Positions 1-64,000 of a stretch of DNA of 64,000 nt are shown in pieces. Every line of letters starts with the position of its first letter. The stretch's first letter is position 1. Source of the DNA: Sinorhizobium garamanticum (lineage in GTDB: Bacteria > Pseudomonadota > Alphaproteobacteria > Rhizobiales > Rhizobiaceae); assembly GCF_029892065.1 (NCBI RefSeq), contig NZ_CP120374.1:1426001-1490000 (forward strand), written 5' to 3'. Below the pieces are notes generated by a model. That model was given only the letters and a program-made list of their open reading frames with translations. It was not told the DNA's origin and did not search any database. Both the position numbers and the translations under genes were made by a program.

Positions 1-805
1 CCTCGGTCGCGCGTTCGAAGCTGAAGCGCGTCGCTTTCGGACATTTTATGTACCTTTCCCAAACACCGCTGAAAAAGCTCATGGGAATGCCTAGCAGTAT
101 GCTTTTGGCTGCCGCTGGACTGGCGCTGAAAATTGTCTTGCCCAGGAATGTGCGAAGAACCAACGCACGGTCCAGTTCGATCGAGCGGTCAATGAACGTG
201 GCGTAGACCAGATCAAATAGATCGTGGGAATGGCGACGTTGGATAAGGCATTTCAATTTGCTAGCAACCACCTCCTCCAGAGCCATGCAGGTAATGTCGG
301 CAGTACAAGCGCCTGCATCGGAGTACGGATGGATGAGCTTGCGTGTGGTGGCGGGTAAATAAAGTCGGTCTAAGCCTGTCATATCGACTTTGATACTGAT
401 GGTCAGATCGTCTTGCTTGCCGAAGAAGTCCGTGAAATACACGCGCCCCTTGTAGGAACGTCGTGTCTTGTCCACCATCGGACCAGGCTCAAATGTATTC
501 CGGTTTATCAGAAACTCGACGCCACATGCCGCCTGTGCTTCGCGGCAAGCATTATTAATCTCTTTAGCAGTCCGCTCCACGTCGACGGCATCACTGACGG
601 AAAAGTCCAAATCGGCAGAGAACCGCGTATCGGGATAATACGCCTTGCGTAGGCAGTTGCCGCCTTTGAACACGACGCGCGCGCGAAGAAAATCATTCTC
701 GTATATCGACTTCAGCAGCCAACCGAAGACGTAATCCCGCTCGACATTCGGATGATGAATGTCGAATTCCAATGCTTTGGCTTTTATTTCATCCTGATCG
801 ATCAT
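1..805 (-). CDS. AbiEii/AbiGii-type nucleotidyltransferase toxin, 3' end outside the window
   Basis: The reading frame opens at the ATG at 803-805 and runs leftward without a stop to the window edge, so the C-terminus is missing (about 268 codons visible). Near residue 40 is the family's nucleotidyltransferase motif FKGGNCLRKAYYP, followed by TRFSADLDFSV with the metal-binding D-x-D pair; further on comes the second family signature LEEVVASKLKCLIQRR followed by HDLFDL. In AbiE systems this protein is the toxin of a type IV toxin-antitoxin pair that causes phage abortive infection. The partner antitoxin is normally encoded just upstream and co-transcribed; here the upstream frame closes with a TGA overlapping the toxin ATG, but only short broken frames are visible. 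The family assignment is firm; defence activity is inferred. Confidence 0.85.
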   Translation of the reverse strand, partial: MIDQDEIKAKALEFDIHHPNVERDYVFGWLLKSIYENDFLRARVVFKGGNCLRKAYYPDTRFSADLDFSVSDAVDVERTAKEINNACREAQAACGVEFLINRNTFEPGPMVDKTRRSYKGRVYFTDFFGKQDDLTISIKVDMTGLDRLYLPATTRKLIHPYSDAGACTADITCMALEEVVASKLKCLIQRRHSHDLFDLVYATFIDRSIELDRALVLRTFLGKTIFSASPAAAKSILLGIPMSFFSGVWERYIKCPKATRFSFERATE

Positions 806-1447
806 TGCGCCAACATACTTATTTTTGGGCAAATATGTCGAGGATGATGGTCAGTAATCACCAGCAATGTGCGGCTTTTAAGGTTCGGACTCTTGAGACT
901 GCCATAAGATGGTCAAGGCCCCCCCGGTGAACACTATTTGAGAGACATCACCGATGGCCGTTTCTGAGAGGCGGCTCGGCTAAGCTCAATGACCGATATG
1001 GGGCGCGTTGCCGTTGGGCAGTACAGGGCCGACAGCGGACCGGCGGACCGGCGGCTGTTAGGACCGGATCGCCGAAAGCTGCCGTCCATTCACATCGAGC
1101 AGTTGACTGTTGATCGAATGATCGGCCCAGACCGCTAGCCGACTGGCAGCCTCTACTAAATAGCGTTTAGGGTAACGACCGCTTAGGGAGGCGATGAGGG
1201 GTGGGCCCGAGTTGAAATTAGAGATCGTGGCCGCGGTTATGGTTGGAGGTAGCGATCTGGCGATGGGCCTGATCGCCACGGGCGCGGCAAAGCCGCAGCC
1301 GCGCGGTCGAGCCAAATCCCATCTAGTTTCGTAGATTAGGGGCGCGACCTTTTTGGTAGCGGTGACGTGTGAATGGGCGCGCGAGACTGTATATAGATAA
1401 GGCGGCGCGCAACCGCCGATCAAAGTGCGAGCGAACAGGCGGTAGCG
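806..1447. other. Intergenic region between toxin and HEPN gene, with possible antitoxin remnant
   Basis: No convincing intact gene is seen. On the minus strand just upstream of the AbiEii start, a frame closes at a TGA overlapping the toxin ATG, as expected for a coupled antitoxin, but it is interrupted after about 36 codons. A neighbouring minus frame around 895-980 reads protein-like (for example GDVSQIVFTGGALTILW) before its own stop. Together these may be a frameshifted AbiEi-like antitoxin end, but this is tentative. The right part presumably carries the promoter of the HEPN gene. Confidence 0.3.
1026..1040. repeat. 15-bp direct repeat, copy 1, left of HEPN gene
   Basis: GGGCCGACAGCGGAC occurs here and again, in the same orientation, at 3045-3059. 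The two copies bracket the HEPN gene and its upstream region. The bases on either side of the two copies do not match. Confidence 0.7.
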
Positions 1448-3043
1448 ATGGATGACGACGAAAGTGCGAGCGGCAAGTTCTCCGGCGACAAGCTCTGGAA
1501 ACTCGCGCGCGGCGAACCGCTGACGGCTGCCGAAGAGATCGCACGCGGCGGGCGCGAGCTCACGACCGAGCGCCTCGCCCGCGAGTATCTGGAGTCACCG
1601 TCGGTCAAAATGGCGCGGGAGCTTTGCGATTCCCCGGCGGCAAAGCTTGCCCGCGATTACGCCAACTCCCCTGCGCAGCAACTCGGCAAGCGGGTCGCAC
1701 TCGGGCTTAATCCGGCCTTTGGAGCGGCCGAGACCGCGCGCATGGAAGCGATGCGCAAGGTGCTGGAACCGTCTATGGCACTGGCGGCGAAGCTAAATGC
1801 GATCCAGCCATTGGCAATCGACCATGCCAGGCTCGCCTCGATCGGCGCGATCATGCCGTCGATTGAACCCAAGGTGATTTCGGCGATCCAAGGCGTGCAG
1901 CCGCTCAAGATCGATTCGTCGTTGGCGAGCGCCGTCAGCCAGGTGCAGCGGACGCTCGAAGAGGCAATGGCGCCGCTCGGCGGCATCGGATCGGCGATCA
2001 AGCAGTTCGAACAGCAGCACCGTGCCGTCCAGAAATCGCTGCTCGCCTCACTTGCCGGGCCGTTCGGTGACATCGCCAAGACCTCGCAATGGGCGAACAC
2101 GCTCGGCCGGATCGACACCCCCGATATCACCAAACTGCTCGGCGGGGGACTTGGCACGGCGATCGACGACATGCGCGGCGCAATCGCCAAGAACTTCATC
2201 GGCTCGGCCGCGCTCGATCAGGCCAAGATGAGCGCGATGCTTGGGCTGACCGCCCGGTTCGAAGCACATTTCGCGGCGACCCAGCTCAAAATGTCGGCGC
2301 TCGCGGGGATCGGCGAAGCGTTCGACCGGCGCAGCCATTTCCAGCTCGACGCCTATCATTCGCTGTTCGGCGAATGGCGCACGCGCGTCGATCTGCCGGA
2401 AAATTTCTGGCGCGACGGGCGCGTGCGCAAGCGCATGTACCGCGAGGCCGAGGTCGATGAAGGGCTGATCGTCGCCCAGCCCGGCATGGCGCTCGAGATC
2501 ATGATCGAGAGCGGGCTGACAGCCGGGCTTCGCTCCGAGGCCAACGCCGTGGCGGTGGTGACGCTTGGCGAAGTATCGATGACCGTGCGGTCGCGCGGCA
2601 CCAGCAAGGATGCCTATGCGCTGGTCGGGCGGTTCGAGCAGGAGCTGCGCGCCTATGTCGAGCGCAAGCTCGAAGAGCGCTTCGGTCCCGACTGGTTCAA
2701 GCTGCGCGCGTCGAACCTGATCGGCAAGGCAAAGGAGATCCGCAAGGCGGCGATGGCGCGCGGTGAAGCCTTTGTCCCCCTCGTCCATTTCACCGAACTG
2801 GGTGAGCTGTCGGGAATCATCCAGAGCACAAAGAACTGGGATGACGTGTTCGGCGATGTGTTCGTCGAGAAGACCGAGTTCGACCATGATATGCAGAAGC
2901 TGATCGCGGTCCGGCGTCCGACAATGCACATGCGCCGGATCGATGGCGTGCGCCTCGTCGAAGTGATCTGCGTGGTTCAGCGGCTGTCCGAACAGATGGC
3001 GGACGATGGCGCGTGGAAGCTCGCCGCCGAATCCGACCGTTAG
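1448..3043 (+). CDS. Large protein with C-terminal Swt1-like HEPN domain
   Basis: 531 residues. The last 150 residues resemble the Swt1-type HEPN fold: YVERKLEERFGPDWF, then a hydrophobic segment with HFTELGELSGII, then VRRPTMHMR, which matches the R-x4-H signature used by HEPN ribonucleases. The N-terminal half is unusual: residues about 40-80 hold three imperfect repeats of the form LAREYLESP / MARELCDSP / LARDYANSP, and residues 110-165 repeat IQPLAID...LAS as VQPLKIDSSLAS, giving a long, mostly helical and probably coiled lead-in. The gene converges with the helicase of the Gabija-like pair (72 bases apart) and sits in a defence cluster, so an RNase acting in anti-phage defence is likely but unproven. 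The start was chosen as the first ATG; it has no strong Shine-Dalgarno. A 15-bp direct repeat flanks the gene. Confidence 0.7.
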   Translation: MDDDESASGKFSGDKLWKLARGEPLTAAEEIARGGRELTTERLAREYLESPSVKMARELCDSPAAKLARDYANSPAQQLGKRVALGLNPAFGAAETARMEAMRKVLEPSMALAAKLNAIQPLAIDHARLASIGAIMPSIEPKVISAIQGVQPLKIDSSLASAVSQVQRTLEEAMAPLGGIGSAIKQFEQQHRAVQKSLLASLAGPFGDIAKTSQWANTLGRIDTPDITKLLGGGLGTAIDDMRGAIAKNFIGSAALDQAKMSAMLGLTARFEAHFAATQLKMSALAGIGEAFDRRSHFQLDAYHSLFGEWRTRVDLPENFWRDGRVRKRMYREAEVDEGLIVAQPGMALEIMIESGLTAGLRSEANAVAVVTLGEVSMTVRSRGTSKDAYALVGRFEQELRAYVERKLEERFGPDWFKLRASNLIGKAKEIRKAAMARGEAFVPLVHFTELGELSGIIQSTKNWDDVFGDVFVEKTEFDHDMQKLIAVRRPTMHMRRIDGVRLVEVICVVQRLSEQMADDGAWKLAAESDR

Positions 3044-3044
3044 C

Positions 3045-3059
3045 GGGCCGACAGCGGAC
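3045..3059. repeat. 15-bp direct repeat, copy 2, right of HEPN gene
   Basis: Second copy of GGGCCGACAGCGGAC, starting two bases after the HEPN stop codon. With the copy at 1026-1040 it brackets about 2 kb. Confidence 0.7.
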
Positions 3060-3114
3060 AGGTTGCTTTCGGACGGTGGGAATAGGGAAGCGGCCGATCG
3101 AGCCGCGACGGCAG

Positions 3115-5049
3115 CTAAGCGAGCGCGTCCTGCGAGAGGATATCCGCTTCCGAGAAGAGCCCGAGCCCGCGAATATGCGCTATCGCCGCTGCGGGATCGG
3201 CCACGAAAAGAACGACCGCCAGGTCTTGCCGAGCACGTGTGCAGCAAACGTAGAAGAGCCGCCTCGTTCGCTCGACGCTGCTTTCACCGCCTTCCTCCAG
3301 CGTCTTTTTGTCCCGCGCGGAAAGCTCCTTAAGCCCAAAGTATTTTTCATAGGAGAATTGAAAGTGCGTGCCTTCGTCGTCGTCGAGGACAACAAGCACG
3401 CGATCAAACTCAGCGCCCTTCACGCCTTGCTGGGTAGAGAAAGGCGACTCCTCGTTGACGTAAGCCTGATAAGGACGGAGCTGATTGGCCGGGCACGCGA
3501 GGAACGCGGCCATCGAATTGATCTCGTTTGAAGGATCTTCCTCCCCCTCCGCTTCACCGTCTTCGTTCTCTTCGGCTTCGGGTTCGTTCGCCGCGACATC
3601 TTCAAGGTAAGCGGACAGGCGGGGGTCAAACGCCACCAAACAGCTTTCTTTGGCAAGCATCAACACGTCACGGATGGTCGCCTGCGATTCCGGCCCCATC
3701 AGCTCACCGATCTGATTACTCACAGCCTGAAGTTGATTGAGGCGCTCGGCGACGTTCACTCCTTGCAGGTTGGCCTTCACGAGCAGCGGTGAATGGAGGC
3801 GAAGCAGTCGCATCGTATCGAAGTCTCGCCCGTCGCGGACAGCCTCCGCAAGCGGCAGGAGAAACGAAACCAAGGGTCGCAACGGCCAAGCCGTCGCGTC
3901 CAGAAATCCATTTTTGAAAGCGTCCGGCGCCCTATCGTTGAACGCTGCGTAGAGGTCTCCGAAACCCAATCGCTTCGCCGCCATGCGATGCACGATCACC
4001 AGCATTTTCACCGGATCGTTCTCGGCTACGGGCTGCCACATCTCGTCATTGTTTGCCTTGGCAACCCACGTCCGAACTTGCGCCACGCGTTCGTCGCGAT
4101 GAGCGTCGGTCGGCAGGACGAACAGTCGCGCCGTGCCTACGAACGGCACCTCCTGCTCGCCTTCTTTCTTCTTCCGGCCGCCGACCTGAACCAGATCGTC
4201 GCCGTCACGCCGGATAGCGTTCGCGAGATTCAATACCGTGGTCGGCGAACGGAAGTTTTCCGGCTTGGGGATCGCCCGCCAACCGTCAGGTTTCGGAACC
4301 GTGCCGATGCCGGTGGGATAAATGCGCTGCATCGGGTCGCCGAAGAACCCCAGGCAAAAGCGGGCCTGCTCCTGCTGCTGGACCGCCATCAAGGCTTCGA
4401 CGACGACGGGAAAGGTATCCTGGCTCTCATCCACGAAAACGAACGGAAATTGCTGCGCGACGAGAGTTCGGAAAAGCGGGCGATGGATCATCAACTGCGA
4501 AGCCATCTTGATGATGTCGTCGTGGCCGAGGATGCCCTTCGCGTAATCACTTCCGGTTCCATAAGTGAAGGTACGAACCCGAGTGATAGCCTCGCGCTGC
4601 TGCTCGTAACGCACGATATCGCGGGCGTTCTTGTCCCGCGTTTTCTGCTGAACGCGAGGGCCAAAATTGGCGGCGGCGCGCTGCAATTCACCGATCCGCT
4701 CATCGATCCTGGTCGCGACCCAAGCGGCGATATCTTGCTGGAAGCCGCGCGCGATCGACCAAAGGAAACTATGGATCGTGGAGACGTGAACGAGGGGGTT
4801 ATTCCCCACGTCCGCCCAAATCTCCGCGGCGGCGATCTCAGTATAGGTGATGCAAGCCACGCGCTGCCTGCGTAGCCGCAAACGCTCGCCGTGGATGGCG
4901 AGGATCGAGGCGAGCCCCTTGATCAGCGACGTGGTTTTGCCCGAACCCGCCCCGGCGACCATGTTGAAGCTGGTCGGCGGCTGCGTTTCCAGGCAGTGCC
5001 GAAGATCTACGTCGGCCTGCGTATCGGGCTGTTGCGCGCGGCTACTCAC
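3115..5049 (-). CDS. UvrD/Rep-family helicase, GajB-like partner of the OLD nuclease
   Basis: 644 residues, starting at a GTG (5047-5049) behind GGAGCCGGGG in the end of the upstream gene. Superfamily 1 helicase motifs are complete: Walker A VAGAGSGKTT at residues 31-40, Walker B FVFVDESQDT, a GDPMQRIY motif III, QGVKGAEFDRVLVVLDD (motif V) and YVCCTRARQDLAVV (motif VI). An acidic stretch (rich in Glu) lies before the last motifs. The gene overlaps the OLD nuclease gene by 8 bases, so the two are translationally coupled. OLD nuclease plus UvrD-like helicase is the composition of Gabija (GajA/GajB); GajB is usually shorter, about 500 residues, so this is a larger variant. It probably senses or processes DNA ends during phage infection; that role is inferred from context. 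Confidence 0.85.
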   Translation of the reverse strand: MSSRAQQPDTQADVDLRHCLETQPPTSFNMVAGAGSGKTTSLIKGLASILAIHGERLRLRRQRVACITYTEIAAAEIWADVGNNPLVHVSTIHSFLWSIARGFQQDIAAWVATRIDERIGELQRAAANFGPRVQQKTRDKNARDIVRYEQQREAITRVRTFTYGTGSDYAKGILGHDDIIKMASQLMIHRPLFRTLVAQQFPFVFVDESQDTFPVVVEALMAVQQQEQARFCLGFFGDPMQRIYPTGIGTVPKPDGWRAIPKPENFRSPTTVLNLANAIRRDGDDLVQVGGRKKKEGEQEVPFVGTARLFVLPTDAHRDERVAQVRTWVAKANNDEMWQPVAENDPVKMLVIVHRMAAKRLGFGDLYAAFNDRAPDAFKNGFLDATAWPLRPLVSFLLPLAEAVRDGRDFDTMRLLRLHSPLLVKANLQGVNVAERLNQLQAVSNQIGELMGPESQATIRDVLMLAKESCLVAFDPRLSAYLEDVAANEPEAEENEDGEAEGEEDPSNEINSMAAFLACPANQLRPYQAYVNEESPFSTQQGVKGAEFDRVLVVLDDDEGTHFQFSYEKYFGLKELSARDKKTLEEGGESSVERTRRLFYVCCTRARQDLAVVLFVADPAAAIAHIRGLGLFSEADILSQDALA

Positions 5050-7330
5050 CGACCCCGGCTCCTTCCATTTCGGCCTCTACTTCCAGATCAACCTGTGCCT
5101 TGAGCCAAATGAGACCGTCGCGAATGTACGCCGGAACCTGCCACTCTTCCGGTCGGGCCGTAAGCACCCCAAGGGCGAACTTGGTCTTGTCGAACTTGTC
5201 GCCGCTGACCCGCTTGTGAAGCCCCACCGCCAGCGCCGCAGGATCAGCCAGTGCACCGCGTAAGCGGAGACCCAATTTCCTTTGTTCTGCGCTCTGGCAC
5301 CAGTCGGCGTTCTCGAGCCCGAAGGCTTCTTCCAAAGTCCGCCCGGCCAGTTCGGCGTTATGACCATTCCATACGACCGGCACGGGCGTCTGATAAGCAA
5401 CCCGGACGCGGGTCGTCCCGTCCGCCGGGGTTTCTTTTTCCTGCTCCGTCGCCGCGAATAGATCGTCGATCGACTGCTTTGCGGGAAGCCATTTCACGAG
5501 AGTCTGGTTGGAAGTGACCGCCCCGACCACACCGGGCAGGCATTTCTTACCGTAGCGTCGGGCGGGCACAGGGTCGGCGCCTTCGCCAGCCGGTGCGGGC
5601 AGAGCAACACCGCCCAACAACGCCTCTTGGTTATCAACGGCTTCCGCTTCTACTTCGACCTCAAGTTCGTCATCGTCATCATCATCGCCATCATGGTCGG
5701 CAGGCAACAGGGTAACGCTGTCCACGTCGGTGATAATCAACGTGACGATCCCAAGGAATTCAATCAGCGATTTGAATTTGTGACCGAAGGCGCCGCCAAC
5801 CTCAAGAATGCAGATGCAGGAGGATCTTAGCGATGTCGCGGCTTTCGAAATCATGATGGGAAGCAGCAATCGCTCGACGTTGCCCTCCACGAGCACGGCG
5901 GCATCCGAGAAAAATAAATCGCAGTGGGTGAGCTTCAGATACCGTTGCAGAAAATCGCGATGCTCTGTTTCCTGCGCGTAGAACGCGGAGAGGTTGAGCA
6001 CTTCGGTGACCTGATCGTTTCCGACCAGGTCGCGCCGGAAGTAACGGATCGGCTGAAAGCCGCGCTCGTACAGGACGTGCGGCGAGTGCGTTGTAATGAC
6101 CGCTTGGCTGGCGAATGATCCCCCGGCCTCACCCGGTATGACCAGCAAATCGAGAATGTTGCGAATGAACACCTGCTGGAGTTGCGCATGTAGGTGCGCC
6201 TCGGGCTCCTCGATGAAAATGAGATGGAGGGGGGCGCGCTTCTCCTCTTCGGCCTTCCAGCGCTCCTGAAGGTCGAGCACTTCGACCACCATATAAATCA
6301 GGTTTTTGAAGCCAAGCCCGTTGTAGGTATCGGGCAGCATGATCGTATGCGCGCCTTCGCCCACGATGTAGTGGACGCGTGCGTCCTGCGCCATGATGGA
6401 CGCGGGGTTCAGGGCCGACTTGATTTCGAGCCGTGGGTTATTGATGCCGGGATAACCCAAGCGTCCCAATCGTTCCAACGTGTCCTTGAAAACTTCCGCG
6501 AGATGATTGTCGAGGCCCACCTCAGACTCGAACAATGCTTTGAGCGCCTGATGGTCGTCCTGACGCTGATCGAGATTGCGCTGATAGAAGCGACTTAGGC
6601 GCTTAGACAAATCCTCCGAACGGCCGCCACCGCCGGACACCGTTGATGGGTCCGCGAGGTGCCTCTGCGCGTTCAGAAAATCGACCTTGATGAGCGATCT
6701 CAGCACGGCAGCGCCGCCCGATTCGTGGCCCAGAGGCAGCGGCTGATATCCTTCCACCGCCCGAAACTTCGGATCAAACTGCGTGTGATCGAGGACGAAG
6801 TAGCGCAGCTCGTATTCGCGTCTCAGCTCCTCAAGAAGGTAAGCCGATAGCGATTTCGGCCAAGGCACATAATCGCCCGCGCCACCGACCAGCGCCGCCG
6901 CCTTCGCCCGGCCATCATCACGGGCGGCGCGGTAACGCTGGATCATTTCGGCGATGTTTTTCGGCGCCAGTTCTACGCGGATGCCAACCAGCGTTCCAGC
7001 CCAAGCGGTCGAAGGCAGAATGGGTATAACAAGATAGAGGTCTTCCGCTCCTACCTCGAACCAAAGGTCGAGTGAGACGGTAGGAAACTCTGCCTCGGCG
7101 ATCTCGCCCTCTCGTTCGCCGATCTCATCCAGCAACGGCCAGACATGCGAGCTGAAATCATACAGCGAGAAGGCATCTTTGCCACCGGAGAGAAACATCT
7201 GCATCGCCTGCGTGGCAGATGTTTTTCCGCTGTTGTTCGCCCCAACGAAAATGGAGATGTCGGATGCAAGCTCGACATGCACGTCCCGAAGTCGGCGGAA
7301 ATTCCGAAGCCGATAGGAATGTAGGTGCAT
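5042..7330 (-). CDS. OLD-family ATP-dependent nuclease with TOPRIM domain, GajA-like
   Basis: 762 residues from the ATG at 7328-7330, chosen because TGGGGGGAAC precedes it and the protein then begins with the usual strand MHLHSYRLRNFRRL; an upstream in-frame start would add 20 unlikely residues. ABC-type ATPase parts: Walker A GANNSGKTS at 30-38, Walker B LIFIEEPEAHLH, and the H-loop ITTHSPHVL. The TOPRIM nuclease follows: VLVEGNVERLLLPIM carries the catalytic Glu and TLIITDVDSV the D-x-D. After it comes an odd run of consecutive Asp and Glu residues (from about HDGDDDDDDELEVEVE), likely a flexible acidic insert. The gene overlaps the helicase downstream by 8 bases. This pairing marks a class 2 OLD nuclease of Gabija type, which nicks phage DNA in characterised systems; activity here is inferred. 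Confidence 0.87.
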   Translation of the reverse strand: MHLHSYRLRNFRRLRDVHVELASDISIFVGANNSGKTSATQAMQMFLSGGKDAFSLYDFSSHVWPLLDEIGEREGEIAEAEFPTVSLDLWFEVGAEDLYLVIPILPSTAWAGTLVGIRVELAPKNIAEMIQRYRAARDDGRAKAAALVGGAGDYVPWPKSLSAYLLEELRREYELRYFVLDHTQFDPKFRAVEGYQPLPLGHESGGAAVLRSLIKVDFLNAQRHLADPSTVSGGGGRSEDLSKRLSRFYQRNLDQRQDDHQALKALFESEVGLDNHLAEVFKDTLERLGRLGYPGINNPRLEIKSALNPASIMAQDARVHYIVGEGAHTIMLPDTYNGLGFKNLIYMVVEVLDLQERWKAEEEKRAPLHLIFIEEPEAHLHAQLQQVFIRNILDLLVIPGEAGGSFASQAVITTHSPHVLYERGFQPIRYFRRDLVGNDQVTEVLNLSAFYAQETEHRDFLQRYLKLTHCDLFFSDAAVLVEGNVERLLLPIMISKAATSLRSSCICILEVGGAFGHKFKSLIEFLGIVTLIITDVDSVTLLPADHDGDDDDDDELEVEVEAEAVDNQEALLGGVALPAPAGEGADPVPARRYGKKCLPGVVGAVTSNQTLVKWLPAKQSIDDLFAATEQEKETPADGTTRVRVAYQTPVPVVWNGHNAELAGRTLEEAFGLENADWCQSAEQRKLGLRLRGALADPAALAVGLHKRVSGDKFDKTKFALGVLTARPEEWQVPAYIRDGLIWLKAQVDLEVEAEMEGAGVGE

Positions 7331-8034
7331 CGTGTTCCCCCCAGGATGGAGACTTCTGGCTGACAACCCGTTTGTGAATCGTAAACACACACCGTTCCGG
7401 CGGTTGAATCTGAGAGGTCGGGCTGTCGCCGGTTTCTAATACAGCTCATGAGCGTCCGCTTTCAGGACTCGAACGGCCGCGACTTAATGTCCGAGATGGG
7501 GCGCAAAGCGGCCATCCGATATGCCGCCGGCGAAGGTCAACAACGGTCAGGACGCCGGTTCAGGCTTTGCGGCGGAAAGGCAGAGATGAGCCAAGGGAGC
7601 CGTTCTTCACGAGCCCTGTGCAATGGCTTGTTGCGAGGATGTTCACGTTCTGGGCCAAAAAGATCGCATAATCTATCGTCGGGAACTTGGCGACTGTGAG
7701 CGCTGTCACGCGATGCGCTGAGAAGAATTCGAATCGAACAGTGCTCGTATATCGTATATCTGATACGTGCCTAAAAGAAAGCGAGATCGCCTTTGCCTTA
7801 ATTATGGGAGGCGATGCCTTGGCAGACCACGTTCCCGTTCGCCTCCCGTGTCTCGAAAGCTTGAGCACGATTTGTTCATTCGACCCGCTCGGAATCCATA
7901 TGCAGCGGCCGAACCCATCCCGCCCTCGCGCCATTCGGCCGGATCAGCGCGCTTCGGATTGCCGGAGCCCATCCATGGGAGCAATATAAGCGAGACAGAA
8001 TATTCATCGGGTTGTCTGGGGGAACTCGGCGATC
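7331..8034. other. Intergenic region with a mosaic repeat copy; right edge of defence island
   Basis: No supported gene. The right part of the region holds a copy of a dispersed repeat (7591-7686) that is also found in the rhizobial-looking parts of the window. The left part (to about 7560) has the GC pattern of the defence genes. The boundary between imported island and host background may therefore lie near 7560. Confidence 0.4.
7591..7686 (+). repeat. Dispersed mosaic repeat, module A, copy 1
   Basis: The stretch ending AGATCGCATAATCTATCGTC is shared with copies at 18641-18734, 34291-34466, 47943-47978 and 63751-63860. The similarity to the 18641 copy extends over about 95 bases (both have AGCCGTTCTTCA near the left end and GGAAC at the right). 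Confidence 0.7.
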
Positions 8035-11000
8035 ATGTTACGGCACCGTTTGATCTTCCCCGTTGCCGGCATCGTCCTCGTTCTAAGTCTCGTCCTGGCC
8101 GGCTTATGGATCTGGACGGGAAACGTCATCGTTTCGTTCACGTCCGAACGCCTGATCCGAGAGGTGACGCAGGCCGTGCATCGCGACGTCGGTCAATTGG
8201 TGCGCGGCGCCGACAAGGCGGTATCCCGCTTGGCCAACGGTCTTGTTCGTCACGACGTGCCGCTCGGCGATCCGCATGCCATCGCACGTGAGCTCTATGC
8301 TTTGCTGGCCGAGGAACCCGATGTCGACTGGATGTTCTTCGGCAACGAGGCCGGCGGGCTCGTTTCGGTCGGGCGATTGGCAGACTCGAGCAGCGTGTTT
8401 CTGATGAGCGATGACTTTCGCGCCGGCGCCGTGCGCGAATTCGACGCATTACCAGATGGCCGGGTTGGCCGCCTGCGGAAGTCAGAAGGCGCCTTCGATT
8501 CGCGCGAGAGGGTCTGGTACACACAGGCGAAGGAGACGGGCAAGCGGTACTGGACCGAGCCCTATCTCGGCTTGGTCGAGCCGGTCCTGGGCATCTCGCT
8601 CTCCGCGCCGGTCTTTGACAAGGGCGGCAATTTCGTCGGGGTGTGCGGGATCGATCTCATCCTCACGCAGCTTTCCAGGTTCTTGCAGACGCTTGAGGTC
8701 GGCGAGAACGGACGAGCCTTCATCATCGATGCGACCGGACATTTGATTGGCGCGTCGGGAGGGGTGTCCCCCGTCACGATCGGCGCCGACGGCGGGCATC
8801 TGCGCCTGCAGGCGTCAGAGGCCACCGATCCCATCGTCCGAGAAACTGCACGCTATCTTCATCGAAACCCGGACATCGCCGGGTCCTCGTCAGCGGGGTC
8901 GCGCGTGTTTTCCTTCAGTGACCCCGAGCGCGGGAGGATCTATGCGGCGGTCGATCATGCCGCACTCGGCGCACTCAAGTGGACCATCGTCTCGGCAGTG
9001 CCAGCTTCGGATTTCCTCAGACCCGTGTATCAGGCGGCCTATCTCTCGATTGTCGTCGGCGCGGTCATTGTCGCCGTCTTCGTGGTCCTCGGACTGGGGA
9101 TGGTCGGACGCACGCTGCGACCGCTGACAGACCTCACCCAGGCGGCGCATGCGATCGCAAAAGGGGAATGGTGCGAGGTACCCAAGGTTCGTCAAAATGA
9201 TGAAGTCGGCCTGCTCGCGCAGGCGTTCACGCTCATGACGTCCCGCCTCAAAGAGACGTTGGAGGGCCTGCGTCGAAGCGAAGCGAACTTCGCGGAAGCT
9301 CAGCGCGTCGCCCATGTCGGCTACTGGGAACGCGATCTCAGCACGGACTGTCTCACCTGGTCGGAGGAGACATACCGCATTTTTGGGCTGACGCCGCGTG
9401 CCGGTACGGTGGTCAGTCTGGCCGAAGCAACTGAGCGGATACATCCCGAGGATCGGCCGAGCTGGAGCCAGGCCGCGGCGCGGGCCTTGCGTGGTGAATC
9501 CCGCTACGACTTGGAATACCGCATCTTCCGGCCTACCGGCGAACTGCGCATCGTTCACAGCCAGGGCGATCTGACAAGGGACGCATCGGGCCAGCCGCAC
9601 AGCATGTTCGGTACGATCCAGGACATTACCGAGCGCAAGCGGGCGGAAGAGGCACTGCGAGACAGCGAGGAGCAGTGGAGAGCCGTATTCGAGAACAATC
9701 CGACCATGTATTTCATGGTGGACGCCACTGGTATCATCGTTTCGGTGAATCCCTTCGGCGCGGAGCAGCTCGGCTACACGGTTGACGAACTGATCGGCCG
9801 TCCCGTACAGGACGTTTTTTACGAGGCGGACCGAGACGCCGTCCAGAGGCATGCCGCCACATGCCTGGAACATCTGGGCCAAGCGATGAGCTGGGAGCTG
9901 CGCAAGATTCGCAAGGACGGCTCGATGCTCTGGGTCCGCGAGACGGCCCGGGCGATGATGATCAAGAAGCGACCCGTCATCCTGATCGTGTGCGAGGATA
10001 TCACAGAGCGCAAGCGCGCCGAAGAGGCGGCCCGGTGGAGTGAAGAAGAGCTTCGCCAGGTCATCGAGACCGTGCCGGCAATGGTGTGGACCGCCTTGCC
10101 CGACGGCCGCGTCGATTTTATCAATCGGCGGGTGCAGGAGTTCACGGGCTTGTCCCTCGACGGAACGTTGGGAGGGAGCTGGGAGCCCAAAGCCCGATTT
10201 CACCCGGACGATGTCGAGCAGTATATGTCCAAGTGGCGTTCGTCCTTGGCCACGGGCCATCCGTTCGAGGCTGAGGTCAGGATCCGTCGTGCCGCTGACG
10301 GCGAATATCGCTGGTGGTTTGAAAGTGCCGTCCCGCTCAGGGATGAACACGGAAACATTCTTAAATGGTATGGTTTTCTCGTCGAAATCGAGGACCGCAA
10401 GCGGGCCGAGGAGGCGCTGCAGAAGGCGCAGGCCGAACTTGCGCATGTCACGCGTGTGACAACGATGGGCGCGCTGACCTCCTCCATCGCCCACGAAGTC
10501 AACCAGCCGCTGGCCGCCGTGGTCACCAACGCCAACGCCGCGCTGCGCTGGCTCGCCAGCAAACCCCCCAATATCGCCGAGGCGCGGGAGACGCTGGAGC
10601 GTGTCGTGCGGGACGGGCACCGGGCGGGCGAGGTTATCGGCCGCGTGCGCGCGCTCCTCAAGAAGACGGCCACCGTGACGGCGGAGGTCGACCTGAACGG
10701 CCTCATCGAAGACTCGGTAGCTCTCCTCAAGGGCGAGGTGCGCAGCCATCGAATTCTGCTGCGGACCGAGCTGGCGCAGGATCTCCCGGCCGTCGAAGGT
10801 GACCGGGTTCAATTGCAGCAGGTGATCCTGAACCTGGTGATGAACGGCATCGAGTCCATGAAGAAGGTGGCGGACCGGCCGCGGGAGCTGCTGATCAGAT
10901 CCCGACGCGACGCATCCGGAGCCGTGCTCGTGGCGGTACAGGACGCCGGCGTGGGGCTGGATCCACAGAATGCGGAGCGGGTGTTCGAGGCGTTTTACAC

Positions 11001-11163
11001 GACCAAAGCCGAAGGTCTGGGCATGGGCTTGGCCATCTGCCGTTCGATCATCGAAGCGCACCGGGGGCAGCTATGGGCCGAGGCGAACGAGCCTTGGGGA
11101 GCTGTGTTTCAATTCTGCCTGCCGTCAATCGCCGGCGATGGGGCTCCTGACGACGCTGGCTAA
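8035..11163 (+). CDS. Membrane sensor histidine kinase: extracellular sensor, HAMP, three PAS domains
   Basis: 1042 residues. A transmembrane helix at about 7-29 is followed by a periplasmic domain of some 300 residues with the layout of dCache_1 (DVDWMFFGNEAGG, RVWYTQAKETGKRYWTEPY, SAPVFDKGGNFVGVCGIDL), a second membrane helix near 330-355 and a HAMP linker. Three PAS/PAC units follow, each closing with a DITERKRAEE-like PAC end. The kinase core has the phospho-acceptor His near 820 in SSIAHEVNQPLAAV, an N-box NLVMNGIESM, G1 DAGVGLD and G2 GLGMGLAIC. Receiver domains are absent, so the partner must be separate: the single-domain receiver converging from the right and the FixJ-type regulator at 12229 are obvious candidates. 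Ligand unknown; dCache domains commonly bind amino acids or organic acids. Confidence 0.9.
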   Translation: MLRHRLIFPVAGIVLVLSLVLAGLWIWTGNVIVSFTSERLIREVTQAVHRDVGQLVRGADKAVSRLANGLVRHDVPLGDPHAIARELYALLAEEPDVDWMFFGNEAGGLVSVGRLADSSSVFLMSDDFRAGAVREFDALPDGRVGRLRKSEGAFDSRERVWYTQAKETGKRYWTEPYLGLVEPVLGISLSAPVFDKGGNFVGVCGIDLILTQLSRFLQTLEVGENGRAFIIDATGHLIGASGGVSPVTIGADGGHLRLQASEATDPIVRETARYLHRNPDIAGSSSAGSRVFSFSDPERGRIYAAVDHAALGALKWTIVSAVPASDFLRPVYQAAYLSIVVGAVIVAVFVVLGLGMVGRTLRPLTDLTQAAHAIAKGEWCEVPKVRQNDEVGLLAQAFTLMTSRLKETLEGLRRSEANFAEAQRVAHVGYWERDLSTDCLTWSEETYRIFGLTPRAGTVVSLAEATERIHPEDRPSWSQAAARALRGESRYDLEYRIFRPTGELRIVHSQGDLTRDASGQPHSMFGTIQDITERKRAEEALRDSEEQWRAVFENNPTMYFMVDATGIIVSVNPFGAEQLGYTVDELIGRPVQDVFYEADRDAVQRHAATCLEHLGQAMSWELRKIRKDGSMLWVRETARAMMIKKRPVILIVCEDITERKRAEEAARWSEEELRQVIETVPAMVWTALPDGRVDFINRRVQEFTGLSLDGTLGGSWEPKARFHPDDVEQYMSKWRSSLATGHPFEAEVRIRRAADGEYRWWFESAVPLRDEHGNILKWYGFLVEIEDRKRAEEALQKAQAELAHVTRVTTMGALTSSIAHEVNQPLAAVVTNANAALRWLASKPPNIAEARETLERVVRDGHRAGEVIGRVRALLKKTATVTAEVDLNGLIEDSVALLKGEVRSHRILLRTELAQDLPAVEGDRVQLQQVILNLVMNGIESMKKVADRPRELLIRSRRDASGAVLVAVQDAGVGLDPQNAERVFEAFYTTKAEGLGMGLAICRSIIEAHRGQLWAEANEPWGAVFQFCLPSIAGDGAPDDAG

Positions 11164-11266
11164 TGCATGTCGCCCAAAAGTGTGCGCGGTTTTGGGACAA
11201 CGACATGCATAAAAACAAGGACCTAAAGCGCGTCGCACGAACACGTTTAATCGCGACGCGCTTTAG
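11161..11266 (-). repeat. Mosaic repeat, modules C and B, inverted copy
   Basis: Starts at the stop codon of the kinase gene. It contains TGCATGTCGCCCAAAAGTGT and then a hairpin formed by AAAGCGCGTCGC and GCGACGCGCTTT. The same modules occur in reverse complement at 34350-34466. Its layout resembles the RIME/ABC intergenic mosaic elements described in rhizobia; that name is from memory of the family, not from a search. It may also terminate transcription between the two converging genes. Confidence 0.75.
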
Positions 11267-11285
11267 GGCAGAATCCCTCAAGCCC

Positions 11286-11681
11286 TCATTGACCACTTTC
11301 GCCGTCGCTTCCGCGCGCCAGCGCAGAACGGATGCAGTTCAATAGATCCTGCTCGCCGAACGGCTTTGCCAGATACCCGACGATGTCCGGACCCAACCGG
11401 CGCGCGCGCAGGTTCTCATCCGGATAGGCAGTGATCAGAACGGTCGGAATGCTCTCGCCCAACGCAACGAGGCGGCGGTGCAAGTCAAGCCCGCTCATTC
11501 CGGGCATATGGATGTCAGTTACCAGGCAGGCCGTCCGGCGGAGCTGGGGGTATTTCAAGAAATCGGCGGCAGATGAAAAGGCCTCGGCTTCAAATCCAAG
11601 CGACCTCATCAGCCCCTTGGTAGCCTCGCGCATCGACTGATCGTCGTCGACAATCGCAATCAGAGGCTTCTTGATTGGCAC
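11286..11681 (-). CDS. Single-domain response regulator (receiver only)
   Basis: 131 residues from a GTG at 11679-11681, chosen because GGAGG lies 7 bases upstream; a TTG 12 bases earlier is also in frame but has no ribosome site. The receiver fold is complete: acidic pair in IAIVDDDQ, phospho-acceptor Asp in CLVTDIHMPGMSG, Thr/Ser in VLITAYPD and the Lys in YLAKPFGEQDL. No output domain, so it acts by protein contacts or as a phosphate sink. It faces the large sensor kinase gene tail to tail across a mosaic repeat, suggesting functional linkage. Confidence 0.88.
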   Translation of the reverse strand: MPIKKPLIAIVDDDQSMREATKGLMRSLGFEAEAFSSAADFLKYPQLRRTACLVTDIHMPGMSGLDLHRRLVALGESIPTVLITAYPDENLRARRLGPDIVGYLAKPFGEQDLLNCIRSALARGSDGESGQ

Positions 11682-12228
11682 TGCCGCCTCCAAAACCTCG
11701 CGACAAGCGTCTTGCAGGCATTTCGTGCATGTTTCTTGGTCGGGTCCGATTCAGGAAACATACGGCGATCCAAAGTGCTTCAGTGACCTCTGTGCATCTG
11801 ATGGGACGCGCTCGCTGTAGCGGTGTGGCGTGGTTCGCAACATACATCAGCACGTGAGGGCCAAAAAGGCAGAGGAAGCTATACGATGGTATAGATCGTT
11901 TGAGATTTTGCGCGCCTCGCACGCTCTGCGCGCACGCCCTTCCAGGTGCAATTCGCCGCTTTGGAGCGCATTGGCATGGGGTCGGTGGCAGTCCGCAGGA
12001 GTCGCGACGCTTCGGCGTCCGCTCGACCACCCTGTGGTCTTGTGGCTGAGGGAATTCGGGCGCATTCTGATGTGCGAAAAGGCTTCGTTTGGCACTGGCG
12101 GAGGAGAGAGGAGGAGTGTTCCCATTGCATCATCGGCGCTCTGCCGCTTGGCCTCCCCCCAATACCGCGGCGGCGAGCGCAAGCAGGTCCCGTTTGCGGG
12201 AACCGGCTTTCCTCGAAGGCCCCCAGCG
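11682..12228. other. Divergent intergenic region between two response regulators
   Basis: About 550 bases between the leftward receiver gene and the rightward FixJ-type regulator. An open frame extends upstream of the regulator's ATG, but its translation is rich in Arg, Ser and Trp, with no receiver homology, so it is taken as non-coding. Promoters for both genes must lie here; no specific box was recognised. Confidence 0.4.
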
Positions 12229-12864
12229 ATGACCGAGGGGCCTGCAACCGTCATCGTCATCGATGATGATCCAGCGGTCCGCGAGGCGCTTGGCAGCCTG
12301 CTGCGATCCGTCGGCTTTGACGTAAAACTCCTCGCCTCGGTGAACGACTTCTTCAAGTCCGGTCGACCGAAGGGGCCGACGTGTCTCGTTCTGGATGTAC
12401 GGCTGCCGGGACAAAGCGGCCTGGAATTTCAGCGAGAGTTATCGCGGGGCAGCATTCATATCCCGATTATCTTCATCACGGGGCATGGCGACATTCCCAT
12501 GTCCGTCCAGGCAATGAAAGGCGGCGCGATCGAGTTCCTGACGAAACCGTTCCGCGACCAGGACCTGCTCGACGCGGTTCATGTCGGCCTCGCGCGCGAC
12601 CGCGCGTGGCTTGAGAACGAAGCGGCTTTGGCGACGCTGCGCGCGCGGTTCGAGAGCCTGACCCCGCGGGAGCGCGCGGTGATGGCCTTGGTGGTGACCG
12701 GACGGCTCAACAAGCAGATCGCCGCCGATCTGGGCGTGAGCGAAATTACCGTGAAGGTCCACCGCAGCCAGGTGATGCAGAAGATGCATGCCAAGTCCCT
12801 GCCCGAGCTCGCCCGCATGGCGGACAGGCTGAAACTCGAGCCAGGGAAGCCGCAAGGCTCATAG
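12229..12864 (+). CDS. FixJ/NarL-type response regulator with LuxR-like output domain
   Basis: 211 residues from ATG 12229. Receiver at 1-125: acidic pair in IVIDDDPAVREAL, phospho-acceptor Asp in CLVLDVRLPGQSG, IIFITGHGD with the conserved Thr, and FLTKPF with the conserved Lys. The C-terminal LuxR helix-turn-helix is clear: LTPRERAVMALVV, LNKQIAADLGVSEITVKVHR. The order (receiver, Q-linker ALATLRARFESL, HTH) is that of FixJ/NodW-like activators. The open frame continues upstream, but this ATG is where receiver homology begins. Probably phosphorylated by the nearby PAS kinase; target genes are not evident. Confidence 0.9.
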   Translation: MTEGPATVIVIDDDPAVREALGSLLRSVGFDVKLLASVNDFFKSGRPKGPTCLVLDVRLPGQSGLEFQRELSRGSIHIPIIFITGHGDIPMSVQAMKGGAIEFLTKPFRDQDLLDAVHVGLARDRAWLENEAALATLRARFESLTPRERAVMALVVTGRLNKQIAADLGVSEITVKVHRSQVMQKMHAKSLPELARMADRLKLEPGKPQGS

Positions 12865-13017
12865 ATTCGTGTAAAGGCATATAAACCGGCGTATAGGTCG
12901 TCCCCTCCGCGTCGGTATCCCATCCGTCCTCTTGATCAATGGTCCTGTCGGGAGCGCACTGTTATGGTCTGGGACCTTCTTCCCGTGGGCCATTTTCCTT
13001 CAATCGGCCCCCCCTCA

Positions 13018-13049
13018 AACCCCTCCCGGTCTCGGGAGGGGTCTTTTGT
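13018..13049 (+). terminator. Probable rho-independent terminator
   Basis: CCCCTCCCGGTCTCGGGAGGGG forms a strong hairpin and is followed by TCTTTTG. It lies 155 bases after the FixJ-type regulator. The rest of 12865-13313 contains nothing I can support as a gene. Confidence 0.6.
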
Positions 13050-13313
13050 CTCGATAGCAAGCTGCGCAAGCATATCTGAGAGCAGTGACCGGCTCACGAT
13101 CTCGGATCGGCCCCCACTCAGATGTTGCGCATCATCGAGCACCAAAACGACTGTGGAAAACAATGAGGGGGATCAATCGCGTTTTGAAGTCGAGCGACCG
13201 GAAGTGGTTCGCAGCGACCGGGTATCAAAACGTTCGCGACCCGAATAGGGGGCTTGGGGCAAGCATCGACGATGCTCAGGCGCGGGCAAGTAGGAGATGC
13301 CGGTCGCCAGGGC

Positions 13314-13661
13314 CTAATGTATCGTCAAGGAATACTGCGAAGGGTAAAGCTCCTCATCCTCTACAAGGCGTAGAAGCTCGAGAGAGTAGAGCGAAAGACT
13401 GAACAGCGTGTCAGTGACATATAGGGTGAACGCAGTTGTCCGGGCGTGCAAGGCTTGCCTCCCACGAGGCGCGATTGCATCCCGTGGCGTGACGCAGATT
13501 GTCATTAGATGCGCTTCAGAGTGAGTATCGGGTCGTGCTGGATAGTTTGTCGGCATGTAGAATGGATGACTTGGTAGAGTGCTCCAGCCCTCCGATACGC
13601 GCTGGGAGAACAGCTGCAACGGGAGCAGATCGATTTCTATGCGGTTGAGTTCCTGTGTCAT
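13314..13661 (-). CDS. Hypothetical protein, uncertain
   Basis: 115 residues from the ATG at 13659-13661, which has a weak AGGG about 9 bases upstream. The translation begins MTQELNRIEIDLLPLQLF and ends in a hydrophobic stretch near SLSLYSLELLRLV. No family is recognised. It would follow the exported protein gene on the same strand, 11 bases after its stop. It could be a chance frame. Confidence 0.35.
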   Translation of the reverse strand: MTQELNRIEIDLLPLQLFSQRVSEGWSTLPSHPFYMPTNYPARPDTHSEAHLMTICVTPRDAIAPRGRQALHARTTAFTLYVTDTLFSLSLYSLELLRLVEDEELYPSQYSLTIH

Positions 13662-13672
13662 GGTCACAATCC

Positions 13673-13993
13673 CTAGAATGAACGGGGAGGAACGAAGAGG
13701 CAAATGGTGCGCCCTTTAGGCTCGCCGGCCACCGTGCAATGGTGAAACTGCCCGTCCGGGCTGTTCTTGATGCGAGTGTCCCGTGGCGTGATGAGCTCGC
13801 CAGTGAGCTTGATGACATAGCCTTGTGGGCCTTCGAGAACCGCTCGATCTCGAATCTCGCGGCAGTCCATTCCGCTGCAGCAGGAGAACGGGTATGTCCA
13901 TCCGTTCGGCTGTGCCGCGGTTGGCGTCGCATCGTGCGCCGCTGCCGGAGCAGCAATCACGACTGCAAAGAGAATAACTGCCGGCTTGCTCAT
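13673..13993 (-). CDS. Small exported protein with CCSGxDC motif
   Basis: 106 residues: a cleavable signal peptide (MSKPAVILFAVVIAAPAAA, cut near AHD) and a mature part of about 87 residues with WTYPFSCCSGMDCREI, then conserved-looking GYVIKLTGELITPRDTRIKNS and QFHHCTVAG. Six cysteines in a short periplasmic protein point to disulfides. Proteins of this shape are common in rhizobia, without an assigned function as far as I know. Transcribed alone or with the small frame downstream. Confidence 0.75.
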   Translation of the reverse strand: MSKPAVILFAVVIAAPAAAHDATPTAAQPNGWTYPFSCCSGMDCREIRDRAVLEGPQGYVIKLTGELITPRDTRIKNSPDGQFHHCTVAGEPKGRTICLFVPPRSF

Positions 13994-14591
13994 GATCCGC
14001 GCCTCGACGCTGAATTACGCCAGCTTCCTTTCGAAGCTTCCTTCGATCGAGATTGAGCCGCTGTGAACAGCGTCTCCGTTCTTTCAGGCGGCTCCGCCTC
14101 TCGAAGCGCCGGATGAGGAATCGGCCCACCGGAGGATGTACGATGAAGATAGCAGCACCCTCCCGGACCCGACTATTGATCGGGAGGAAGGACAGGGTAC
14201 CAACGAGGAGGAGATCACCTATACGGGGGTCTAATGCTTTTATGCGGGGGGAGGGCGCCGGTGCCGCCGGTTTCCGGCCTAGCCGGACGAACACGCCAGT
14301 TATGACCGTTGCTGGGCGTAGTTGGGAGCGGCCATAGAATAATCGCCGGGAAGATCGCACTTCTCGCGGTATTATTCCGGTGTCATGCCGTAAGAGGTGG
14401 CTTAAGCGCAGGCATTTCCACGCACACCTGTAACAACAACTCGGCGGCCGCCTCGTCTCGGTTAACCCACGGCAGCCGATCGTCGGGCGCGATGCCGCTT
14501 GTGACGTATGGTCTTCGTGCCTGGCGTGGCGTCAGTGGGAGATCGTGTTGTCGGTCCAGGCCTTCCTTCGGATTAACGATCCTGAGTGTGC
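13994..14591. other. Intergenic region with one possible small ORF
   Basis: Between the exported protein gene and the antiporter tail. A 32-codon frame at 14136-14234 (listed separately) is the only candidate. Confidence 0.35.
14136..14234 (+). CDS. Possible 32-residue acidic peptide
   Basis: Reads MYDEDSSTLPDPTIDREE and onward to EEEITYTGV. The amino-acid composition is coding-like and the frame continues open upstream (APPLEAPDEESAHRR), so it may instead be the 3' end of a decayed gene. The GGAGG immediately before the ATG is too close for a normal ribosome site. Low confidence. Confidence 0.25.
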   Translation: MYDEDSSTLPDPTIDREEGQGTNEEEITYTGV

Positions 14592-16412
14592 TCATGCTCC
14601 ATCGGAGCTTGAGCGCGACCTACGGGTCGGGTGACTGTCCGCTTGCGGAGCGCGGATGGCATGTCGTTCTCTGCCGGATCCGTCCGTGGGCTGCAGCATC
14701 TTACGAAATTCATCCCGTTTCTCGTGAATGGATGCAATCACCAGGCCCATCGGAATGCCGATGTCAACGAGCACTGCTTGCGAGAGCTGGAGGCTGGCTT
14801 CGATGGTCTCCGGCACTGCGTCCGTGACCTTTAGCTCGTACAATTCAGTCGCGTGCACCGCATCCCGCGCGCGGGCGACAATGGTCAGATCCGGCCGCTC
14901 CGATCGCGCAGCGCGGACGATAGATTCGACCGCGTCGGCATTGTCCAAGGTCACGACAAGCGCGCGGGCGCTCTGGATTCCACAACGTCGAAGAAACTCG
15001 ATGCGGGTGGCATCGCCATAATAGATCGTATGAGCGCGAGCTCGCTCTTTGGCGACTAGCACGGGATCGGCGTCGATTGCCAGGAATCTCAGTTCGTGCC
15101 GTGTGAGCATCTCGGCGACCAATTGTCCGACGCGCCCATATCCGACGACGATCACGCGCTCCAGACCGTCGTCATGCTGGGGCGTCAATCCTGCAAATGC
15201 ACGTTCATCGATACCGGCATATGCCGCACCGCGGAGCAGTATGCGGATCAGCAGGGGGATACCAACCATCGTCAAAGTAGCCGCGACCGTGGCAGTGGCG
15301 CTGGCGTCAGCAGGGACGACGTTGCCCGCCACAGCCGCACCGATAAGGATCAGTGCGAACTCGCCGCCGGGGCCGAGTACAACCGCCAGCTCGCCGGCGC
15401 CCCGGTTCGGCAAGCCCATCAGGCGCGCGATGGGGAACAGGATAGCTGCCTTTATGGCAAACAAGCCGATTGCGACACCCACTGTAAGGAACGGGTTAGC
15501 AATAATCTCCGAAAGATCCAGACGGGCTCCAACCGAAACGAAGAAGACGCCAAGCAGAAGACCCTGGAAGGGTTGGATCGTCACCTCGATCTGCCGGCGA
15601 TACTCGCTTTCAGCCAGCAGCAGGCCTGCGATGAAGGCGCCTAGAGCCATGGACTGACCACTGAGCGCTGTGACAAGGCCAGAGCCAATCACGACCAAGA
15701 GGCATGCAGCGACGAACAACTCGCTGCTCTTTGTTGTCGCGACCAGCTTAAACAAGGGACGAAGAACCAACCGACCCAGCCCCGCCATTGCGAATAACGC
15801 AATTGCGGCCGGAGCGAGCGCATACAACAAGCCGGCGCCGAGCCCCGTCCCTCCACGTGTACCCAACATCGTCACCATGAACAGGAGAGGCGCCACAGCA
15901 AGGTCCTGGAAGAGCAACACGGCGAAACTTGCGCGTCCAACCGTGGTGTTCAGCAGTTTGCGCTCTGCAAGCGATGGCAGAATGATAGCCGTCGAGGACA
16001 TCGCGAGCGCGCTGCCAAGCACCACCGCTGAAGCTGGAGTTTGACCCAGCAAGTCTGCGACGGCCGCGAGGACGGCTGTCGAGACGAGAACCTGCAATCC
16101 CCCTAGCCCGAAGACGAGTTTGCGCATTAGCAGAAGGCGGCTCCACGACAGCTCGAGCGCGATCATGAAGAGAAGGAATGCTACGCCGAATTCAGCCAGA
16201 TACGCGATCTGTCCGACATCTGTTATCGATATTGCTGAGAGCCATGGCAAATCTCTCGCGAGAGCTCCGAGACAGAAGGGGCCAAGTGTTATGCCGGCGG
16301 CCAGAAATCCAAAGACCGGGCTTAATTTCAACCGCCCAAACAGAGGCACAATTACGCCGGCTGTTGCTAAAAACAGCAAAAGCTCCTTGTAATTTTGTGG
16401 CCCTGGCTCCAT
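14592..16412 (-). CDS. Kef-type CPA2 cation:proton antiporter with NAD-binding RCK domain
   Basis: 606 residues from ATG 16410-16412; a TTG 24 bases upstream is also in frame. Residues 1-390 form the Na+/H+ exchanger membrane domain with about 12 helices, including AGITLGPFCLG, SGQSMALGAFIAGLLLAESEYR and GPGGEFALILIGAAV, the latter two typical of KefB/KefC. From about 415 a TrkA-N domain follows with the Rossmann fingerprint IVVGYGRVGQLVAEM and FLAIDADP. Kef systems extrude potassium in exchange for protons, protecting against electrophiles or acidification; a soluble KefF/KefG partner is not present here. The C-terminal 40 residues are Arg/Ser-rich and variable. Confidence 0.9.
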   Translation of the reverse strand: MEPGPQNYKELLLFLATAGVIVPLFGRLKLSPVFGFLAAGITLGPFCLGALARDLPWLSAISITDVGQIAYLAEFGVAFLLFMIALELSWSRLLLMRKLVFGLGGLQVLVSTAVLAAVADLLGQTPASAVVLGSALAMSSTAIILPSLAERKLLNTTVGRASFAVLLFQDLAVAPLLFMVTMLGTRGGTGLGAGLLYALAPAAIALFAMAGLGRLVLRPLFKLVATTKSSELFVAACLLVVIGSGLVTALSGQSMALGAFIAGLLLAESEYRRQIEVTIQPFQGLLLGVFFVSVGARLDLSEIIANPFLTVGVAIGLFAIKAAILFPIARLMGLPNRGAGELAVVLGPGGEFALILIGAAVAGNVVPADASATATVAATLTMVGIPLLIRILLRGAAYAGIDERAFAGLTPQHDDGLERVIVVGYGRVGQLVAEMLTRHELRFLAIDADPVLVAKERARAHTIYYGDATRIEFLRRCGIQSARALVVTLDNADAVESIVRAARSERPDLTIVARARDAVHATELYELKVTDAVPETIEASLQLSQAVLVDIGIPMGLVIASIHEKRDEFRKMLQPTDGSGRERHAIRAPQADSHPTRRSRSSSDGA

Positions 16413-16666
16413 CGACAGCTCAGAAATTCCAGGCAAAGGGCAAAGCCCGCGATGCGCACCACCGCTCGCAGGATCACACTTCGTCTCCTCTGACGGATCT
16501 TACTCTCATTTCAGGTGACAGTGTTTCCGCTGCGATGATAGGTATCGGGTCAGCCGTTCGAATCCCATCAAGGCGAGAGGTCGGGCAACTCACCCTCGGC
16601 GGCCGCAAAGGGTGGTGGTGAGCGGACCTTGAGCATACTCGCCGTAGACGCAGAATTTAGTGAATC

Positions 16667-18412
16667 TTATTTCGGTAGCCCGGCGACACACATAGCGTCG
16701 ATGAGGCGATCAATGTCGGCCCTGTGTCGAAATTCGAAGAGACGTCTTACGTGGCGGGCGTTCGGCTCCCCCGCAAAGTGCTGTGGATATTCCCGCATAA
16801 ACTGTGCCATATGGCGCCTAGCGTCCTCAAGCTCACCGACAAATACGCAACCTGCTGCCAAAAACGCTCGCGTTTCTGGTGTCGCATCTGGCACACGCTC
16901 CCAGATTGCGACTGCCTCGGGGTATTTTCCAGCACAAAGATAGCAACCAGCTAGGAAGCACTGGTACCAAGCGGGATAGTGGGGATTGAGCCTTATTGCT
17001 GTCTGAGCCAACTCTATCGTGGCCGTACCCTCGCCGGACCAGGCCAAAATCAAAGCTGACTTCGCCAGCGTATCAGCATCATTAGGATTGATGGCCATGG
17101 CCAGCTCAAGTTGTTCCTTTGCGCGGTTGAATTCCCTCCTGCCAAGATGAACCCATCCCAGAATCACATGCGGAAGAGGGTCGGTGTCATCCAGGGCGAC
17201 AGCTTTCTTCGCATGACTTTCAGCCTTCTCGAGCGAAACCATCGGGTCGGTGTCCCAGGCTGAATAGAACGCACCACGATCATAAGTGAGGGCCAGTCCC
17301 GCATGAGCGCGGGCATAGTTCGGGTCAAGCGCCAAGGCACTTTCAAAGAGCTGGCGAGCCTCTGAATTGGCCTCGCGCGTGTAAAGGTCGAGGCTGCGTT
17401 TGCCGTGCAGCCAATAGTCATAAGCGCGCATGCTGCCCGGCGGTTTGCGGCCAGCCTTGGCCCAATCCTCATCCTCGACGCGTACGGCGAGGGCACCTAC
17501 GATGCGTCGTGTTATCTCATCCTGCACTGAGAACAGGTCCGTCAGGTGGCTGTCGTAGCGGTCGGCCCAGACATGGATGCCAGTGGTTGCGTCGATGAGC
17601 TGCGCCGATATGCGAATTTGATCGTCGTTACGGCGGACGCTCCCTTCGACGATATACTGCGCATTCAGCTCGCGGCCAACGCGCAGGATATCGGCGGCCT
17701 TGTCACGATACTGAAATGAGGAATGGCGAGCGATGACGTACAACTGCTGAAAACGAGCGAGCTCCGCAATAATGTCTTCGGTGACGCCATCGCTGAAATA
17801 CGCCTGCTCGGGATCGCGGCCCATGTTGTCAAACGGCAGCACTGCGATGGACGGTTTCGCAGGAAGGAGGCGCGAGTTCTTTGACATCGCTGCCGTGGTC
17901 CCGGCGAACCGAGCTCGATATACTCGAATTGGCTTGGCTATGTTCCTGAGTTCATGAAAGCCCAGGTCATCGAACCTGAAACGCAGCTTATCAACTACGT
18001 GTTCGTGAACATTTCCTGATATGCAAACGCCGCCGGGGTCAGCCAAGGCCTCTAAACGCGCCGCAATGTTGACGCCATCCCCGAACAGGTCATTGCAATC
18101 AACCATCACGTCCCCGAGGTTGATTCCGATGCGAAACTGCATCTTGTGTCCTTCTGGGAGATCGAGCGGGATTTTGTCGATGGCGTCTTGAATTTCGATC
18201 CCAGATCGCACGGCCTCCAAAGGGCTGGCAAATTCGGCGACGAGGCTGTCGCCTGCACCGCCGAAAATGCGGCCACCGCGCTTCTCGATCACCTTCGCGA
18301 TGGCGCTCCGGCAGGCGCGGAATGCGCCGTATGTGCGTTCCTCGTCGAGCTCCATCAGCCGACTGTAACCAGCGACATCGGCTGCAAGAATGGTCGCCAG
18401 TCTGCGTTCCAC
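16667..18412 (-). CDS. Class III adenylate cyclase with TolB-like and TPR regions
   Basis: 581 residues from a GTG at 18410-18412. The catalytic domain occupies about 1-170: RRLATILAADVAGYSRLM with the first metal Asp, GGRIFGGAGDSLVAEF with the second, and GINLGDVMVDCNDLFGDGVNIAARLE. A linker leads to a TolB-N-like segment (PSIAVLPFDNMGRDPEQAYFSDG) at about 190-310, then TPR repeats (about 340-540) with the classic ALALDPNYARAHAGLAL and LAMAINPNDADTLAKSAL helices. This domain order is widespread in Rhizobiaceae, which have many cyclases. Soluble, makes cAMP in response to an unknown signal received by the TPR part. Confidence 0.9.
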   Translation of the reverse strand: MERRLATILAADVAGYSRLMELDEERTYGAFRACRSAIAKVIEKRGGRIFGGAGDSLVAEFASPLEAVRSGIEIQDAIDKIPLDLPEGHKMQFRIGINLGDVMVDCNDLFGDGVNIAARLEALADPGGVCISGNVHEHVVDKLRFRFDDLGFHELRNIAKPIRVYRARFAGTTAAMSKNSRLLPAKPSIAVLPFDNMGRDPEQAYFSDGVTEDIIAELARFQQLYVIARHSSFQYRDKAADILRVGRELNAQYIVEGSVRRNDDQIRISAQLIDATTGIHVWADRYDSHLTDLFSVQDEITRRIVGALAVRVEDEDWAKAGRKPPGSMRAYDYWLHGKRSLDLYTREANSEARQLFESALALDPNYARAHAGLALTYDRGAFYSAWDTDPMVSLEKAESHAKKAVALDDTDPLPHVILGWVHLGRREFNRAKEQLELAMAINPNDADTLAKSALILAWSGEGTATIELAQTAIRLNPHYPAWYQCFLAGCYLCAGKYPEAVAIWERVPDATPETRAFLAAGCVFVGELEDARRHMAQFMREYPQHFAGEPNARHVRRLFEFRHRADIDRLIDAMCVAGLPK

Positions 18413-18897
18413 AGCAACGCCTCCAGTGACTCTTGTTAGAGATCAGCGCGATCAGTCGGCTGCACGCGAGATCCTACTACAATCCACTATCACTTAGGAC
18501 AGGCCTGGCCGACGATGCCGATCAACTATTTTTATAAGGCTGTTTATCTGTGTCTGGCAGGTCCGCTCGTACGGGGCGCATCGCGAAATCGCCGCAATCG
18601 GCCAGTTCGCGGAATGGCCTGCGAGCGACCGCCACGGGTCGAGGGCAGCCGTTCTTCATGAGCCTGATGCGCGGTTCATCGCTAGGTTGTTCCAGTTCTG
18701 TGCTAAGAAGATCGCACAATGTATCGATTGGAACGGGGCCACCGAACGTGGAGACCACTGCGACTGGAATCCAAATTCTGTCTTGCCGACGATATTCGGC
18801 TCATCAGTAGAATCTGACACGTGGCATCCAGATGATTGATCGGCGGCGACCACCATTCGCCGCCGCTCTTCGCCAAACCTGGATTGCGTGCCAGGCG
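18413..18897. other. Intergenic region carrying a mosaic repeat
   Basis: No gene supported. The central part is repeat copy 18641-18734. The left 200 bases presumably hold the cyclase promoter. Confidence 0.4.
18641..18734 (+). repeat. Dispersed mosaic repeat, module A, copy 2
   Basis: Matches 7591-7686 over most of its length; ends in ATCGCACAATGTATCGATTG followed by GAAC. Confidence 0.7.
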
Positions 18898-19660
18898 TCA
18901 CCTCGTCGGCGGCCCGAAGGTCACGCCCCAGTTCTTGAAGATCGCAGCTATCCTTCCGTTGGCCAGCGCCGCCGCAATGGCGTCGTCGACAGCATAGGCG
19001 AGATCCTTGTGCTGAAAATTCAGGCCGACCCCAACAGTCCATTTCCCGCGGGCGAAGCCCACAAGTGCCGGCTCGTGCACCGCGAGGCTCGCCTCGGGAT
19101 GCGAGGCGATGCCCGCCTCAAGCTCCGCGCGGGGCGTCGCGGCCATGGTCTCGCCGGATGCCAGACCTTCTATGGCAAGCGCGGTACTGCGGTAGCGGCG
19201 AATCTTGTCCACCGGGCCGAGTAGAGAGGTCAGGTAGCAGTCGGCAATGGAGTCGTTTTCCACGGCCACCGTGTCGTAGCGGAAGAAGGGTGGCGTCGGA
19301 TGGTCTCGGTCGCGTATTGGCCGGTGAAGGTCACCTGCTCGATCCGGCACGCATATTCGCTGTCATAGGGCACGTGCAGCATCACGTCGCTGACGTGGCC
19401 GCCGACCGCCGCGCCTTTCCAGACGTAGTTGAGCAGGTCTGCGTCGAGCGTCTCCCCCGCCTGGACCAGTCGGAAACGAGCCTCGACGCCAAGTGCTTCA
19501 GCGATCGATTTGCCGATGTCCACATCGATCCCGAGTGCTTGGCCGTTCTCTTCATTAGGACCACGGCGGGAAATCCGCGTAGACGGCGAACTCGATCCAG
19601 CCCTCGTCGAGCACCCGGTCGAAAGAGCGCCCGACGTCCTGTGGAAAGGTATTCTGCGGC
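18898..19660 (-). pseudogene. Decayed family 3 periplasmic solute-binding protein gene
   Basis: Three overlapping minus frames together spell one protein. The 5' part reads DRVLDEGWIEFAVYADFPPW, then a one-base shift and stop near 19556 is followed by NEENGQALGIDVDIGKSIAE and ALGVEARFRLVQAGETLDAD, and a second shift near 19300 leads to HPTPPFFRYDTVAVEND and an end in FKNWGVTFGPPTR. This is the ABC-transporter or PQQ-dehydrogenase-associated solute-binding family 3 fold. With two frame breaks it cannot make a normal product. No transporter genes remain nearby, so it is a relic. Confidence 0.8.
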
Positions 19661-19857
19661 TTGGGCTGGGGTGCTTAAGGAAGAGTTCCGGACTGACGAA
19701 GATCTCGCCAAGATTGCAGACGCGGTTGCTAACCCAAAGGCAAAGGCAGCTTAGCAGATCTTAAATGCTGACCGGTTGAGGGCGGCAATGTTCAGGAAGC
19801 GACGGCAACGCCAGCCTGGATCGATACCTCCTCAACCGGACATGCAGTATTAGTTCA

Positions 19858-21294
19858 TTAACCAGTTAAGCGATCACAAGCGACCGTCATTCGTATCGTC
19901 AAGCCTTCCGGCTTCCACTCTCGTGAAATCTCTCCGCCCAATTGGCCTTTCACTGTCGCGCGGCTGAGGAGGCTGCCAAAGCCTTCTTCGCCGGCCCGGT
20001 TCTCGACCGGCGGGCCGCCGCGCTCGCGCCATGTCAGAATGAACTGTTCCTTGCCTTCGAAACATTGGATGTCAACATAGCCTTCCGGCGTCGAGAGGGC
20101 GCCGTACTTGGCAGCATTCGTCGCAAATTCATGAAAGAGGAGCGCTAAGCTTGTCACGGCGCCTCCTGCAATTGGGGTATCGGTTCCACTCACGGTTATG
20201 CGCGGCCTATCCTGGTCCTTGTGGCCGTTGAACGGTGAGGCGATTGTTTGAATCAAAGTCTGCAGGGTCGTTGACTGCTCGGTCCGACTGGGCGTCTCGG
20301 AGGATTTCGGGAGGGTCAGTTCGTGCGCTTGCGCCAGCGCGCCGAAACGTTCTCGGACCGCCGAAATCAGTTCTTCCGGCGTAGTCGCCTTGCGTCCGCT
20401 CAGCGTGACGATGCCACCGCAGAGTGCAAAAAGATTCTTAACGCGGTGGCTCATTTCCCGCAGGAGCAGATGCTGCTGCTCCTCTGCTCGCCGGCGCTCG
20501 GTGATGTCGCGGGCGATCTTGGATGCTCCAATGATCTCGCCCTTTGAATTCCTGACTGGCGACACCGTCAGAGAGACTTCTACAAAGCTCCCGTCCTTGC
20601 GGCGCCGGATCGTCTCGTAATGATCAATGCGCTCGCCGCGACGAAGGCGGCCCAGGATTGTCGTTTCCTCATGGTGACGGTCCACTGGAATGATGATGGT
20701 AATCGGTTTCCCGATCACTTCCTCCGGCGCATAGCCGAAGAGCCGCTCAGCACCCTGGTTCCAGCTCATAATGATGCCGTCGAGATTCTTGGCGACGATG
20801 GCATCATCTGAGGCTTCCACGATCGCTGCGAGCAACTGCGCGGCCCGTTCCGCCTCTTTTCGCTCGGTAATGTCCACCAACATGTTTATCGCCCCTGTCA
20901 GGGCACCCGATCTATCGAAAATCGGCGTCGGATACGGGACAATCGGGATGCGGGTGCCGTCCGGCCGCTCAGCAAGTATCTCCATGTCTCTGATGGGTTG
21001 TCGCTCTCTCAGCGCGAGAGCCATCGGACACTGGTCATGGGGCAACGGAGTGCCATCCGGCCAATAAAGCTTCCAAGAGCCGCAGAATTCGCTTCTGCCA
21101 AGCTCCGGGCGCATACCCCACAACTGCGCTGCCGCTTCATTGTAGAACGTGATACGCCCGGCGGCGTCCGTCATGTAAATCGCCGCAGGTAGAGCCTGCA
21201 GGAATTCGTCGGGGTCTTGGCCGCTGTGGTCGAGAGCGGGGCCCAACAACGGCAAAGGGTTCGTGAGCTCGTCCTGGCTTTTCATCAGCATCAT
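19858..21294 (-). CDS. HWE-family sensor histidine kinase with two PAS domains
   Basis: 478 residues, soluble. PAS 1 at about 28-145 (LQALPAAIYMTDAAGRITFYN) and PAS 2 at about 150-275 (VEASDDAIVAKNLDGIIMSW), each closing with DITERK or DITERRRAEE. The kinase core is of HWE type: phospho-acceptor HRVKNLFALCGGIV, N-box HEFATNAAKYGALSTPEGYV, and the W-x-E motif in LTWRERGGPPV. HWE kinases are abundant in Rhizobiales and several feed the general stress response. No response regulator gene is adjacent. Start taken at the first ATG; the ribosome site is weak and the third Met codon is an alternative. Confidence 0.9.
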   Translation of the reverse strand: MMLMKSQDELTNPLPLLGPALDHSGQDPDEFLQALPAAIYMTDAAGRITFYNEAAAQLWGMRPELGRSEFCGSWKLYWPDGTPLPHDQCPMALALRERQPIRDMEILAERPDGTRIPIVPYPTPIFDRSGALTGAINMLVDITERKEAERAAQLLAAIVEASDDAIVAKNLDGIIMSWNQGAERLFGYAPEEVIGKPITIIIPVDRHHEETTILGRLRRGERIDHYETIRRRKDGSFVEVSLTVSPVRNSKGEIIGASKIARDITERRRAEEQQHLLLREMSHRVKNLFALCGGIVTLSGRKATTPEELISAVRERFGALAQAHELTLPKSSETPSRTEQSTTLQTLIQTIASPFNGHKDQDRPRITVSGTDTPIAGGAVTSLALLFHEFATNAAKYGALSTPEGYVDIQCFEGKEQFILTWRERGGPPVENRAGEEGFGSLLSRATVKGQLGGEISREWKPEGLTIRMTVACDRLTG

Positions 21295-22204
21295 CCCGGG
21301 AGGTGGAGGTGATATCCCCGAGCCGAAGCCATCGGGGCAGATAGCCGCCGTCGCCAGCCGGCCAACCTTGAAGAATATCTTAGTGTACGACTATTGGACA
21401 GCGCTGCTCTCAAAAGAATGGAGCTAGATGATTTTAATCCGAGCAGGGCAATCTCCAACAAGTAACGACTGGGTGCACGCTTGCAGGGACATCGGAGGGT
21501 TGGAGCACTACCCCAAGTTTGGCGAGGTTAATCTCCTTTGGCTCTGGGCTGCGATCAGATGAGGGTCTAGCCATATTGGTGGACTCGACAAATCGACAGC
21601 TTCTGGCACCGTAAGCATGCCATGCCGGCAATACAACTGAGCCCGCTCTCTTTCTCCTGTCTCCAGCGGGCTCTCTTTTATCGCCATCTCTGGATCACGC
21701 ATTTTCCGAGCGTGACGAGGGGATATCGCAGAGGAGCCAGCGTGACGGCAATGAGCTACGGCGGCAGATGGCCCTTGATCCGGTTCCGCCCTTACTATCT
21801 TTAAGCGACGTTCGAAGCGGTTCCCTTGGATGGAACAGGGCGAATGTGCGCCAGCTAGATGATGAATACGTCGCAATCGGAGCTGCAGCGGACTTGGCCA
21901 ATCCCACTGCAGCTCTGTGTTATCGCAACATTTCGCGGTCTTGAGGGGCTGGACTGCCACCGTGGCCGCCGCCATCGTCACCCGGCCACAACCTTGCCAA
22001 ACATCGTCGAGCGCCCCTTTCGCACAGCCGTCGAGGGGATTGACGCGCCCCACCTCGGGCTGCGAGCGCGATGATTTTATACCGCGGCTGCAGCCAACTA
22101 GCACTTTCGCGAGTTTACCCGATAGGCTGCTATTGCCTGCCTTGATGCCAACGGCAATCGCGGTGAGCACTTGGTGTCGGGCCACTCGCACGGGAGTAAG
22201 CGCC
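21295..22204. other. Long intergenic stretch without a supported gene
   Basis: Only low-complexity, Arg/Ser/Pro-rich frames are open on either strand; the longest minus frame runs antisense through the next small gene and looks spurious. Nothing further recognised. Confidence 0.4.
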
Positions 22205-22483
22205 ATGGCAGAGAGTATTAAGACAAAACTGATGAAGGCGAGCGAGATCCCTGCCTTCGTAGACGAAATAGTTAAGACCGGGTGCGATATCTGCGCCGTC
22301 GGCCATGACAAGTACGTTGTTGGTGATGCCGACCTCTCGCCGGCCCATTATAAAGAGGTGAGGCGGCAGCTGGACAGGATCGAGGAAACCTATGGCGATC
22401 GAGATTTCCTTAAGCTGGAAATCGTTGCGTACCTCCGCTCAATCGGCAGGTACGTTGACTTAGGTGCTGATGGAGCTGAATAG
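22205..22483 (+). CDS. Small conserved-looking hypothetical protein
   Basis: 92 residues from ATG 22205, preceded by GGGAGTAAG at good spacing. The translation MAESIKTKLMKASEIPAFVD continues to a charged, helical protein (SPAHYKEVRRQLDRIEETYG) ending with LRSIGRYVDLGADGAE. No transmembrane helix and no known motif. Codon pattern and ribosome site support a real gene; function unknown. Confidence 0.65.
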   Translation: MAESIKTKLMKASEIPAFVDEIVKTGCDICAVGHDKYVVGDADLSPAHYKEVRRQLDRIEETYGDRDFLKLEIVAYLRSIGRYVDLGADGAE

Positions 22484-22833
22484 GCTCAGTTCTGAGCGAT
22501 GATGCCTCAAAACGACCAGAGGGCAACGGTCGCCATGGCGACAATGCCGAGAACGCCCGAAGATGAATGCGTGCAGCAGATTGCGAGAGGGAATCAAGGC
22601 CGACGCCTGCGCGGATGCGCGGGACGCAGGCATCGCTCGATGCCGGTTCCTCGACGCCGCTCGTACCGGCATCTTCCATGATGAAGTCGCGGCAGCGTGC
22701 CTACACCGAGTCGGAATGGACGCGCGCTGGCGAGGCAGGCGGTTTACACGCCGGATCAGATCGAACCGAACGATGTGATCACCGGCGTTCGTCTCAACTG
22801 GACGCCCCGCGCAACCGGCTACAACGCCAATCA
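22484..22833. other. Intergenic region, nothing recognised
   Basis: Between the small hypothetical gene and the csbD terminator. Overlapping open frames on both strands lack ribosome sites and family signatures. Confidence 0.35.
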
Positions 22834-22863
22834 CAAAAAAAGAAACCCCGGCGAGGCGGGGTT
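22834..22863 (-). terminator. Rho-independent terminator of the CsbD gene
   Basis: On the minus strand a 7-bp stem (AACCCCG/CGGGGTT, 6-base loop) is followed by CTTTTTTT. It lies 27 bases after the CsbD stop codon. Confidence 0.85.
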
Positions 22864-22889
22864 CCTCACGATCTGCATTGAGGGCGTCG

Positions 22890-23096
22890 TTAGTTCCATG
22901 TCTGATGGCGGTACCAATCGTCAATATCCCGTCTTACAACGTCCTTTTCGATGCCGTAGCGTTGCTGGATCTTGCCCTCCAGTTGCTCGCGCCTGCCCGC
23001 GATCTCATCGAGATCGTCGTCGGTAAGCCGTCCCCATTGTTCCTTGATCTTTCCTTTGACTTGCTTCCAATTACCTTCAACACGATTCCAGTCCAT
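22890..23096 (-). CDS. CsbD-family stress protein
   Basis: 68 residues beginning MDWNRVEGNWKQVKGKIKEQ and continuing WGRLTDDDLDEIAGRREQLEG, the diagnostic CsbD pattern; usual family length. CsbD proteins are small, soluble and abundant under general stress, with unknown mechanism. The gene has its own promoter of the RpoE2 type (23133-23158) and its own terminator (22834-22863), a monocistronic stress unit. Confidence 0.93.
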   Translation of the reverse strand: MDWNRVEGNWKQVKGKIKEQWGRLTDDDLDEIAGRREQLEGKIQQRYGIEKDVVRRDIDDWYRHQTWN

Positions 23097-23132
23097 GACT
23101 ATCTCCTAGTCGTTTTGTTTGCATAATGCTGG

Positions 23133-23158
23133 AACTCGCGATGGCGGACTTTGGTTCC
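23133..23158 (-). promoter_or_regulatory. RpoE2/EcfG-type general stress promoter of the CsbD gene
   Basis: On the minus strand GGAAC (23154-23158), 18 bases, then GTT (23133-23135), matching the alphaproteobacterial extracytoplasmic sigma consensus GGAAC-N17-19-TT. It is about 37 bases upstream of the CsbD ATG. The following stretch to 23525 contains nothing else I can support. Confidence 0.75.
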
Positions 23159-23525
23159 TGCGGCCTGTCGGAGCGACATTCTTAGCTGGAGAGGCGCGAC
23201 GGTCGGATACACTGGGCCGCCTGTCGCTACGCTACCTATACCTCGATCCGGGAACAATCATTTTGGTCGGTCGATAGCCAGAAAATACTGGAGGCGCGAA
23301 CTGACGGAAAATGCATCCGGGGCAAAAGTCGCGCGACATTCGCTTGGGGTTGAGGAAGCATTGCTGGTTCTTATCGAAGGACGTCGCCCGGTGAAAGTCC
23401 TAGGCCAAACCAGCGAAGATGCCCTCGGTCTCACGTGCAGGTCCGGGGACTGAGCGACAAGTGAACCATGCATTCGGTGAAGAAGGGCGCGCGTTGGTCT
23501 GGGCCGCACTCGAGTGCTCGCGGGC

Positions 23526-23551
23526 GGAACATTTTGGTTGAGCCGCGGTTT
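23526..23551 (+). promoter_or_regulatory. RpoE2/EcfG-type promoter of the 24-residue membrane peptide
   Basis: GGAAC at 23526-23530, 17 bases, then GTTTTTT from 23548. It ends 27 bases before the ATG at 23578, a normal promoter-to-start distance. Confidence 0.7.
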
Positions 23552-23577
23552 TTTACTGCAGGTTGAAGGAGACCGTA

Positions 23578-23652
23578 ATGAACAATATTATTTGGCTTGT
23601 AGGCGCCGTCGTCATCGTGCTCGCCGTCCTTTCCTTTTTTGGATTGAGCTGA
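23578..23652 (+). CDS. 24-residue single-span membrane peptide
   Basis: Encodes MNNIIWLVGAVVIVLAVLSF plus FGLS, essentially one transmembrane helix. The ribosome site GAAGGAGACCGTA precedes the ATG at ideal spacing and an RpoE2-type promoter lies just upstream, so a real, stress-induced small protein is likely. Peptides of this type are seen across Rhizobiaceae. Too short for most gene finders. Function unknown; perhaps membrane adaptation or a regulator of a membrane protein. Confidence 0.75.
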   Translation: MNNIIWLVGAVVIVLAVLSFFGLS

Positions 23653-23924
23653 CCTCGCGTTCGTGGAGCGGCAAAAGCCAAGTCTGATGGCATTCCCCCG
23701 TCGCCCGCGCAAGCCGGCGATGAGCAGGGCTGCATGAAGAAGCTGGCGGAAACCAGAGGCCTGATCGGAGAAAAGTCAGGACCTCGTCGCAAATTGCTGG
23801 GGCCGTAATGGCCCAAAGGTCGGCCTACCGGCTCCGAGCGCGATGTCCATTGATCGGCTGCTTTGCTGGAGGCGGACCTATCATTTCTGGCAGGATTGTC
23901 GGTTTCCCGATCTGTAACGATCTG
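23653..23924. other. Intergenic stretch before the IS remnant
   Basis: No gene or repeat recognised. Confidence 0.3.
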
Positions 23925-24215
23925 TGGGCCTGCGGGCGAGTGCATTCGCTTGTTCGCAATCCCGCGGGAGTTTTCTTGACCTTACCTGCGTATCGATGAC
24001 CGCCGGGGTGCGATGCGGGAAAGAAAAATCGGCGTGCGACCGGTCGACGAACCAAGCCGCCGCGCCGCTCGCGTGCCGCTTGCGCCATTCGTAAAAGGTG
24101 CCGCGGGCTCAACGCCATAACGTCGACACAGCTCGCTGACGCTCCAGTGGCCGGTTGCAGAACATCCGCACCCGCTCTTCATCCAACAGATGTCGCCGCC
24201 TGAAGCCCTCCCTCC
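23925..24215 (-). pseudogene. Remnant of an IS481-like transposase gene
   Basis: On the minus strand, successive pieces in different frames resemble the N-terminus of an IS481/IS3-group transposase: DEERVRMFC, then GHWSVSELCRRYGV (the helix-turn-helix), then GTFYEWRKRHASGAAAWFVD followed by RSHADFSFPHRTPAV. At least two frameshifts and loss of the whole catalytic domain make it inactive. It lies just left of the IS66 element, showing repeated insertion in this spot. Confidence 0.7.
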
Positions 24216-24359
24216 GACGCACTCTGACTTGTCGACAATCAACCCAGGTGGCTCATTCAGCAATCGACCGGGCTGTTCGCGCCTGACGAACGACGGAAAA
24301 GTGCGTCACCCGTCGTTCGAGGGGATGAGGGAGGCCGCCGATGGAGCGAGCATTCGTCA

Positions 24360-24367
24360 GAAGAACC
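24360..24367. repeat. 8-bp target site duplication, left copy
   Basis: GAAGAACC directly left of the IS66 terminal repeat; identical to 26866-26873. Confidence 0.93.
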
Positions 24368-24451
24368 GTAAGCGGCAAGCAGACCCCGTCTGGCGGAGGG
24401 GGTGAGCAGTCAGATATCGGTAGCGGACACGATGAGCTGCTGTGAGCTTCT

Positions 24452-24835
24452 ATGTCTGCGCCTAGTTCTGGAACTAGAACCTTCCATATGATCGAAGCTG
24501 TTGCCGACCGCCTTGAGGGTGCGCCGCGGCAGCTTCGCCGGCGCTGGTCGGATGAGTTCAAGGCACGGGCGGTGGCGGAGGCATTGGAGCCAGGCGCGAG
24601 CGTCTCGGCGATCGCGCATCGGATCGGCATTCACCCGTCGCAGCTCTTTGGCTGGCGTCGTGCGGCCTTAAACGCTCGGAAGGTTTCCACCGAACCGACG
24701 CGTTGCGAGGCAGTCGCGGCATATGCTGGCGAAGCGGTGATCGAGGTCGTCATCGGTGACATTGTCGTGCGCGCTCGCGCGGACGTCGACGAGGCGCACT
24801 TGCAGCGGGTGATCCGGGCGGTGCGATCGGCATGA
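24452..24835 (+). CDS. tnpA: IS66 accessory protein TnpA (helix-turn-helix)
   Basis: 127 residues. The family helix-turn-helix reads RRRWSDEFKARAVAEALEPG then AIAHRIGIHPSQLFGWRR. A later in-frame ATG at 24488 (MIEAVADRLEG) is an alternative start. Required with TnpB for IS66 transposition in characterised elements. The stop overlaps the tnpB start (ATGA). Confidence 0.93.
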   Translation: MSAPSSGTRTFHMIEAVADRLEGAPRQLRRRWSDEFKARAVAEALEPGASVSAIAHRIGIHPSQLFGWRRAALNARKVSTEPTRCEAVAAYAGEAVIEVVIGDIVVRARADVDEAHLQRVIRAVRSA

Positions 24836-25176
24836 TCCCCTCCGGCGTGAAGGTGTTCCTGGCCAGTCATCCGGTCGACTTTCGCAAGGGTCCGGACAGC
24901 TTGTTGTCGCTGGTGCGGGACGCCGGCAGCGATCCGTTCAACGGTGCGCTTTACGTCTTCCGGGCCAAACGGGCGGACAGGATCAAGATCGTCTGGTGGG
25001 ATGGCTCCGGGGTCTGCCTTTATGCCAAGCGGCTGGAGAAGGCGCAGTTCTGCTGGCCGCGGATCGGCCACAACCGGATCCAGCTCAACCATGCCCAGCT
25101 TCTGGCACTGGTGGATGGCATGGACTGGAAGCGGGTTCGCGCCGTGCCGGTCAAGCCGCCGGAAATTGTCGGGTAA
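24832..25176 (+). CDS. tnpB: IS66 accessory protein TnpB
   Basis: 114 residues with the IS66 Orf2 pattern: MIPSGVKVFLASHPVDFRKG, then DPFNGALYVFRAKRADRIKI and WWDGSGVCLYAKRLE. Translationally coupled to tnpA by a 4-base overlap. Full family length. Confidence 0.95.
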   Translation: MIPSGVKVFLASHPVDFRKGPDSLLSLVRDAGSDPFNGALYVFRAKRADRIKIVWWDGSGVCLYAKRLEKAQFCWPRIGHNRIQLNHAQLLALVDGMDWKRVRAVPVKPPEIVG

Positions 25177-25250
25177 ATGCCCTGCGGCGAAGTGAATCAG
25201 CGGCCTGAAAGGACAGGAAAACCGGAGCAAAATGTGCTCTGGTCGAACCG

Positions 25251-26843
25251 ATGACGCCGCCCGATCTCAACCTTCCGGATGACGTAGAAGCGCTGAAAGC
25301 CATGGTGCTTGCCATGGCCGAGAAGGCGGCACGGACCGATGCGCTGGAGAACGAGGTCGCCGATCTCAAGGCGCGCAATGCCGATGCCGATGAGCGCATC
25401 GAGCGGCTGACGCAGATCCTGAAGGCGTTCGATCGCGCCCGCTTCGGCCGGCGATCGGAAAAGCTCGGCTCTGCGACCATCGATGACGAGCAGCAGGCCT
25501 TTGTCTTCGAGGAGATCGAGACCGGCATCGCCGCGATCAGGGCACAGGTCAACAAGGGCCGAGAGCGTCCGGATGGCAAACGTCCGGCGCGACCGCGCGA
25601 GGGCTTTGCGCCCCATCTGGAACGGATCGAAGTGGTGATCGAGCCGGAAGAGCTGCCCACGCATGCCGGCAAGCAGAAGGTGCTGATCGGCGAGGACGTG
25701 TCGGAGCGGCTGGATGTGGTGCCGGCGAAGTTCCGGGTCATCGTCACCCGCCGCCCGAAATATGCCTTCAAGAACGAGGACGGCGTCATCCAGGCGCCGG
25801 CGCCGGCACACATCATCGAGAGCGGCATTCCGACGGAAGCGCTTCTGGCGCAGATTGCCGTCTCCAAATATGCCGATGGCCTGCCGCTCTATCGGCAGGA
25901 GGCGATCTACGCCCGCGACAAGGTCGAGCTCGATCGCAAGCTGATGGCGCAATGGATGGGCAAGCTCGGGTTCGAGCTGGAGATCCTCGCCGACTACCTC
26001 TTTGATGAGATCAAGAAGGGGGAGCGGATCTTCGCCGACGAGACCACCTTGCCGACCCTCGCTCCCGGCTCCGGATCGACCAAGACGGCCTATTTATGGG
26101 CCTATGCCAGAGATGATCGACCCTTTGGCGGCAGCGGCCCGCCGATGGTGGCCTATCGCTTCGAGGACAGTCGGGCCGGCGAGTGCGTCGCCCGGCATCT
26201 GAACGGCTATCGCGGCATTCTGCAGGTCGACGGCTATGCCGCCTATAACAAGCTGGTCCGCTCCGATGCCGGCAATGACGGCGTCACATTGGCGGGCTGC
26301 TGGTCACACAGTCGGCGCAAGTTCTACGAGCTGCATGTCGGCAAAAGTTCCGAGGTTGCAACGGCGACGGTCGAGCGGATGGCGAAGCTCTGGCAGGTTG
26401 AGGAGACCATCCGCGGCCAAAGTCCGGACGCCCGTGTCGCGGCGCGCCAGGAGGCCTCCGCGGCGGTCGTCGCTGACCTCTTTGCCCTCTGGCAGCAAAC
26501 CTTACCGCGGGTCTCCGGCAAATCGAAGCTGGCTGAGGCGCTCCGCTACGCGATCTCGCGTCGCGCCATCTTCGAACGCTTCCTGACCGACGGCCGCATC
26601 GAGCTCGACTCCAACATCGTCGAGCGAGCAATCAGGCCCCAGGCAATCACACGCAAGAACTCGCTCTTTGCTGGCAGCGACGGCGGCGGAAGGAGCTGGG
26701 CGACCATTGCGACGCTGCTGCAGACGGCGAAGATGAACAACGTCGATCCGCTTGCCTGGCTCACTCAGACCCTCGAGCGCATTGCCAACGGCTGGCCGAG
26801 CAGCGAAATCGACGCACTCATGGCGTGGAATTACGCGGCCTGA
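25251..26843 (+). CDS. tnpC: IS66 transposase TnpC
   Basis: 530 residues. N-terminal leucine-rich coiled segment (about 10-60), zinc-binding/linker region, then the DDE catalytic domain: first Asp in GERIFADETTLPTLAPG, second Asp in LQVDGYAAYNKL, and the Glu in IELDSNIVERAIRP. C-terminal IS66_C sequence NVDPLAWLTQTLERIANGWP. No breaks; expected to be functional. Confidence 0.96.
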   Translation: MTPPDLNLPDDVEALKAMVLAMAEKAARTDALENEVADLKARNADADERIERLTQILKAFDRARFGRRSEKLGSATIDDEQQAFVFEEIETGIAAIRAQVNKGRERPDGKRPARPREGFAPHLERIEVVIEPEELPTHAGKQKVLIGEDVSERLDVVPAKFRVIVTRRPKYAFKNEDGVIQAPAPAHIIESGIPTEALLAQIAVSKYADGLPLYRQEAIYARDKVELDRKLMAQWMGKLGFELEILADYLFDEIKKGERIFADETTLPTLAPGSGSTKTAYLWAYARDDRPFGGSGPPMVAYRFEDSRAGECVARHLNGYRGILQVDGYAAYNKLVRSDAGNDGVTLAGCWSHSRRKFYELHVGKSSEVATATVERMAKLWQVEETIRGQSPDARVAARQEASAAVVADLFALWQQTLPRVSGKSKLAEALRYAISRRAIFERFLTDGRIELDSNIVERAIRPQAITRKNSLFAGSDGGGRSWATIATLLQTAKMNNVDPLAWLTQTLERIANGWPSSEIDALMAWNYAA

Positions 26844-26865
26844 ACGGCCTCAGCTTGCCGCTTAC

Positions 26866-26873
26866 GAAGAACC
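26866..26873. repeat. 8-bp target site duplication, right copy
   Basis: GAAGAACC immediately right of the IS66 right terminal repeat. Confidence 0.93.
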
Positions 26874-26937
26874 CCGAGCCCGAACCAGAGCTGCCTTGGC
26901 GCGTTAATGAGAGCACGGATTTGTCGGAGAACTGATA

Positions 26938-27297
26938 GTGGATCATATTCTTTTTCGAATGGCCGATTTTCTTTCTCGCCCCCCCGGCTTCTATTTCGTA
27001 ATTGCGGCGATGGTGGTCAGCACCGCTTTGGTGCCTTTCGGCTTCACTGGCGTCGTCACCTATGCTCTGTCAGTCGCAGCAATAGTGATCACCAGCATCG
27101 TTTTGATCCAAGGCTATCGCGACACGACGGCAATCCACGCCAAGCTTGACGAAATCATCGTGTCGATGCGTGAGACCCGGAACGACGCGGTCGGCCTAGA
27201 GCACGAACAGCCAGAGCACATCGAGGCGACAGTCGCGCGGCTCGAAGCGGAAGCTGACAAGCAGCCAAGAGCAGGTCGAGAGGCAACAACTCCATAG
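26938..27297 (+). CDS. Low-affinity iron permease-like small membrane protein
   Basis: 119 residues from a GTG with GGAGAA upstream. Two transmembrane helices (about 20-40 and 42-60) are followed by GYRDTTAIHAKLDEIIVSMR, the signature segment of the bacterial low-affinity iron permease family (PF04120), where it usually reads QNRDTxAIxxKLDELI. The tail after residue 85 is charged and variable. Iron transport has not been shown for many short bacterial members, so the family name is more certain than the function. Confidence 0.75.
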   Translation: MDHILFRMADFLSRPPGFYFVIAAMVVSTALVPFGFTGVVTYALSVAAIVITSIVLIQGYRDTTAIHAKLDEIIVSMRETRNDAVGLEHEQPEHIEATVARLEAEADKQPRAGREATTP

Positions 27298-27423
27298 GGA
27301 GTTTATGTGTGCCCCACGTGATCGCGCCGGAGGTTACGGGGGCGACAACTGCTTCGATCGCTGGGCTATTCGCGTCCATCTCCAGAAGCATGGCCCAGAC
27401 CTAAGAGCGCTCGCCGTACCCAG

Positions 27424-27437
27424 TTTTGTATACAAAA
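27424..27437. promoter_or_regulatory. Candidate GntR-type operator
   Basis: TTTTGTATACAAAA is a perfect 14-bp palindrome and fits the FadR-subfamily operator shape tNGT-n-ACNa. It is 91 bases upstream of the solute-binding protein start and close to a TTGACA (27451-27456). The GntR/FCD regulator encoded at the end of this operon is the natural candidate to bind it. Confidence 0.55.
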
Positions 27438-27527
27438 AGTTGCGGTAATGTTGACAAGAGTGTTTTTTAGGGCTTCCCTTATCTGTCCGGATCGCGAAAG
27501 CGCCGGATCAAAGGGATGGGGAGTGAG

Positions 27528-28727
27528 ATGATCAACAGACGCTCGACATTGAAATCGCTGGCGCTCGGCGCCGTTTCATTCCTGGCAATCACGGCGGGAG
27601 GAGTCTTTTCCGCGCATGCCGAGAACAAGGAGCTCAAGATAGGTTTCGTCGGTGTGACCAGCGGTCCCGCCGCTGCCTGGGGCACGTCCAACGTCCGCTC
27701 GATGCAGACGCGGGCCGACTGGCTGAACGAAACGGGCGGCGTGAAGATCGGCGACGATACGTACAACATCAGGATCGTCACCTTCGACGATCAAAAGGAT
27801 CCGAAGCGGGCCATCGCCGGCATGGAAAAGATGGCCCAGGAAGGCATCCACTATGTCGTCGGGCCGAACGTGGACGACGGCGCGGCAGCCGTCCGCCCTG
27901 TGGCGGAATCCAAGGGGATCATTTATTTCCCCTACGCCTTCCCGAAGGCGCTCTATACGCCCCCGGCCTCGAATGCAGTCCTCGGTATGGTCGCAAATTA
28001 TCAGTCTGGACCGGCCATCTATAAATACCTCAAGGAAAACAAGGGCGTGAAGAAGGTCGCGTTCATCGCCGCCAATGAGTCCGACCCGCTCAGCCAGCGT
28101 GACAGCGGCGTAGCGGCAGCCAAGGAACTCGGCCTCGAAGTGGTCGCCGAAAGGGACACCTACCAGAATGACACCCGCGACTTCACACCGGTGCTGACGC
28201 CGATCGTGCAGCTGAAGCCGGATTTGCTCGTGCTCTCGGGTGTGGCCCCTGCCAATGCGCCGCTCCTACTCCGCGCCGCCCGCGAACTCGGTTACGAGGG
28301 CCTGATCTCGGCCGAAACGGCGCAGGACGCGACCGTGCTTCAGGAGGGCGCTGGCGAGCTCGCCAACGGCTTCATTTCGGTCGGAGGTGCCTCGACGCCG
28401 GAAATTCGTACGCCGGTGATGGAGGAGTTCATCGAGCGCTACACCAAGAAGTTCGGAGAGTACAACGACGAGTCCAACACCAAGGTCTATGCGCTCGAAT
28501 ACATCATCGAAACGCTGAAGGCGAACCCCAAGGCGATCGACAATGTGGAGGAGTTCAAGAAGACCATGGACGGCTTCTCCGCGCCCAATCCCTACGCCAA
28601 GGACAGCACGCTGAAATATGTCGGCACGACCTCCTTCGGCCAGAAACGGCAGCTCTCCGTGCCGATGGTGGTGACGGAATTCAAGGACGGTGCTTTCCAG
28701 ACTCTGTTCGTCGGCCAAGTCGACTGA
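27528..28727 (+). CDS. Branched-chain-type ABC transporter periplasmic binding protein
   Basis: 399 residues from ATG 27528, preferred over one 12 bases upstream because GGGGAG precedes it. Signal sequence with twin-arginine-like start INRRSTLKSLALGAVSFLA and cleavage near SAHAEN. The mature protein has the type I LivJ/urea-binding fold: KELKIGFVGVTSGPAAAWGT, VGPNVDDGAAAVRPVAES and the hinge region LSGVAPANAPLLLRAARELG. First gene of an operon with two permeases, two ATPases and a racemase. The substrate is not a plain amino acid by context: a hydantoin or a related cyclic amide is a reasonable guess. Confidence 0.9.
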   Translation: MINRRSTLKSLALGAVSFLAITAGGVFSAHAENKELKIGFVGVTSGPAAAWGTSNVRSMQTRADWLNETGGVKIGDDTYNIRIVTFDDQKDPKRAIAGMEKMAQEGIHYVVGPNVDDGAAAVRPVAESKGIIYFPYAFPKALYTPPASNAVLGMVANYQSGPAIYKYLKENKGVKKVAFIAANESDPLSQRDSGVAAAKELGLEVVAERDTYQNDTRDFTPVLTPIVQLKPDLLVLSGVAPANAPLLLRAARELGYEGLISAETAQDATVLQEGAGELANGFISVGGASTPEIRTPVMEEFIERYTKKFGEYNDESNTKVYALEYIIETLKANPKAIDNVEEFKKTMDGFSAPNPYAKDSTLKYVGTTSFGQKRQLSVPMVVTEFKDGAFQTLFVGQVD

Positions 28728-28802
28728 CATTCGCCTATAAGAAAGCGACAAGGGCGCGGACGGAAACGGGCACGTTTTTCGGCCGCGCCCGGCACATCAA
28801 AC

Positions 28803-28828
28803 GAGGTTCGGAAATGACCCCGAACCTC
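28803..28828 (+). promoter_or_regulatory. Intercistronic hairpin after the binding protein gene
   Basis: GAGGTTCGG pairs with CCGAACCTC over 9 bp with an 8-base loop and no U-run. Such hairpins commonly stabilise the binding-protein part of an ABC operon mRNA relative to the permease part. Confidence 0.6.
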
Positions 28829-28848
28829 CACCGGCCGGATCCGCCGCC

Positions 28849-29715
28849 ATGGAACAGGTGATTGCCAACGGACTTTATCTCGGCGCCCAGTACGCGCTGA
28901 TCGCACTGGGACTGACGCTGATCTTCGCGCTGATGAACGTGCTCAATTTCGCGCATGGACAGATGTATGTGCTGGGCGGCTTCGTGACCTACACGGTCTA
29001 CGGCCAGCTCAAGCTGCCTTTCGTCGTGGCGTTGGTCTGCTCGGGGGTGACCCTCGCGATCATCGGCGCGCTCATGGAGAAGTTTCTCTTCCGCACCGTT
29101 ATCCGCCGCAGCAAGCGGGAGGAGAGCACGATGCTGCTCGCGGCCGCGACGGCGTTCTTTCTCGACGCCGTCATGCTGCTGCTCTTCGGCGAGAAGCAGC
29201 GCGGCGTGCCGAAGATCATAAGCGGTGTCTTCGTCTCCGAGCGGGTGATCCTGCCCTATGACCGCATCGTCGTCGGCGTCGTCGCCATCCTGATGATCGC
29301 CGCCTTCATGCTCTTCATGCAGTACAGCAAACCCGGTCGGGCGATGCGCGCATTGGCGCAGGACCGGGTCGCCGCGCAACTGATGGGCGTCAAGGTCGAG
29401 CGCTATTCGATGATCGGCTTCGCGCTTGGCGCCATGCTCGCGGGCATCGTCGGCGGGCTCCTCGTCAGCATCACCGGCGTCAATTCCGGTATCGGCGGAC
29501 CGATCTCCATCAAGGCCTTCCTGATGGTGATGATCGGCGGCGCCGGCGTTGTCGGTGGCGCGATCGCGGGCGGCTTCATCCTGGGCATGATGGAGTCCGT
29601 CGGCCTCGCCACCCTACGCGAATATGGCGACGTCACCTACCTCGTCATCTTCGCGCTGCTGATGATCTTCCTGAGCATCCGCCCGCACGGGCTGATGGGC
29701 AAACCGTGGGGCTGA
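28849..29715 (+). CDS. Branched-chain-type ABC transporter permease (LivH-like)
   Basis: 288 residues, about eight membrane helices. Family motifs: NGLYLGAQYALIALGLTLIF near the N-terminus, LMNVLNFAHGQMYVLGGF, and the cytoplasmic coupling loop GRAMRALAQDRVAAQLMGV. It forms the inner-membrane channel with the LivM-like protein; the genes are 4 bases apart. Confidence 0.93.
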   Translation: MEQVIANGLYLGAQYALIALGLTLIFALMNVLNFAHGQMYVLGGFVTYTVYGQLKLPFVVALVCSGVTLAIIGALMEKFLFRTVIRRSKREESTMLLAAATAFFLDAVMLLLFGEKQRGVPKIISGVFVSERVILPYDRIVVGVVAILMIAAFMLFMQYSKPGRAMRALAQDRVAAQLMGVKVERYSMIGFALGAMLAGIVGGLLVSITGVNSGIGGPISIKAFLMVMIGGAGVVGGAIAGGFILGMMESVGLATLREYGDVTYLVIFALLMIFLSIRPHGLMGKPWG

Positions 29716-29719
29716 TGCG

Positions 29720-30706
29720 ATGCGCAAGTCACAGACCGCGACCGTCAAAATCGTCTCGGCAGTCCTCTTCCTCCTCGTTCTGCTTGTGGCGGTGCCGCTG
29801 CTGATCAACGCGACCGGTCGCAGCGACCTCTATTACACGCTGACATCGGTGGCATTGCTCAGCATCATCAGTGCGGGCGTCTGGATCACCTTCTATATCG
29901 GCCGCATCAATATCGGCCAGGGTGCCTATGCGCTGATGGGTGGGTATGTCTCGGCCATCCTGGTCATGAATTACGGCGTGTCCTTCTGGCTGACCCTGCC
30001 ATTGGCAGGTTTCTTCTGCGCGGCAGCGAGCGTGCTCATCGGCCTGCCCATCCTGCGCCTGCGCGGCGTCTATTTCGCCATGGTCACGTTGGTGCTGACC
30101 GAAGTTGCCCGCCTCCTCGCCCTTGCCCTGCCGATTACGAACGGCGCCAGTGGGATCGTCAGCATCCCGCTGCCGACGGGCATCAGCCTTTTCGGCCTGA
30201 CCCTCGTTCCGGATTTCGCGACGGTCGCCAATCCCCGCCTCGCCTTCTATATCGTCGCCGTGCTCTTGATGGCGCTGTGCTTCCTCGGCCTCTACCGGCT
30301 CGCCCATTCGCGCATCGGGCAACTCTGCCAGTCGCTGCAGCAGAACGAGGAACTTGCCTCGTCGATCGGCGTCAACATCGCCTATCTCCGCGTCATCGCC
30401 TATGCGCTCTCCTCCTTCCTCGGCGGCGTCGGCGGCGCGATGTTCGCTTCGATCTCCCAGTCGATCTATCCGTCGAGCTTCACCGTCGCCGATTCCGTCA
30501 ATTTCATGCTCAACTGCTTCCTTGGCGGGCTCGGTTACGTACTTGGGCCCATGCTTGGCACCTTCGTCCTCTATTTCGGCTGGGACCTCCTGTTCCAGAC
30601 GGGCGAACTCCAGCTCCTGATCTTCTCGACGGTGCTGATCGTGCTCATGCTCGTGCTGCCGAACGGCATCCTGAGCCTCGCCCTGCCCCGCAAGAGGAGC
30701 CTGTAG
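29720..30706 (+). CDS. Branched-chain-type ABC transporter permease (LivM-like)
   Basis: 328 residues, about ten membrane helices. Motifs include IGRINIGQGAYALMGGYVSA, LRLRGVYFAMVTLVLTEVARL and the coupling loop QSLQQNEELASSIGVN. Second permease of the importer; the next gene begins 4 bases after its stop. Confidence 0.93.
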   Translation: MRKSQTATVKIVSAVLFLLVLLVAVPLLINATGRSDLYYTLTSVALLSIISAGVWITFYIGRINIGQGAYALMGGYVSAILVMNYGVSFWLTLPLAGFFCAAASVLIGLPILRLRGVYFAMVTLVLTEVARLLALALPITNGASGIVSIPLPTGISLFGLTLVPDFATVANPRLAFYIVAVLLMALCFLGLYRLAHSRIGQLCQSLQQNEELASSIGVNIAYLRVIAYALSSFLGGVGGAMFASISQSIYPSSFTVADSVNFMLNCFLGGLGYVLGPMLGTFVLYFGWDLLFQTGELQLLIFSTVLIVLMLVLPNGILSLALPRKRSL

Positions 30707-30710
30707 CGCC

Positions 30711-31490
30711 ATGCCGGACATCCTCGAAATCGTCGGGCTCACCAAGCGCTTCGGTGGCCTCGTTGCGGTCAATGACGTGTCTTTCACTGTGCGCGAGCGC
30801 GAGATCCTGTCCGTGATCGGACCGAACGGCGCCGGCAAGTCGACGCTGTTCAAGCTGATCTCCTCCTTCCTTCGGCCAACCCGCGGCGAGGTGCGCTTCA
30901 GGGGTGAACGCATTTCCGGTCTCGCGCCGCACATCGCCGCCCGCAAGGGCGTGGTCAGGACCTTCCAGGAGACAACGATCTTCAAGAACATGACCGTGCG
31001 CGACAATGTCGTGACCGCCCATCATCTGCGCTCGAAGGCCAGTCTTGCCGGCTTCTATTTCGGCAGCGCCGCAGCGCGGAGCGACCTCGATGCCTTCGGC
31101 ACGTCGGCGGACGAGATCATTGCCTTCCTCGGTCTGGTGGCAATGCGCGACGAGGTCGCCAGCAACCTGCCCCACGGCCACTTGCGCGCGCTCGGCATCG
31201 CGATCGCGCTTGCGACCAATCCTTCCGTCATCCTCCTCGACGAGCCCTTCGCCGGCATGAACCACGACGAAACCCGGCGCGCCTTGGAGATCGTCCGCAA
31301 GCTCCGCGAACGCGGCATCACAGTGCTTCTGGTCGAGCACGACATGCCGGCCGTCATGAATATTTCCGACCGTATCGTGGTGCTCAATTTCGGTCAGAAG
31401 ATTGCCGAGGGCACGCCGGCAGAAATCCAGCAGAACCCCAAGGTCATCGAGGCCTATCTCGGTGCCGAAGACGAAACGATCGGATTGTAG
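30711..31490 (+). CDS. ABC transporter ATPase (LivG-like)
   Basis: 259 residues. Walker A IGPNGAGKSTLF at about 40-50, the family-typical RTFQETTIFKNMTVRDNV after it, Walker B VILLDEPFAGMNHDE, and the H-loop LLVEHDM. The signature loop reads LPHGHLRALGIAIAL, i.e. the usual LSGGQ-like motif is LPHGH, common in LivG homologues. Energises import with the LivF-like ATPase. Confidence 0.93.
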   Translation: MPDILEIVGLTKRFGGLVAVNDVSFTVREREILSVIGPNGAGKSTLFKLISSFLRPTRGEVRFRGERISGLAPHIAARKGVVRTFQETTIFKNMTVRDNVVTAHHLRSKASLAGFYFGSAAARSDLDAFGTSADEIIAFLGLVAMRDEVASNLPHGHLRALGIAIALATNPSVILLDEPFAGMNHDETRRALEIVRKLRERGITVLLVEHDMPAVMNISDRIVVLNFGQKIAEGTPAEIQQNPKVIEAYLGAEDETIGL

Positions 31491-31493
31491 GCC

Positions 31494-32216
31494 ATGGAAC
31501 CGCTGCTGAAATTCGATGACGTCGAACTCTATTACGACCACGTCTACGCGCTTAAGGGCGTGTCGATCGAGGTCCACGAAGGCGAGACCGTCGCGCTGAT
31601 CGGCGCCAACGGCGCGGGCAAGACGTCCATTCTGCGCGCCATCACCGGCCTCAGGAGGATCCGCAAGGGCGAGATCCACTACCGCGGCAAGCGCATTGAT
31701 GGCGTTGCCGCAGACGAAATCGTCCGAATGGGCATCTCGATGGTGCCGGAAGCGCGTCGCGTCTTCCCCTTCATGACAGTCCGCGACAACCTTCTCATGG
31801 GCGCCTTCACCCGCAGCGACAAGGCCGAAATCCAGCGAAGCATGGAGATGGTGCTCACGCGTTTTCCTCGTCTCAAGGAGCGCTATTCGCAGCAGGCCGG
31901 CACGATGAGCGGCGGCGAGCAGCAGATGCTCGTCATCGGCCGCGCGCTGATGGCGCGGCCACGTCTTCTGCTGCTCGACGAGCCGTCGCTCGGCATCGCG
32001 CCGAAGCTGGTGCAGGACATCGCCCGCTCGATCGTCGCGATCAATCGCGACGAAAAGGTCAGCGTCCTGCTTGTCGAGCAAAACTCGCGCATGGCGTTGC
32101 GCATCTCTCAGCGAGCCTATGCGCTGACGACAGGCAAGGTGGCGCTCAGTGGCAATTCCTCCGAGCTGCGGACCGACGAACGGGTCAAGCATCTCTATCT
32201 CGGCGGCGAATTTTAG
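31494..32216 (+). CDS. ABC transporter ATPase (LivF-like)
   Basis: 240 residues. Walker A IGANGAGKTSIL, signature MSGGEQQMLVIGRAL, Walker B LLLLDEPSLGIAP, H-loop VLLVEQNSR where His is replaced by Gln as usual in LivF proteins. Ends VKHLYLGGEF, a LivF hallmark. Ten bases separate it from the racemase gene. Confidence 0.93.
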   Translation: MEPLLKFDDVELYYDHVYALKGVSIEVHEGETVALIGANGAGKTSILRAITGLRRIRKGEIHYRGKRIDGVAADEIVRMGISMVPEARRVFPFMTVRDNLLMGAFTRSDKAEIQRSMEMVLTRFPRLKERYSQQAGTMSGGEQQMLVIGRALMARPRLLLLDEPSLGIAPKLVQDIARSIVAINRDEKVSVLLVEQNSRMALRISQRAYALTTGKVALSGNSSELRTDERVKHLYLGGEF

Positions 32217-32226
32217 GCGGTCCCCT

Positions 32227-32961
32227 ATGCGCATACTCGTCATAAACCCGAACACGACGGCTTCCATGACCGACAAGATCGGTACGGCGGCGCAGATCGC
32301 GGCGTCGCCGACTACGGAGATCGTAGCGGTCAACCCGCAAGACGGGCCGCCGAGCATCGAGGGCTATTACGATGAGGTTTTCGTCGTTCCGGGTATAATC
32401 GCGGAGATGGCAAAGGCTGGCGCTGCGGACGCCTATGTGATCGCCTGCTTCGACGACACAGGTCTCGAGGCGGCACGCTGCGCCACCGAGATGCCGGTGA
32501 TCGGCATCGGCGAAGCGGCCTTCCATCTCGCCACGCTGATCGCCGGTAAGTTCAGCGTCGTTACGACACTTGCGCGCTCGATACCGGCGATCGAGCATAA
32601 CCTTGCAAAATACGGCCTCGCCTCCCGTTGTGCCAAGGTTCGAGCCTCCGATGTCGCTGTGCTCGACCTCGAACTGCCGGGCTCCGACGCCCGCAGCCGA
32701 GTTTCCGCCGAAATCGCCCGCGCGATAGCCGAAGATAGGGCCGAAGCCATCGTACTCGGCTGCGCTGGCATGGCCGATCTCGCCCACGCGCTCTCGCTTG
32801 AACATGGCGTACCGGTGCTTGACGGCGTTGCCTGCGCGGTCAGGCTTGCCGAAACGCTTTCGGCACTCGGCCTCAGGACATCGAAGGTCGGAGGCTACGC
32901 CGCGCCGCTTGCCAAACGCTTTGTGGGGTACTATGCGCCGTGGTCTCCGAAGGCGCGGTGA
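32227..32961 (+). CDS. Hydantoin racemase-like Asp/Glu racemase
   Basis: 244 residues from ATG 32227. Begins MRILVINPNTTASMTDKIGT, the classic start of the hydantoin-racemase branch, and keeps both catalytic cysteines: Cys74 in VIACFDDTGLEAAR and Cys179 in IVLGCAGMADLA. The enzyme interconverts enantiomers of 5-substituted hydantoins by a two-base mechanism. Co-transcribed with the importer, it suggests that the transporter imports a hydantoin-like compound and that a hydantoinase is encoded elsewhere. Confidence 0.88.
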   Translation: MRILVINPNTTASMTDKIGTAAQIAASPTTEIVAVNPQDGPPSIEGYYDEVFVVPGIIAEMAKAGAADAYVIACFDDTGLEAARCATEMPVIGIGEAAFHLATLIAGKFSVVTTLARSIPAIEHNLAKYGLASRCAKVRASDVAVLDLELPGSDARSRVSAEIARAIAEDRAEAIVLGCAGMADLAHALSLEHGVPVLDGVACAVRLAETLSALGLRTSKVGGYAAPLAKRFVGYYAPWSPKAR

Positions 32962-33133
32962 GCATGCGTGGGGATTTCCGCGAGTGCGATTGACCGTAAG
33001 GCGCCCTCGCAGAGACCAGGGCTGCCAATGCGTGTTGTCCAAAGCGCGCAGCGCCCGATGGCCTGATAATAGGTGCAGGAAATGGTGCACGAGCGCGTTT
33101 GAAGTGGTTTTTGTGCGCGCTCAACCGACATAA

Positions 33134-33850
33134 GTGATCAATATGTTGAAGACTCTTATGCCCGAAAACGATCGCAAGAAGCCGGCGCAGCGCTGGTCGC
33201 CGATCTATCACGGCCTTCGCGACGCTATTGTCAGCCATCGCCTGACTCCGGGTACCAAACTGCCAGAAGACGAACTGGCATCTATCTATTCGGTGAGCCG
33301 CACGGTCATTCGAGCGGCCCTCCAGGCGCTTGCGCATGACTGGCTAATTCGACTGGAACCTAATCGCGGCGCGTTTGTCGCGCAGCCCTCGACAAAGGAG
33401 GCGCGCGAAGTCTTCGAAGCCCGCGCCTTAATCGAGCCGAGAGTGGCGGCGCTAGCCGCAAAGATTGCCAAGCCCGAAGATGTGCGGCTGCTGCGCAGTC
33501 ACCTTGAGAGGGAACATGAGGCATTGCATGCCGGACGCGACAGCGATGCCATCATGCTCTCCGCCATGTTTCATGTCGGCATCGCCGAGATTGCCGATCA
33601 GTCCGTCCTGACAGGCTTTGTCCGCGATCTTGTTTCGCACTCATCGCTGATCATCGCACTTTATTGGAGGCGCCGGGATACCACGTGTGAAAGCCACGCA
33701 CACCACGCCCTGGTCGACGCGATTGAAGCCAACGATCCTGACAAAGCGGCGCAACTGATGAAGGATCATCTTTTCGATCTCCTCTCCGGACTCGACCTTC
33801 AACGAGCGGAGCCCAAGCCGGAAAACCTTGCCGATGTCCTGCGCGGATAG
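33134..33850 (+). CDS. GntR-family (FCD) transcriptional regulator
   Basis: 238 residues from a GTG; ATGs at 33143 and 33158 are alternatives. Winged helix at about 20-90: YHGLRDAIVSHRLTPGTKLP, DELASIYSVSRTVIRAALQA, LEPNRGAFVAQPS. FCD effector domain at about 95-220 with EVFEARALIEPRVAALA, MLSAMFHVGIAEIA and HHALVDAIEANDPDKA; the metal-ligand His residues are present. Located 170 bases after the racemase, same strand; it probably represses the importer through the palindrome at 27424-27437. Confidence 0.9.
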   Translation: MINMLKTLMPENDRKKPAQRWSPIYHGLRDAIVSHRLTPGTKLPEDELASIYSVSRTVIRAALQALAHDWLIRLEPNRGAFVAQPSTKEAREVFEARALIEPRVAALAAKIAKPEDVRLLRSHLEREHEALHAGRDSDAIMLSAMFHVGIAEIADQSVLTGFVRDLVSHSSLIIALYWRRRDTTCESHAHHALVDAIEANDPDKAAQLMKDHLFDLLSGLDLQRAEPKPENLADVLRG

Positions 33851-34290
33851 CTTCGAGCTGGACGCCGGAATATCAAGCTGCTTTGGCGAGTCCTGATCAC
33901 ATCAGCGGCATCGATCAGGGCATCCCCCTTATCACTTTCCGCAGAAAGGTCGCGAGCGCGCTTGGGGGATACGCGGAGGTCGATCAGAACGTCCTTCGCG
34001 ATGTAGACCTGCTCGCCCAGCTCCTCCATCAAATCGGGCCGTTAAAGCCGTTCTTCGTAGCCTGCCTCATTTAGCACGACTGGTCCGACAGCATGCGGGT
34101 GCCGATATCGCGCACTGAGACCGCGTGCTGCGCCGCCTCAGTGCAGAAGGCGACGGGCGGGAAACGCTTTGCAATCTACAGGGCAGCCCCTGGCGCGGAT
34201 CGAACTCATGGAGCGGATCTGGTTGCGCTGTGGCAGTCCCGAACGGCTGCTTGACCTCATTCATGGCGATGTTCCCGTGCCGTGCTTCAA
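33851..34290. other. Intergenic region after the GntR gene
   Basis: A plus frame around 33870-34074 (ALASPDHISGIDQGIPLITF) looks mildly protein-like but has no start or family match; it could be a gene remnant. Nothing else recognised. Confidence 0.3.
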
Positions 34291-34466
34291 AAATCGCATA
34301 ATGTATCGATTGGAATTGCTCTCCGCCGGGCAGGCCCACCGACCCGCAGCAAACAGCGCGTCGCGTGCAAACGTATTCACGCGACGCGCTTTAGATCGTT
34401 GCTTTTGTGCATGTCGTTGTGTCGTTGCCCCAAAACCGCTGCACACTTATGGGCGACAAGCATTAG
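34291..34466 (+). repeat. Mosaic repeat, modules A-B-C, longest copy
   Basis: Contains ATCGCATAATGTATCGATTG, then CTCTCCGCCGGGCAGGCCC, then the hairpin arms GCGCGTCGCG...CGCGACGCGC followed by TTTAG, then GTGCATGTCGTTGTGTCG and GGGCGACAAGCATTA. The A-B part recurs at 63751-63860 and the B-C part, inverted, at 11161-11266. Right end touches the stop of the TPR protein gene. Confidence 0.8.
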
Positions 34467-35701
34467 TGCTTCAGCCTCGAGCCCTTGCAGTCGTGCTCGC
34501 ATGATCGGACGTGCAGGTGCACCCAAGCGCCGCTGGGAAGAGATGGCTCGAGCAACCACGGCGCAAGTGTCTGGAAGCGCGCCGAAGGCACGGGGACCGG
34601 ATCCGAGTAGCCGAACAGCTGGCCGGTCGGCTCGAAGGAAATCGGCTGCGGTTGCACCTCCGGTTGCTTCTCCATGCCGCAGACGGGTTCGAGGCGGCGC
34701 AGGATCTCACGTGCCTTCAGCTTGCAGCGGATGTGGTCCGCGTCGTCCGACGCGACCTCGTCGAAACTGAGAAAGGCTGCGATGGCGGCATCCCTGCGGC
34801 CGGCGGCCAGAAGCGTGACCGCGAGCTTGTAGCGCAGGATGCCCCGATGGGGATGCCCTCCAACGAGCTTCTCGAAGGTTTTGCTTGCCTCGCCATAGGC
34901 GCCCTGCTCCATCTGCGCGTCGCCAAGCCGATGAAGGATTTCGTCGGCGTCGGGAAGCGCCGATAGCAGCCAGCGATAGAGATATTCCGCCTCGGCGTGG
35001 TCGCCCCTGTCGCTGCAGAGCTGCGCAAGTGCGTAGCGGGCTTGCACATGGCCGGGGATAGTGCGGATCACTTGACGATATCCCGCTTCCGCCGCGTCGA
35101 GCTCGCCCTCGACATGCAGCGCCATCGCCCGCTCGAACACAAAGCCGACGCTGCGGCGGTTCAGCCTGTCATGCAGGTTTCGGCCCGTTCGGGTTCTGAT
35201 AATCACGCTATGAACCGGATCCTTGTCCATCTCGCCTCTCGCTCGATCCTCGCAGCTTCGGGCAAGCGGCCCGTCGGGAAACGCCTGCAGCAAGTGTTCG
35301 AGCCTGGCGGAAGAGGGCTCGCAAAGCTCGATCCGCATGCTCGTCCAACTTTCGCTCATGAGGAAGCCGGCGAAGGCGTCTGCCGCCTTGGTCTCCAGGC
35401 CGGGTATGCAGAGGAAGCCACTCTCGCCGCCCTCGCGATTGCCGATCATCAGAAGCTGGTCTGAGAAAAGCCCCGTGTCGTCATCCTGGAGAGTCGTGAC
35501 CTCCAGCGGCAGAAAAGCGTCGTAGCGATGGTCAGTCTGCCGGAAGGCCAGAATGAACCATCGTTCCCGGCAGGAAAAGTATTCCTTCAGACAAGTCCAG
35601 GAGAGTAAAGGATGAGAGTCTGGATCCGAACGATATACTCTGTTCCAATTTTTCCGAATTTTCTCAAATTCTTTAGCATAGCCAATAACATTTATTGTCA
35701 T
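34463..35701 (-). CDS. TPR-repeat protein with unassigned N-terminal domain
   Basis: 412 residues. Residues 1-150 (MTINVIGYAKEFEKIRKNWN) have the look of the N-terminal part of a GNAT/CelD-like acyltransferase domain (SWTCLKEYFSCRERWFILAF), but the assignment is weak. From about 185 to 320 TPR repeats are plain: FERAMALHVEGELDAAEAGY, ALAQLCSDRGDHAEAEYLYR and LGDAQMEQGAYGEASKTFEK. The last 80 residues are Pro/Ser-rich and may be partly overwritten by the repeat that follows. The 5' end is AT-rich compared with the body, hinting at a fusion or an imported start. Function unknown; TPR points to a protein-binding role. Confidence 0.65.
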   Translation of the reverse strand: MTINVIGYAKEFEKIRKNWNRVYRSDPDSHPLLSWTCLKEYFSCRERWFILAFRQTDHRYDAFLPLEVTTLQDDDTGLFSDQLLMIGNREGGESGFLCIPGLETKAADAFAGFLMSESWTSMRIELCEPSSARLEHLLQAFPDGPLARSCEDRARGEMDKDPVHSVIIRTRTGRNLHDRLNRRSVGFVFERAMALHVEGELDAAEAGYRQVIRTIPGHVQARYALAQLCSDRGDHAEAEYLYRWLLSALPDADEILHRLGDAQMEQGAYGEASKTFEKLVGGHPHRGILRYKLAVTLLAAGRRDAAIAAFLSFDEVASDDADHIRCKLKAREILRRLEPVCGMEKQPEVQPQPISFEPTGQLFGYSDPVPVPSARFQTLAPWLLEPSLPSGAWVHLHVRSCEHDCKGSRLKH

Positions 35702-36415
35702 CTTCGCCTCTCTGAGGCGGTACTCGCGATACCGACCAATAAAAAATGTTGATCCAATATGGTAAAACTAAAACAAAAGTCTCAGGCTCAACGGCCATTC
35801 AATGTGTCTATGCAGTATAGAACGAAGCGCCCGGTACCGGCGCGCGTCGTGATTGATTTTATCAGGCTGGAGCGCGGGATGCGAGCGGAAAACAACGTGC
35901 GTTTTTCTCGTCTTCCCAAACGACGCAGGCGATACGGGAAATCGGGCGACCGTCTCAAAGCGGATTCTTACCGTCCGCGTCTAATTTAGTGTGAACATGA
36001 CGAGCCGGCTCCGATTCTGGACTTGGCTGAGGCAGTCGTTGGCCTCTGATATTGCGGTGACCATCCGCGCGTGATGCCGCGGCTCATGAACTGCTCAGCA
36101 GGCGCGAGCCTGCTCGCGCTTAGATCCTGGACCGACAAGTTGGCCGGCATCGACTGCTGCAAATGAAGCCCGGTCTAAGTCATGATAGATGATGATGAGG
36201 TCTCGCCGCTGAATCTGGCGTCGGAGCAATATGGGGGACGTCCGCAAATGTGCTGCGGCCTTCCTGCAGACGTTCACTTACCACTCGACGCGCCGATTCC
36301 CTGCTTGCCGCGAGCGCAATTCTGAGATCGCTTTATGCGGAGGGGTGGCGCGTGCTTCCCGAGCGGGTACCGGTCGCCCATCTCGGCATGATGGCGGCAG
36401 AAAACAAGCCGGCGA
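35702..36415. other. Intergenic region, AT-rich at left
   Basis: The first 60 bases are AT-rich and probably hold the TPR gene promoter. A 76-codon plus frame at 35759-35989 is very basic (many Arg and Lys) and has no ribosome site, so it is not called. Nothing else recognised. Confidence 0.35.
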
Positions 36416-36910
36416 TCACCACTTCACTATCGGATATCGCGCACTGATGGAGACAAAGTCAGCGCCATATTTGAACGGTTTGCTGCCGACGCATCTAAAT
36501 GTGAGGAATGCACTCCGTTCGTTTGAGAATCTGTTCAATATGGGGCGAATTCTGGCCGAGGGATCGGGGAGATCTATCTGTTGGACAGACGGCGCACTTG
36601 CCGGTAGTGGGCCCTTGACAAGATCTATCTGTTCGCCTGCTTCGAAACCCTCGATTGAAATCTGTCGCTCGCATTGTTCGGTGGTAACGGTCACCGCTTT
36701 GAACATCGCTGAGGACAGGATGGGCCCAGTGAATTCGACAGGCGAAACCCATTTCACCTCATACTTTCCGGGTGAGACCTGCTTCGATGCGAACCACATC
36801 GGCTTATCATCCGCCATGTAAGTGCGATCCATCTCGGATTCTTCTCCGAGACCGTCGCCAATCAGTCCGCTGGTTTCCTTGATGTAGCTGTCAATGCCGG
36901 GGTGTCGCAT
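36416..36910 (-). CDS. Hypothetical protein
   Basis: 164 residues from ATG 36910; ATG at 36832 (MDRTYMADDKPMWFASKQVS) is an alternative start. The body reads like a soluble beta-rich protein: GKYEVKWVSPVEFTGPILSS and VTVTTEQCERQISIEGFEAG. No family recognised. A plus-strand frame overlaps it, but the minus translation is more protein-like. Confidence 0.45.
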   Translation of the reverse strand: MRHPGIDSYIKETSGLIGDGLGEESEMDRTYMADDKPMWFASKQVSPGKYEVKWVSPVEFTGPILSSAMFKAVTVTTEQCERQISIEGFEAGEQIDLVKGPLPASAPSVQQIDLPDPSARIRPILNRFSNERSAFLTFRCVGSKPFKYGADFVSISARYPIVKW

Positions 36911-37085
36911 CCAAGAACCAAAATGCCTGAAGCCAGGCTGCCCGGTTTGCCATTGGGTGGCTTGGGCGTAGTTCGCCTCCTTTAGAGCGAGGCGTCGCTG
37001 GACGGAAACGGCTTGCCGCTTCTACGGGGGCCGCGGTCCGATACCCTTCAAGAGCTCGATTGTATCCTCAAGCTTGCGTGATTCT

Positions 37086-37346
37086 TCACAGGTGGAGGCG
37101 ACCGCCGGCCAGCTTAGGGGTATTAAGAATACGCAGCGCCCGCGCTGCATTTTTAGGACTGAGCCCTTCCATCTTCCAGGGGCCTATCTCTGCAGTCTCT
37201 CCCGTGGAGAGGTGATAGATCGTATAGGTTCCGTCTCCGTCGAAACGGCGGCCATACTGATCGAGCTGTCCGGATCTGTTCGGCGCGCGCCCCTCGGATT
37301 CCCATACGCTGATGGCAAGCGCGTGTTCTTCGTGTTTGCTTTTCAT
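37086..37346 (-). CDS. Small protein, cassette A member, DUF2934-like start
   Basis: 86 residues with AAGGAGGG upstream of the ATG. Begins MKSKHEEHALAISVWESEGR, resembling the W-E-x-E-G motif of DUF2934, then LDQYGRRFDGDGTYTIYHLS. It is a clear relative of the protein at 41106-41375 (HALAISIWENEGG, QYGRHIETD, RIYHVSIG). Third gene of a leftward three-gene group (37912 to 37086). Function unknown; likely a small soluble stress or regulatory protein. Confidence 0.65.
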   Translation of the reverse strand: MKSKHEEHALAISVWESEGRAPNRSGQLDQYGRRFDGDGTYTIYHLSTGETAEIGPWKMEGLSPKNAARALRILNTPKLAGGRLHL

Positions 37347-37394
37347 CTGCAGCCCTCCTTGCGGCGGTCGCTGCGCCGCGACTGGCGACGCTCC

Positions 37395-37613
37395 TCAGTG
37401 ATCGGACGTCAGGCCCCGTTCAATCGGCTCCAGATTATCTTCGTTGCTTACTCGCTCTTGACCGAGTTCATCATTGCGGATGCGATACTGGGGTGAGTTG
37501 TCCCTTAAAGGGAGTTTGGCTGTGATCTGATAGGTGTCCGCCGCACGGGGTGAAATATATGCGCGATTTTTAAGACGCACTGACAGACCGATCGGAAATC
37601 GATGATGACGCAT
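37395..37613 (-). CDS. Small protein, cassette A member
   Basis: 72 residues, MRHHRFPIGLSVRLKNRAYI. Its core (FPIGLSVRLKNR, YQITAKLPLRDNSPQYRIRN, RVSNEDNLEPI) aligns with the protein at 41650-42000 (FTIGQAVRLKGG, YHITGTLPPSGGSPQYRND, VMTQDTLEPV), so the two are paralogues. The fold could be a small SH3-like barrel. Middle gene of cassette A. Confidence 0.6.
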   Translation of the reverse strand: MRHHRFPIGLSVRLKNRAYISPRAADTYQITAKLPLRDNSPQYRIRNDELGQERVSNEDNLEPIERGLTSDH

Positions 37614-37630
37614 TGTATGTTGCCTTACGG

Positions 37631-37912
37631 TTAGGGTGACGGCGAGATTACATCTTCGTGGCGATCGACTGCTATCAGGCGTTCAAGTTCCTCGGGATCG
37701 ATCGCTACAAGACGCATTCGGTAATTGTTGTCGGCCGTGGCTGGTAGCTTGATAAGGGTCGCCACACGGCGATAGGCGAGCCAGGAGATGCCTTCGATCA
37801 ACTCCTCGTCCTCGTCGACTTGGTAGTCGCCAGGAGCCACCATCTCACCGAGGTCTGGCATCCAGAATGGTTGATCGAAATGGACTGTTCGATGTGTCGT
37901 CCGGGCAAACAT
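37631..37912 (-). CDS. Small protein, cassette A first gene
   Basis: 93 residues with AGGAGGG before the ATG. MFARTTHRTVHFDQPFWMPD, then GEMVAPGDYQVDEDEELIEG, and AYRRVATLIKLPA. The segment about a charged amide-binding-like turn suggests a soluble protein. No counterpart in cassette B. Starts the leftward group of three. Confidence 0.6.
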   Translation of the reverse strand: MFARTTHRTVHFDQPFWMPDLGEMVAPGDYQVDEDEELIEGISWLAYRRVATLIKLPATADNNYRMRLVAIDPEELERLIAVDRHEDVISPSP

Positions 37913-38427
37913 GCTGCCCTCCTTTTCTGTGGCGTACGGGGGCGCGAGATTCAGCTGGGATGGGGCCGTCTCGTTCCAATTGCAGCGCGGACGGCTACTG
38001 TCGCTACGGCCTCATTGGATCAAGCCCGTAACGGCGGCCCCCGCACTTGGATATGCGGAATCGAGATTGTTGAGTTTGGTCTACTGCCTCTGATGAAGCA
38101 AAAAGCCAAGCGTTCTCCAAAAACGATCATAACGCTCTGTGCCTTGAATGCGGCTTTACTATGATTTTTTTAGTAAAATCCGTTTTTGCTAAAAACAATG
38201 TTCGGATTCTGTAAAATATGAGCGCTGATAAATCGAGATTTTTCAATTACAGCCAAGTTTCTCTGCGATCGTCGGTTGAAAAATATTATTTGATTAAGTA
38301 TCGGAATTGGTAGTTTACATTAATTATCTTAAGGCTCACTGTAAAAAGCTGGATTGCCATTGGCTCCTGGTCCGAGCGCGGGCTCGCGACGATCCCGATA
38401 ATCAACCTGATTAGAGGGAATGAAATT
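37913..38427. other. Intergenic region, strongly AT-rich at right
   Basis: 38160-38345 is much richer in A and T than the rest of the window, a likely promoter or imported spacer ahead of the rightward gene at 38428. No box identified. No supported gene. Confidence 0.4.
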
Positions 38428-38769
38428 ATGACACTCGATCAAATTCTTGAACGGACAAAGCCCTACGCGATTGGTTTAGTCGTTGGGCTTATCGCCGCGC
38501 CGACCATCGGTTTCAATGCTGGATGGATTACCACCACCACTGCCAGCACACTGGCGGCAGAGACGGCCAGAGTGGATGCGCTTGCGGGCATTTGTTCAAC
38601 TGCGGCAGGGCGAATGGCTACTGCCAACAGCACCGACCTCGCAACGTTTAAGGGCTACGACAACCGTGCAAAGCGCGACGAACTCGTAGCAGGCATTATG
38701 GCCGATATCCAAGTTCCAGCGGACGTCCTCGGCAAGGTCAGCACGAGCTGCAGTCGCTCACTATCCTGA
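38428..38769 (+). CDS. Small membrane-anchored conserved hypothetical protein
   Basis: 113 residues with GAGGGAATG upstream. One N-terminal transmembrane helix (AIGLVVGLIAAPTIGFNAGW, residues 14-33) and a periplasmic Ala-rich domain with two cysteines (GICSTAAGRM and STSCSRSL). The usual 'one helix plus short periplasmic domain' shape recurs in rhizobial proteins of unknown function. Followed 58 bases later by a 40-residue membrane peptide, likely co-transcribed. Confidence 0.7.
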   Translation: MTLDQILERTKPYAIGLVVGLIAAPTIGFNAGWITTTTASTLAAETARVDALAGICSTAAGRMATANSTDLATFKGYDNRAKRDELVAGIMADIQVPADVLGKVSTSCSRSLS

Positions 38770-38827
38770 AGCGCAGCGGACGCCGCGCAGTGGGCAGATC
38801 AACCAGAACGAAAATTAGGAGGTCGCT

Positions 38828-38950
38828 ATGAAAAACCTCCTCCCAGCCCGGTTCTATACTTACGATTTCACGCGCCTGTTCGCATCGCTTGCCTTCATTC
38901 TAGCGATTGCCGTGATTGTCTATTCGGTCCTGTTCGGAGGCATCCTGTAG
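38828..38950 (+). CDS. 40-residue membrane peptide
   Basis: MKNLLPARFYTYDFTRLFAS followed by LAFILAIAVIVYSVLFGGIL: a short aromatic N-terminus and one transmembrane helix. An AGGAGG lies 7 bases before the ATG. Same length and layout as the peptide at 45061-45183. Function unknown. Confidence 0.72.
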   Translation: MKNLLPARFYTYDFTRLFASLAFILAIAVIVYSVLFGGIL

Positions 38951-39115
38951 TCTTCTGACCATGCGCGCATCCGCTCTCCGAAGCTGGAAAGCATCTTGGA
39001 CGGACGTTCGGGGGTGCCGCGCCGCTGAATGAACCTGGCAAGTCATCCCGCCACTCGCTCTTCCAAGCGCGTGAAATGGACCTGGCATCCGGAGGAGTTG
39101 GTCGGGACTTTTCCC

Positions 39116-39990
39116 ATGACACAAGCTCAGGCTTTCGCCTTCGCCATTCTGATCGGCCTGATGGTCGCTTTCATATGGGACGGCTCCGCTGCGACCTCAT
39201 TGCGGTTCTCGCGTCGCTTGCCGCAGTTTTCTCCGGCATCGTGCCGCACAAGGCAGCGCTCTCCGGCTTCGGGGACGACATTGTCATCATTGTAGCCAGC
39301 GCCCTTGTCGTAAGCGCCACGATTGAGCGCAGTGGTGTCATAGAGGATTCCTCCATCGTGTGATGCCTAGCATGACCTCTGTTACGGTCAGGTTGCTATT
39401 CTCGTGACGACCGTCTCGGTTCTCTCCATCTTCATCAAGAGCATCGGCGCGCTGGCGATGATGATCCCTGTCGCATTTCAGATGGCGCGCCGGTCGAAAG
39501 CTTCCCCTTCGTCCTTTCTCATGCCAATGGCGTTCGGTTCATTGCTTGGCGGGCTCATGACCCTCATTGGGAAGTCGCCGAATATTGTCGTGTCCTGAAT
39601 GCGCAAGGAACTGACGGGCCGCCCTTTCAGCATGTTCACTCCTGTCGGCATAGGGCTTGCCGCAGCGGGGGTAGTCTTTCTGGCGTTTGGCTACCGACTG
39701 CTTCCGAGGGGACGCGAGGCGGTCCCGATAAGGGAGAAGGCGCTCAACATCAAGCACTACATGACAGAGGCACGCATTACTGCGAAGTCGACGGTTCTCG
39801 GCAAGTCGATCAGTCACCTGTCGACCTTGTTGGACGAGGAGGTCCTTGTCACCGGCCTTGTTCGCAACCGGGTCGAGCGCCTGATTCCACGGCCGGACGT
39901 CGTTCCTCGTCACGCCGATATCGTTCTGTTGGAAGGAGACCCTCAAGCGCGGGAGCGAGGCATCAGGCGCGCGCGTCTGGAACCGGAGGG
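39116..39990 (+). pseudogene. Broken SLC13-type permease gene
   Basis: Pieces in different frames line up as one transporter: MTQAQAFAFAILIGLMVAFI, a frameshift near 39180, then LIAVLASLAAVFSGIVPHKA and DDIVIIVASALVVSATIERS, an apparent deletion of some 30 codons near 39370, then LSIFIKSIGALAMMIPVAFQ and GGLMTLIGKSPNIVVS, an in-frame TGA at 39596, then RKELTGRPFSMFTPVGIGLA and the start of a TrkA-C-like domain (ALNIKHYMTEARI). The 3' end is missing. Several independent lesions make it a dead gene. Confidence 0.85.
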
Positions 39991-40003
39991 GCATGACCGC
40001 TCG

Positions 40004-40816
40004 CTATTGCAAGGCCGGCACCTCATAAGTCCACACCCGGAACGACTTCAGGACGTGCGGCCCGAACGAGTTGATGAGGGGGACATCGGCCGCGTCACGG
40101 CCGCGCGCAACCACGATCCTGCCGACACGCGGCGTATTGTTGCGCGGATCGAACGTATACCATCCATCGTCCAGGAAGACCTCGATCCAGGCACTGAAAT
40201 CCATCGGGTCGACGACCGGGACGCCGATGTCGCTGAGATGACCGTTGATATAGCGTGCGGGAATGTTGAGACAGCGGCAAAGCGTGACCGCAAGATGCGC
40301 GAAGTCGCGGCAGACACCAACGCGCTCATGAAAGACTTCGAAAGCCGTCCGCGTCGACCGGGCCTGCATGTAGTCGAACCGGATATGGTCGTGGACGAAA
40401 TCGCAGATCGCTTGCACACGACCCCAACCGGGCGTGACCGCGCCGAACATGTCCCAAGCGCTCTGGCTGAGACGGTCGGTTTCGCAATAGCGGCTGCCCA
40501 TGAGGTAGGCGAGGCAATCGTCCGGCAACTCCGGCACCGGGACTTCCTGGGCGGCTGGCAGCACTTTGTCCGGTTTGCCGTCGTCCTCGATCGTGGCATC
40601 GCCCCATATCGTCAGGTCACCCGCCGGTGCGACAAGCCGCCGGCATCGGTTACCAAAGAGATCGCGATAGGTCGATGTCGGCACGTCGGGCGCTGTGAAT
40701 ATCGTTTCAGGAACCCGGATATCGGCCGCGCGGTCCTCGTGGACCGACAGCAGGCATACCAACGCGGCCGGTTGCTGGAAGTTCAGCGTGATCTCATAGC
40801 CGTAGCGGATCAGCAT
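40004..40816 (-). CDS. Transglutaminase-like cysteine protease-family protein
   Basis: 270 residues. N-terminal beta domain (MLIRYGYEITLNFQQPAALV), then the transglutaminase core with the nucleophile in ERVGVCRDFAHLAVTLCRCL (Cys near 168). The region that normally carries the catalytic His reads MDFSAWIEVFLDDGWYTFDP, with Ser where His is often found, while the Asp in TFDPRNN is kept. It ends GRIVVARGRDAADVPLINSF, a strong marker of this bacterial subfamily. Last gene of a five-gene leftward group. Role unknown: peptide cleavage or amide hydrolysis in cytoplasm is typical of the fold. Confidence 0.85.
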   Translation of the reverse strand: MLIRYGYEITLNFQQPAALVCLLSVHEDRAADIRVPETIFTAPDVPTSTYRDLFGNRCRRLVAPAGDLTIWGDATIEDDGKPDKVLPAAQEVPVPELPDDCLAYLMGSRYCETDRLSQSAWDMFGAVTPGWGRVQAICDFVHDHIRFDYMQARSTRTAFEVFHERVGVCRDFAHLAVTLCRCLNIPARYINGHLSDIGVPVVDPMDFSAWIEVFLDDGWYTFDPRNNTPRVGRIVVARGRDAADVPLINSFGPHVLKSFRVWTYEVPALQ

Positions 40817-40827
40817 CTGGATGCATC

Positions 40828-41103
40828 CTAGCGGAAATCGGCGGCGGTCAGTGTGTAGAAATCGCGGCGGCCACCGGAATAGGCCTTGCGTGCGACATCG
40901 TAGATGGACATGCGCAACGCGTCGAAAGCAGAAAGGAGCTTCGATTCCGAGATTTCCGACCTGCCCAATTCGGGATCCGCTATCACCAGCGCCTCGGCCT
41001 CGACGAAGAACCGCACCTCGAACATACCGTCATGGCCGATGAAACGGACGGCGTTTCGCTTTTCATCGAGGCTGCGGCTCGCATTCGGAAATAACAGCGT
41101 CAT
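40828..41103 (-). CDS. DUF1488-family small protein
   Basis: 91 residues: MTLLFPNASRSLDEKRNAVR, GHDGMFEVRFFVEAEAL and SAFDALRMSIYDVARKAYSG. This matches the short DUF1488 layout (nucleotide-like N-strand, F-x-V-x-EAL, central helix, short tail). Lies between the transglutaminase-like gene and a cassette B member with 2-11 base gaps, so part of one operon. Function unknown. Confidence 0.75.
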   Translation of the reverse strand: MTLLFPNASRSLDEKRNAVRFIGHDGMFEVRFFVEAEALVIADPELGRSEISESKLLSAFDALRMSIYDVARKAYSGGRRDFYTLTAADFR

Positions 41104-41105
41104 CC

Positions 41106-41375
41106 TCAGCGAGCCTCTGTTTCGCGCGACACGAGCTGCGCTCGTGCCGATAAGCTGATCCGCTTTATACGCCGCTCTATATAGCGAAGGTTGTCGTCGA
41201 CACGCGACGGTGCGCCTATGGACACGTGGTAGATCCTCCAGGGGCGATCCGTTTCAATGTGGCGGCCATATTGATGATCCATTAGCTCGGGTGCTGACGT
41301 CCCACCTTCATTTTCCCAGATGCTGATCGCAAGTGCATGTCGCCGGGCTTCAATTTCATTGCAGTGGGCGTTCAT
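41106..41375 (-). CDS. Small protein, cassette B member, DUF2934-like start
   Basis: 89 residues, MNAHCNEIEARRHALAISIW followed by ENEGG; paralogue of 37086-37346. Overlaps the upstream gene by 20 bases and is 2 bases from the DUF1488 gene, so tightly coupled. Confidence 0.68.
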   Translation of the reverse strand: MNAHCNEIEARRHALAISIWENEGGTSAPELMDHQYGRHIETDRPWRIYHVSIGAPSRVDDNLRYIERRIKRISLSARAQLVSRETEAR

Positions 41376-41613
41376 GGTGGTGGCCTTTCATAAGATTTTC
41401 GATGGTGTCGAGCCTGCTTGAGTGGATCGTGCTCCCATCACCGTCGGTGATGGTCACGCCGTCCGGACGCTGCGGCATGGCGAGCGTCCTCAAAAGCTCC
41501 AGCGTAATCTCTATCGCCTCGTCGAGATCGGCAGCTTCCGCGGTTTCGCGCCCGACGATCGCATGCGCGTCGTCCGCATCCCGAATACGGTAGAAAGCAA
41601 TCACGATTTTCAT
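41356..41613 (-). CDS. Small protein, cassette B member
   Basis: 85 residues from ATG 41613, chosen over an ATG six bases upstream because GAGAGG then sits at a workable distance. MKIVIAFYRIRDADDAHAIV, then AADLDEAIEITLELLRTLAM and GVTITDGDGSTIHS. No known family; the layout (strand, helix, strand with DGDG) is that of a small soluble protein. Confidence 0.6.
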   Translation of the reverse strand: MKIVIAFYRIRDADDAHAIVGRETAEAADLDEAIEITLELLRTLAMPQRPDGVTITDGDGSTIHSSRLDTIENLMKGHHHERPLQ

Positions 41614-41649
41614 CGCCATCCTCTCTGTTGGACAGAAGGGTCGTAACTG

Positions 41650-42000
41650 TCAGTTCTTGCCCTTGTCGAGCGAGGCGCTGCCGTTCGCAGCGGGCTTGAT
41701 CTGGTTGCCGAACGTCTTTTCGATGAGAGTGGCGCCTTCATCGGCGGACGACATGTGCACCGGTTCGAGCGTGTCCTGCGTCATCACCCGCTCATGACGC
41801 TCGTCGTCGTTTCGATATTGCGGCGAACCGCCGCTCGGCGGGAGCGTGCCGGTGATATGATAGATGTCCGCCGGCAAAGCCGATCTACGATACCCGCCCT
41901 TCAGCCGAACAGCCTGACCGATGGTAAAGAGATGTGTTGCTGCTGCTGCGTCGCGGCGGGTCAGACGGCCGTTGCGTTGCAGAATGTTTGTAGCGGTCAT
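41650..42000 (-). CDS. Small protein, cassette B first gene
   Basis: 116 residues with AAGGA about 12 bases upstream. Core THLFTIGQAVRLKGGYRRSA and GTLPPSGGSPQYRND matches the cassette A protein at 37395-37613; it has a longer N-terminus and a Lys-rich tail. Probably binds nucleic acid or protein through a small barrel; this is inference. First gene of the leftward five-gene operon. Confidence 0.65.
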   Translation of the reverse strand: MTATNILQRNGRLTRRDAAAATHLFTIGQAVRLKGGYRRSALPADIYHITGTLPPSGGSPQYRNDDERHERVMTQDTLEPVHMSSADEGATLIEKTFGNQIKPAANGSASLDKGKN

Positions 42001-42440
42001 GATTGCTTGTAGTCCTTTTGGAGTGCGGCTTCGAGATCAGCCGGATTGATCGGCATCATGTATTGCGTCGACCTTGCATGCCCCGCGGGCATATGGATGA
42101 AGGCACCGAGACGTTGCCCGGCACATCGGAGGCGTCTGCGCAGTGCGGCGGGTCATGGCGGCCCTCCGCAGAAACACACGAGGCGGCCCCGCATCCTCCG
42201 TCATCCCAACCGAAACGATCCGCGATCAGCGCTCGTGTCCGGGCCAGGTTCGAACGAAGCGACACTAGGCGTCCGATCGGCGTATGGCATTCGCATCAAA
42301 GTTGGTGGTGAATGGCGGGTCCTCTGACGCCGCGAAGCCAAATTGGCCAGTGCAGCCAAATCAACGAGCTTCTTATAAGTGGGGCTCACACTGGTTTTAA
42401 ACAAGGTCATCCATGCACCAACGCCGTTCAGGCACTGTTC
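42001..42440. other. Intergenic region between cassette B and groEL tail
   Basis: Open frames here are Arg/Pro/Ser-rich and lack ribosome sites. No repeat or terminator recognised. Confidence 0.35.
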
Positions 42441-44123
<1,683 letters not shown>

Positions 44124-44435
44124 TCAGGCAGCTTTCTTGGCCGCGACGGTCTTTTCGGCGATGCCCATGATGTCGGCCTCGTTCATGATCAGTTCCTCGC
44201 CGCCGATCTAGACATCGGTGCCGGACCATTTGCCGAACAGGATCGTATCACCGGCCTTAACGTCGAGCGGGATCAGCTTGCCGCCTTCATTACGCGTTGC
44301 CTGAACCAACGGCGATCTCTTCGCCTTCCTGCGGCTTTCCTTGGCAATGTCGGGAATGATCATCCCGTCCTTGGATTTGAGATCGCCTTCCGCGCGCCGG
44401 ATGACGACGCGGTCATGAAGTGGACGGAATTTCAT
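44124..44435 (-). pseudogene. groES: Damaged groES (10 kDa co-chaperonin)
   Basis: Begins correctly, MKFRPLHDRVVIRRAEGDLK and SKDGMIIPDIAKE, but then an indel puts about 16 codons out of frame (reads SRRKAKRSPLVQATR where the normal frame would give KPQEGEEIAVGSGN), a second indel restores the frame at NEGGKLIPLDVKAGDTILFG and KWSGTDV, and an amber TAG at 44214-44216 replaces the conserved Lys codon before IGGEELIMNEADIMGI. The mobile-loop neighbour region is scrambled and the C-terminal strand needed for heptamer assembly is lost. Almost certainly inactive, though the transcript may still be needed to express groEL. Confidence 0.85.
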
Positions 44436-44490
44436 AGAGATTCTTTCTGCGGCCGGCGCATAGGGCGACTGCAATCCTTACATAGCACCT

Positions 44491-44517
44491 TTGGCACTCG
44501 ATTGATAGGAATGCCAA
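44491..44517. promoter_or_regulatory. CIRCE element (HrcA operator) of groESL
   Basis: TTGGCACTC, 9 bases, GAATGCCAA: an inverted repeat with one mismatch to the perfect complement (GAGTGCCAA), matching the CIRCE consensus TTAGCACTC-N9-GAGTGCTAA. It lies 56 bases upstream of the groES start on the minus strand. HrcA repression with heat release is the known mechanism. Confidence 0.85.
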
Positions 44518-45060
44518 GAAATATTATTTTACAAGGAAAATTGTTGGAAAATATAAGTCAATAATTCTGATCAAGGCCGTCGTGAGTTCTAAGACACATA
44601 TACAGATATTATATTGCACTTCATGCATTTTTATTTCGTTATCTAAGAATTTGTCCCCAAAAAATCTTAGTAAAGCCTTAATCACCTGATAGAGATTGGA
44701 CATCGTTCTTAAGCTAGCTTGGCATTTCGCTTCGGCAGAGGCTTTCCACCCGCCGAACCCATTGATCATCGATCCCCTTCAGATTCTCAAATGCGGAGCA
44801 ATATGCTTCTTGCCTGCGAGGAGAAAACGAAGGAACCGGGGTAGCTGTTCGCGCTGCATTGGCGCCAAACCGGTTGCCGGCCAGTTTTGGAATCCCACTA
44901 GCTACATTCGCCCAGGAAGGAGGCAGTATGTTTGCCCCGTGCGACGCACTTGCTCGCACATGAACGGATCAAGCCCTTTCGCCTTCATTGTTGGGGGAGG
45001 CGCGCAGCAGGGTCGACGTCCCAATAATTCGTCGTAATAAAAATAGGACTGGGAGAAATT
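44518..45060. other. AT-rich intergenic region
   Basis: 44520-44700 is unusually AT-rich. Frames on both strands are short and without ribosome sites. The right end leads into the small peptide gene at 45061. Confidence 0.4.
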
Positions 45061-45183
45061 ATGAAATCATATGTCGGAAGCTTCGGATATCAGTTCAGGT
45101 TTATTGACTTCATGATCCGATCATCGCTTTCAATAGCGCTCGGACTGATAGTGTACGTCACATTCTACGGCGTTTTCTGGTAA
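45061..45183 (+). CDS. 40-residue membrane peptide
   Basis: MKSYVGSFGYQFRFIDFMIR followed by SSLSIALGLIVYVTFYGVFW. GGGAGAAATT precedes the ATG. An aromatic, basic N-terminus and one transmembrane helix, with the same length as the peptide at 38828-38950. Followed by a GC-rich hairpin (GCCCGC...GCGGGC at about 45206-45226). Function unknown. Confidence 0.7.
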   Translation: MKSYVGSFGYQFRFIDFMIRSSLSIALGLIVYVTFYGVFW

Positions 45184-45427
45184 ACAATTTGTCACAAAGA
45201 GAGCCCGCTGTTCATTGGCGGGCCCCGCTCTAAATCGATCTTTAAATTCGAGACATCAGTATTATTAGCGAGTAACCATTGACGAATATTCCGCGTCTGT
45301 CCAGTACTATTTGAGGGGTGTCTGAAAACAATTCGTGTCTTTTTCTCATCCTACTGCATGTTTCTCTATTCGAGATCCGATTTAAAGAAAAATATGCAGC
45401 ACTTCAGGAGGTTACAGTGATCTTTGT

Positions 45428-45455
45428 GCGTCTGAAAAGATGCGCGGCGCTGTAG
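45428..45455 (+). repeat. Short palindromic intergenic repeat, copy 1
   Basis: GCGTCTGAAAAGATGCGCGG followed by CGCTGTAG. A related copy, GCGTCTGATCAGATGCGCGG then CGCTG, is at 60730-60754. Confidence 0.6.
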
Positions 45456-45913
45456 ATAGCATCAGCAACCGCTTCACTGTGTCAGTTCCCACTCAGGGTC
45501 GCCGCCGACGATTGATCGCTCCGAGCGTATTGCCACGAACAGCGGGCCTCATCTAATGACTCGCGCTCCCGCCAGTTAAGCGTAAACTAGATTCATCATC
45601 GGCTAGTGACACGGGCGCCGATGGCCGGAAGATGGTCGCCCTTTCGCCCCGGTGAGGGAGAGCACGATGCTTGACCTTAAATTTCCAAACACTCGATCAC
45701 CCATGTATCCTGCTCAACTGGTGCAGCTGCGGTCTTTGACGACGAACTCATGCGCAGGGATTGGCCACGGCGAGGCGACCGCGCGGAGAACCTCGCAAGC
45801 CGGATCTTTTTACCTTTACCAATCCGGGACTCGTTCCTCGCACCAGCTTCATGAGAGGCTAAGAGAGGGCCAGTCGTGACATACGATGGGCGGCGCATCA
45901 TGCCTCGCCCCCA

Positions 45914-46073
45914 TCAGCCTTCCCTCTCAACCTTCGCTCCGAACCACCGCATGAACAGCACCTCCGAGCCGCTCGGCCCGAGATAGGCAAGCGCTGCGAT
46001 CAAGCCGGTCGACACAGGCTCATCCCCACCGTTGCCTGCACCCTCATTGCTCGGCGTCCGCGAGACCCTGTCC
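45914..46073 (-). pseudogene. Possible C-terminal gene fragment
   Basis: A minus frame reads GNGGDEPVSTGLIAALAYLG then PSGSEVLFMRWFGAKVEREG and stops at 45914. It has no start codon and a stop upstream at about 46075. The composition is coding-like with a hydrophobic helix, so it is probably the end of a lost membrane protein gene. Family not recognised. Confidence 0.3.
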
Positions 46074-46567
46074 CCCCAACGGCACTACGCGCGATGGGAT
46101 ATCGCCGAAACCAATGCTGCTCGAATGGGGGCCACGCGATGAATCCGACTTCAAGGTCTACGCCGCGGAGGCCCCGCTCCCGCGGTCTTCTATACGCCCA
46201 CGGTCGGGGTCACGCTCCGAGAGCTGCGCCAGCATCTACCGCGCCTGACTTCCCGTGCGGGCATTGAAGAGCATGTGCGACCGGAAGGCGGCTCGGCGGG
46301 TAATGCTTGACGATCTTGGCGCCAGCCGCTGAGCGGCCGGTCGCTTAAATCGACTTCTGATGTCGCGGCAATTCCCTCGGTTCAGCGCGACAATCACGTC
46401 GGCATCGGGTCCGGTTGCGATGAGGTCATAGGGGGAAGCGGATGGGATGCTTATCCCGCGCCGATGGACCGGCGCGAGCGTGTCGCACGCCGCCCTTCCC
46501 TTTATAGAACTCAGCCATATTTGCACCTTCACTGCCGGAAGGCGGCTCCTTCAAAGGGATCTGGGGC

Positions 46568-46729
46568 ATGTCCATCATAATCAGCATCCTGATCACGGTC
46601 CTTGGAATCGCCCTGATGCTGTACCTCGTGCAAAAACTTCCGATTGACTCGACGATGAAGCAGATGGCTCAGATCGTCGTTGTAGTCGTCGGCATAGTCT
46701 CGTTGCTCAGCTCGCTGGACGTATTCTGA
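46568..46729 (+). CDS. 53-residue two-helix membrane protein (Thivi_2564-like)
   Basis: MSIIISILITVLGIALMLYL, a short polar hinge VQKLPIDSTMKQM and a second helix IVVVVVGIVSLLSSL. The pattern helix, small P-(M/I)-D hinge, helix matches a family of tiny bacterial membrane proteins that I know as Thivi_2564. The ribosome site is GGGATCTGGGG. Function unknown. Confidence 0.65.
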   Translation: MSIIISILITVLGIALMLYLVQKLPIDSTMKQMAQIVVVVVGIVSLLSSLDVF

Positions 46730-46910
46730 TCAGTGCGCGGGGCTTACCACTACTTGACTCAGCCGATGCCACCGGCCGGGAGTTGCTCTCAGCCAGCTTT
46801 TCCCGTCTTTGCGGTGCGGATTGGGCGAAGGCGTTAACATACCGCCCGCCGGGCTTGAAATTCGCAAAAGGCTCATTGTCAAACTGCTGAGCCGGCTCGC
46901 TAGAGCCGTG

Positions 46911-47288
46911 CTAGTGCAACTCGTGCCGGTCCTTGGTCGCTTTTGCCCGCCGCCTCCTGCCATCCGTGTCATCGCCACTCCTGCCAGTTTCCCTGCGCGG
47001 CGGTTTATCGACTGCGCCGCCTTCATTGTCCCATTCTTCAAGCGAATCCCTCATCCGCGCCGCGGAAGCAGGATCCGGGGTGTCTACATCGAAACCCGCC
47101 ACGGATGCTTCGCTGATTATGGCATCCATGAGGTCTGGGTCTGAAATATCCAGATCAGGGAAAACGCGCCGCACTGCGCCAAGGGCTTCAGAAGTCGCAA
47201 ATGGCCGGGCTTCTTTCTGACATGCGCTCAGAAACGCGCTGATCGCCGCGCGCACCTCAGGCGATATCTTGCGGGAGTGCTTTCTCAT
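46911..47288 (-). CDS. Hypothetical acidic protein behind a stress promoter
   Basis: 125 residues from the second of two tandem ATGs (47288), at good distance from GGGAGG. N-terminal part MRKHSRKISPEVRAAISAFL, VRRVFPDLDISDPDLMDAII and SEASVAGFDVDTPDPAS; the tail is charged and low in complexity. An RpoE2-type promoter lies 35 bases upstream (47323-47347), so it is likely stress-induced. No family recognised. Confidence 0.65.
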   Translation of the reverse strand: MRKHSRKISPEVRAAISAFLSACQKEARPFATSEALGAVRRVFPDLDISDPDLMDAIISEASVAGFDVDTPDPASAARMRDSLEEWDNEGGAVDKPPRRETGRSGDDTDGRRRRAKATKDRHELH

Positions 47289-47322
47289 CATCACCTCCCA
47301 GTGCATGAAGTCTCTTAATCTT

Positions 47323-47347
47323 AACGCTACCTACGTCTCAATGTTCC
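47323..47347 (-). promoter_or_regulatory. RpoE2/EcfG-type promoter of the acidic hypothetical gene
   Basis: On the minus strand GGAAC (47343-47347), 17 bases, GTT (47323-47325). Spacing to the ATG is normal. Confidence 0.7.
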
Positions 47348-48126
47348 TGGTCTCGCTTGGCACCAAATTGTAAGAATGCCGCCGTTTCGGTCATCTTGGG
47401 CACTTAATCATGAGAATCGCGGCGCCTCGGTTCTCAAATATAATGTCAAGTCGAGGATGAAATGAGCTCAAGTGGCAGCCCAGGAATAAGTGAGGAAGGT
47501 CGCGTCGACACGCCTCCAATCGGTCAATGCATGGCAGCGCGCTTGGGCACCGGCCCGCTCTTGCTGCTCTTTTTCTTCTTTTTGCTTTGGTGGTTTCGAT
47601 TTCGAGATCAAGGTCATCGCGCGCATTCCTGAGGAGGCGTAGGCTTTCTGCCGGAGCGGTACTCGCTGCGGTCGGAAAGTGTCGCTGCTCGCGCGATGAC
47701 CGACGTTCGTGCTGCCCGTGTGGTGGAACTAGAGGTGCCTCACGGGCGCACCTGCTTGCTACAGCCGCAAAGTCGGCCGCCGCTCTCAGGGGACGAATGT
47801 CCGGATATGGGCTCGACTGAGCCGTTCTCTGCGTTCATCGCGGATGACCGCACAGGGTCGATTCTTCACCTTCCTCACCGCGCCTAGAGCGTCCAGGACG
47901 CGCCGGCTCTGGGCGGCGAGAACCAGCCGGATGTTCCTGTTTCGTGCTAAAAAGATCGCATAATCTATCGTTTGGAACGACCTCCGGGCGTGCCTCTCCT
48001 GGGGCGTTCCGGCTCGTATCGTGAATGATTTACGGAAAGGGGGACTGGGTGTACTCTTTTCCAGGAATGGTGGCGATCCTTCCATGGATCGAGGACACTA
48101 TCCCGCCGGGCGCCGGAGATGGGATC
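47348..48126. other. Intergenic region before the sox/fcc genes
   Basis: Nothing gene-like is supported. A short copy of mosaic module A lies at 47943-47978. Promoter elements for soxY are presumably in the last 150 bases; none recognised. Confidence 0.4.
47943..47978 (+). repeat. Mosaic repeat, module A, short copy
   Basis: Contains AAAAAGATCGCATAATCTAT followed by CGTTTGGAAC, the core of module A. Confidence 0.65.
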
Positions 48127-48573
48127 ATGAGCTTGACGCGCCGCCACATGCTCACGGGGACGATCGGAACCTTCGCGTGGGTGTTGGCCTTGTGTCCGAG
48201 GCCTGCGCGAGCGGCTGACGAGGTCGACGACTTCGTCGAACAATGGATCGGGCGAAAGGCGACGCCTTCGGACCGGCTGAAGCTGATGATGCCGGCGGAA
48301 TTCTCGACCGGCTACACGGTTCCCATGGACATCTCGGTCGACAGTCCAATGACGGAGGCCGACCACGTCAAGTCCGTGCGCGTGTTTGCTCCCAAAAACC
48401 CGCTTGTCGAAGTGGTGCAGTTTCATTTCGTTCCGCGGCGCAGCCTCCCCCGCGTCTCGACCCGCATTCGGCTTGCCGCCCCGCAACATGTCGTGGCGCT
48501 TGCCGAGATGAGTGATGGCAGCCTGCTGACGGCGAAGGCTTGGGTGGCCGTCGCCAGCAATGGCTGTCTCTGA
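48127..48573 (+). CDS. soxY: SoxY-like sulfur carrier protein
   Basis: 148 residues. Twin-arginine signal LTRRHMLTGTIGTFAWVLAL with cleavage near ARAADE, as for SoxY exported folded with SoxZ. The mature part has the SoxY beta-sandwich pattern (IPIDISV-like VPMDISVDSPM, KSVRVFAPKNPLVEVVQF, RLAAPQHVVALAEMSDG). The functional tail differs from the canonical GGCGG: here it ends VASNGCL, leaving a single Cys next to the last residue. That Cys should still be able to hold sulfur covalently. First gene of a rightward operon with SoxZ and FccA/FccB-like genes. Confidence 0.85.
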   Translation: MSLTRRHMLTGTIGTFAWVLALCPRPARAADEVDDFVEQWIGRKATPSDRLKLMMPAEFSTGYTVPMDISVDSPMTEADHVKSVRVFAPKNPLVEVVQFHFVPRRSLPRVSTRIRLAAPQHVVALAEMSDGSLLTAKAWVAVASNGCL

Positions 48574-48593
48574 AATTGCGCAAGGAGGTAGGC

Positions 48594-48920
48594 ATGACCG
48601 CCCCCATACCCCGCGTGATGGTGCCGGGCTCGGTAGCGCGAAACGAGGTCTTCGCGGTCAAGGCCATCATCCAGCATCAGATGGAGACGGGACTGCGCAC
48701 CGATTCCAGCGGCGTGACGATCCCGCGGAAGATCATCAACCGCTTCGTTTGCCGCTATGGCGGCATCGAGGTCTTCCGCGTCGACCTGCACGAGGCCGTT
48801 TCGGCCAATCCGTTCTTCGAGTTTCATCTCCGCGCAACAGAGAGCGCCCGGCTCGAATTCATCTGGGAGGAGGACGGCGGCGCCACCTATTCACTCTCTC
48901 ACGACATGATGGTCGCCTGA
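48594..48920 (+). CDS. soxZ: SoxZ, partner of the sulfur carrier
   Basis: 108 residues from ATG 48594 with AAGGAGGTAGGC upstream. PRVMVPGSVARNEVFAVKAI, IQHQMETGLRTDSSGVTIPR and IINRFVCRYGGIEVFRVDL are characteristic of SoxZ, as is the C-terminal FIWEEDGGATYSLSHDM. No signal peptide, consistent with export in complex with SoxY. Two bases before the cytochrome gene. Confidence 0.92.
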   Translation: MTAPIPRVMVPGSVARNEVFAVKAIIQHQMETGLRTDSSGVTIPRKIINRFVCRYGGIEVFRVDLHEAVSANPFFEFHLRATESARLEFIWEEDGGATYSLSHDMMVA

Positions 48921-48921
48921 A

Positions 48922-49293
48922 ATGACAGCGGAACCGGTGGCCGCCATCGTCTTGCTTGCGGGGGGCGTCGCAACCGAAAGTCGATACCTCCCCGGTGTTT
49001 TGCTCTCCGCGTTTCTTCTTGTTCCGGGAGTCTCGGCCGCGGCGGATACGAGCCAGGGCGCCCAGATCGCCGCCACCTGCGCCTCCTGCCATGATCCGGT
49101 CGGGCGGGGGCAGGGCATTCCGTCGCTTACGACACTCGACGAACAGACGATCGTGAAGCGCATGCATGCCTTTCGGGCAAGCGAAAGCCCGAGCCATGTG
49201 ATGCATGCCGTCGCGCTGTCGCTCGGAGACGACGAACTGGCGGCCGTGGCACGCTATCTCGCCGACAGGGCCCACGCCGGGAGGCAGCGATGA
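48922..49293 (+). CDS. Monohaem cytochrome c, FccA/SoxE-like subunit
   Basis: 123 residues: N-terminal export helix (LLSAFLLVPGVSA, cut near AAADT), one haem site CASCH at Cys53-Cys56-His57, and a distal Met region (VMHAVALSL). It overlaps the flavoprotein start by 4 bases (ATGA), the typical arrangement of the haem and flavin subunits of flavocytochrome c sulfide dehydrogenase. Accepts electrons from the flavoprotein in the periplasm and passes them on. Confidence 0.85.
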   Translation: MTAEPVAAIVLLAGGVATESRYLPGVLLSAFLLVPGVSAAADTSQGAQIAATCASCHDPVGRGQGIPSLTTLDEQTIVKRMHAFRASESPSHVMHAVALSLGDDELAAVARYLADRAHAGRQR

Positions 49294-50564
49294 CCGGCTG
49301 GACACGACGCCAGACCGGAGGGCTGGCCGCAGGAGCTCTGGTGGCGGCGGCTGCGCCGCAGATTGCGCAGGGCCAGGGCCGGCCGAAGGTTGGCGTGGTC
49401 GGTGGCGGCATCGGCGGTGCGACGGTTGCCCGCTACCTTGCCGGCCTGGAGACGATCGATGTAACTCTCATCGAGCCGAACCCCACTCACGTAACGTGCT
49501 TTTTCAGCAATCTCTACCTCGCCGGATTTCGCTCGCTCGCCTCGCTGACCTTCGATCTTCAGTCGCTGGCCGAGCGTCACCGTATTACCTTCATCCGCAT
49601 GAGGGCGGTGGCGATTGACCCGACGGCGGGGACTGTCGTGCTTCAGGACGGGGCGAGGGTCAGCTTTGACCGGCTTGTGGTCGCCCCGGGTATCGCTTTC
49701 AAACTCGGCGAGATCGGCGGCTATGACGAGGCGGCGGCTGAAATCATGCCGCATGCCTGGGTTGCCGGACCCCAGAGCGAATTGCTGCGAAGGCAGCTAG
49801 AGAGCATGGAGGATGGTGGCCTGTTCATTATCGCGGCCCCTGCCAATCCATTCCGTTGTCCGCCGGCCCCTTATGAACGGGCGTCGCTCGTTGCTTACTA
49901 TTTCAAGCAATTCAAGCCGCGGTCGAAGGTTCTGATCCTCGATGCGAAGGACCGCTTTTCGGGGCAGGAACTGTTTCAGGACGCCTGGTCGCGCCACTAT
50001 CCGGGCATGATCGAATGGTTGCCGGTGCAGTTCATTGGAAAGACCAAGGCTGTCGATGCGGCGACCCGTTCGGTCGTGACGGAAGGTGAGACCTTCAACG
50101 CAGCCGTCGCCAATGTCATCCCGCCGCAGAAGGCCGGCTTAATCGCCGAACGGAGCGGCCTTACCGATGCCACGGGCTGGTGTCCGGTCGATCCGTTGAC
50201 GTTCGAGTCGACGCTGCAGCGCGGCATCCATGTGGTTGGGGACGCGATCATCGGCGGTGACATGCCGAAATCCGCTTTCTCCGCCAACAGCCAGGCCAAG
50301 GCCTGCGCCTTCGCTATCGCGGCAGCGCTCACCGGGTCGCCCCGTTTTCCGCCGCATCTCTTCAACTCTTGCTACACGTTTCTCGCACCTGACGATGCCT
50401 TTACCAATGCCATCACCTTCGCGCCCAAGGACGGAAAGATAAAGACTGTCAAGACGTTCATCAGCAAGGTAGGCGAGAGCGCGGAGGTTCGTCGCCGACT
50501 CGCCCATCAGGCGGTCGGTTGGTATTCGGCCTTCACGGCGGACGTGTTCGGCGGCGTGTCCTGA
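49290..50564 (+). CDS. fccB: Flavocytochrome c sulfide dehydrogenase flavoprotein (FccB/SoxF-like)
   Basis: 424 residues. Twin-arginine signal WTRRQTGGLAAGALVAAAAP. FAD-binding fingerprint KVGVVGGGIGGATVARYL at about 33-50. Sulfide-site features: Cys190 in NPFRCPPAPYERASLVAYYF and a further Cys in TGWCPVDPLTFES, plus VGDAIIGGDMPKSAFSANSQ near the FAD pyrimidine side. C-terminal FCSD flavin-binding domain is present (SCYTFLAPDDA). Oxidises sulfide (or a SoxY-bound sulfur) and reduces the partner cytochrome. Its last 58 bases overlap the P-ATPase gene tail to tail. Confidence 0.92.
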   Translation: MTGWTRRQTGGLAAGALVAAAAPQIAQGQGRPKVGVVGGGIGGATVARYLAGLETIDVTLIEPNPTHVTCFFSNLYLAGFRSLASLTFDLQSLAERHRITFIRMRAVAIDPTAGTVVLQDGARVSFDRLVVAPGIAFKLGEIGGYDEAAAEIMPHAWVAGPQSELLRRQLESMEDGGLFIIAAPANPFRCPPAPYERASLVAYYFKQFKPRSKVLILDAKDRFSGQELFQDAWSRHYPGMIEWLPVQFIGKTKAVDAATRSVVTEGETFNAAVANVIPPQKAGLIAERSGLTDATGWCPVDPLTFESTLQRGIHVVGDAIIGGDMPKSAFSANSQAKACAFAIAAALTGSPRFPPHLFNSCYTFLAPDDAFTNAITFAPKDGKIKTVKTFISKVGESAEVRRRLAHQAVGWYSAFTADVFGGVS

Positions 50565-52681
50565 TGGAATGACCTCCTACCGGCAAGGTCTGCCGGTTCG
50601 GGATCGGGCACGCGCGCGAGCCTCAAGGAATTCATAACGACAAGAAGACTCGAGCCCGCCATGACGACGGCGGCGAGGATCGGTTGCAGCAAGCCGAGCG
50701 CTGCGGCCGTCAGTGCGACGAGATTGTAGCCGAAGGCCCAAAGAAGATTGGTGAGAATGGTTCGCCGGACGGCGCGGGCGATGTCGATCACCCACGGCAG
50801 CATCCAGAACCCGCCATCGGGCAGGGTGAGGGCGGCGGCCTCTCGGGCAAGATCCGTGGCGGAGCCGACCGCAATGCCGACATCGGCATCCGCGAGGACC
50901 GGACCGTCATTGAGGCCGTCACCGACCATCGCCACCGGGCCGCGGCTTCCGCGGATATGCGCCAGCACCTCCCGCTTGGCTTCCGCCGACAGGCCGGCTT
51001 CGATTTCATCTATGCCGACTGCCGTAGCGATGTCCCGGGCGGGTCCTGTCCCGTCGCCTGTCAGGAGGACGGCATAAAGGCCGCGGCTCTGCAGCGCCTC
51101 GACTGCCGTGCGCGCTTCCGGGCGCGGCACGTCGTCAAGCGCGAGCACGGCACGGACGCGCCCATCCCAGCCGACATGGACCAGCGACCGGCCGTCGGCC
51201 TCGGATCCGCGGGCGCGCTCGCGCAACTTGAGCGAAAGCGGCCATCCGAGATCGCGCATCAAGGCGGCGCTGCCGACGGCCGCTGGCGCGTCGCCCACCG
51301 TGCCGCGGATACCGCGGCCGGGAATGGCGCGAACAGCCTGCGCTTCGAGTGGACGAACACCGCGCTCAGCTGCGGCTATTCTGACGGCCTTCGCCAGCGC
51401 ATGTTCGGAATGCCGTTCAAGACCGCTCGAATAGGACAGCACTTCATCGAGGCCCGCGCCGTCGGTATGGATGGCCGTCACATGCGGGCTGCCGGTGGTC
51501 AAGGTGCCGGTCTTATCGAAGGCAACGCCTCGCAACGTTGCGAGCGTTTCCAAAAGCTCTGGCTCGCGAAGAAGGCAGCCGCGGCGTGCGAGCCGACCGA
51601 TCCCGAGCGTGGTTGCAAGCGGAGCAGCAAGCCCGACGGCGCAGGGGCAGGCGACGACGAGAACGGCAAGCCCGATGAGGAGCGCCCGGTCGAAGGGTTC
51701 TGATTGCGCCCAGTAGGCGATCGTCAAGCCGCTCAGAGCCAGGACAAGTGGCACGGAGATGCTGACGATCCGGTCGGCGATGCGCTGGGTCGAACTTCGG
51801 TGAGATAGGGTGTCCCGAACCGACCGGCAGATATGGCCCCAGCGCGTATCGGCACCCGCGCCACTGCATCGGACAAGCAGCGGGCCATCGAAATTGATGC
51901 TGCCGGCGATGACCGGCATGCCGGGCGCTTTTGCAACCGGCCGGCTTTCGCCAGTGATCATGGCCTCATCGACGTTGGCCTCGCCCTCGGCGATGATGCC
52001 GTCGACGGGGATCAGTTCGCCCGGGCGCACCCGCACCAGCATGTCCGGAGCGACGTCGCGTACCGGCCGCCGGGTCTCGACGCCATCGGCGACGATTGTC
52101 GCGGTCGCGTTTTCCGCCGCGAGAAGCGGTTCAAGGTCGCGCGCGGCCTTGGCCCGGCTTTCGGCTTCGAGATAGCGGCCGAGCGTGAACAGCATCAGCA
52201 CCATCGAGGAGGTGTCGAAATAGACATGGGTGCTGCCTTCGAGGACCGCGAAGGCGGAGTAAAGATAGGCCGCCGCAACCCCGATGACGATCAGCGCTGC
52301 CGAGGTCAGCCGCCCTTCCATGGCGCCGCGCAGGGCCTCGCCCAGGAATGGTCCGCCGAGGAACACCACCGCCGGCGTGGCGAACAGCCACATGAGCGCG
52401 TGGACCCAGGGAAGGACATAGGCGTCCGCTCCGGCGAAGGTGCCCGTGTAGACGAGGAGGCTCAGCAGCATGATGTTCATGGAGAGGAAGGCGCCGACGC
52501 CGATGCGGACAAGGAGCCATGCCGCCTCCGATTCTTCACCTCTGCCGTGCCTGACATCGAAGGCGATCCGGCAGCCGTAACAGCAGAAGGTGTGCTCCTC
52601 GCCATCGAGCCTATGCCGCACGGGCCGCCGGCCAGCCGGTAGCAGGCAATGGCTGCAGAGGCTGGTCTCGCGCTCGCTCAT
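50507..52681 (-). CDS. Copper-type P1B ATPase for oxidase assembly (CcoI/CtpA-like)
   Basis: 724 residues from the ATG at 52679-52681, coupled by ATGA to the upstream gene. N-terminal Cys-rich segment (Cys9, 12, 33, 34, 37: CSHC and CCYGC) of the PF12156 type instead of a GMxCxxC heavy-metal domain, which is absent. Eight membrane helices with the transport motif ACPCAVGLA (about 344), phosphorylation site FDKTGTLTTG (about 390), GDGLNDGPVLADA hinge. P1B ATPases of this type supply copper to cbb3 oxidases through the periplasm, exactly the context here. Last gene of the leftward operon; ends within fccB on the opposite strand. Confidence 0.93.
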   Translation of the reverse strand: MSERETSLCSHCLLPAGRRPVRHRLDGEEHTFCCYGCRIAFDVRHGRGEESEAAWLLVRIGVGAFLSMNIMLLSLLVYTGTFAGADAYVLPWVHALMWLFATPAVVFLGGPFLGEALRGAMEGRLTSAALIVIGVAAAYLYSAFAVLEGSTHVYFDTSSMVLMLFTLGRYLEAESRAKAARDLEPLLAAENATATIVADGVETRRPVRDVAPDMLVRVRPGELIPVDGIIAEGEANVDEAMITGESRPVAKAPGMPVIAGSINFDGPLLVRCSGAGADTRWGHICRSVRDTLSHRSSTQRIADRIVSISVPLVLALSGLTIAYWAQSEPFDRALLIGLAVLVVACPCAVGLAAPLATTLGIGRLARRGCLLREPELLETLATLRGVAFDKTGTLTTGSPHVTAIHTDGAGLDEVLSYSSGLERHSEHALAKAVRIAAAERGVRPLEAQAVRAIPGRGIRGTVGDAPAAVGSAALMRDLGWPLSLKLRERARGSEADGRSLVHVGWDGRVRAVLALDDVPRPEARTAVEALQSRGLYAVLLTGDGTGPARDIATAVGIDEIEAGLSAEAKREVLAHIRGSRGPVAMVGDGLNDGPVLADADVGIAVGSATDLAREAAALTLPDGGFWMLPWVIDIARAVRRTILTNLLWAFGYNLVALTAAALGLLQPILAAVVMAGSSLLVVMNSLRLARVPDPEPADLAGRRSFHQDTPPNTSAVKAEYQPTA

Positions 52682-53394
52682 ACGAGGTGCTCTCCGTGCA
52701 GCAGGCCAATTGGCAGCACGCCGCGGCCGAGAGTCACGAGCCCCAGCAGCAGGATGAACAGGCCGGCGATTCGGACGCCGCGCAGTCGCCATGGGGGGCC
52801 GATCGCGCTGCCGAGGCCGCCCAACATGAACATGGCCGGAAAGGTGCCGAGCCCGAAGGCTAGCATCGTGAGGAGACCGGGCAGCGCGCCCGCTGTACTC
52901 GCCGCCTGCGCAAGGAAGGCATAGACGAGCGGGCAGGGCAGGAGTCCGTTGAAGACACCGAAAGCGAGCGGCGCGCCGCGTCCGGGCGCCTTCAGCACCC
53001 GGCGAAGGGCGCTGGCAAACGAGCTGCCGCCGATGCCGAGGGCGAAAGGATGAAAGCCCTTGAGGAGGCCGAAGAACTGCAAACCGATCGTGACCATGAG
53101 GAGACCGGCAACGATCGCCAGCAGGCGCTGGGCGAGATCCACGGAGCCGCCCAGAACTGGCGTGGAGGGGCCGGCGGACGTACAAATGACCTGCCCCAAG
53201 GCGCCCGCGGCGACACCCAGGAAACAGTAACTGGTGAGGCGGCCGCTGTTATAAAGAAAGTGTCGCGCAAACGTCGCCGTCGGCCCGCGCGGATCGTGGC
53301 CGAGGGCACAGGCAAAGCCTCCGCACATGCCGATGCAGTGGAAGCTCCCGGCGAAACCAGCTATGAACAAGACGAGATAAGGAGTCATGGCCAT
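52678..53394 (-). CDS. TauE/SafE-family (CcoH-neighbour type) membrane protein
   Basis: 238 residues, about seven membrane helices. Starts MAMTPYLVLFIAGFAGSFHC and keeps IGMCGGFACALG with two Cys, then GRLTSYCFLGVAAG and FGVFNGLLPCPLVYAFLAQA. This 'sulfite exporter TauE-like' subfamily with HCIGMCGG is regularly encoded beside cbb3 oxidase genes and is thought to take part in copper delivery. Overlaps the P-ATPase start by 4 bases. Confidence 0.9.
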   Translation of the reverse strand: MAMTPYLVLFIAGFAGSFHCIGMCGGFACALGHDPRGPTATFARHFLYNSGRLTSYCFLGVAAGALGQVICTSAGPSTPVLGGSVDLAQRLLAIVAGLLMVTIGLQFFGLLKGFHPFALGIGGSSFASALRRVLKAPGRGAPLAFGVFNGLLPCPLVYAFLAQAASTAGALPGLLTMLAFGLGTFPAMFMLGGLGSAIGPPWRLRGVRIAGLFILLLGLVTLGRGVLPIGLLHGEHLV

Positions 53395-53411
53395 ACCCAC
53401 GGGCCGCCCGC

Positions 53412-53534
53412 CTATTTCCAGACGAGATAGGCCACCCAGACGAAGAAGCCGATGTGGAAGACTGCGCCGCCCACAAAAGCTAAGGTCTGAAGCGCGCCGG
53501 CATCGCTGAACGAGAACGCCGTTTCCGGAAGCAT
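53412..53534 (-). CDS. 40-residue membrane peptide of the oxidase operon
   Basis: MLPETAFSFSDAGALQTLAF followed by VGGAVFHIGFFVWVAYLVWK: one transmembrane helix and a basic C-terminus. GGGAGGG lies 6 bases before the ATG; the next gene starts 17 bases after the stop. Possibly an oxidase accessory peptide of CcoS/CcoQ kind, but it matches neither by eye. Confidence 0.75.
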   Translation of the reverse strand: MLPETAFSFSDAGALQTLAFVGGAVFHIGFFVWVAYLVWK

Positions 53535-53546
53535 AATGCCCTCCCG

Positions 53547-53645
53547 TCAACCGAAATAGCTCAGATATACGTTGAGCGACAGTTCGGAGAGCAGAAAGAG
53601 CAGGTTCAGCGCCGCTACGGCGAGGATGATCCTGGCTGCCAACAT
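53547..53645 (-). CDS. 32-residue membrane peptide of the oxidase operon
   Basis: MLAARIILAVAALNLLFLLS followed by ELSLNVYLSYFG: one transmembrane helix. The stretch AGGAGGGAAGGAACG before the ATG is a strong ribosome site. 12 bases from the next gene. Probably an oxidase subunit or assembly peptide. Confidence 0.72.
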   Translation of the reverse strand: MLAARIILAVAALNLLFLLSELSLNVYLSYFG

Positions 53646-53665
53646 CTTTCGTTCCTTCCCTCCTG

Positions 53666-53872
53666 CTAGATTCTTCCTGGCCCCAGCCCGCCCCAATACT
53701 GAAAGGCGTAGTAGAGTGCCCAGACGAAGAGCACGAAATAGACGACGAGCAGCCAGGCGGGGATATAGCCGTGTTGCCCTTCAATGGCCCCGCCGCCATA
53801 CTCCTCCTTGTCGTCGTGCGGCTCGTCAGGAGGCTTTGTGCTCTCTGGACCGGTGGCGTGAACGTTCGTCAT
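53666..53872 (-). CDS. Single-span protein resembling CcoP N-terminus
   Basis: 68 residues: charged N-terminus (KPPDEPHDDKEEYGGGAIEG), then GYIPAWLLVVYFVLFVWALY and YAFQYWGGLGPG. The order (acidic lead, Pro-x-W, transmembrane helix, Trp-Gly end) is like the membrane anchor of CcoP without its haem domains, which are fused to CcoO in this operon. Overlaps the preceding gene by 47 bases in another frame. Confidence 0.75.
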   Translation of the reverse strand: MTNVHATGPESTKPPDEPHDDKEEYGGGAIEGQHGYIPAWLLVVYFVLFVWALYYAFQYWGGLGPGRI

Positions 53873-54020
53873 TTTCCATTTCCCTTTCGTAGAAATGCCT
53901 CGACGCCTCGTCGGTATTGCGCAAGGCGCCCGAGAACACCCCCCAGATGAACAGGCACAGGGCGCCGAGGCTCATCATCAGTGCGCCGGCATAGGGACCG
54001 GTGATTTCGAAATCAGGCAT
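53826..54020 (-). CDS. 64-residue single-span protein of the oxidase operon (CcoS/CcoQ-like)
   Basis: MPDFEITGPYAGALMMSLGA, then LCLFIWGVFSGALRNTDEAS and a charged tail ending KAS. One helix followed by NTDEASRHFYEREMEND, which recalls the FixS/CcoS pattern of a helix plus acidic tail ('WAVRSGQFDDLE'), though not identical. Starts 3 bases after the CcoO stop. Confidence 0.75.
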   Translation of the reverse strand: MPDFEITGPYAGALMMSLGALCLFIWGVFSGALRNTDEASRHFYEREMENDERSRHRSREHKAS

Positions 54021-54022
54021 TG

Positions 54023-55690
54023 TCAGCCTCCCCCAGCGACATGGCGCGTCTCGGCTGCGCCGCCGTCGCGAGCGCCGCCCGTTGCCCCGCTTCTCGGAAC
54101 GTAGGCCTTGTCCGGGGTGGCGGCTTGCAAAGTGAGCTCGTCGAGCGCTTTACGGTCGGATTCGGTTATGTTCAGCGGTTCGAGCGTGAGCGGGTCCCGA
54201 TAGGCGGAAAGCGAGAGGATGTAGAATGAAAGCGCCCAGCGATCCTCGTCCGGGAAAGCGTTTCGATAGGAGGGCATGGGCGTGCCGCTCATACCCGTCG
54301 AGATTGTTCGGTATATGTCCTCCACCGTCGATCCCGACTTGAACTGGCCGCTGGTGAGGTCGGCCGGGATGATCGGGAAGCCGAGGTCGTCCTTGAGACC
54401 CGGTGCCTTCTGGCCATCGCCCTTGCCGCGCTGGCCGTGGCATTCCCAGCATTTCGCCTGCTGCCAGATCTCGGCGCCGCGGGTGAGCAATTTGGCCGAA
54501 GGCTCCGGCGGCCTGCCGATGATCAGCGGCGGACCGGGCGGCTCCTCGGTGAAGAAGGCATAGGGCGCGGCCGGATCGGAGCGGTCGACGGCGAGCTCGT
54601 GCTTGATGTACTGAATGACGGCGAGGCGGTCATTGATCGGCAATTCGTGCCAGGCCGGCATGGCCGTACCGCGCACGCCGCGCGTGATCGTCCGAAGCAG
54701 GTCGCCATCGGTCGGCAGCGGTTCCTTCGTCAGCCGGAACTTGAACACCGCAGCGCTGAAATCGCGCGGCCGCTGCTTGTAGAGGAAGGTCGCCGCCGGC
54801 CCGTTGCCGTCGCCTTTGACGCCGTGGCAGCCGACGCAGCGCCGTTCGTAGACAGTCTTGCCGTAGCCGATCCACTCCTCCGAACGCGGCAGCGTGACAT
54901 CGATCGTTTCCAATTGCTGCGGCTCGAACAGATCGCGCCATTTGCCGCGCTGCGTGCCGAGTTTCTGGAGGTAGGCGACGAGGGCGTGAAGCTCCTGCGT
55001 TTCGGCCGCGATGTTGACCACGTCGCCACCGAACTGCTCGCCGGGGATGAGGATCACCGGTTTCTTCTCACGCGCCTCCAGCGGCACAAAGAGCAGACCG
55101 TCCGCATTCGGCGTCAGGGAGATCGGGGTCTTGCTGTCGAAGTCGAACAGCGCTTCGGTGACCGGAGTCCTTTCCAGGGTGCGCCCTCCCGCGCCGTCGT
55201 CGACGATCCGGACGCCGCTGGCCGACCGGTCGAAGAGGTCGCGATAGGGCGCCATGATGGAATCTGGCGACAGCATCCGCGGGTCCCAGAAATGCGCAAT
55301 GTGCCACTCGTCGCCAAACTTCAGCCCCACCCGCATCAGGTCCGGCCCGATGCGCCGCGTGCCGAAAAGGTGCGGGACGTCATAGGCAAATTCGCCGGCT
55401 TCGGTCACCGGACCCCAACGGCGCGTCTCGCCCGTAACGGGGCGAACGAACTGCGAGTGGCAATACCAGCAGCCCTCGCGCAGATAGACGGCGCGGCCTT
55501 CCTTTTGCAGCGGCGTGTAGTCGGTCGCCTCCGTCACCATCCACTTGAGTTGCCCAAGACTGGTCCTGACGACCGAGGTCACCCTCGTCGTCCGCGCCGA
55601 TGGCTCGAAGAAGGGGAGGATCCCTTGCGTGATCACGGCGAGAAAGAAAAACCCGATACCTGCCACCAGAGCTACGAAACGCGCAGTCAT
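54023..55690 (-). CDS. ccoO: CcoO fused to a diheme cytochrome c (triheme subunit)
   Basis: 555 residues. N-terminal membrane helix (about 5-27) and CcoO core with haem site CWYCHSQ (Cys74, Cys77, His78), GPVTEAGEFAYDVPHLFGTR and RIGPDLMRVG. After about residue 260, two further cytochrome c domains follow: CVGCHG at 285-289 and CWECHG at 414-418, the CcoP arrangement with Met ligands in MPAWHELP and MPSYRNAFP. Usual CcoO is about 200-240 residues, so this is a CcoO-CcoP-like fusion that makes a separate CcoP unnecessary. The ATG overlaps the CcoN stop (ATGA). Receives electrons from periplasmic cytochromes and passes them to CcoN. Confidence 0.93.
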   Translation of the reverse strand: MTARFVALVAGIGFFFLAVITQGILPFFEPSARTTRVTSVVRTSLGQLKWMVTEATDYTPLQKEGRAVYLREGCWYCHSQFVRPVTGETRRWGPVTEAGEFAYDVPHLFGTRRIGPDLMRVGLKFGDEWHIAHFWDPRMLSPDSIMAPYRDLFDRSASGVRIVDDGAGGRTLERTPVTEALFDFDSKTPISLTPNADGLLFVPLEAREKKPVILIPGEQFGGDVVNIAAETQELHALVAYLQKLGTQRGKWRDLFEPQQLETIDVTLPRSEEWIGYGKTVYERRCVGCHGVKGDGNGPAATFLYKQRPRDFSAAVFKFRLTKEPLPTDGDLLRTITRGVRGTAMPAWHELPINDRLAVIQYIKHELAVDRSDPAAPYAFFTEEPPGPPLIIGRPPEPSAKLLTRGAEIWQQAKCWECHGQRGKGDGQKAPGLKDDLGFPIIPADLTSGQFKSGSTVEDIYRTISTGMSGTPMPSYRNAFPDEDRWALSFYILSLSAYRDPLTLEPLNITESDRKALDELTLQAATPDKAYVPRSGATGGARDGGAAETRHVAGGG

Positions 55691-57132
55691 TCGGCAGGCT
55701 CCCCGGCAGGCTCGGCGCCCGGCCGCAAGGCAGGCCGTTTCTCGGTGGCGGGCTCAAGGAGCGTCGTCAGCATCAGGTTGACGACGAGCAGCGACATGCC
55801 GACATCCATGCTGATGCCGGAGAGGGTGCGGACGAACCAGTAGGGCTTCATCGGAACCACCGTGTCCAGCCATTCGGCGCCGGCCATCCATTGGAATCCC
55901 TGCTGGAGGCCGCCGGCCGTTAGCACCAGCCCCATGGTGGAGATGCCGACGGTGATCAGCCAGAACGACCAGTTCCCCATGCGAAACGACCACAGCTCGC
56001 GGCCCCAGACACGCGGCCACACGTAGATCAGGCCGCCCATCGCCCAGACGACGAAAGTGCCGAAGACGGTGAGGTGCGAGTGCGAGATGACGAAATCGGT
56101 AAAATGGGTCGGCTGCTGGATGCTGCGCAGCGCCTCGGTCGAACCCTGGAAGCATCCGATGAGATACATGATCGAGCCCATGATCAGGAACTTGGCGGGC
56201 AGGTTTCGGCCGAATTCGTGCCACTTACCCATCATCGTGCCGAAGAAGTTCACGAGCACCGTCCACACGGGAATGATCAGCAGCATCGAGGTGGTGATGG
56301 CGATCGTCTCGGCCCAGTCGGCGATCGGGCTGAAGAGGTAATGATGGATGCCGACGAACGGATAGAAGAGCGCGAGCGACCAGAATCCGACCAGCGAGAG
56401 CTTGTGAGAAAAGAGCGGATTTCCGGCGCTGATCGGCAGGAAATAGTAGATCAGCACATAGCCGGCGGGCGTGATCCATAGGCCGACGATATAGTGGATG
56501 TAAAGGCCGTGGAAGGCTGCGCTGTTGATGCCGTTGATGGTGTAGGGCAGGATGAAGCTGCCGAGGATGAGGTTCATCGTCGTCCAGATGAAGGCGCCGA
56601 TCAGGTACCAGAGCGCGACGTAGAGCGGTGGCTCCAGCCGCCGCGCGATGGCCATGAGGAACTGCAGCGTAGTGGTCGCCACGACAATGAACAGCGGAAT
56701 CTCGGCGAAGAGCGGAAGCTCCCCAGCCTCTAGCCCGTGATTCTCGCCGAGGGGAAGCGAGATGAGAGCTGCGGCCAGCGCAAGATTCCAGAGCCAGGCC
56801 AGCGGCGCACCCAGCCGCGCCCAGGGGACTTCAACACCGCAAAGCCGGGGAACCAGATAGTAGCATTCGCCGAAGAAGAGTGCGGAGAAGGCGCCGAAGA
56901 TGACGCCGTTGACATGCACCGGGCGCAACCGGCCGAAGGTCAGCTCGATATTCTCGGTGCCGAGATAGTCCGGAAAGGTGAAGAGGCCCGAGATCGCGAC
57001 GCCGATCGAGGGCGTTACCATCAGCCAGAACATGCCCCAATAGAGCCAGGTGCGTACGGCCTGCCACTCGACGAGAGCGTCCAGGTCGACGCCCGAGAAT
57101 TTGCCACGCAGCACGGTGCCCGTTTCCGCCAA
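55687..57132 (-). CDS. ccoN: cbb3-type cytochrome c oxidase subunit I (CcoN-like)
   Basis: 481 residues from a TTG with GGGAGG 8 bases upstream. About 12 membrane helices. Metal ligands of C-family haem-copper oxidases are present: His73 (low-spin haem, RPVHVNG), His213 (CuB, YIHYIVG), Tyr257 (cross-link Tyr, LFYPF), His263/264 (CuB, GIHHYLF), His351 and His353 (haems, SHSHLTVFG). The Glu of nitric oxide reductases is absent from the CuB helix, so O2 reduction is expected. Terminal oxidase with high oxygen affinity, located in the inner membrane. Confidence 0.93.
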   Translation of the reverse strand: MAETGTVLRGKFSGVDLDALVEWQAVRTWLYWGMFWLMVTPSIGVAISGLFTFPDYLGTENIELTFGRLRPVHVNGVIFGAFSALFFGECYYLVPRLCGVEVPWARLGAPLAWLWNLALAAALISLPLGENHGLEAGELPLFAEIPLFIVVATTTLQFLMAIARRLEPPLYVALWYLIGAFIWTTMNLILGSFILPYTINGINSAAFHGLYIHYIVGLWITPAGYVLIYYFLPISAGNPLFSHKLSLVGFWSLALFYPFVGIHHYLFSPIADWAETIAITTSMLLIIPVWTVLVNFFGTMMGKWHEFGRNLPAKFLIMGSIMYLIGCFQGSTEALRSIQQPTHFTDFVISHSHLTVFGTFVVWAMGGLIYVWPRVWGRELWSFRMGNWSFWLITVGISTMGLVLTAGGLQQGFQWMAGAEWLDTVVPMKPYWFVRTLSGISMDVGMSLLVVNLMLTTLLEPATEKRPALRPGAEPAGEPAE

Positions 57133-57267
57133 GACATGTCCTCCCTGCTTCCGCCGGCCCTTGCTCGGGCCAGGCGTGGCGCTCGCACCTTCAGTTCATG
57201 GCGCAAGGCACGCCGCCCTGCGTCAAAATCGTTTCACACCGCGGGTCGATCAGGCGCGCGGGCGGCT

Positions 57268-57738
57268 TTAGAATTTGCCCGGCTGCAGCACCGAGCCGGT
57301 GTTCGACCAGGTGATGTACGCTTCAAGTGCCTTCATCGCCTCCGATTCCGGATCGATCTTCACGCCCTGGTTCGGCTTCTCGATGCACCAGTTGATCATG
57401 TCGCGCAGGGTCGCGAACTTGGCCATCTGCGCCTGGAATTTCGGGAAGGATTGTGGATGCGTGTCCGACGCCATCGGATGGCACATCGCGCAGGCCATGC
57501 CGGTTTTCGAAAGGTCGTCGGCGACGCCCATCTCCTCGGCCGTCCTCTGGTCACCATGGAAGAGAAGGTCACCCTTCCTCACCTGTTCCATGAATACTGC
57601 CTCGTAGGCCTTCAACAGCTCCGGCGTCACCGGATCCTTGTGGGCGCTTGTCGATCCTGGGACGACGGCGGCGATGGCGATCCCCCCAAGTATGGCGAAA
57701 CGCCGCAATGGCAAGCGGAACTTCGAGCGGGTTGTCAT
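57268..57738 (-). CDS. SoxA-like monohaem cytochrome c
   Basis: 156 residues from ATG 57738, placed 6 bases after GGAGGA; upstream starts give no better ribosome site. Signal peptide FAILGGIAIAAVVPGSTSA. One haem site MACAMCHP (Cys83, Cys86, His87) and a later Cys118 in LRDMINWCIEKPNQG, which corresponds to the conserved R-I-N-x-C block of SoxA. Close to SoxY, SoxZ and FccB-like genes, this suggests an electron carrier for sulfur oxidation to the oxidase encoded next door. Precedes ccoN by 135 bases, same strand. Confidence 0.82.
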   Translation of the reverse strand: MTTRSKFRLPLRRFAILGGIAIAAVVPGSTSAHKDPVTPELLKAYEAVFMEQVRKGDLLFHGDQRTAEEMGVADDLSKTGMACAMCHPMASDTHPQSFPKFQAQMAKFATLRDMINWCIEKPNQGVKIDPESEAMKALEAYITWSNTGSVLQPGKF

Positions 57739-57872
57739 GACCATTCCTCCGCTAAAGACCGCGACGATCTTGGATCGGATCGCTCCAAAATCATGAGCGC
57801 GATCGATTCCCATAAGTCAGAGCGGGGCTCGGTCTTCCTGTCTTATTCGTCCCGCCCTGGAATGCGGCGGCA

Positions 57873-59009
57873 CTAGTACGGCCACATATTGTCGGCGATC
57901 CTTGGACGGATGATTTCCGAGACATGTTTGTCGTGATCCGCGGCCGATTGCACGAAGACCTCCTTGCGGCCCCACATGATATATTCCGTTTTGACCTCGT
58001 CGGTGGCGGCGACATCGATCTTTTCCCAGCCGACCCCGTCAAAGGGATCGCCGGGATCGACACGGATCATTGGCTTGGTCAGTTTCGGCACGCCTTCCGG
58101 CGCATAGGGCCATGGCCAGGAGGTCGCCAGCATGCCGATCGACCGCAAGGTGCCGATCTCGTTGTAGAGTACTTGGTGGACATGGCCGTGAATATTGGTG
58201 ACCTTGGTGTAGGGCTTCAGCACCTCATGCACCTCACGCCAATCGCGCACCCAGAAATTCCACGGCGGGTAATATTCGTAGAGCGGATTGTGGCTGAAGA
58301 TGATCACAGGCCGGTTCTTGTCCCAATCGGCCAGCGTTTTCTCCACCCAGTCGAGCTGGTCGCGACCGACACCGGCCCATGGTCCGGCGACCGTACCGTC
58401 GAGCGTCGCCATATGGCCCATGCGCTCTTCGGGCGTCATGTTCTTTGCCGTCCAGTAGTCCGGACCACGGCTGACGGTGTCGAGGCCGATGAAGCGCACG
58501 CCCTTGTGATCGAAGGTCCAGTTGGGCTGGCCAAAGAGCTCGCCCCATTTCTTGCCCATGTCGAGGTACCAGTCGTGCTCGCCCGGGATGTAGTGCTTCG
58601 GGATCGTGATCTCCTTCAGGAGGTCGACGCCGAGCTCGAGCTCCTCGATCTTCCCAAGCTGGGCGAGGTCACCGCCGAAGATCAGGAAATCGGCCGGCGG
58701 ATCCATCGCCTGGACCTCTGAAGCCGCCCGTATGACCTTGTCGACGAAGCGCGTGTTCAGCGACCTCGGATAGAGATGGGTATCGGAGATCCAGGCAAAT
58801 TTGAACGGCGCTTCCGCAGCATGGGCGATGTCGAGCGTGTTAAGCAGCGGCCACCATGCGAAGGTCTGGCCGACAGTGGCTGCGCCGAAGATGAGCGATC
58901 CGTGAATGAATGTGCGGCGGGTGATTTTCAGGGTGTCGTCGGGGCGCACCCCTTCGGGCTGCAATACGGAATGCATTTCGCGACGAATGCGATCAAGTTC
59001 GTCAGACAT
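57873..59009 (-). CDS. Exported metallophosphoesterase
   Basis: 378 residues. Twin-arginine-like signal LKITRRTFIHGSLIFGAATV with cleavage near AHAAEA. Calcineurin-type motifs: WISDTHLY (Asp76, His78), FGGDLAQ (Asp114), GEHDWY in place of GNHD (143-146, Asn replaced by Glu), FSHNPL and NIHGHVHQ. Fits periplasmic metallophosphatases with four- to six-coordinate dimetal centres. Its presence inside a respiratory and sulfur gene run is unusual; the substrate is unknown. Followed by the SoxA-like gene after 134 bases. Confidence 0.88.
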   Translation of the reverse strand: MSDELDRIRREMHSVLQPEGVRPDDTLKITRRTFIHGSLIFGAATVGQTFAWWPLLNTLDIAHAAEAPFKFAWISDTHLYPRSLNTRFVDKVIRAASEVQAMDPPADFLIFGGDLAQLGKIEELELGVDLLKEITIPKHYIPGEHDWYLDMGKKWGELFGQPNWTFDHKGVRFIGLDTVSRGPDYWTAKNMTPEERMGHMATLDGTVAGPWAGVGRDQLDWVEKTLADWDKNRPVIIFSHNPLYEYYPPWNFWVRDWREVHEVLKPYTKVTNIHGHVHQVLYNEIGTLRSIGMLATSWPWPYAPEGVPKLTKPMIRVDPGDPFDGVGWEKIDVAATDEVKTEYIMWGRKEVFVQSAADHDKHVSEIIRPRIADNMWPY

Positions 59010-59108
59010 GACGTTTCCTCCTCTCGGCCGAAAGAAGAGCTCGGCCCTGCAGAGGCAGACATGGCGCGGGCCACGTCGTGGTTTTTATTGCTCTTTTTTA
59101 CGCGGGTA

Positions 59109-59825
59109 CTATTGCTTCTTCAGCTCGATATCGAGCGTCGCGGCCTTTCCGCCCTCAACGCTGACGGACATTTCCATCGGCCCGGTGAAGGGATGCACGG
59201 CGACGAGCTTGTATTCGCCAGGGGGAACGTCCGTTATCGAGAATTTTCCGTCGGGGCCGGTTACGGCGTAGTAGGGGTTGTCGACGACGTAGATCCAGCC
59301 CTCCATCCAGCCATGCGCGTCGCAGTCGAGGCGAACCGTGCCCGGGCGAGGCAATTCAACGGGGATGCGCTGGCCCTGGTTCGGGAGCGCCAGATTGAAG
59401 GCCGTGCGCTTGCCGTAATAGCCGTGTGTATTGTGCAGCATCGGGTCCGAGTTGACGACGTCCAGCCCCCCCGGCGCGATCACCTGCACTTCCGGTACGA
59501 AGCGGCATTTCTCATTGTCGAGTTCGGGTGTCTTGCCGGGCTCCGGCCAATCCTTGCCGGATGCCACATCGACGAGATAGACGGCTGCGCTTTCCACGGC
59601 CTGGTCGGCGCCGACGCGGATCAGCGGCTCCTCCCGCGGCTGTCCGCAGACCTGGACGTCCTTGGTCGGGATGACCGTTTTCATGGGAACGTTGCCGCGA
59701 TAGACGACGACGCCTTCAATTGACCCGCCTCCGCTGACGGCACTCACCTCATAGGCAAGGGCCGGGGATGCGATCGTCACGGTTGCGGCAACGAGAAACT
59801 CAGAGAAGAAGCGGCGCTTTCTCAC
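59109..59825 (-). CDS. Cupredoxin-like exported protein
   Basis: 238 residues from a GTG at 59823-59825 (GGGAGGGG seven bases before). Signal peptide LVAATVTIASPALA. The central domain has a likely type 1 copper site: His131 and His134 (MLHNTHGYYG), Cys168, His171 and Met174 (LDCDAHGWMEGW). The C-terminal 60 residues are a carboxypeptidase-regulatory-like beta domain (VTGPDGKFSITDVPPGEYKL). Probably a periplasmic electron or copper carrier of the neighbouring oxidase. First gene of the leftward run; a divergent promoter region separates it from SCO. Confidence 0.8.
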   Translation of the reverse strand: MRKRRFFSEFLVAATVTIASPALAYEVSAVSGGGSIEGVVVYRGNVPMKTVIPTKDVQVCGQPREEPLIRVGADQAVESAAVYLVDVASGKDWPEPGKTPELDNEKCRFVPEVQVIAPGGLDVVNSDPMLHNTHGYYGKRTAFNLALPNQGQRIPVELPRPGTVRLDCDAHGWMEGWIYVVDNPYYAVTGPDGKFSITDVPPGEYKLVAVHPFTGPMEMSVSVEGGKAATLDIELKKQ

Positions 59826-59864
59826 AGCAACCCCTCCCTTCAAAGGAAAGTTGAATTCTTGTTC

Positions 59865-59875
59865 AGAATGATTCT
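59865..59875. promoter_or_regulatory. Palindrome in the divergent promoter region
   Basis: AGAAT-G-ATTCT within TTCAGAATGATTCTAA, between the divergent cupredoxin and SCO genes. The shape resembles the iron-response (Irr/Fur-like) boxes of rhizobia (TTnAGAA...TTCTnAA). Metal regulation would suit the copper and haem genes on both sides. Only one short palindrome, so this is tentative. Confidence 0.35.
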
Positions 59876-60063
59876 AATATCAAGCCGAAAATGTGAATTC
59901 GGTGAGGCTGGCAACAGTGTGGGGACAGGCGGGTCGATCGCCGCAAATCCTATTGAATTTGTTGTAAATCCGGTTTTCGTTCCAGCCCGCCGGCCTTGCG
60001 ATGCATCCGTTGGCCTCGAAAGCGCGCAACGGCAATGGCGGTTCGCGGGGAAGGAGGCACGGG

Positions 60064-60666
60064 ATGGAGAGGCTGAACGGTCGACATCGAGCTTCGGTCT
60101 TCCACTGCGCGGTCTTTCTCGGCTTCATCTCGGCGGCGCTGTTTGTTGCGACCACGCCTGCCAGCGCCGCGTCGCCGGTGACGATCGGCGGACCGTTCAG
60201 CCTCGTCGCGCCGGATGGGACGGTGGTCACCGATTCGGACTTCCATGGAAAATGGATGCTCGTCTTCTTCGGTTATACGAATTGCCCCGACACCTGTCCG
60301 ACGACGTTGAGCCAAATGGCGATAGCCCTCGACAGGCTCGGTGCTGAGGGGAAGCGGGTCCAGCCGGTGTTCATCACCGTCGATCCTGAACGCGATACGC
60401 CGAGTGCAATGGGGGAATATACCCGCGCCATCGATCCGCGGATTATGGGCTTGAGCGGCAGCGAGCGGCAGATCGCTGCCGTCTCACGCGAGTATGGCGC
60501 CTATGGCGAGCCGCGGGCGTCGGGGCATGGCGATCACCTCTTCGATCACAGCACGTATATCTACGTCATGAACCCGCGCGGTGAGTTCGCGCGTGGCCTG
60601 GAGGCGGATGCTTCGGGCGATCAAATCGCGGACACGCTCCGGCGTCTGATGGCGCAGGCCGAGTAG
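60064..60666 (+). CDS. SCO1/SenC copper chaperone
   Basis: 200 residues from ATG 60064 (GGAAGGAGG upstream). N-terminal membrane anchor (about 13-35). Thioredoxin-like fold with the copper-binding CPDTCP (Cys74, Cys78) and distal His162 in GDHLFDHSTYIY. SCO proteins deliver copper to CuA or CuB sites; next to a cbb3-type oxidase it may serve CuB insertion. Diverges from the cupredoxin gene and is followed by groEL2. Confidence 0.93.
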   Translation: MERLNGRHRASVFHCAVFLGFISAALFVATTPASAASPVTIGGPFSLVAPDGTVVTDSDFHGKWMLVFFGYTNCPDTCPTTLSQMAIALDRLGAEGKRVQPVFITVDPERDTPSAMGEYTRAIDPRIMGLSGSERQIAAVSREYGAYGEPRASGHGDHLFDHSTYIYVMNPRGEFARGLEADASGDQIADTLRRLMAQAE

Positions 60667-60729
60667 GGGAACAGGCGCCGCGACCTGCGCGGCGGAGGCA
60701 GCAAGTCGAGGTGTTGCAGCACCTTTCGG

Positions 60730-60754
60730 GCGTCTGATCAGATGCGCGGCGCTG
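60730..60754 (+). repeat. Short palindromic intergenic repeat, copy 2
   Basis: GCGTCTGATCAGATGCGCGG followed by CGCTG, in the SCO-groEL2 gap. The GCGTCTGA...TCAGATGCGC part can form a hairpin. Related to 45428-45455. Confidence 0.6.
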
Positions 60755-60770
60755 CAGGGAGGAGGAAGCC

Positions 60771-62411
60771 ATGACCGTCAAGGACATCAAATTCGCCTTC
60801 GGAGCGCGCGACAGCATGATGCGTGGCATCGAGACGCTCGCACACGCCGTGGGCGTCACCCTTGGGCCGCGCGGGCGGAACGTTGCCATCAGCCGTGCCC
60901 ACGGCACCAAGATCACCAAGGACGGCGTGACGGTCGCGCGGGAAGTCGACCTGGGCGACAGGTTCGAGGAGATGGGGATTAAATTGCTCCGCCAGGTCGC
61001 GATCAAGACCTCCTATCTCGCAGGCGACGGCACGACGACGGCGGTGGTGCTTGCCGATGCGATCCTTAGGGGCGGGGTTCGCGCGGTTGCCGCTGGCATG
61101 AACCCGATGGACATCAAGCGCGGCATAGATCGCGCGGTCGAGGCGGTTGTGACCGAGCTCAGGCAGAATGCGCGGCCGGTCGCATCAAATGCCGAGATCG
61201 AGCAGGTTGCCACGATCTCTGCAAATGGCGACCGGGAGATCGGCCGGATCATCGCCGACGCGATGGCCAAAGTGGGCAACCAAGGCGTCATCATGATCGA
61301 GGAAGGCCGGTCGCTCGAGACCGAGAGCGAAGTCATTACCGGCATCCAGTTCGACCGCAGCTACATCTCTCCGCATTTCGTCACCAACAGGCAGAAGATG
61401 CTGGTGGAGATGGAGGACGCGTTTGTTCTTCTTTGCGACCGGAAGCTTTCGAGCCTGAACGAAATTCTGCCGCTTCTGGAAAAGGTGATGCAGGCCGACA
61501 GGCCGCTTCTCATCATTGCCGAGAACGTCGAGGCAGAGGTCAGGGCGGCGCTGATCGTGAACCGGCTTCGCGCCGGTCTGAAGGTGGTTGCCGTCAAGGC
61601 GCCGGCCTATGGCGAACTCCGCAAGGCAGTCCTGCAGGACATCGCGCTATTGACCGGCGGAACGGTGATCTCGGACGATCTCGGCCTCAAGCTCGAGACC
61701 CTGCCGCTGGAGAGCCTCGGTCGCGCGCGGAAGATCAGGATCGACAAGGAAAATACGACGATCGCGGAAGGGGGCGGTTCGAGCGCGGAGATCGCGGCCA
61801 GGGTCGCCTCCCTCAAGGCTCAGATCGAACGCTCCACTGACGATTTCGACCGCGACAAGCTCGAGGAGCGGCTGGCACGGCTCTCCTCCGGGATCGCCGT
61901 GATCAAGGTCGGCGGCGCGACCGAGTCGGAGGTCCGGGAGAAGAAGGACCGTATCCGCAACGCCATGCATGCGACCCGCGCCGCCTTTGAAGAGGGCATC
62001 CTGCCGGGCGGCGGCGTCGCCCTCCTGCGGGCGAGCAAGGCGATTCGGACGCTCAAGGTCGAGAATCCCGACCAGCAGGCGGGTATCGGTATCGTGAGGG
62101 AGGCGATAGCCTGGCCGGCGAAATACATCGCCGCCAATGCCGGCGAGGACGGCTCGCTCGTTGCTGAGAGAATTCTGCAAACCGATGACTACGCTGCGGG
62201 TTACGATGCCCAGACCGGAACGTTCTGCGATCTCATCGCCGCGGGCATCGTCGATCCCGCCAAGATCGTGCGCACGGCGCTCCAGGGCGCGGCGTCCGTC
62301 GCCGGACTGATGGTCATGACGGAGGCCATGGTGGCCGAGGTGCCGGGTCCCCCGCCGCCGGAACTCCCGGGCCATCACGATCACGAGGACAACCTCGACA
62401 TCGAGTTTTAG
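60771..62411 (+). CDS. Divergent second GroEL chaperonin with His/Asp-rich tail
   Basis: 546 residues with GGGAGGAGGAAG before the ATG. Core features are intact: [38 protein letters not shown], and [14 protein letters not shown]. It differs from the groEL at 42441 at many positions and lacks the C-terminal GGM repeat, ending [22 protein letters not shown] instead, a possible metal-binding tail. No groES or CIRCE box is adjacent. Placed beside SCO and the oxidase operon, it may be specialised for these proteins' cytosolic precursors; this is inference. Confidence 0.92.
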
Positions 62412-62821
62412 AGCCTGGATCACATCCAGCGCTGATCCTCTCGCTCGCTCCTTTCCTCGCGCTCGCCCGTTGAAAGAGGGGATAAAGCGCAACTTCTGAT
62501 GGGTTTGTCTTCACCTGAAAGTGGCTCCGCGCGCTTAGTTATCTAACGTTAATATCGCTGATGTTGCTGATGGCCCCTTACGTCGCCGCTGCGCGCCCAA
62601 GATTTTCAGATCCGCCGTTCGAATGCATTCAAGGCGGAAGGGATTTGACAGTCGGCTCTTGCGCAAAGCGGACTTCCAGCTGCAATTCTCACTTGAAACT
62701 GCAGGTGTCAGTCGCGCTAGCACGCTAAAAGCCGCCAGGAGTGTGACAGATCCTGTCTGCGTCAGTAATCTGGCGCGGGTGAGCGGGCAATCCTGCCGCT
62801 ACAACCCTGTAGAGAGGAACC
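62412..62821. other. Intergenic region after groEL2
   Basis: No supported gene. The last 40 bases carry the ribosome site AGAGAGGAACC of the following gene. Confidence 0.4.
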
Positions 62822-63598
62822 ATGAAGCGAACCTGTTTTGCGGCCAACCTGGTGGTGGCGTGGAGTTTAACATCTAGTCTGGCCTTCGCAGCGGATGGCA
62901 CTCTATCGGAGATCAAGAAGGCTGGCGTGATCAAGATCGGCACGACGGGCGATTACAAGCCCTTCAGCTACAAGGCCGCCGATGGCACCCTCACGGGCGC
63001 CGACATCGCCATGGCCAAGGATCTTGCTGCCGATCTCGACGTCAGGCCGGAGTTCGTAACCACTACCTGGAAAACGATGCTGGACGATTTCAAGGCCGGC
63101 AAATTCGACATCGCCCTCGGCGGCATTACCGTGAACGCCGCTCGTGACGAGGTGGGCGATTTCTCGGTGCCCAATGTGACCGACGGCAAGCGACCGATTG
63201 CCCGCTGCGAGGACAAGGACAAATACACTACGCTTGAGGCGATCGACCGGCCCTCCGTGCGGGTAATCGTCAATCCGGGCGGGACCAACGACAAATTCGC
63301 CCACGAGCACTTCGACGAGGCGTCGATCGAGGTGTTTCCCGACAACAAGACAATTTTTGACCAAATTGCATCTGACAAGGCCGACGTGATGGTCACCGAC
63401 GGCGTGGAGGTGGACCTGCAATCCAAGCTGCATGCCGGCGTCTTATGCCCGGTCGCGGTCAAAGAGCCATTTACGCATTTCCAGAATGCCTATCTGCTGC
63501 GCGAGGATCCCGCCTTGAAGGCGGCGGTGGACGCTTTCATGCGCAAGCAACTGGAAAGCGGCAGCTGGAAAGAGAAGCTCGACGCCGCGATGCAGTAA
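62822..63598 (+). CDS. Periplasmic solute-binding protein of the cyclohexadienyl dehydratase (PheC) type
   Basis: 258 residues. Signal peptide (NLVVAWSLTSSLAFA, cut near AADG). Family 3 binding fold: VIKIGTTGDYKPFSYKAADG, GADIAMAKDLAADL, FDIALGGITVNAARDEVGDF and VNPGGTNDKFAHEHF. TTGDYKPFS and NPGGTNDKF are shared with periplasmic cyclohexadienyl dehydratase, which converts prephenate or arogenate to phenylpyruvate or phenylalanine. No permease or ATPase genes follow, supporting an enzyme rather than a transporter part. Confidence 0.82.
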   Translation: MKRTCFAANLVVAWSLTSSLAFAADGTLSEIKKAGVIKIGTTGDYKPFSYKAADGTLTGADIAMAKDLAADLDVRPEFVTTTWKTMLDDFKAGKFDIALGGITVNAARDEVGDFSVPNVTDGKRPIARCEDKDKYTTLEAIDRPSVRVIVNPGGTNDKFAHEHFDEASIEVFPDNKTIFDQIASDKADVMVTDGVEVDLQSKLHAGVLCPVAVKEPFTHFQNAYLLREDPALKAAVDAFMRKQLESGSWKEKLDAAMQ

Positions 63599-63750
63599 GG
63601 AGTCTCCATGCTGTAGCGGCGGACGAAAACTGCGCTCTCGCTTGGGCTCTCTCGGCGAGAGAGCAACTTAGTCGCGATCTGGTATTCTGGGTACAAAGAG
63701 GCGATCCAGGAGAGCGGAGAACAACCAGGGGGATGTTCTCGATCTGTGCT

Positions 63751-63860
63751 TGGAGAATCGCATAATGTATCGATTGGAATTGCTCTCCGCCGGGCAGGCC
63801 CGGCGACCCGCAGCTAAAAGCGCGTCGCGTTCAAACGCATTCACGCGACGCGTCTTAGAT
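63751..63860 (+). repeat. Mosaic repeat, modules A and B
   Basis: GAATCGCATAATGTATCGAT then TGGAATTGCTCTCCGCCGGG and the hairpin GCGCGTCGCG...CGCGACGCG. Nearly identical to the left half of 34291-34466. It ends exactly where the next gene fragment begins. Confidence 0.78.
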
Positions 63861-64000
63861 CGAGGAGGCCACGGCGCTCCACTGCTGGCGGAAGCATCCG
63901 AACCTTCACGGCTGGATGGAACGGCTATACCGCGAGAAGGGCGGCAATGACGCGAATTTCAATTGCGTCAATCTTCAGCTGACTGCCGAGGATCTTGATC
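63861..64000 (+). pseudogene. 5'-truncated gene fragment running off the window
   Basis: Beginning directly after the repeat, the frame reads IEEATALHCWRKHPNLHGWM, then ERLYREKGGNDANFNCVNLQ and LTAEDLD to the window end. WRKHPNLHGWMERLY is strongly protein-like and I know it only as a conserved rhizobial small-protein signature. A TAG immediately upstream and no start codon show that the 5' end was lost, presumably through the repeat. An internal ATG (in GWMERL) is a possible restart. Confidence 0.5.

Follow-up and report, generated by a model that had tools for sequence, protein, structure and literature searches.

A reduced sulfur-oxidation gene set linked to a divergent cbb3-like oxidase in rhizobia: a possible mobile lithotrophy cassette

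Among described sulfur-oxidizing systems, the Sox thiosulfate pathway of the Paracoccus type includes SoxEF. In Bradyrhizobium diazoefficiens, the preferred route of Sox electrons runs from cytochrome c550 to aa3, according to the part of PMC5748708 consulted here. Close to the genes considered below are those surveyed by Sugawara et al. (2013, PMC4053727), who assign a soxYZEF-like cluster to sulfur oxidation in 7/33 S. meliloti and 2/2 S. fredii and place hemA2 among the variable genes, too. We infer that this cluster is very probably the sulfur half of the locus described here.

That locus is a block of ∼17 genes at positions 48127 to 62411 of our window (the whole 64-kb stretch of Sinorhizobium garamanticum DNA that was analysed), combining a reduced sulfur-oxidation kit with its own unusual oxygen-consuming enzyme. 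The same gene set is found again in many genomes, which speaks against a chance grouping.

Genes of the block

Rightward sulfur genes encoding SoxY, SoxZ, a cytochrome c and a flavocytochrome c sulfide dehydrogenase (FCSD) flavoprotein converge with a leftward run of cupredoxin, metallophosphoesterase, SoxA/TsdA-like cytochrome, CcoN, a CcoO-diheme fusion, four small membrane ORFs, a DsbD_2 protein and a Cu-ATPase, from which the SCO and GroEL genes diverge (Table 1). All genes named in an earlier sequence-only reading of the window are present, in the orientations it had given.

Table 1. Features of the sulfur-oxidase block (positions in the window; starts of SoxZ and the DsbD_2 protein picked by translation)
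Position	Strand	Feature	Evidence
48127..48573	+	SoxY-like sulfur carrier, variant swinging arm ending SNGCL	PF13501 93.1 bits, cut-off 28.4
about 48594..48920	+	SoxZ	TIGR04490 81.7 bits, cut-off 76
48922..49293	+	Monoheme periplasmic cytochrome c, SoxE/FccA position	PF00034 above cut-off; one CxxCH
49290..50564	+	FCSD flavoprotein (FccB/SoxF)	PF21706, PF09242 above cut-off
about 50507..52681	-	P1B ATPase, probably Cu-translocating (CcoI-like)	TIGR01525, TIGR01511 (Cu) above cut-off
about 52678..53394	-	DsbD_2/TauE-SafE-like membrane protein, candidate oxidase assembly factor	PF13386 148 bits
53412..53534	-	Single-helix ORF, 40 aa, candidate small subunit	49/50 loci, E ≤ 0.01 in 37
53547..53645	-	Single-helix ORF, 32 aa, candidate small subunit	49/50 loci, E ≤ 0.01 in 48
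53666..53872	-	Stand-alone FixP_N-like (CcoP membrane domain) ORF, 68 aa	PF14715 E 0.0012
53826..54020	-	CcoQ-position membrane ORF, 64 aa	47/50 loci
54023..55690	-	CcoO (FixO) fused to diheme CcoP-like domain, three CxxCH	PF02433 156.6 bits; heme motifs
55687..57132	-	CcoN-like catalytic subunit, divergent cbb3-like oxidase	PF00115 238 bits
57268..57741	-	Small monoheme SoxA/TsdA-like cytochrome, invariant Cys119	PF21342 37.1 bits, cut-off 27
57873..59009	-	Tat-type metallophosphoesterase, GpdQ-like fold, GEHD motif	PF00149
59109..59843	-	Cupredoxin-like protein with CarboxypepD_reg-like domain	PF13620 33.5 bits, cut-off 32.3
59862..59878	.	Irr/ICE box-like palindrome in the SCO-cupredoxin intergenic region	2 mismatches to consensus
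60001..60666	+	SCO1/SenC copper chaperone	PF02630 167 bits
60771..62411	+	GroEL paralogue of module	TIGR02348 714.7 bits, cut-off 582.1

The SoxY-like carrier falls below the cut-offs of both TIGR04488, the model for true SoxY (87.1 bits against 125), and TIGR04487, and instead of the GGCGG arm of Sox-pathway SoxY we found [ND]GC in 32/32 orthologues from named loci. The flavoprotein matches 5n1t, 3vrd and 1fcd; across 32 sequences its C190 and C361 are invariant and C70 is kept in at least 95%. We take these three to be the FAD-linking Cys and the redox Cys pair, whose presence marks the protein as an FCSD flavoprotein. A diheme cytochrome subunit of FCSD was not found, the cytochrome adjoining FccB having a single CxxCH.

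The sequence-only reading had denied that this is the known Sox thiosulfate pathway, and genome searches agree: the SoxB, SoxC and full-length SoxA models stayed below their curated cut-offs in all 33 genomes of the genus, our own included. SoxB (TIGR04486, cut-off 550) reached at best 138 bits, with sub-cut-off matches in 33/33 genomes, the same search giving matches in 10 of 14 control genomes; SoxC (TIGR04555, cut-off 420) reached at best 231 bits (104 in our own genome), with sub-cut-off matches in 31/33. Sub-cut-off matches to the SoxA model came from exactly the 12 module genomes of the genus and represent the module's own small cytochrome. Within the cluster, the SoxX model gave only a 25.6-bit sub-cut-off match, inside the CcoO fusion.

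This small cytochrome (157 aa, one CxxCH) has TsdA and SoxA as its best structural matches, and its Cys119 aligns with the Cys at the ligand position of both; it is not a SoxA of full family length, scoring 30.1 bits against TIGR04484 (cut-off 110). In the neighbouring metallophosphoesterase, R31, R32, E144, H145 and D146 are invariant, and the best matches are GpdQ, Rv0805 and purple acid phosphatase, model confidence being low. That this enzyme might perform a hydrolytic step in place of SoxB is speculation. No cupredoxin family scored on the cupredoxin-like protein, whose name rests on H137, C174, H177 and M180, invariant in 48 sequences.

Aligned with the CcoN of 3mk7 (182 bits), the catalytic subunit has all six His of the metals and hemes as well as the Tyr that precedes the His pair. 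All seven residues, including this Tyr257, are invariant in 50 sequences, and we take them to be the ligands and active-site Tyr of CcoN. Equivalog scores lie below cut-off for CcoN (221.9 against 583.15 bits), CcoO (135.5 against 200.65) and CcoP (47.9 against 179.95). The ORF in the CcoQ position matched no Pfam family.

Three short reading frames (68, 32 and 40 aa) add to the gene list of the sequence-only reading. They lie at most 4.5 kb downstream of ccoN in 49/50 related loci, the exception (L064) being a locus whose sequence stops inside ccoN. Their differences fall mostly at third codon positions, the substitutions at positions 1/2/3 numbering 12/15/34 for the 68-aa frame (2 loci), 64/38/97 for the 32-aa frame (8 loci) and 102/74/165 for the 40-aa frame (9 loci). 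The 68-aa ORF apparently resembles a detached CcoP membrane domain; its match to FixP_N is weak (18.9 bits, cut-off 24.9), and it is found in 49/50 loci at E ≤ 1e-5.

As to assembly genes, the P1B ATPase also exceeds the cut-off of TIGR01512 (Cd), and the GroEL gene is linked to the module in relatives, too. A second ALA synthase gene (hemA), present in many relatives, had no match in the 64-kb window. The palindrome is the only site in these 64 kb with ≤3 mismatches to the Irr/ICE consensus.

Linkage and exchange of the two halves

Sulfur and oxidase genes belong together, as had been proposed. Rather than being unlinked in all relatives, SoxY lies within the oxidase locus in 32 of the 50 named loci and adjoins the oxidase in 31 of 33 alphaproteobacterial ones. 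Among the 33 genus genomes, all 12 that are CcoN-positive carry SoxY at most about 11 kb away on the contig of ccoN; the 21 CcoN-negative genomes comprise 8 with only a longer-frame SoxY (271-285 aa) and 13 with none, the short-frame SoxY occurring in 0/21. In one module genome (G017), SoxY likewise sits in a longer frame (282 aa). All 38 plasmid records bearing CcoN, S. meliloti pSymA among them, carry the module SoxY 7.2-12.5 kb away, and the megaplasmid records of S. meliloti Rm41, SM11 and BL225C carry the module. Two S. meliloti plasmids have the module SoxY without CcoN; in the one that we opened, an IS21 element stands in place of the oxidase genes. Carriers number 12/33 genomes of the genus, 4/397 of the order and 1/385 of the class, our own included each time.

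The linkage needs one qualification: across the oxidase's wider family, the core does not include the sulfur half. Across the 50 loci, a cupredoxin is present in 47, the SoxA-like gene in 45, the phosphoesterase in 44 and SoxY in 32. In beta- and gammaproteobacterial relatives, which share the oxidase together with cupredoxin, phosphoesterase and SoxA-like genes, the flank examined (short in some cases) contains no SoxYZ; outside Rhizobiales generally, the oxidase usually has no adjacent SoxYZ. Two MAGs (L049, L050) have arsenite-oxidase-like AioAB genes beside it, and the oxidase itself is therefore not sulfur-specific. In SAR324, however, SoxY recurs within the oxidase locus in a different gene order (L044), and a second locus (L053) has soxZ and fccB, with an NGC-arm SoxY at its edge. 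Of the 18 module genomes that lie beyond the main rhizobial set, 4 of them SAR324 or Gemmatimonadetes, 15 have some SoxY, as against 127 of 398 genomes of the phylum, a comparison that ignores kinship.

The oxidase half has also been exchanged. Five Sinorhizobium/Ensifer loci have a Mesorhizobium-type oxidase half put in beside the native sulfur half. At L036, L037, L041 and L063, ccoN is 97-98% identical to that of M. temperatum, the phosphoesterase is 96-97% identical to that of S. fredii and FccB is of Sinorhizobium type. A single Sinorhizobium clade is rejected by the ccoN data (p-AU 4.6e-98) and not by those of the phosphoesterase (p-AU 0.45) or fccB (0.137). Since genes inherited as a block travel together, the co-occurrence counts are not independent.

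A proposed route from sulfur to oxygen

We lean, by a modest degree, toward a horizontally mobile lithotrophy cassette that passes electrons from sulfide or sulfane sulfur through the periplasm to a dedicated cbb3-like oxidase; the substrate, the electron path and the cupredoxin as shuttle are what we infer from the genes. The FCSD flavoprotein would oxidize sulfide or sulfane sulfur in the periplasm and reduce its monoheme cytochrome, while the lone arm Cys of the variant SoxYZ would carry zero-valent sulfur. The SoxA-like cytochrome, which contains a Cys, may act on this carrier in further redox reactions of thiol sulfur or accept its electrons. A soluble cytochrome and/or the cupredoxin would then deliver electrons to the triheme CcoO-P fusion and on to CcoN, which would reduce O2, bypassing quinone. 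Copper, folding and heme for the oxidase could come from SCO, the ATPase, the DsbD_2 protein and GroEL, joined by the second ALA synthase that many relatives have. In favour are the linkage, the replacement of the oxidase half, the restriction of SoxA-model matches to the module genomes and the conserved active-site residues: the FCSD cysteines, the SoxY arm Cys, Cys119, and the six His and Tyr of CcoN. Counting against the cassette are the beta- and gammaproteobacterial loci, the AioAB pairing, the two plasmids without CcoN, the loss of TsdA's thiosulfate-binding residues from the SoxA-like protein and the single heme of the cytochrome beside FccB.

It is possible, though doubtful, that the real unit is oxidase, cupredoxin, phosphoesterase and SoxA-like cytochrome with a donor of its own, SoxYZ-FCSD being a later sulfide-detoxification partner in Rhizobiales and SAR324 whose electrons may also reach other oxidases. 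The locus counts, the beta- and gammaproteobacterial flanks, the AioAB variant and the two plasmids without CcoN all point that way; yet the association survives rearrangement and replacement of the oxidase half, and outside rhizobia SoxY is commoner in oxidase-carrying genomes than across the phylum. Hitch-hiking of two unrelated functions on one mobile segment would suit the patchy distribution, the plasmid location in many strains and the non-independence of the counts, but is improbable given the same partners in another order in SAR324, the restriction of the short-frame SoxY (G017 notwithstanding) and the exchange of the oxidase for one of the same kind. The catalytic subunit is compact, far under its equivalog cut-off and weakly similar to NorB (31 bits), as a nitric oxide or other gas reductase might be; such an identity is nevertheless highly improbable in view of the cbb3 CcoN match and its invariant residues. 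NorB is not known to have the Tyr that precedes the His pair in CcoN.

Within the preferred cassette reading, donor modules for inorganic substrates would be swappable, the type here serving sulfide or sulfane sulfur. We tentatively extend this to a new class of portable lithotrophic respiratory cassettes, in which a split-CcoP cbb3-like oxidase and a shared cupredoxin would serve interchangeable periplasmic modules for inorganic electron donors, independently of quinone. In rhizobia and SAR324 the module would consist of SoxYZ-FCSD and a Cys-ligated mini-SoxA, in other carriers of AioAB-like genes. Some strains have the cassette on symbiotic megaplasmids of the pSymA type, where it would couple sulfide to O2 at low oxygen.

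Many legume-nodulating bacteria carry the block, whose genes suggest that electrons from sulfur compounds may reach oxygen over a private line. If true, a complete donor-to-oxygen wire occupies about 14 kb and is shared by nitrogen-fixing symbionts, laboratory strains of Sinorhizobium meliloti among them. Sulfide respiration by rhizobia in soil or nodules, the role of SoxYZ without SoxB, and this oxidase lineage as a general partner of periplasmic inorganic oxidations become testable, and the locus offers candidates for novel small subunits of the oxidase and for a CcoP in two pieces.

Comparison with known systems

The consulted passages of PMC4053727 say only in how many strains the soxYZEF-like cluster is present and do not mention the oxidase, SoxA-like, phosphoesterase or cupredoxin genes that are linked to it here; the word "oxidase" does not occur in that paper's main text. 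With the Paracoccus-type Sox pathway our block shares the SoxYZ carrier and a SoxE/F-like pair, and it differs in the [ND]GC arm and in having no SoxB, SoxC or full SoxA above cut-off in the 33 genus genomes. Its flavoprotein resembles that of Allochromatium FccAB in both FCSD domains and the conserved Cys, whereas its partner cytochrome is monoheme. The SoxA-like cytochrome joins the Cys-ligated TsdA/SoxA cytochromes by its PF21342 score and the Cys at the ligand position, but is monoheme where TsdA has two hemes. In the consulted part of PMC4423706, the thiosulfate-binding residues of TsdA are Arg109, Arg119 and Ser127, which our alignment reads as replaced by Q105, M115 and P123. Arsenite oxidase AioAB finds its likeness in the two MAGs, where AioAB-like genes take the donor position next to the same oxidase and cupredoxin types; our 64-kb window has no such genes. 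Finally, the oxidase resembles the cbb3 type (C-family heme-copper oxidases) in the six His and Tyr of CcoN, the CcoO/FixO domain, the diheme CcoP-like domain and the copper assembly genes alongside, and differs in missing all three equivalog cut-offs, in joining the diheme part to CcoO and in an apparently separate CcoP membrane domain, the 68-aa ORF.

Gene content and anatomy of the oxidase

Translation and profile scans of the window (G000:C2:1426001-1490000, in a genome of 6.8 Mb and three contigs) bore out the genes and orientations of the sequence-only reading, in which SoxY- and SoxZ-type carriers and a flavocytochrome c sulfide dehydrogenase (FCSD) converge on a leftward run for a compact cbb3-type oxidase and its assembly proteins. 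In a contig scan, the closest named relatives by CcoN were Sinorhizobium and Rhizobium, with S. shofinae at 96%. Rfam and tRNA scans of the whole window gave no matches.

Features of the window, in order along the forward strand
Feature	Coordinates	Strand	Remark
GajA-like OLD-family nuclease and GajB-like UvrD helicase genes	3115-7390		Gabija-type anti-phage defence pair
IS66 transposase	25251-26843
Branched-chain amino-acid type ABC transporter operon	27516-33850		with GntR/FCD regulator
Further GroEL gene	42441-44075		958.9 bits to PRK12850; ~4 kb upstream of the module, additional to its GroEL
soxY		+	rightward run
soxZ		+	rightward run
Cytochrome		+	rightward run
FCSD flavoprotein (fccB)	49290-50564	+	rightward run
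Brief overlap of the last genes of the convergent runs	50507-50564
P1B ATPase		-	leftward run
DsbD_2 membrane protein		-	leftward run
40-aa ORF	53412-53534	-	leftward run
32-aa ORF	53547-53645	-	leftward run
68-aa ORF	53666-53872	-	leftward run; FixP_N-like
64-aa ORF	53826-54020	-	leftward run; CcoQ position
CcoO-diheme fusion (ccoOP)	54023-55690	-	leftward run
ccoN		-	leftward run
SoxA-like cytochrome		-	leftward run
Metallophosphoesterase	57873-59009	-	leftward run
Cupredoxin		-	leftward run
Palindrome TTCAGAATGATTCTAAT	59862-59878		between SCO and cupredoxin genes
SCO, GroEL			divergent from cupredoxin gene

The enzyme appears to be a cbb3 oxidase with a split CcoP, because the diheme part is joined to CcoO (FixO residues 52-247 followed by cytochrome domains, three CxxCH motifs in all), while the product of the 68-aa frame is similar to FixP_N, the CcoP membrane domain, at E 0.0012 and 18.9 bits, under the curated cut-off of 24.9. 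The 68-, 32- and 40-codon frames, which occupy the stretch from the 64-aa ORF to the DsbD_2 gene, were all present in 49 of 50 related loci when searched with a permissive threshold (E <= 20, at most 4.5 kb downstream of ccoN); the sole exception, L064, stops inside ccoN. At E <= 0.01, they were found in 49, 48 and 37 of the 50 loci, respectively. Substitutions between orthologues are commonest at the third codon position, with counts at positions 1/2/3 of 12/15/34 for the 68-aa frame (2 loci), 64/38/97 for the 32-aa frame (8 loci) and 102/74/165 for the 40-aa frame (9 loci). A nitric oxide reductase identity was rejected as unlikely, given the tyrosine and the cbb3 versus NorB scores. In an Ectothiorhodospiraceae MAG (L056:7833-11018), the ccoN frame continues stop-free into the ccoOP region (1061 aa), which may reflect either a CcoN-CcoO-P fusion or an error in the sequence.

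Linkage of sulfur genes and oxidase

The 50 related loci came from one scan of genome contigs, the sole source for a spread beyond Alphaproteobacteria. SoxY lay within 32 of them, comprising 31 of the 33 with alphaproteobacterial record titles and 1 of the 17 others; the two alphaproteobacterial exceptions are the AioAB variant L050 and L024, where the contig breaks off within the ATPase gene. FCSD was likewise found in 32 loci, namely the SoxY loci minus L040 and plus L053. In the SAR324 locus L044, soxY-soxZ-SCO-cytochrome-FCSD follows downstream of the ATPase gene on the same strand, in an order that differs from that in rhizobia; a second SAR324 locus, L053, has soxZ, SCO and FCSD inside and a SoxY with a variant NGC arm at its edge.

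Within the genus, CcoN (E <= 1e-130) was detected in 12 of 33 genomes, all 12 of which carry SoxY on the same contig, at most ~11 kb from ccoN. Among the 21 CcoN-negative genomes, 13 had no SoxY and 8 had SoxY matches only in frames of 271-285 aa. The association is strong (Fisher p 2.8e-9), with the caveat that the genomes are not independent because the block is inherited whole. SoxA model matches, every one under the cut-off, fell in exactly the 12 CcoN-positive genomes. Altogether, SoxY frames of 271-285 aa occur in twelve genus genomes (L075-L086), eight of which lack the module; these long forms may belong to the fused SoxYZ carrier type of TIGR04557. In the module genome G017, the module SoxY itself lies in a 282-aa frame. 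Wider sampling gave 4 positives among 397 genomes of the order and 1 among 385 of the class, the own genome counted each time.

Plasmids gave a similar picture: CcoN (E <= 1e-100) occurred on 38 records, each with this SoxY 7.2-12.5 kb distant. SoxY at E <= 1e-20 marked 43 records, these 38 and five without CcoN, namely CP140953 and CP140942 of S. meliloti, one of Indioceanicola and two of Neorhizobium (the last three under 60% identity). Two annotated S. meliloti pSymA copies and a Phyllobacterium plasmid hold the gene set together with hemA; their annotation covers the small ORFs only in part. On S. meliloti ml47 pSymA (CP140953; L117:10782-20107), an IS21 element occupies the expected place of phosphoesterase to DsbD_2, while the sulfur half and the ATPase gene are retained, as is a hypothetical gene at the soxA-like position; here the oxidase half has been lost in nature. 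A link of the module to symbiosis was dropped, since 31 of 33 genus genomes have a nodC match above the cut-off and, in the own genome, nodC is on contig C3 and the module on C2, leaving no contrast to test.

Replacement of the oxidase half and alternative donors

Four loci, from Ensifer IC3342 (L036), Ensifer IC4062 (L037), S. psoraleae (L063) and Sinorhizobium 8-89 (L041), encode ccoN, ccoOP, DsbD_2 and ATPase products 95-98% identical to those of Mesorhizobium temperatum. Their metallophosphoesterase, by contrast, is 96-97% identical to that of S. fredii versus 87% to M. temperatum, and their FCSD 78-81% versus 65-67%. L038 clusters with them in trees. In quick trees of 32 rows, with the Sinorhizobium-type group defined after the identities were seen, ccoN rejects a single clade of all eight Sinorhizobium-type rows (p-AU 4.6e-98), whereas metallophosphoesterase (0.45) and fccB (0.137) do not. 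Directly upstream of ccoN, at about 9601-10020, all four loci keep a soxA-like gene remnant, which marks the junction of the replaced, Mesorhizobium-type oxidase half. Thus, trees and identities indicate that the oxidase half was swapped for the same kind of oxidase beside a retained sulfur half, and such a like-for-like exchange is hard to square with the hitch-hiking of two unrelated functions.

The oxidase also occurs in other company. Loci of Thiocapsa, Cupriavidus, Pseudothauera, Thauera and other beta- and gammaproteobacteria have the oxidase, cupredoxin, phosphoesterase and SoxA-like genes, with SoxYZ absent from the flanks examined, several contigs being short. In the MAG loci L049:3452-9384 and L050:3474-9437, the same oxidase and cupredoxin types stand beside AioAB-like genes of the arsenite oxidase family (large subunit 448 and 473 bits, NCBIfam cut-off 359; small subunit 132 and 134, cut-off 96), a second diheme cytochrome and CtaG; neither locus matched the phosphoesterase or SoxA-like gene. 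No donor was recognised in loci L042, whose upstream sequence is scant, or L055. Given the AioAB variants and the loci without adjacent SoxYZ, the oxidase appears to be donor-agnostic, with at least two kinds of donor module, of which the sulfur half is one. Beyond the main rhizobial set, 18 genomes of unstated completeness carry the module (L042, L044-L056, L058, L060, L064, L065; among them three from SAR324, one from Gemmatimonadetes and L050, the Hyphomicrobiales MAG). SoxY is present somewhere in 15 of these, several with the canonical GGCGG end, versus 127 of 398 genomes from the window's phylum (Fisher p 1.7e-5, uncorrected for phylogeny). Direct oxidation of sulfide or persulfide with O2 is the reading that gene content and co-inheritance make most likely, and we hold it with moderate confidence.

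Accessory genes, regulation and known systems

For the metallophosphoesterase, a structure model (mean pLDDT 60) and profile searches favour GpdQ, Rv0805 and purple acid phosphatase folds; SoxB was not among the matches listed, from which exclusion of SoxB kinship does not follow. That the enzyme replaces SoxB is speculation. A second ALA synthase matched in 25 of 50 named loci (fragments only in L018 and L036), in 24 of the 28 where SCO and GroEL were both found, and in four of five examined plasmid copies (L113-L116; the exception is L117 with its IS21 deletion). The window, L016, L021, L023 and L041 gave no match. Together with GroEL, SCO and the ATPase, this synthase makes up a toolkit for assembling a heme-copper enzyme.

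FixK/FNR boxes (TTGAT-N4-ATCAA, TTGA[TC]-N4-[AG]TCAA) had no match in window 44001-64000. The palindrome between the SCO and cupredoxin genes resembles an Irr/ICE iron-heme box. The site is kept within 2 mismatches in seven Sinorhizobium/Ensifer loci, and Mesorhizobium L062 has a similar one; among the compared loci, it is not conserved across most other genera.

A literature search with thin coverage of subscription papers returned no description of the combined module, nor of oxidase coupling, a split CcoP, the variant arm, oxidase replacement or the AioAB alternative; AACIE, the name of a SoxY-related NCBIfam family, drew no mention there. Parts have very probably been seen before: a soxYZEF-like cluster was reported in 7/33 S. 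meliloti and 2/2 S. fredii, with hemA2 variable (Sugawara et al. 2013, PMC4053727), in a main text from which the word "oxidase" is absent, and AK83 and BL225C were listed with an accessory homologue of hemA (Galardini et al. 2011, PMC3164228). In B. diazoefficiens, thiosulfate electrons go preferentially via c550 to aa3 (PMC5748708). The module proposed from sequence is real and conserved, recurring across loci, genus genomes and plasmids, and it was rightly set apart from the Sox pathway.
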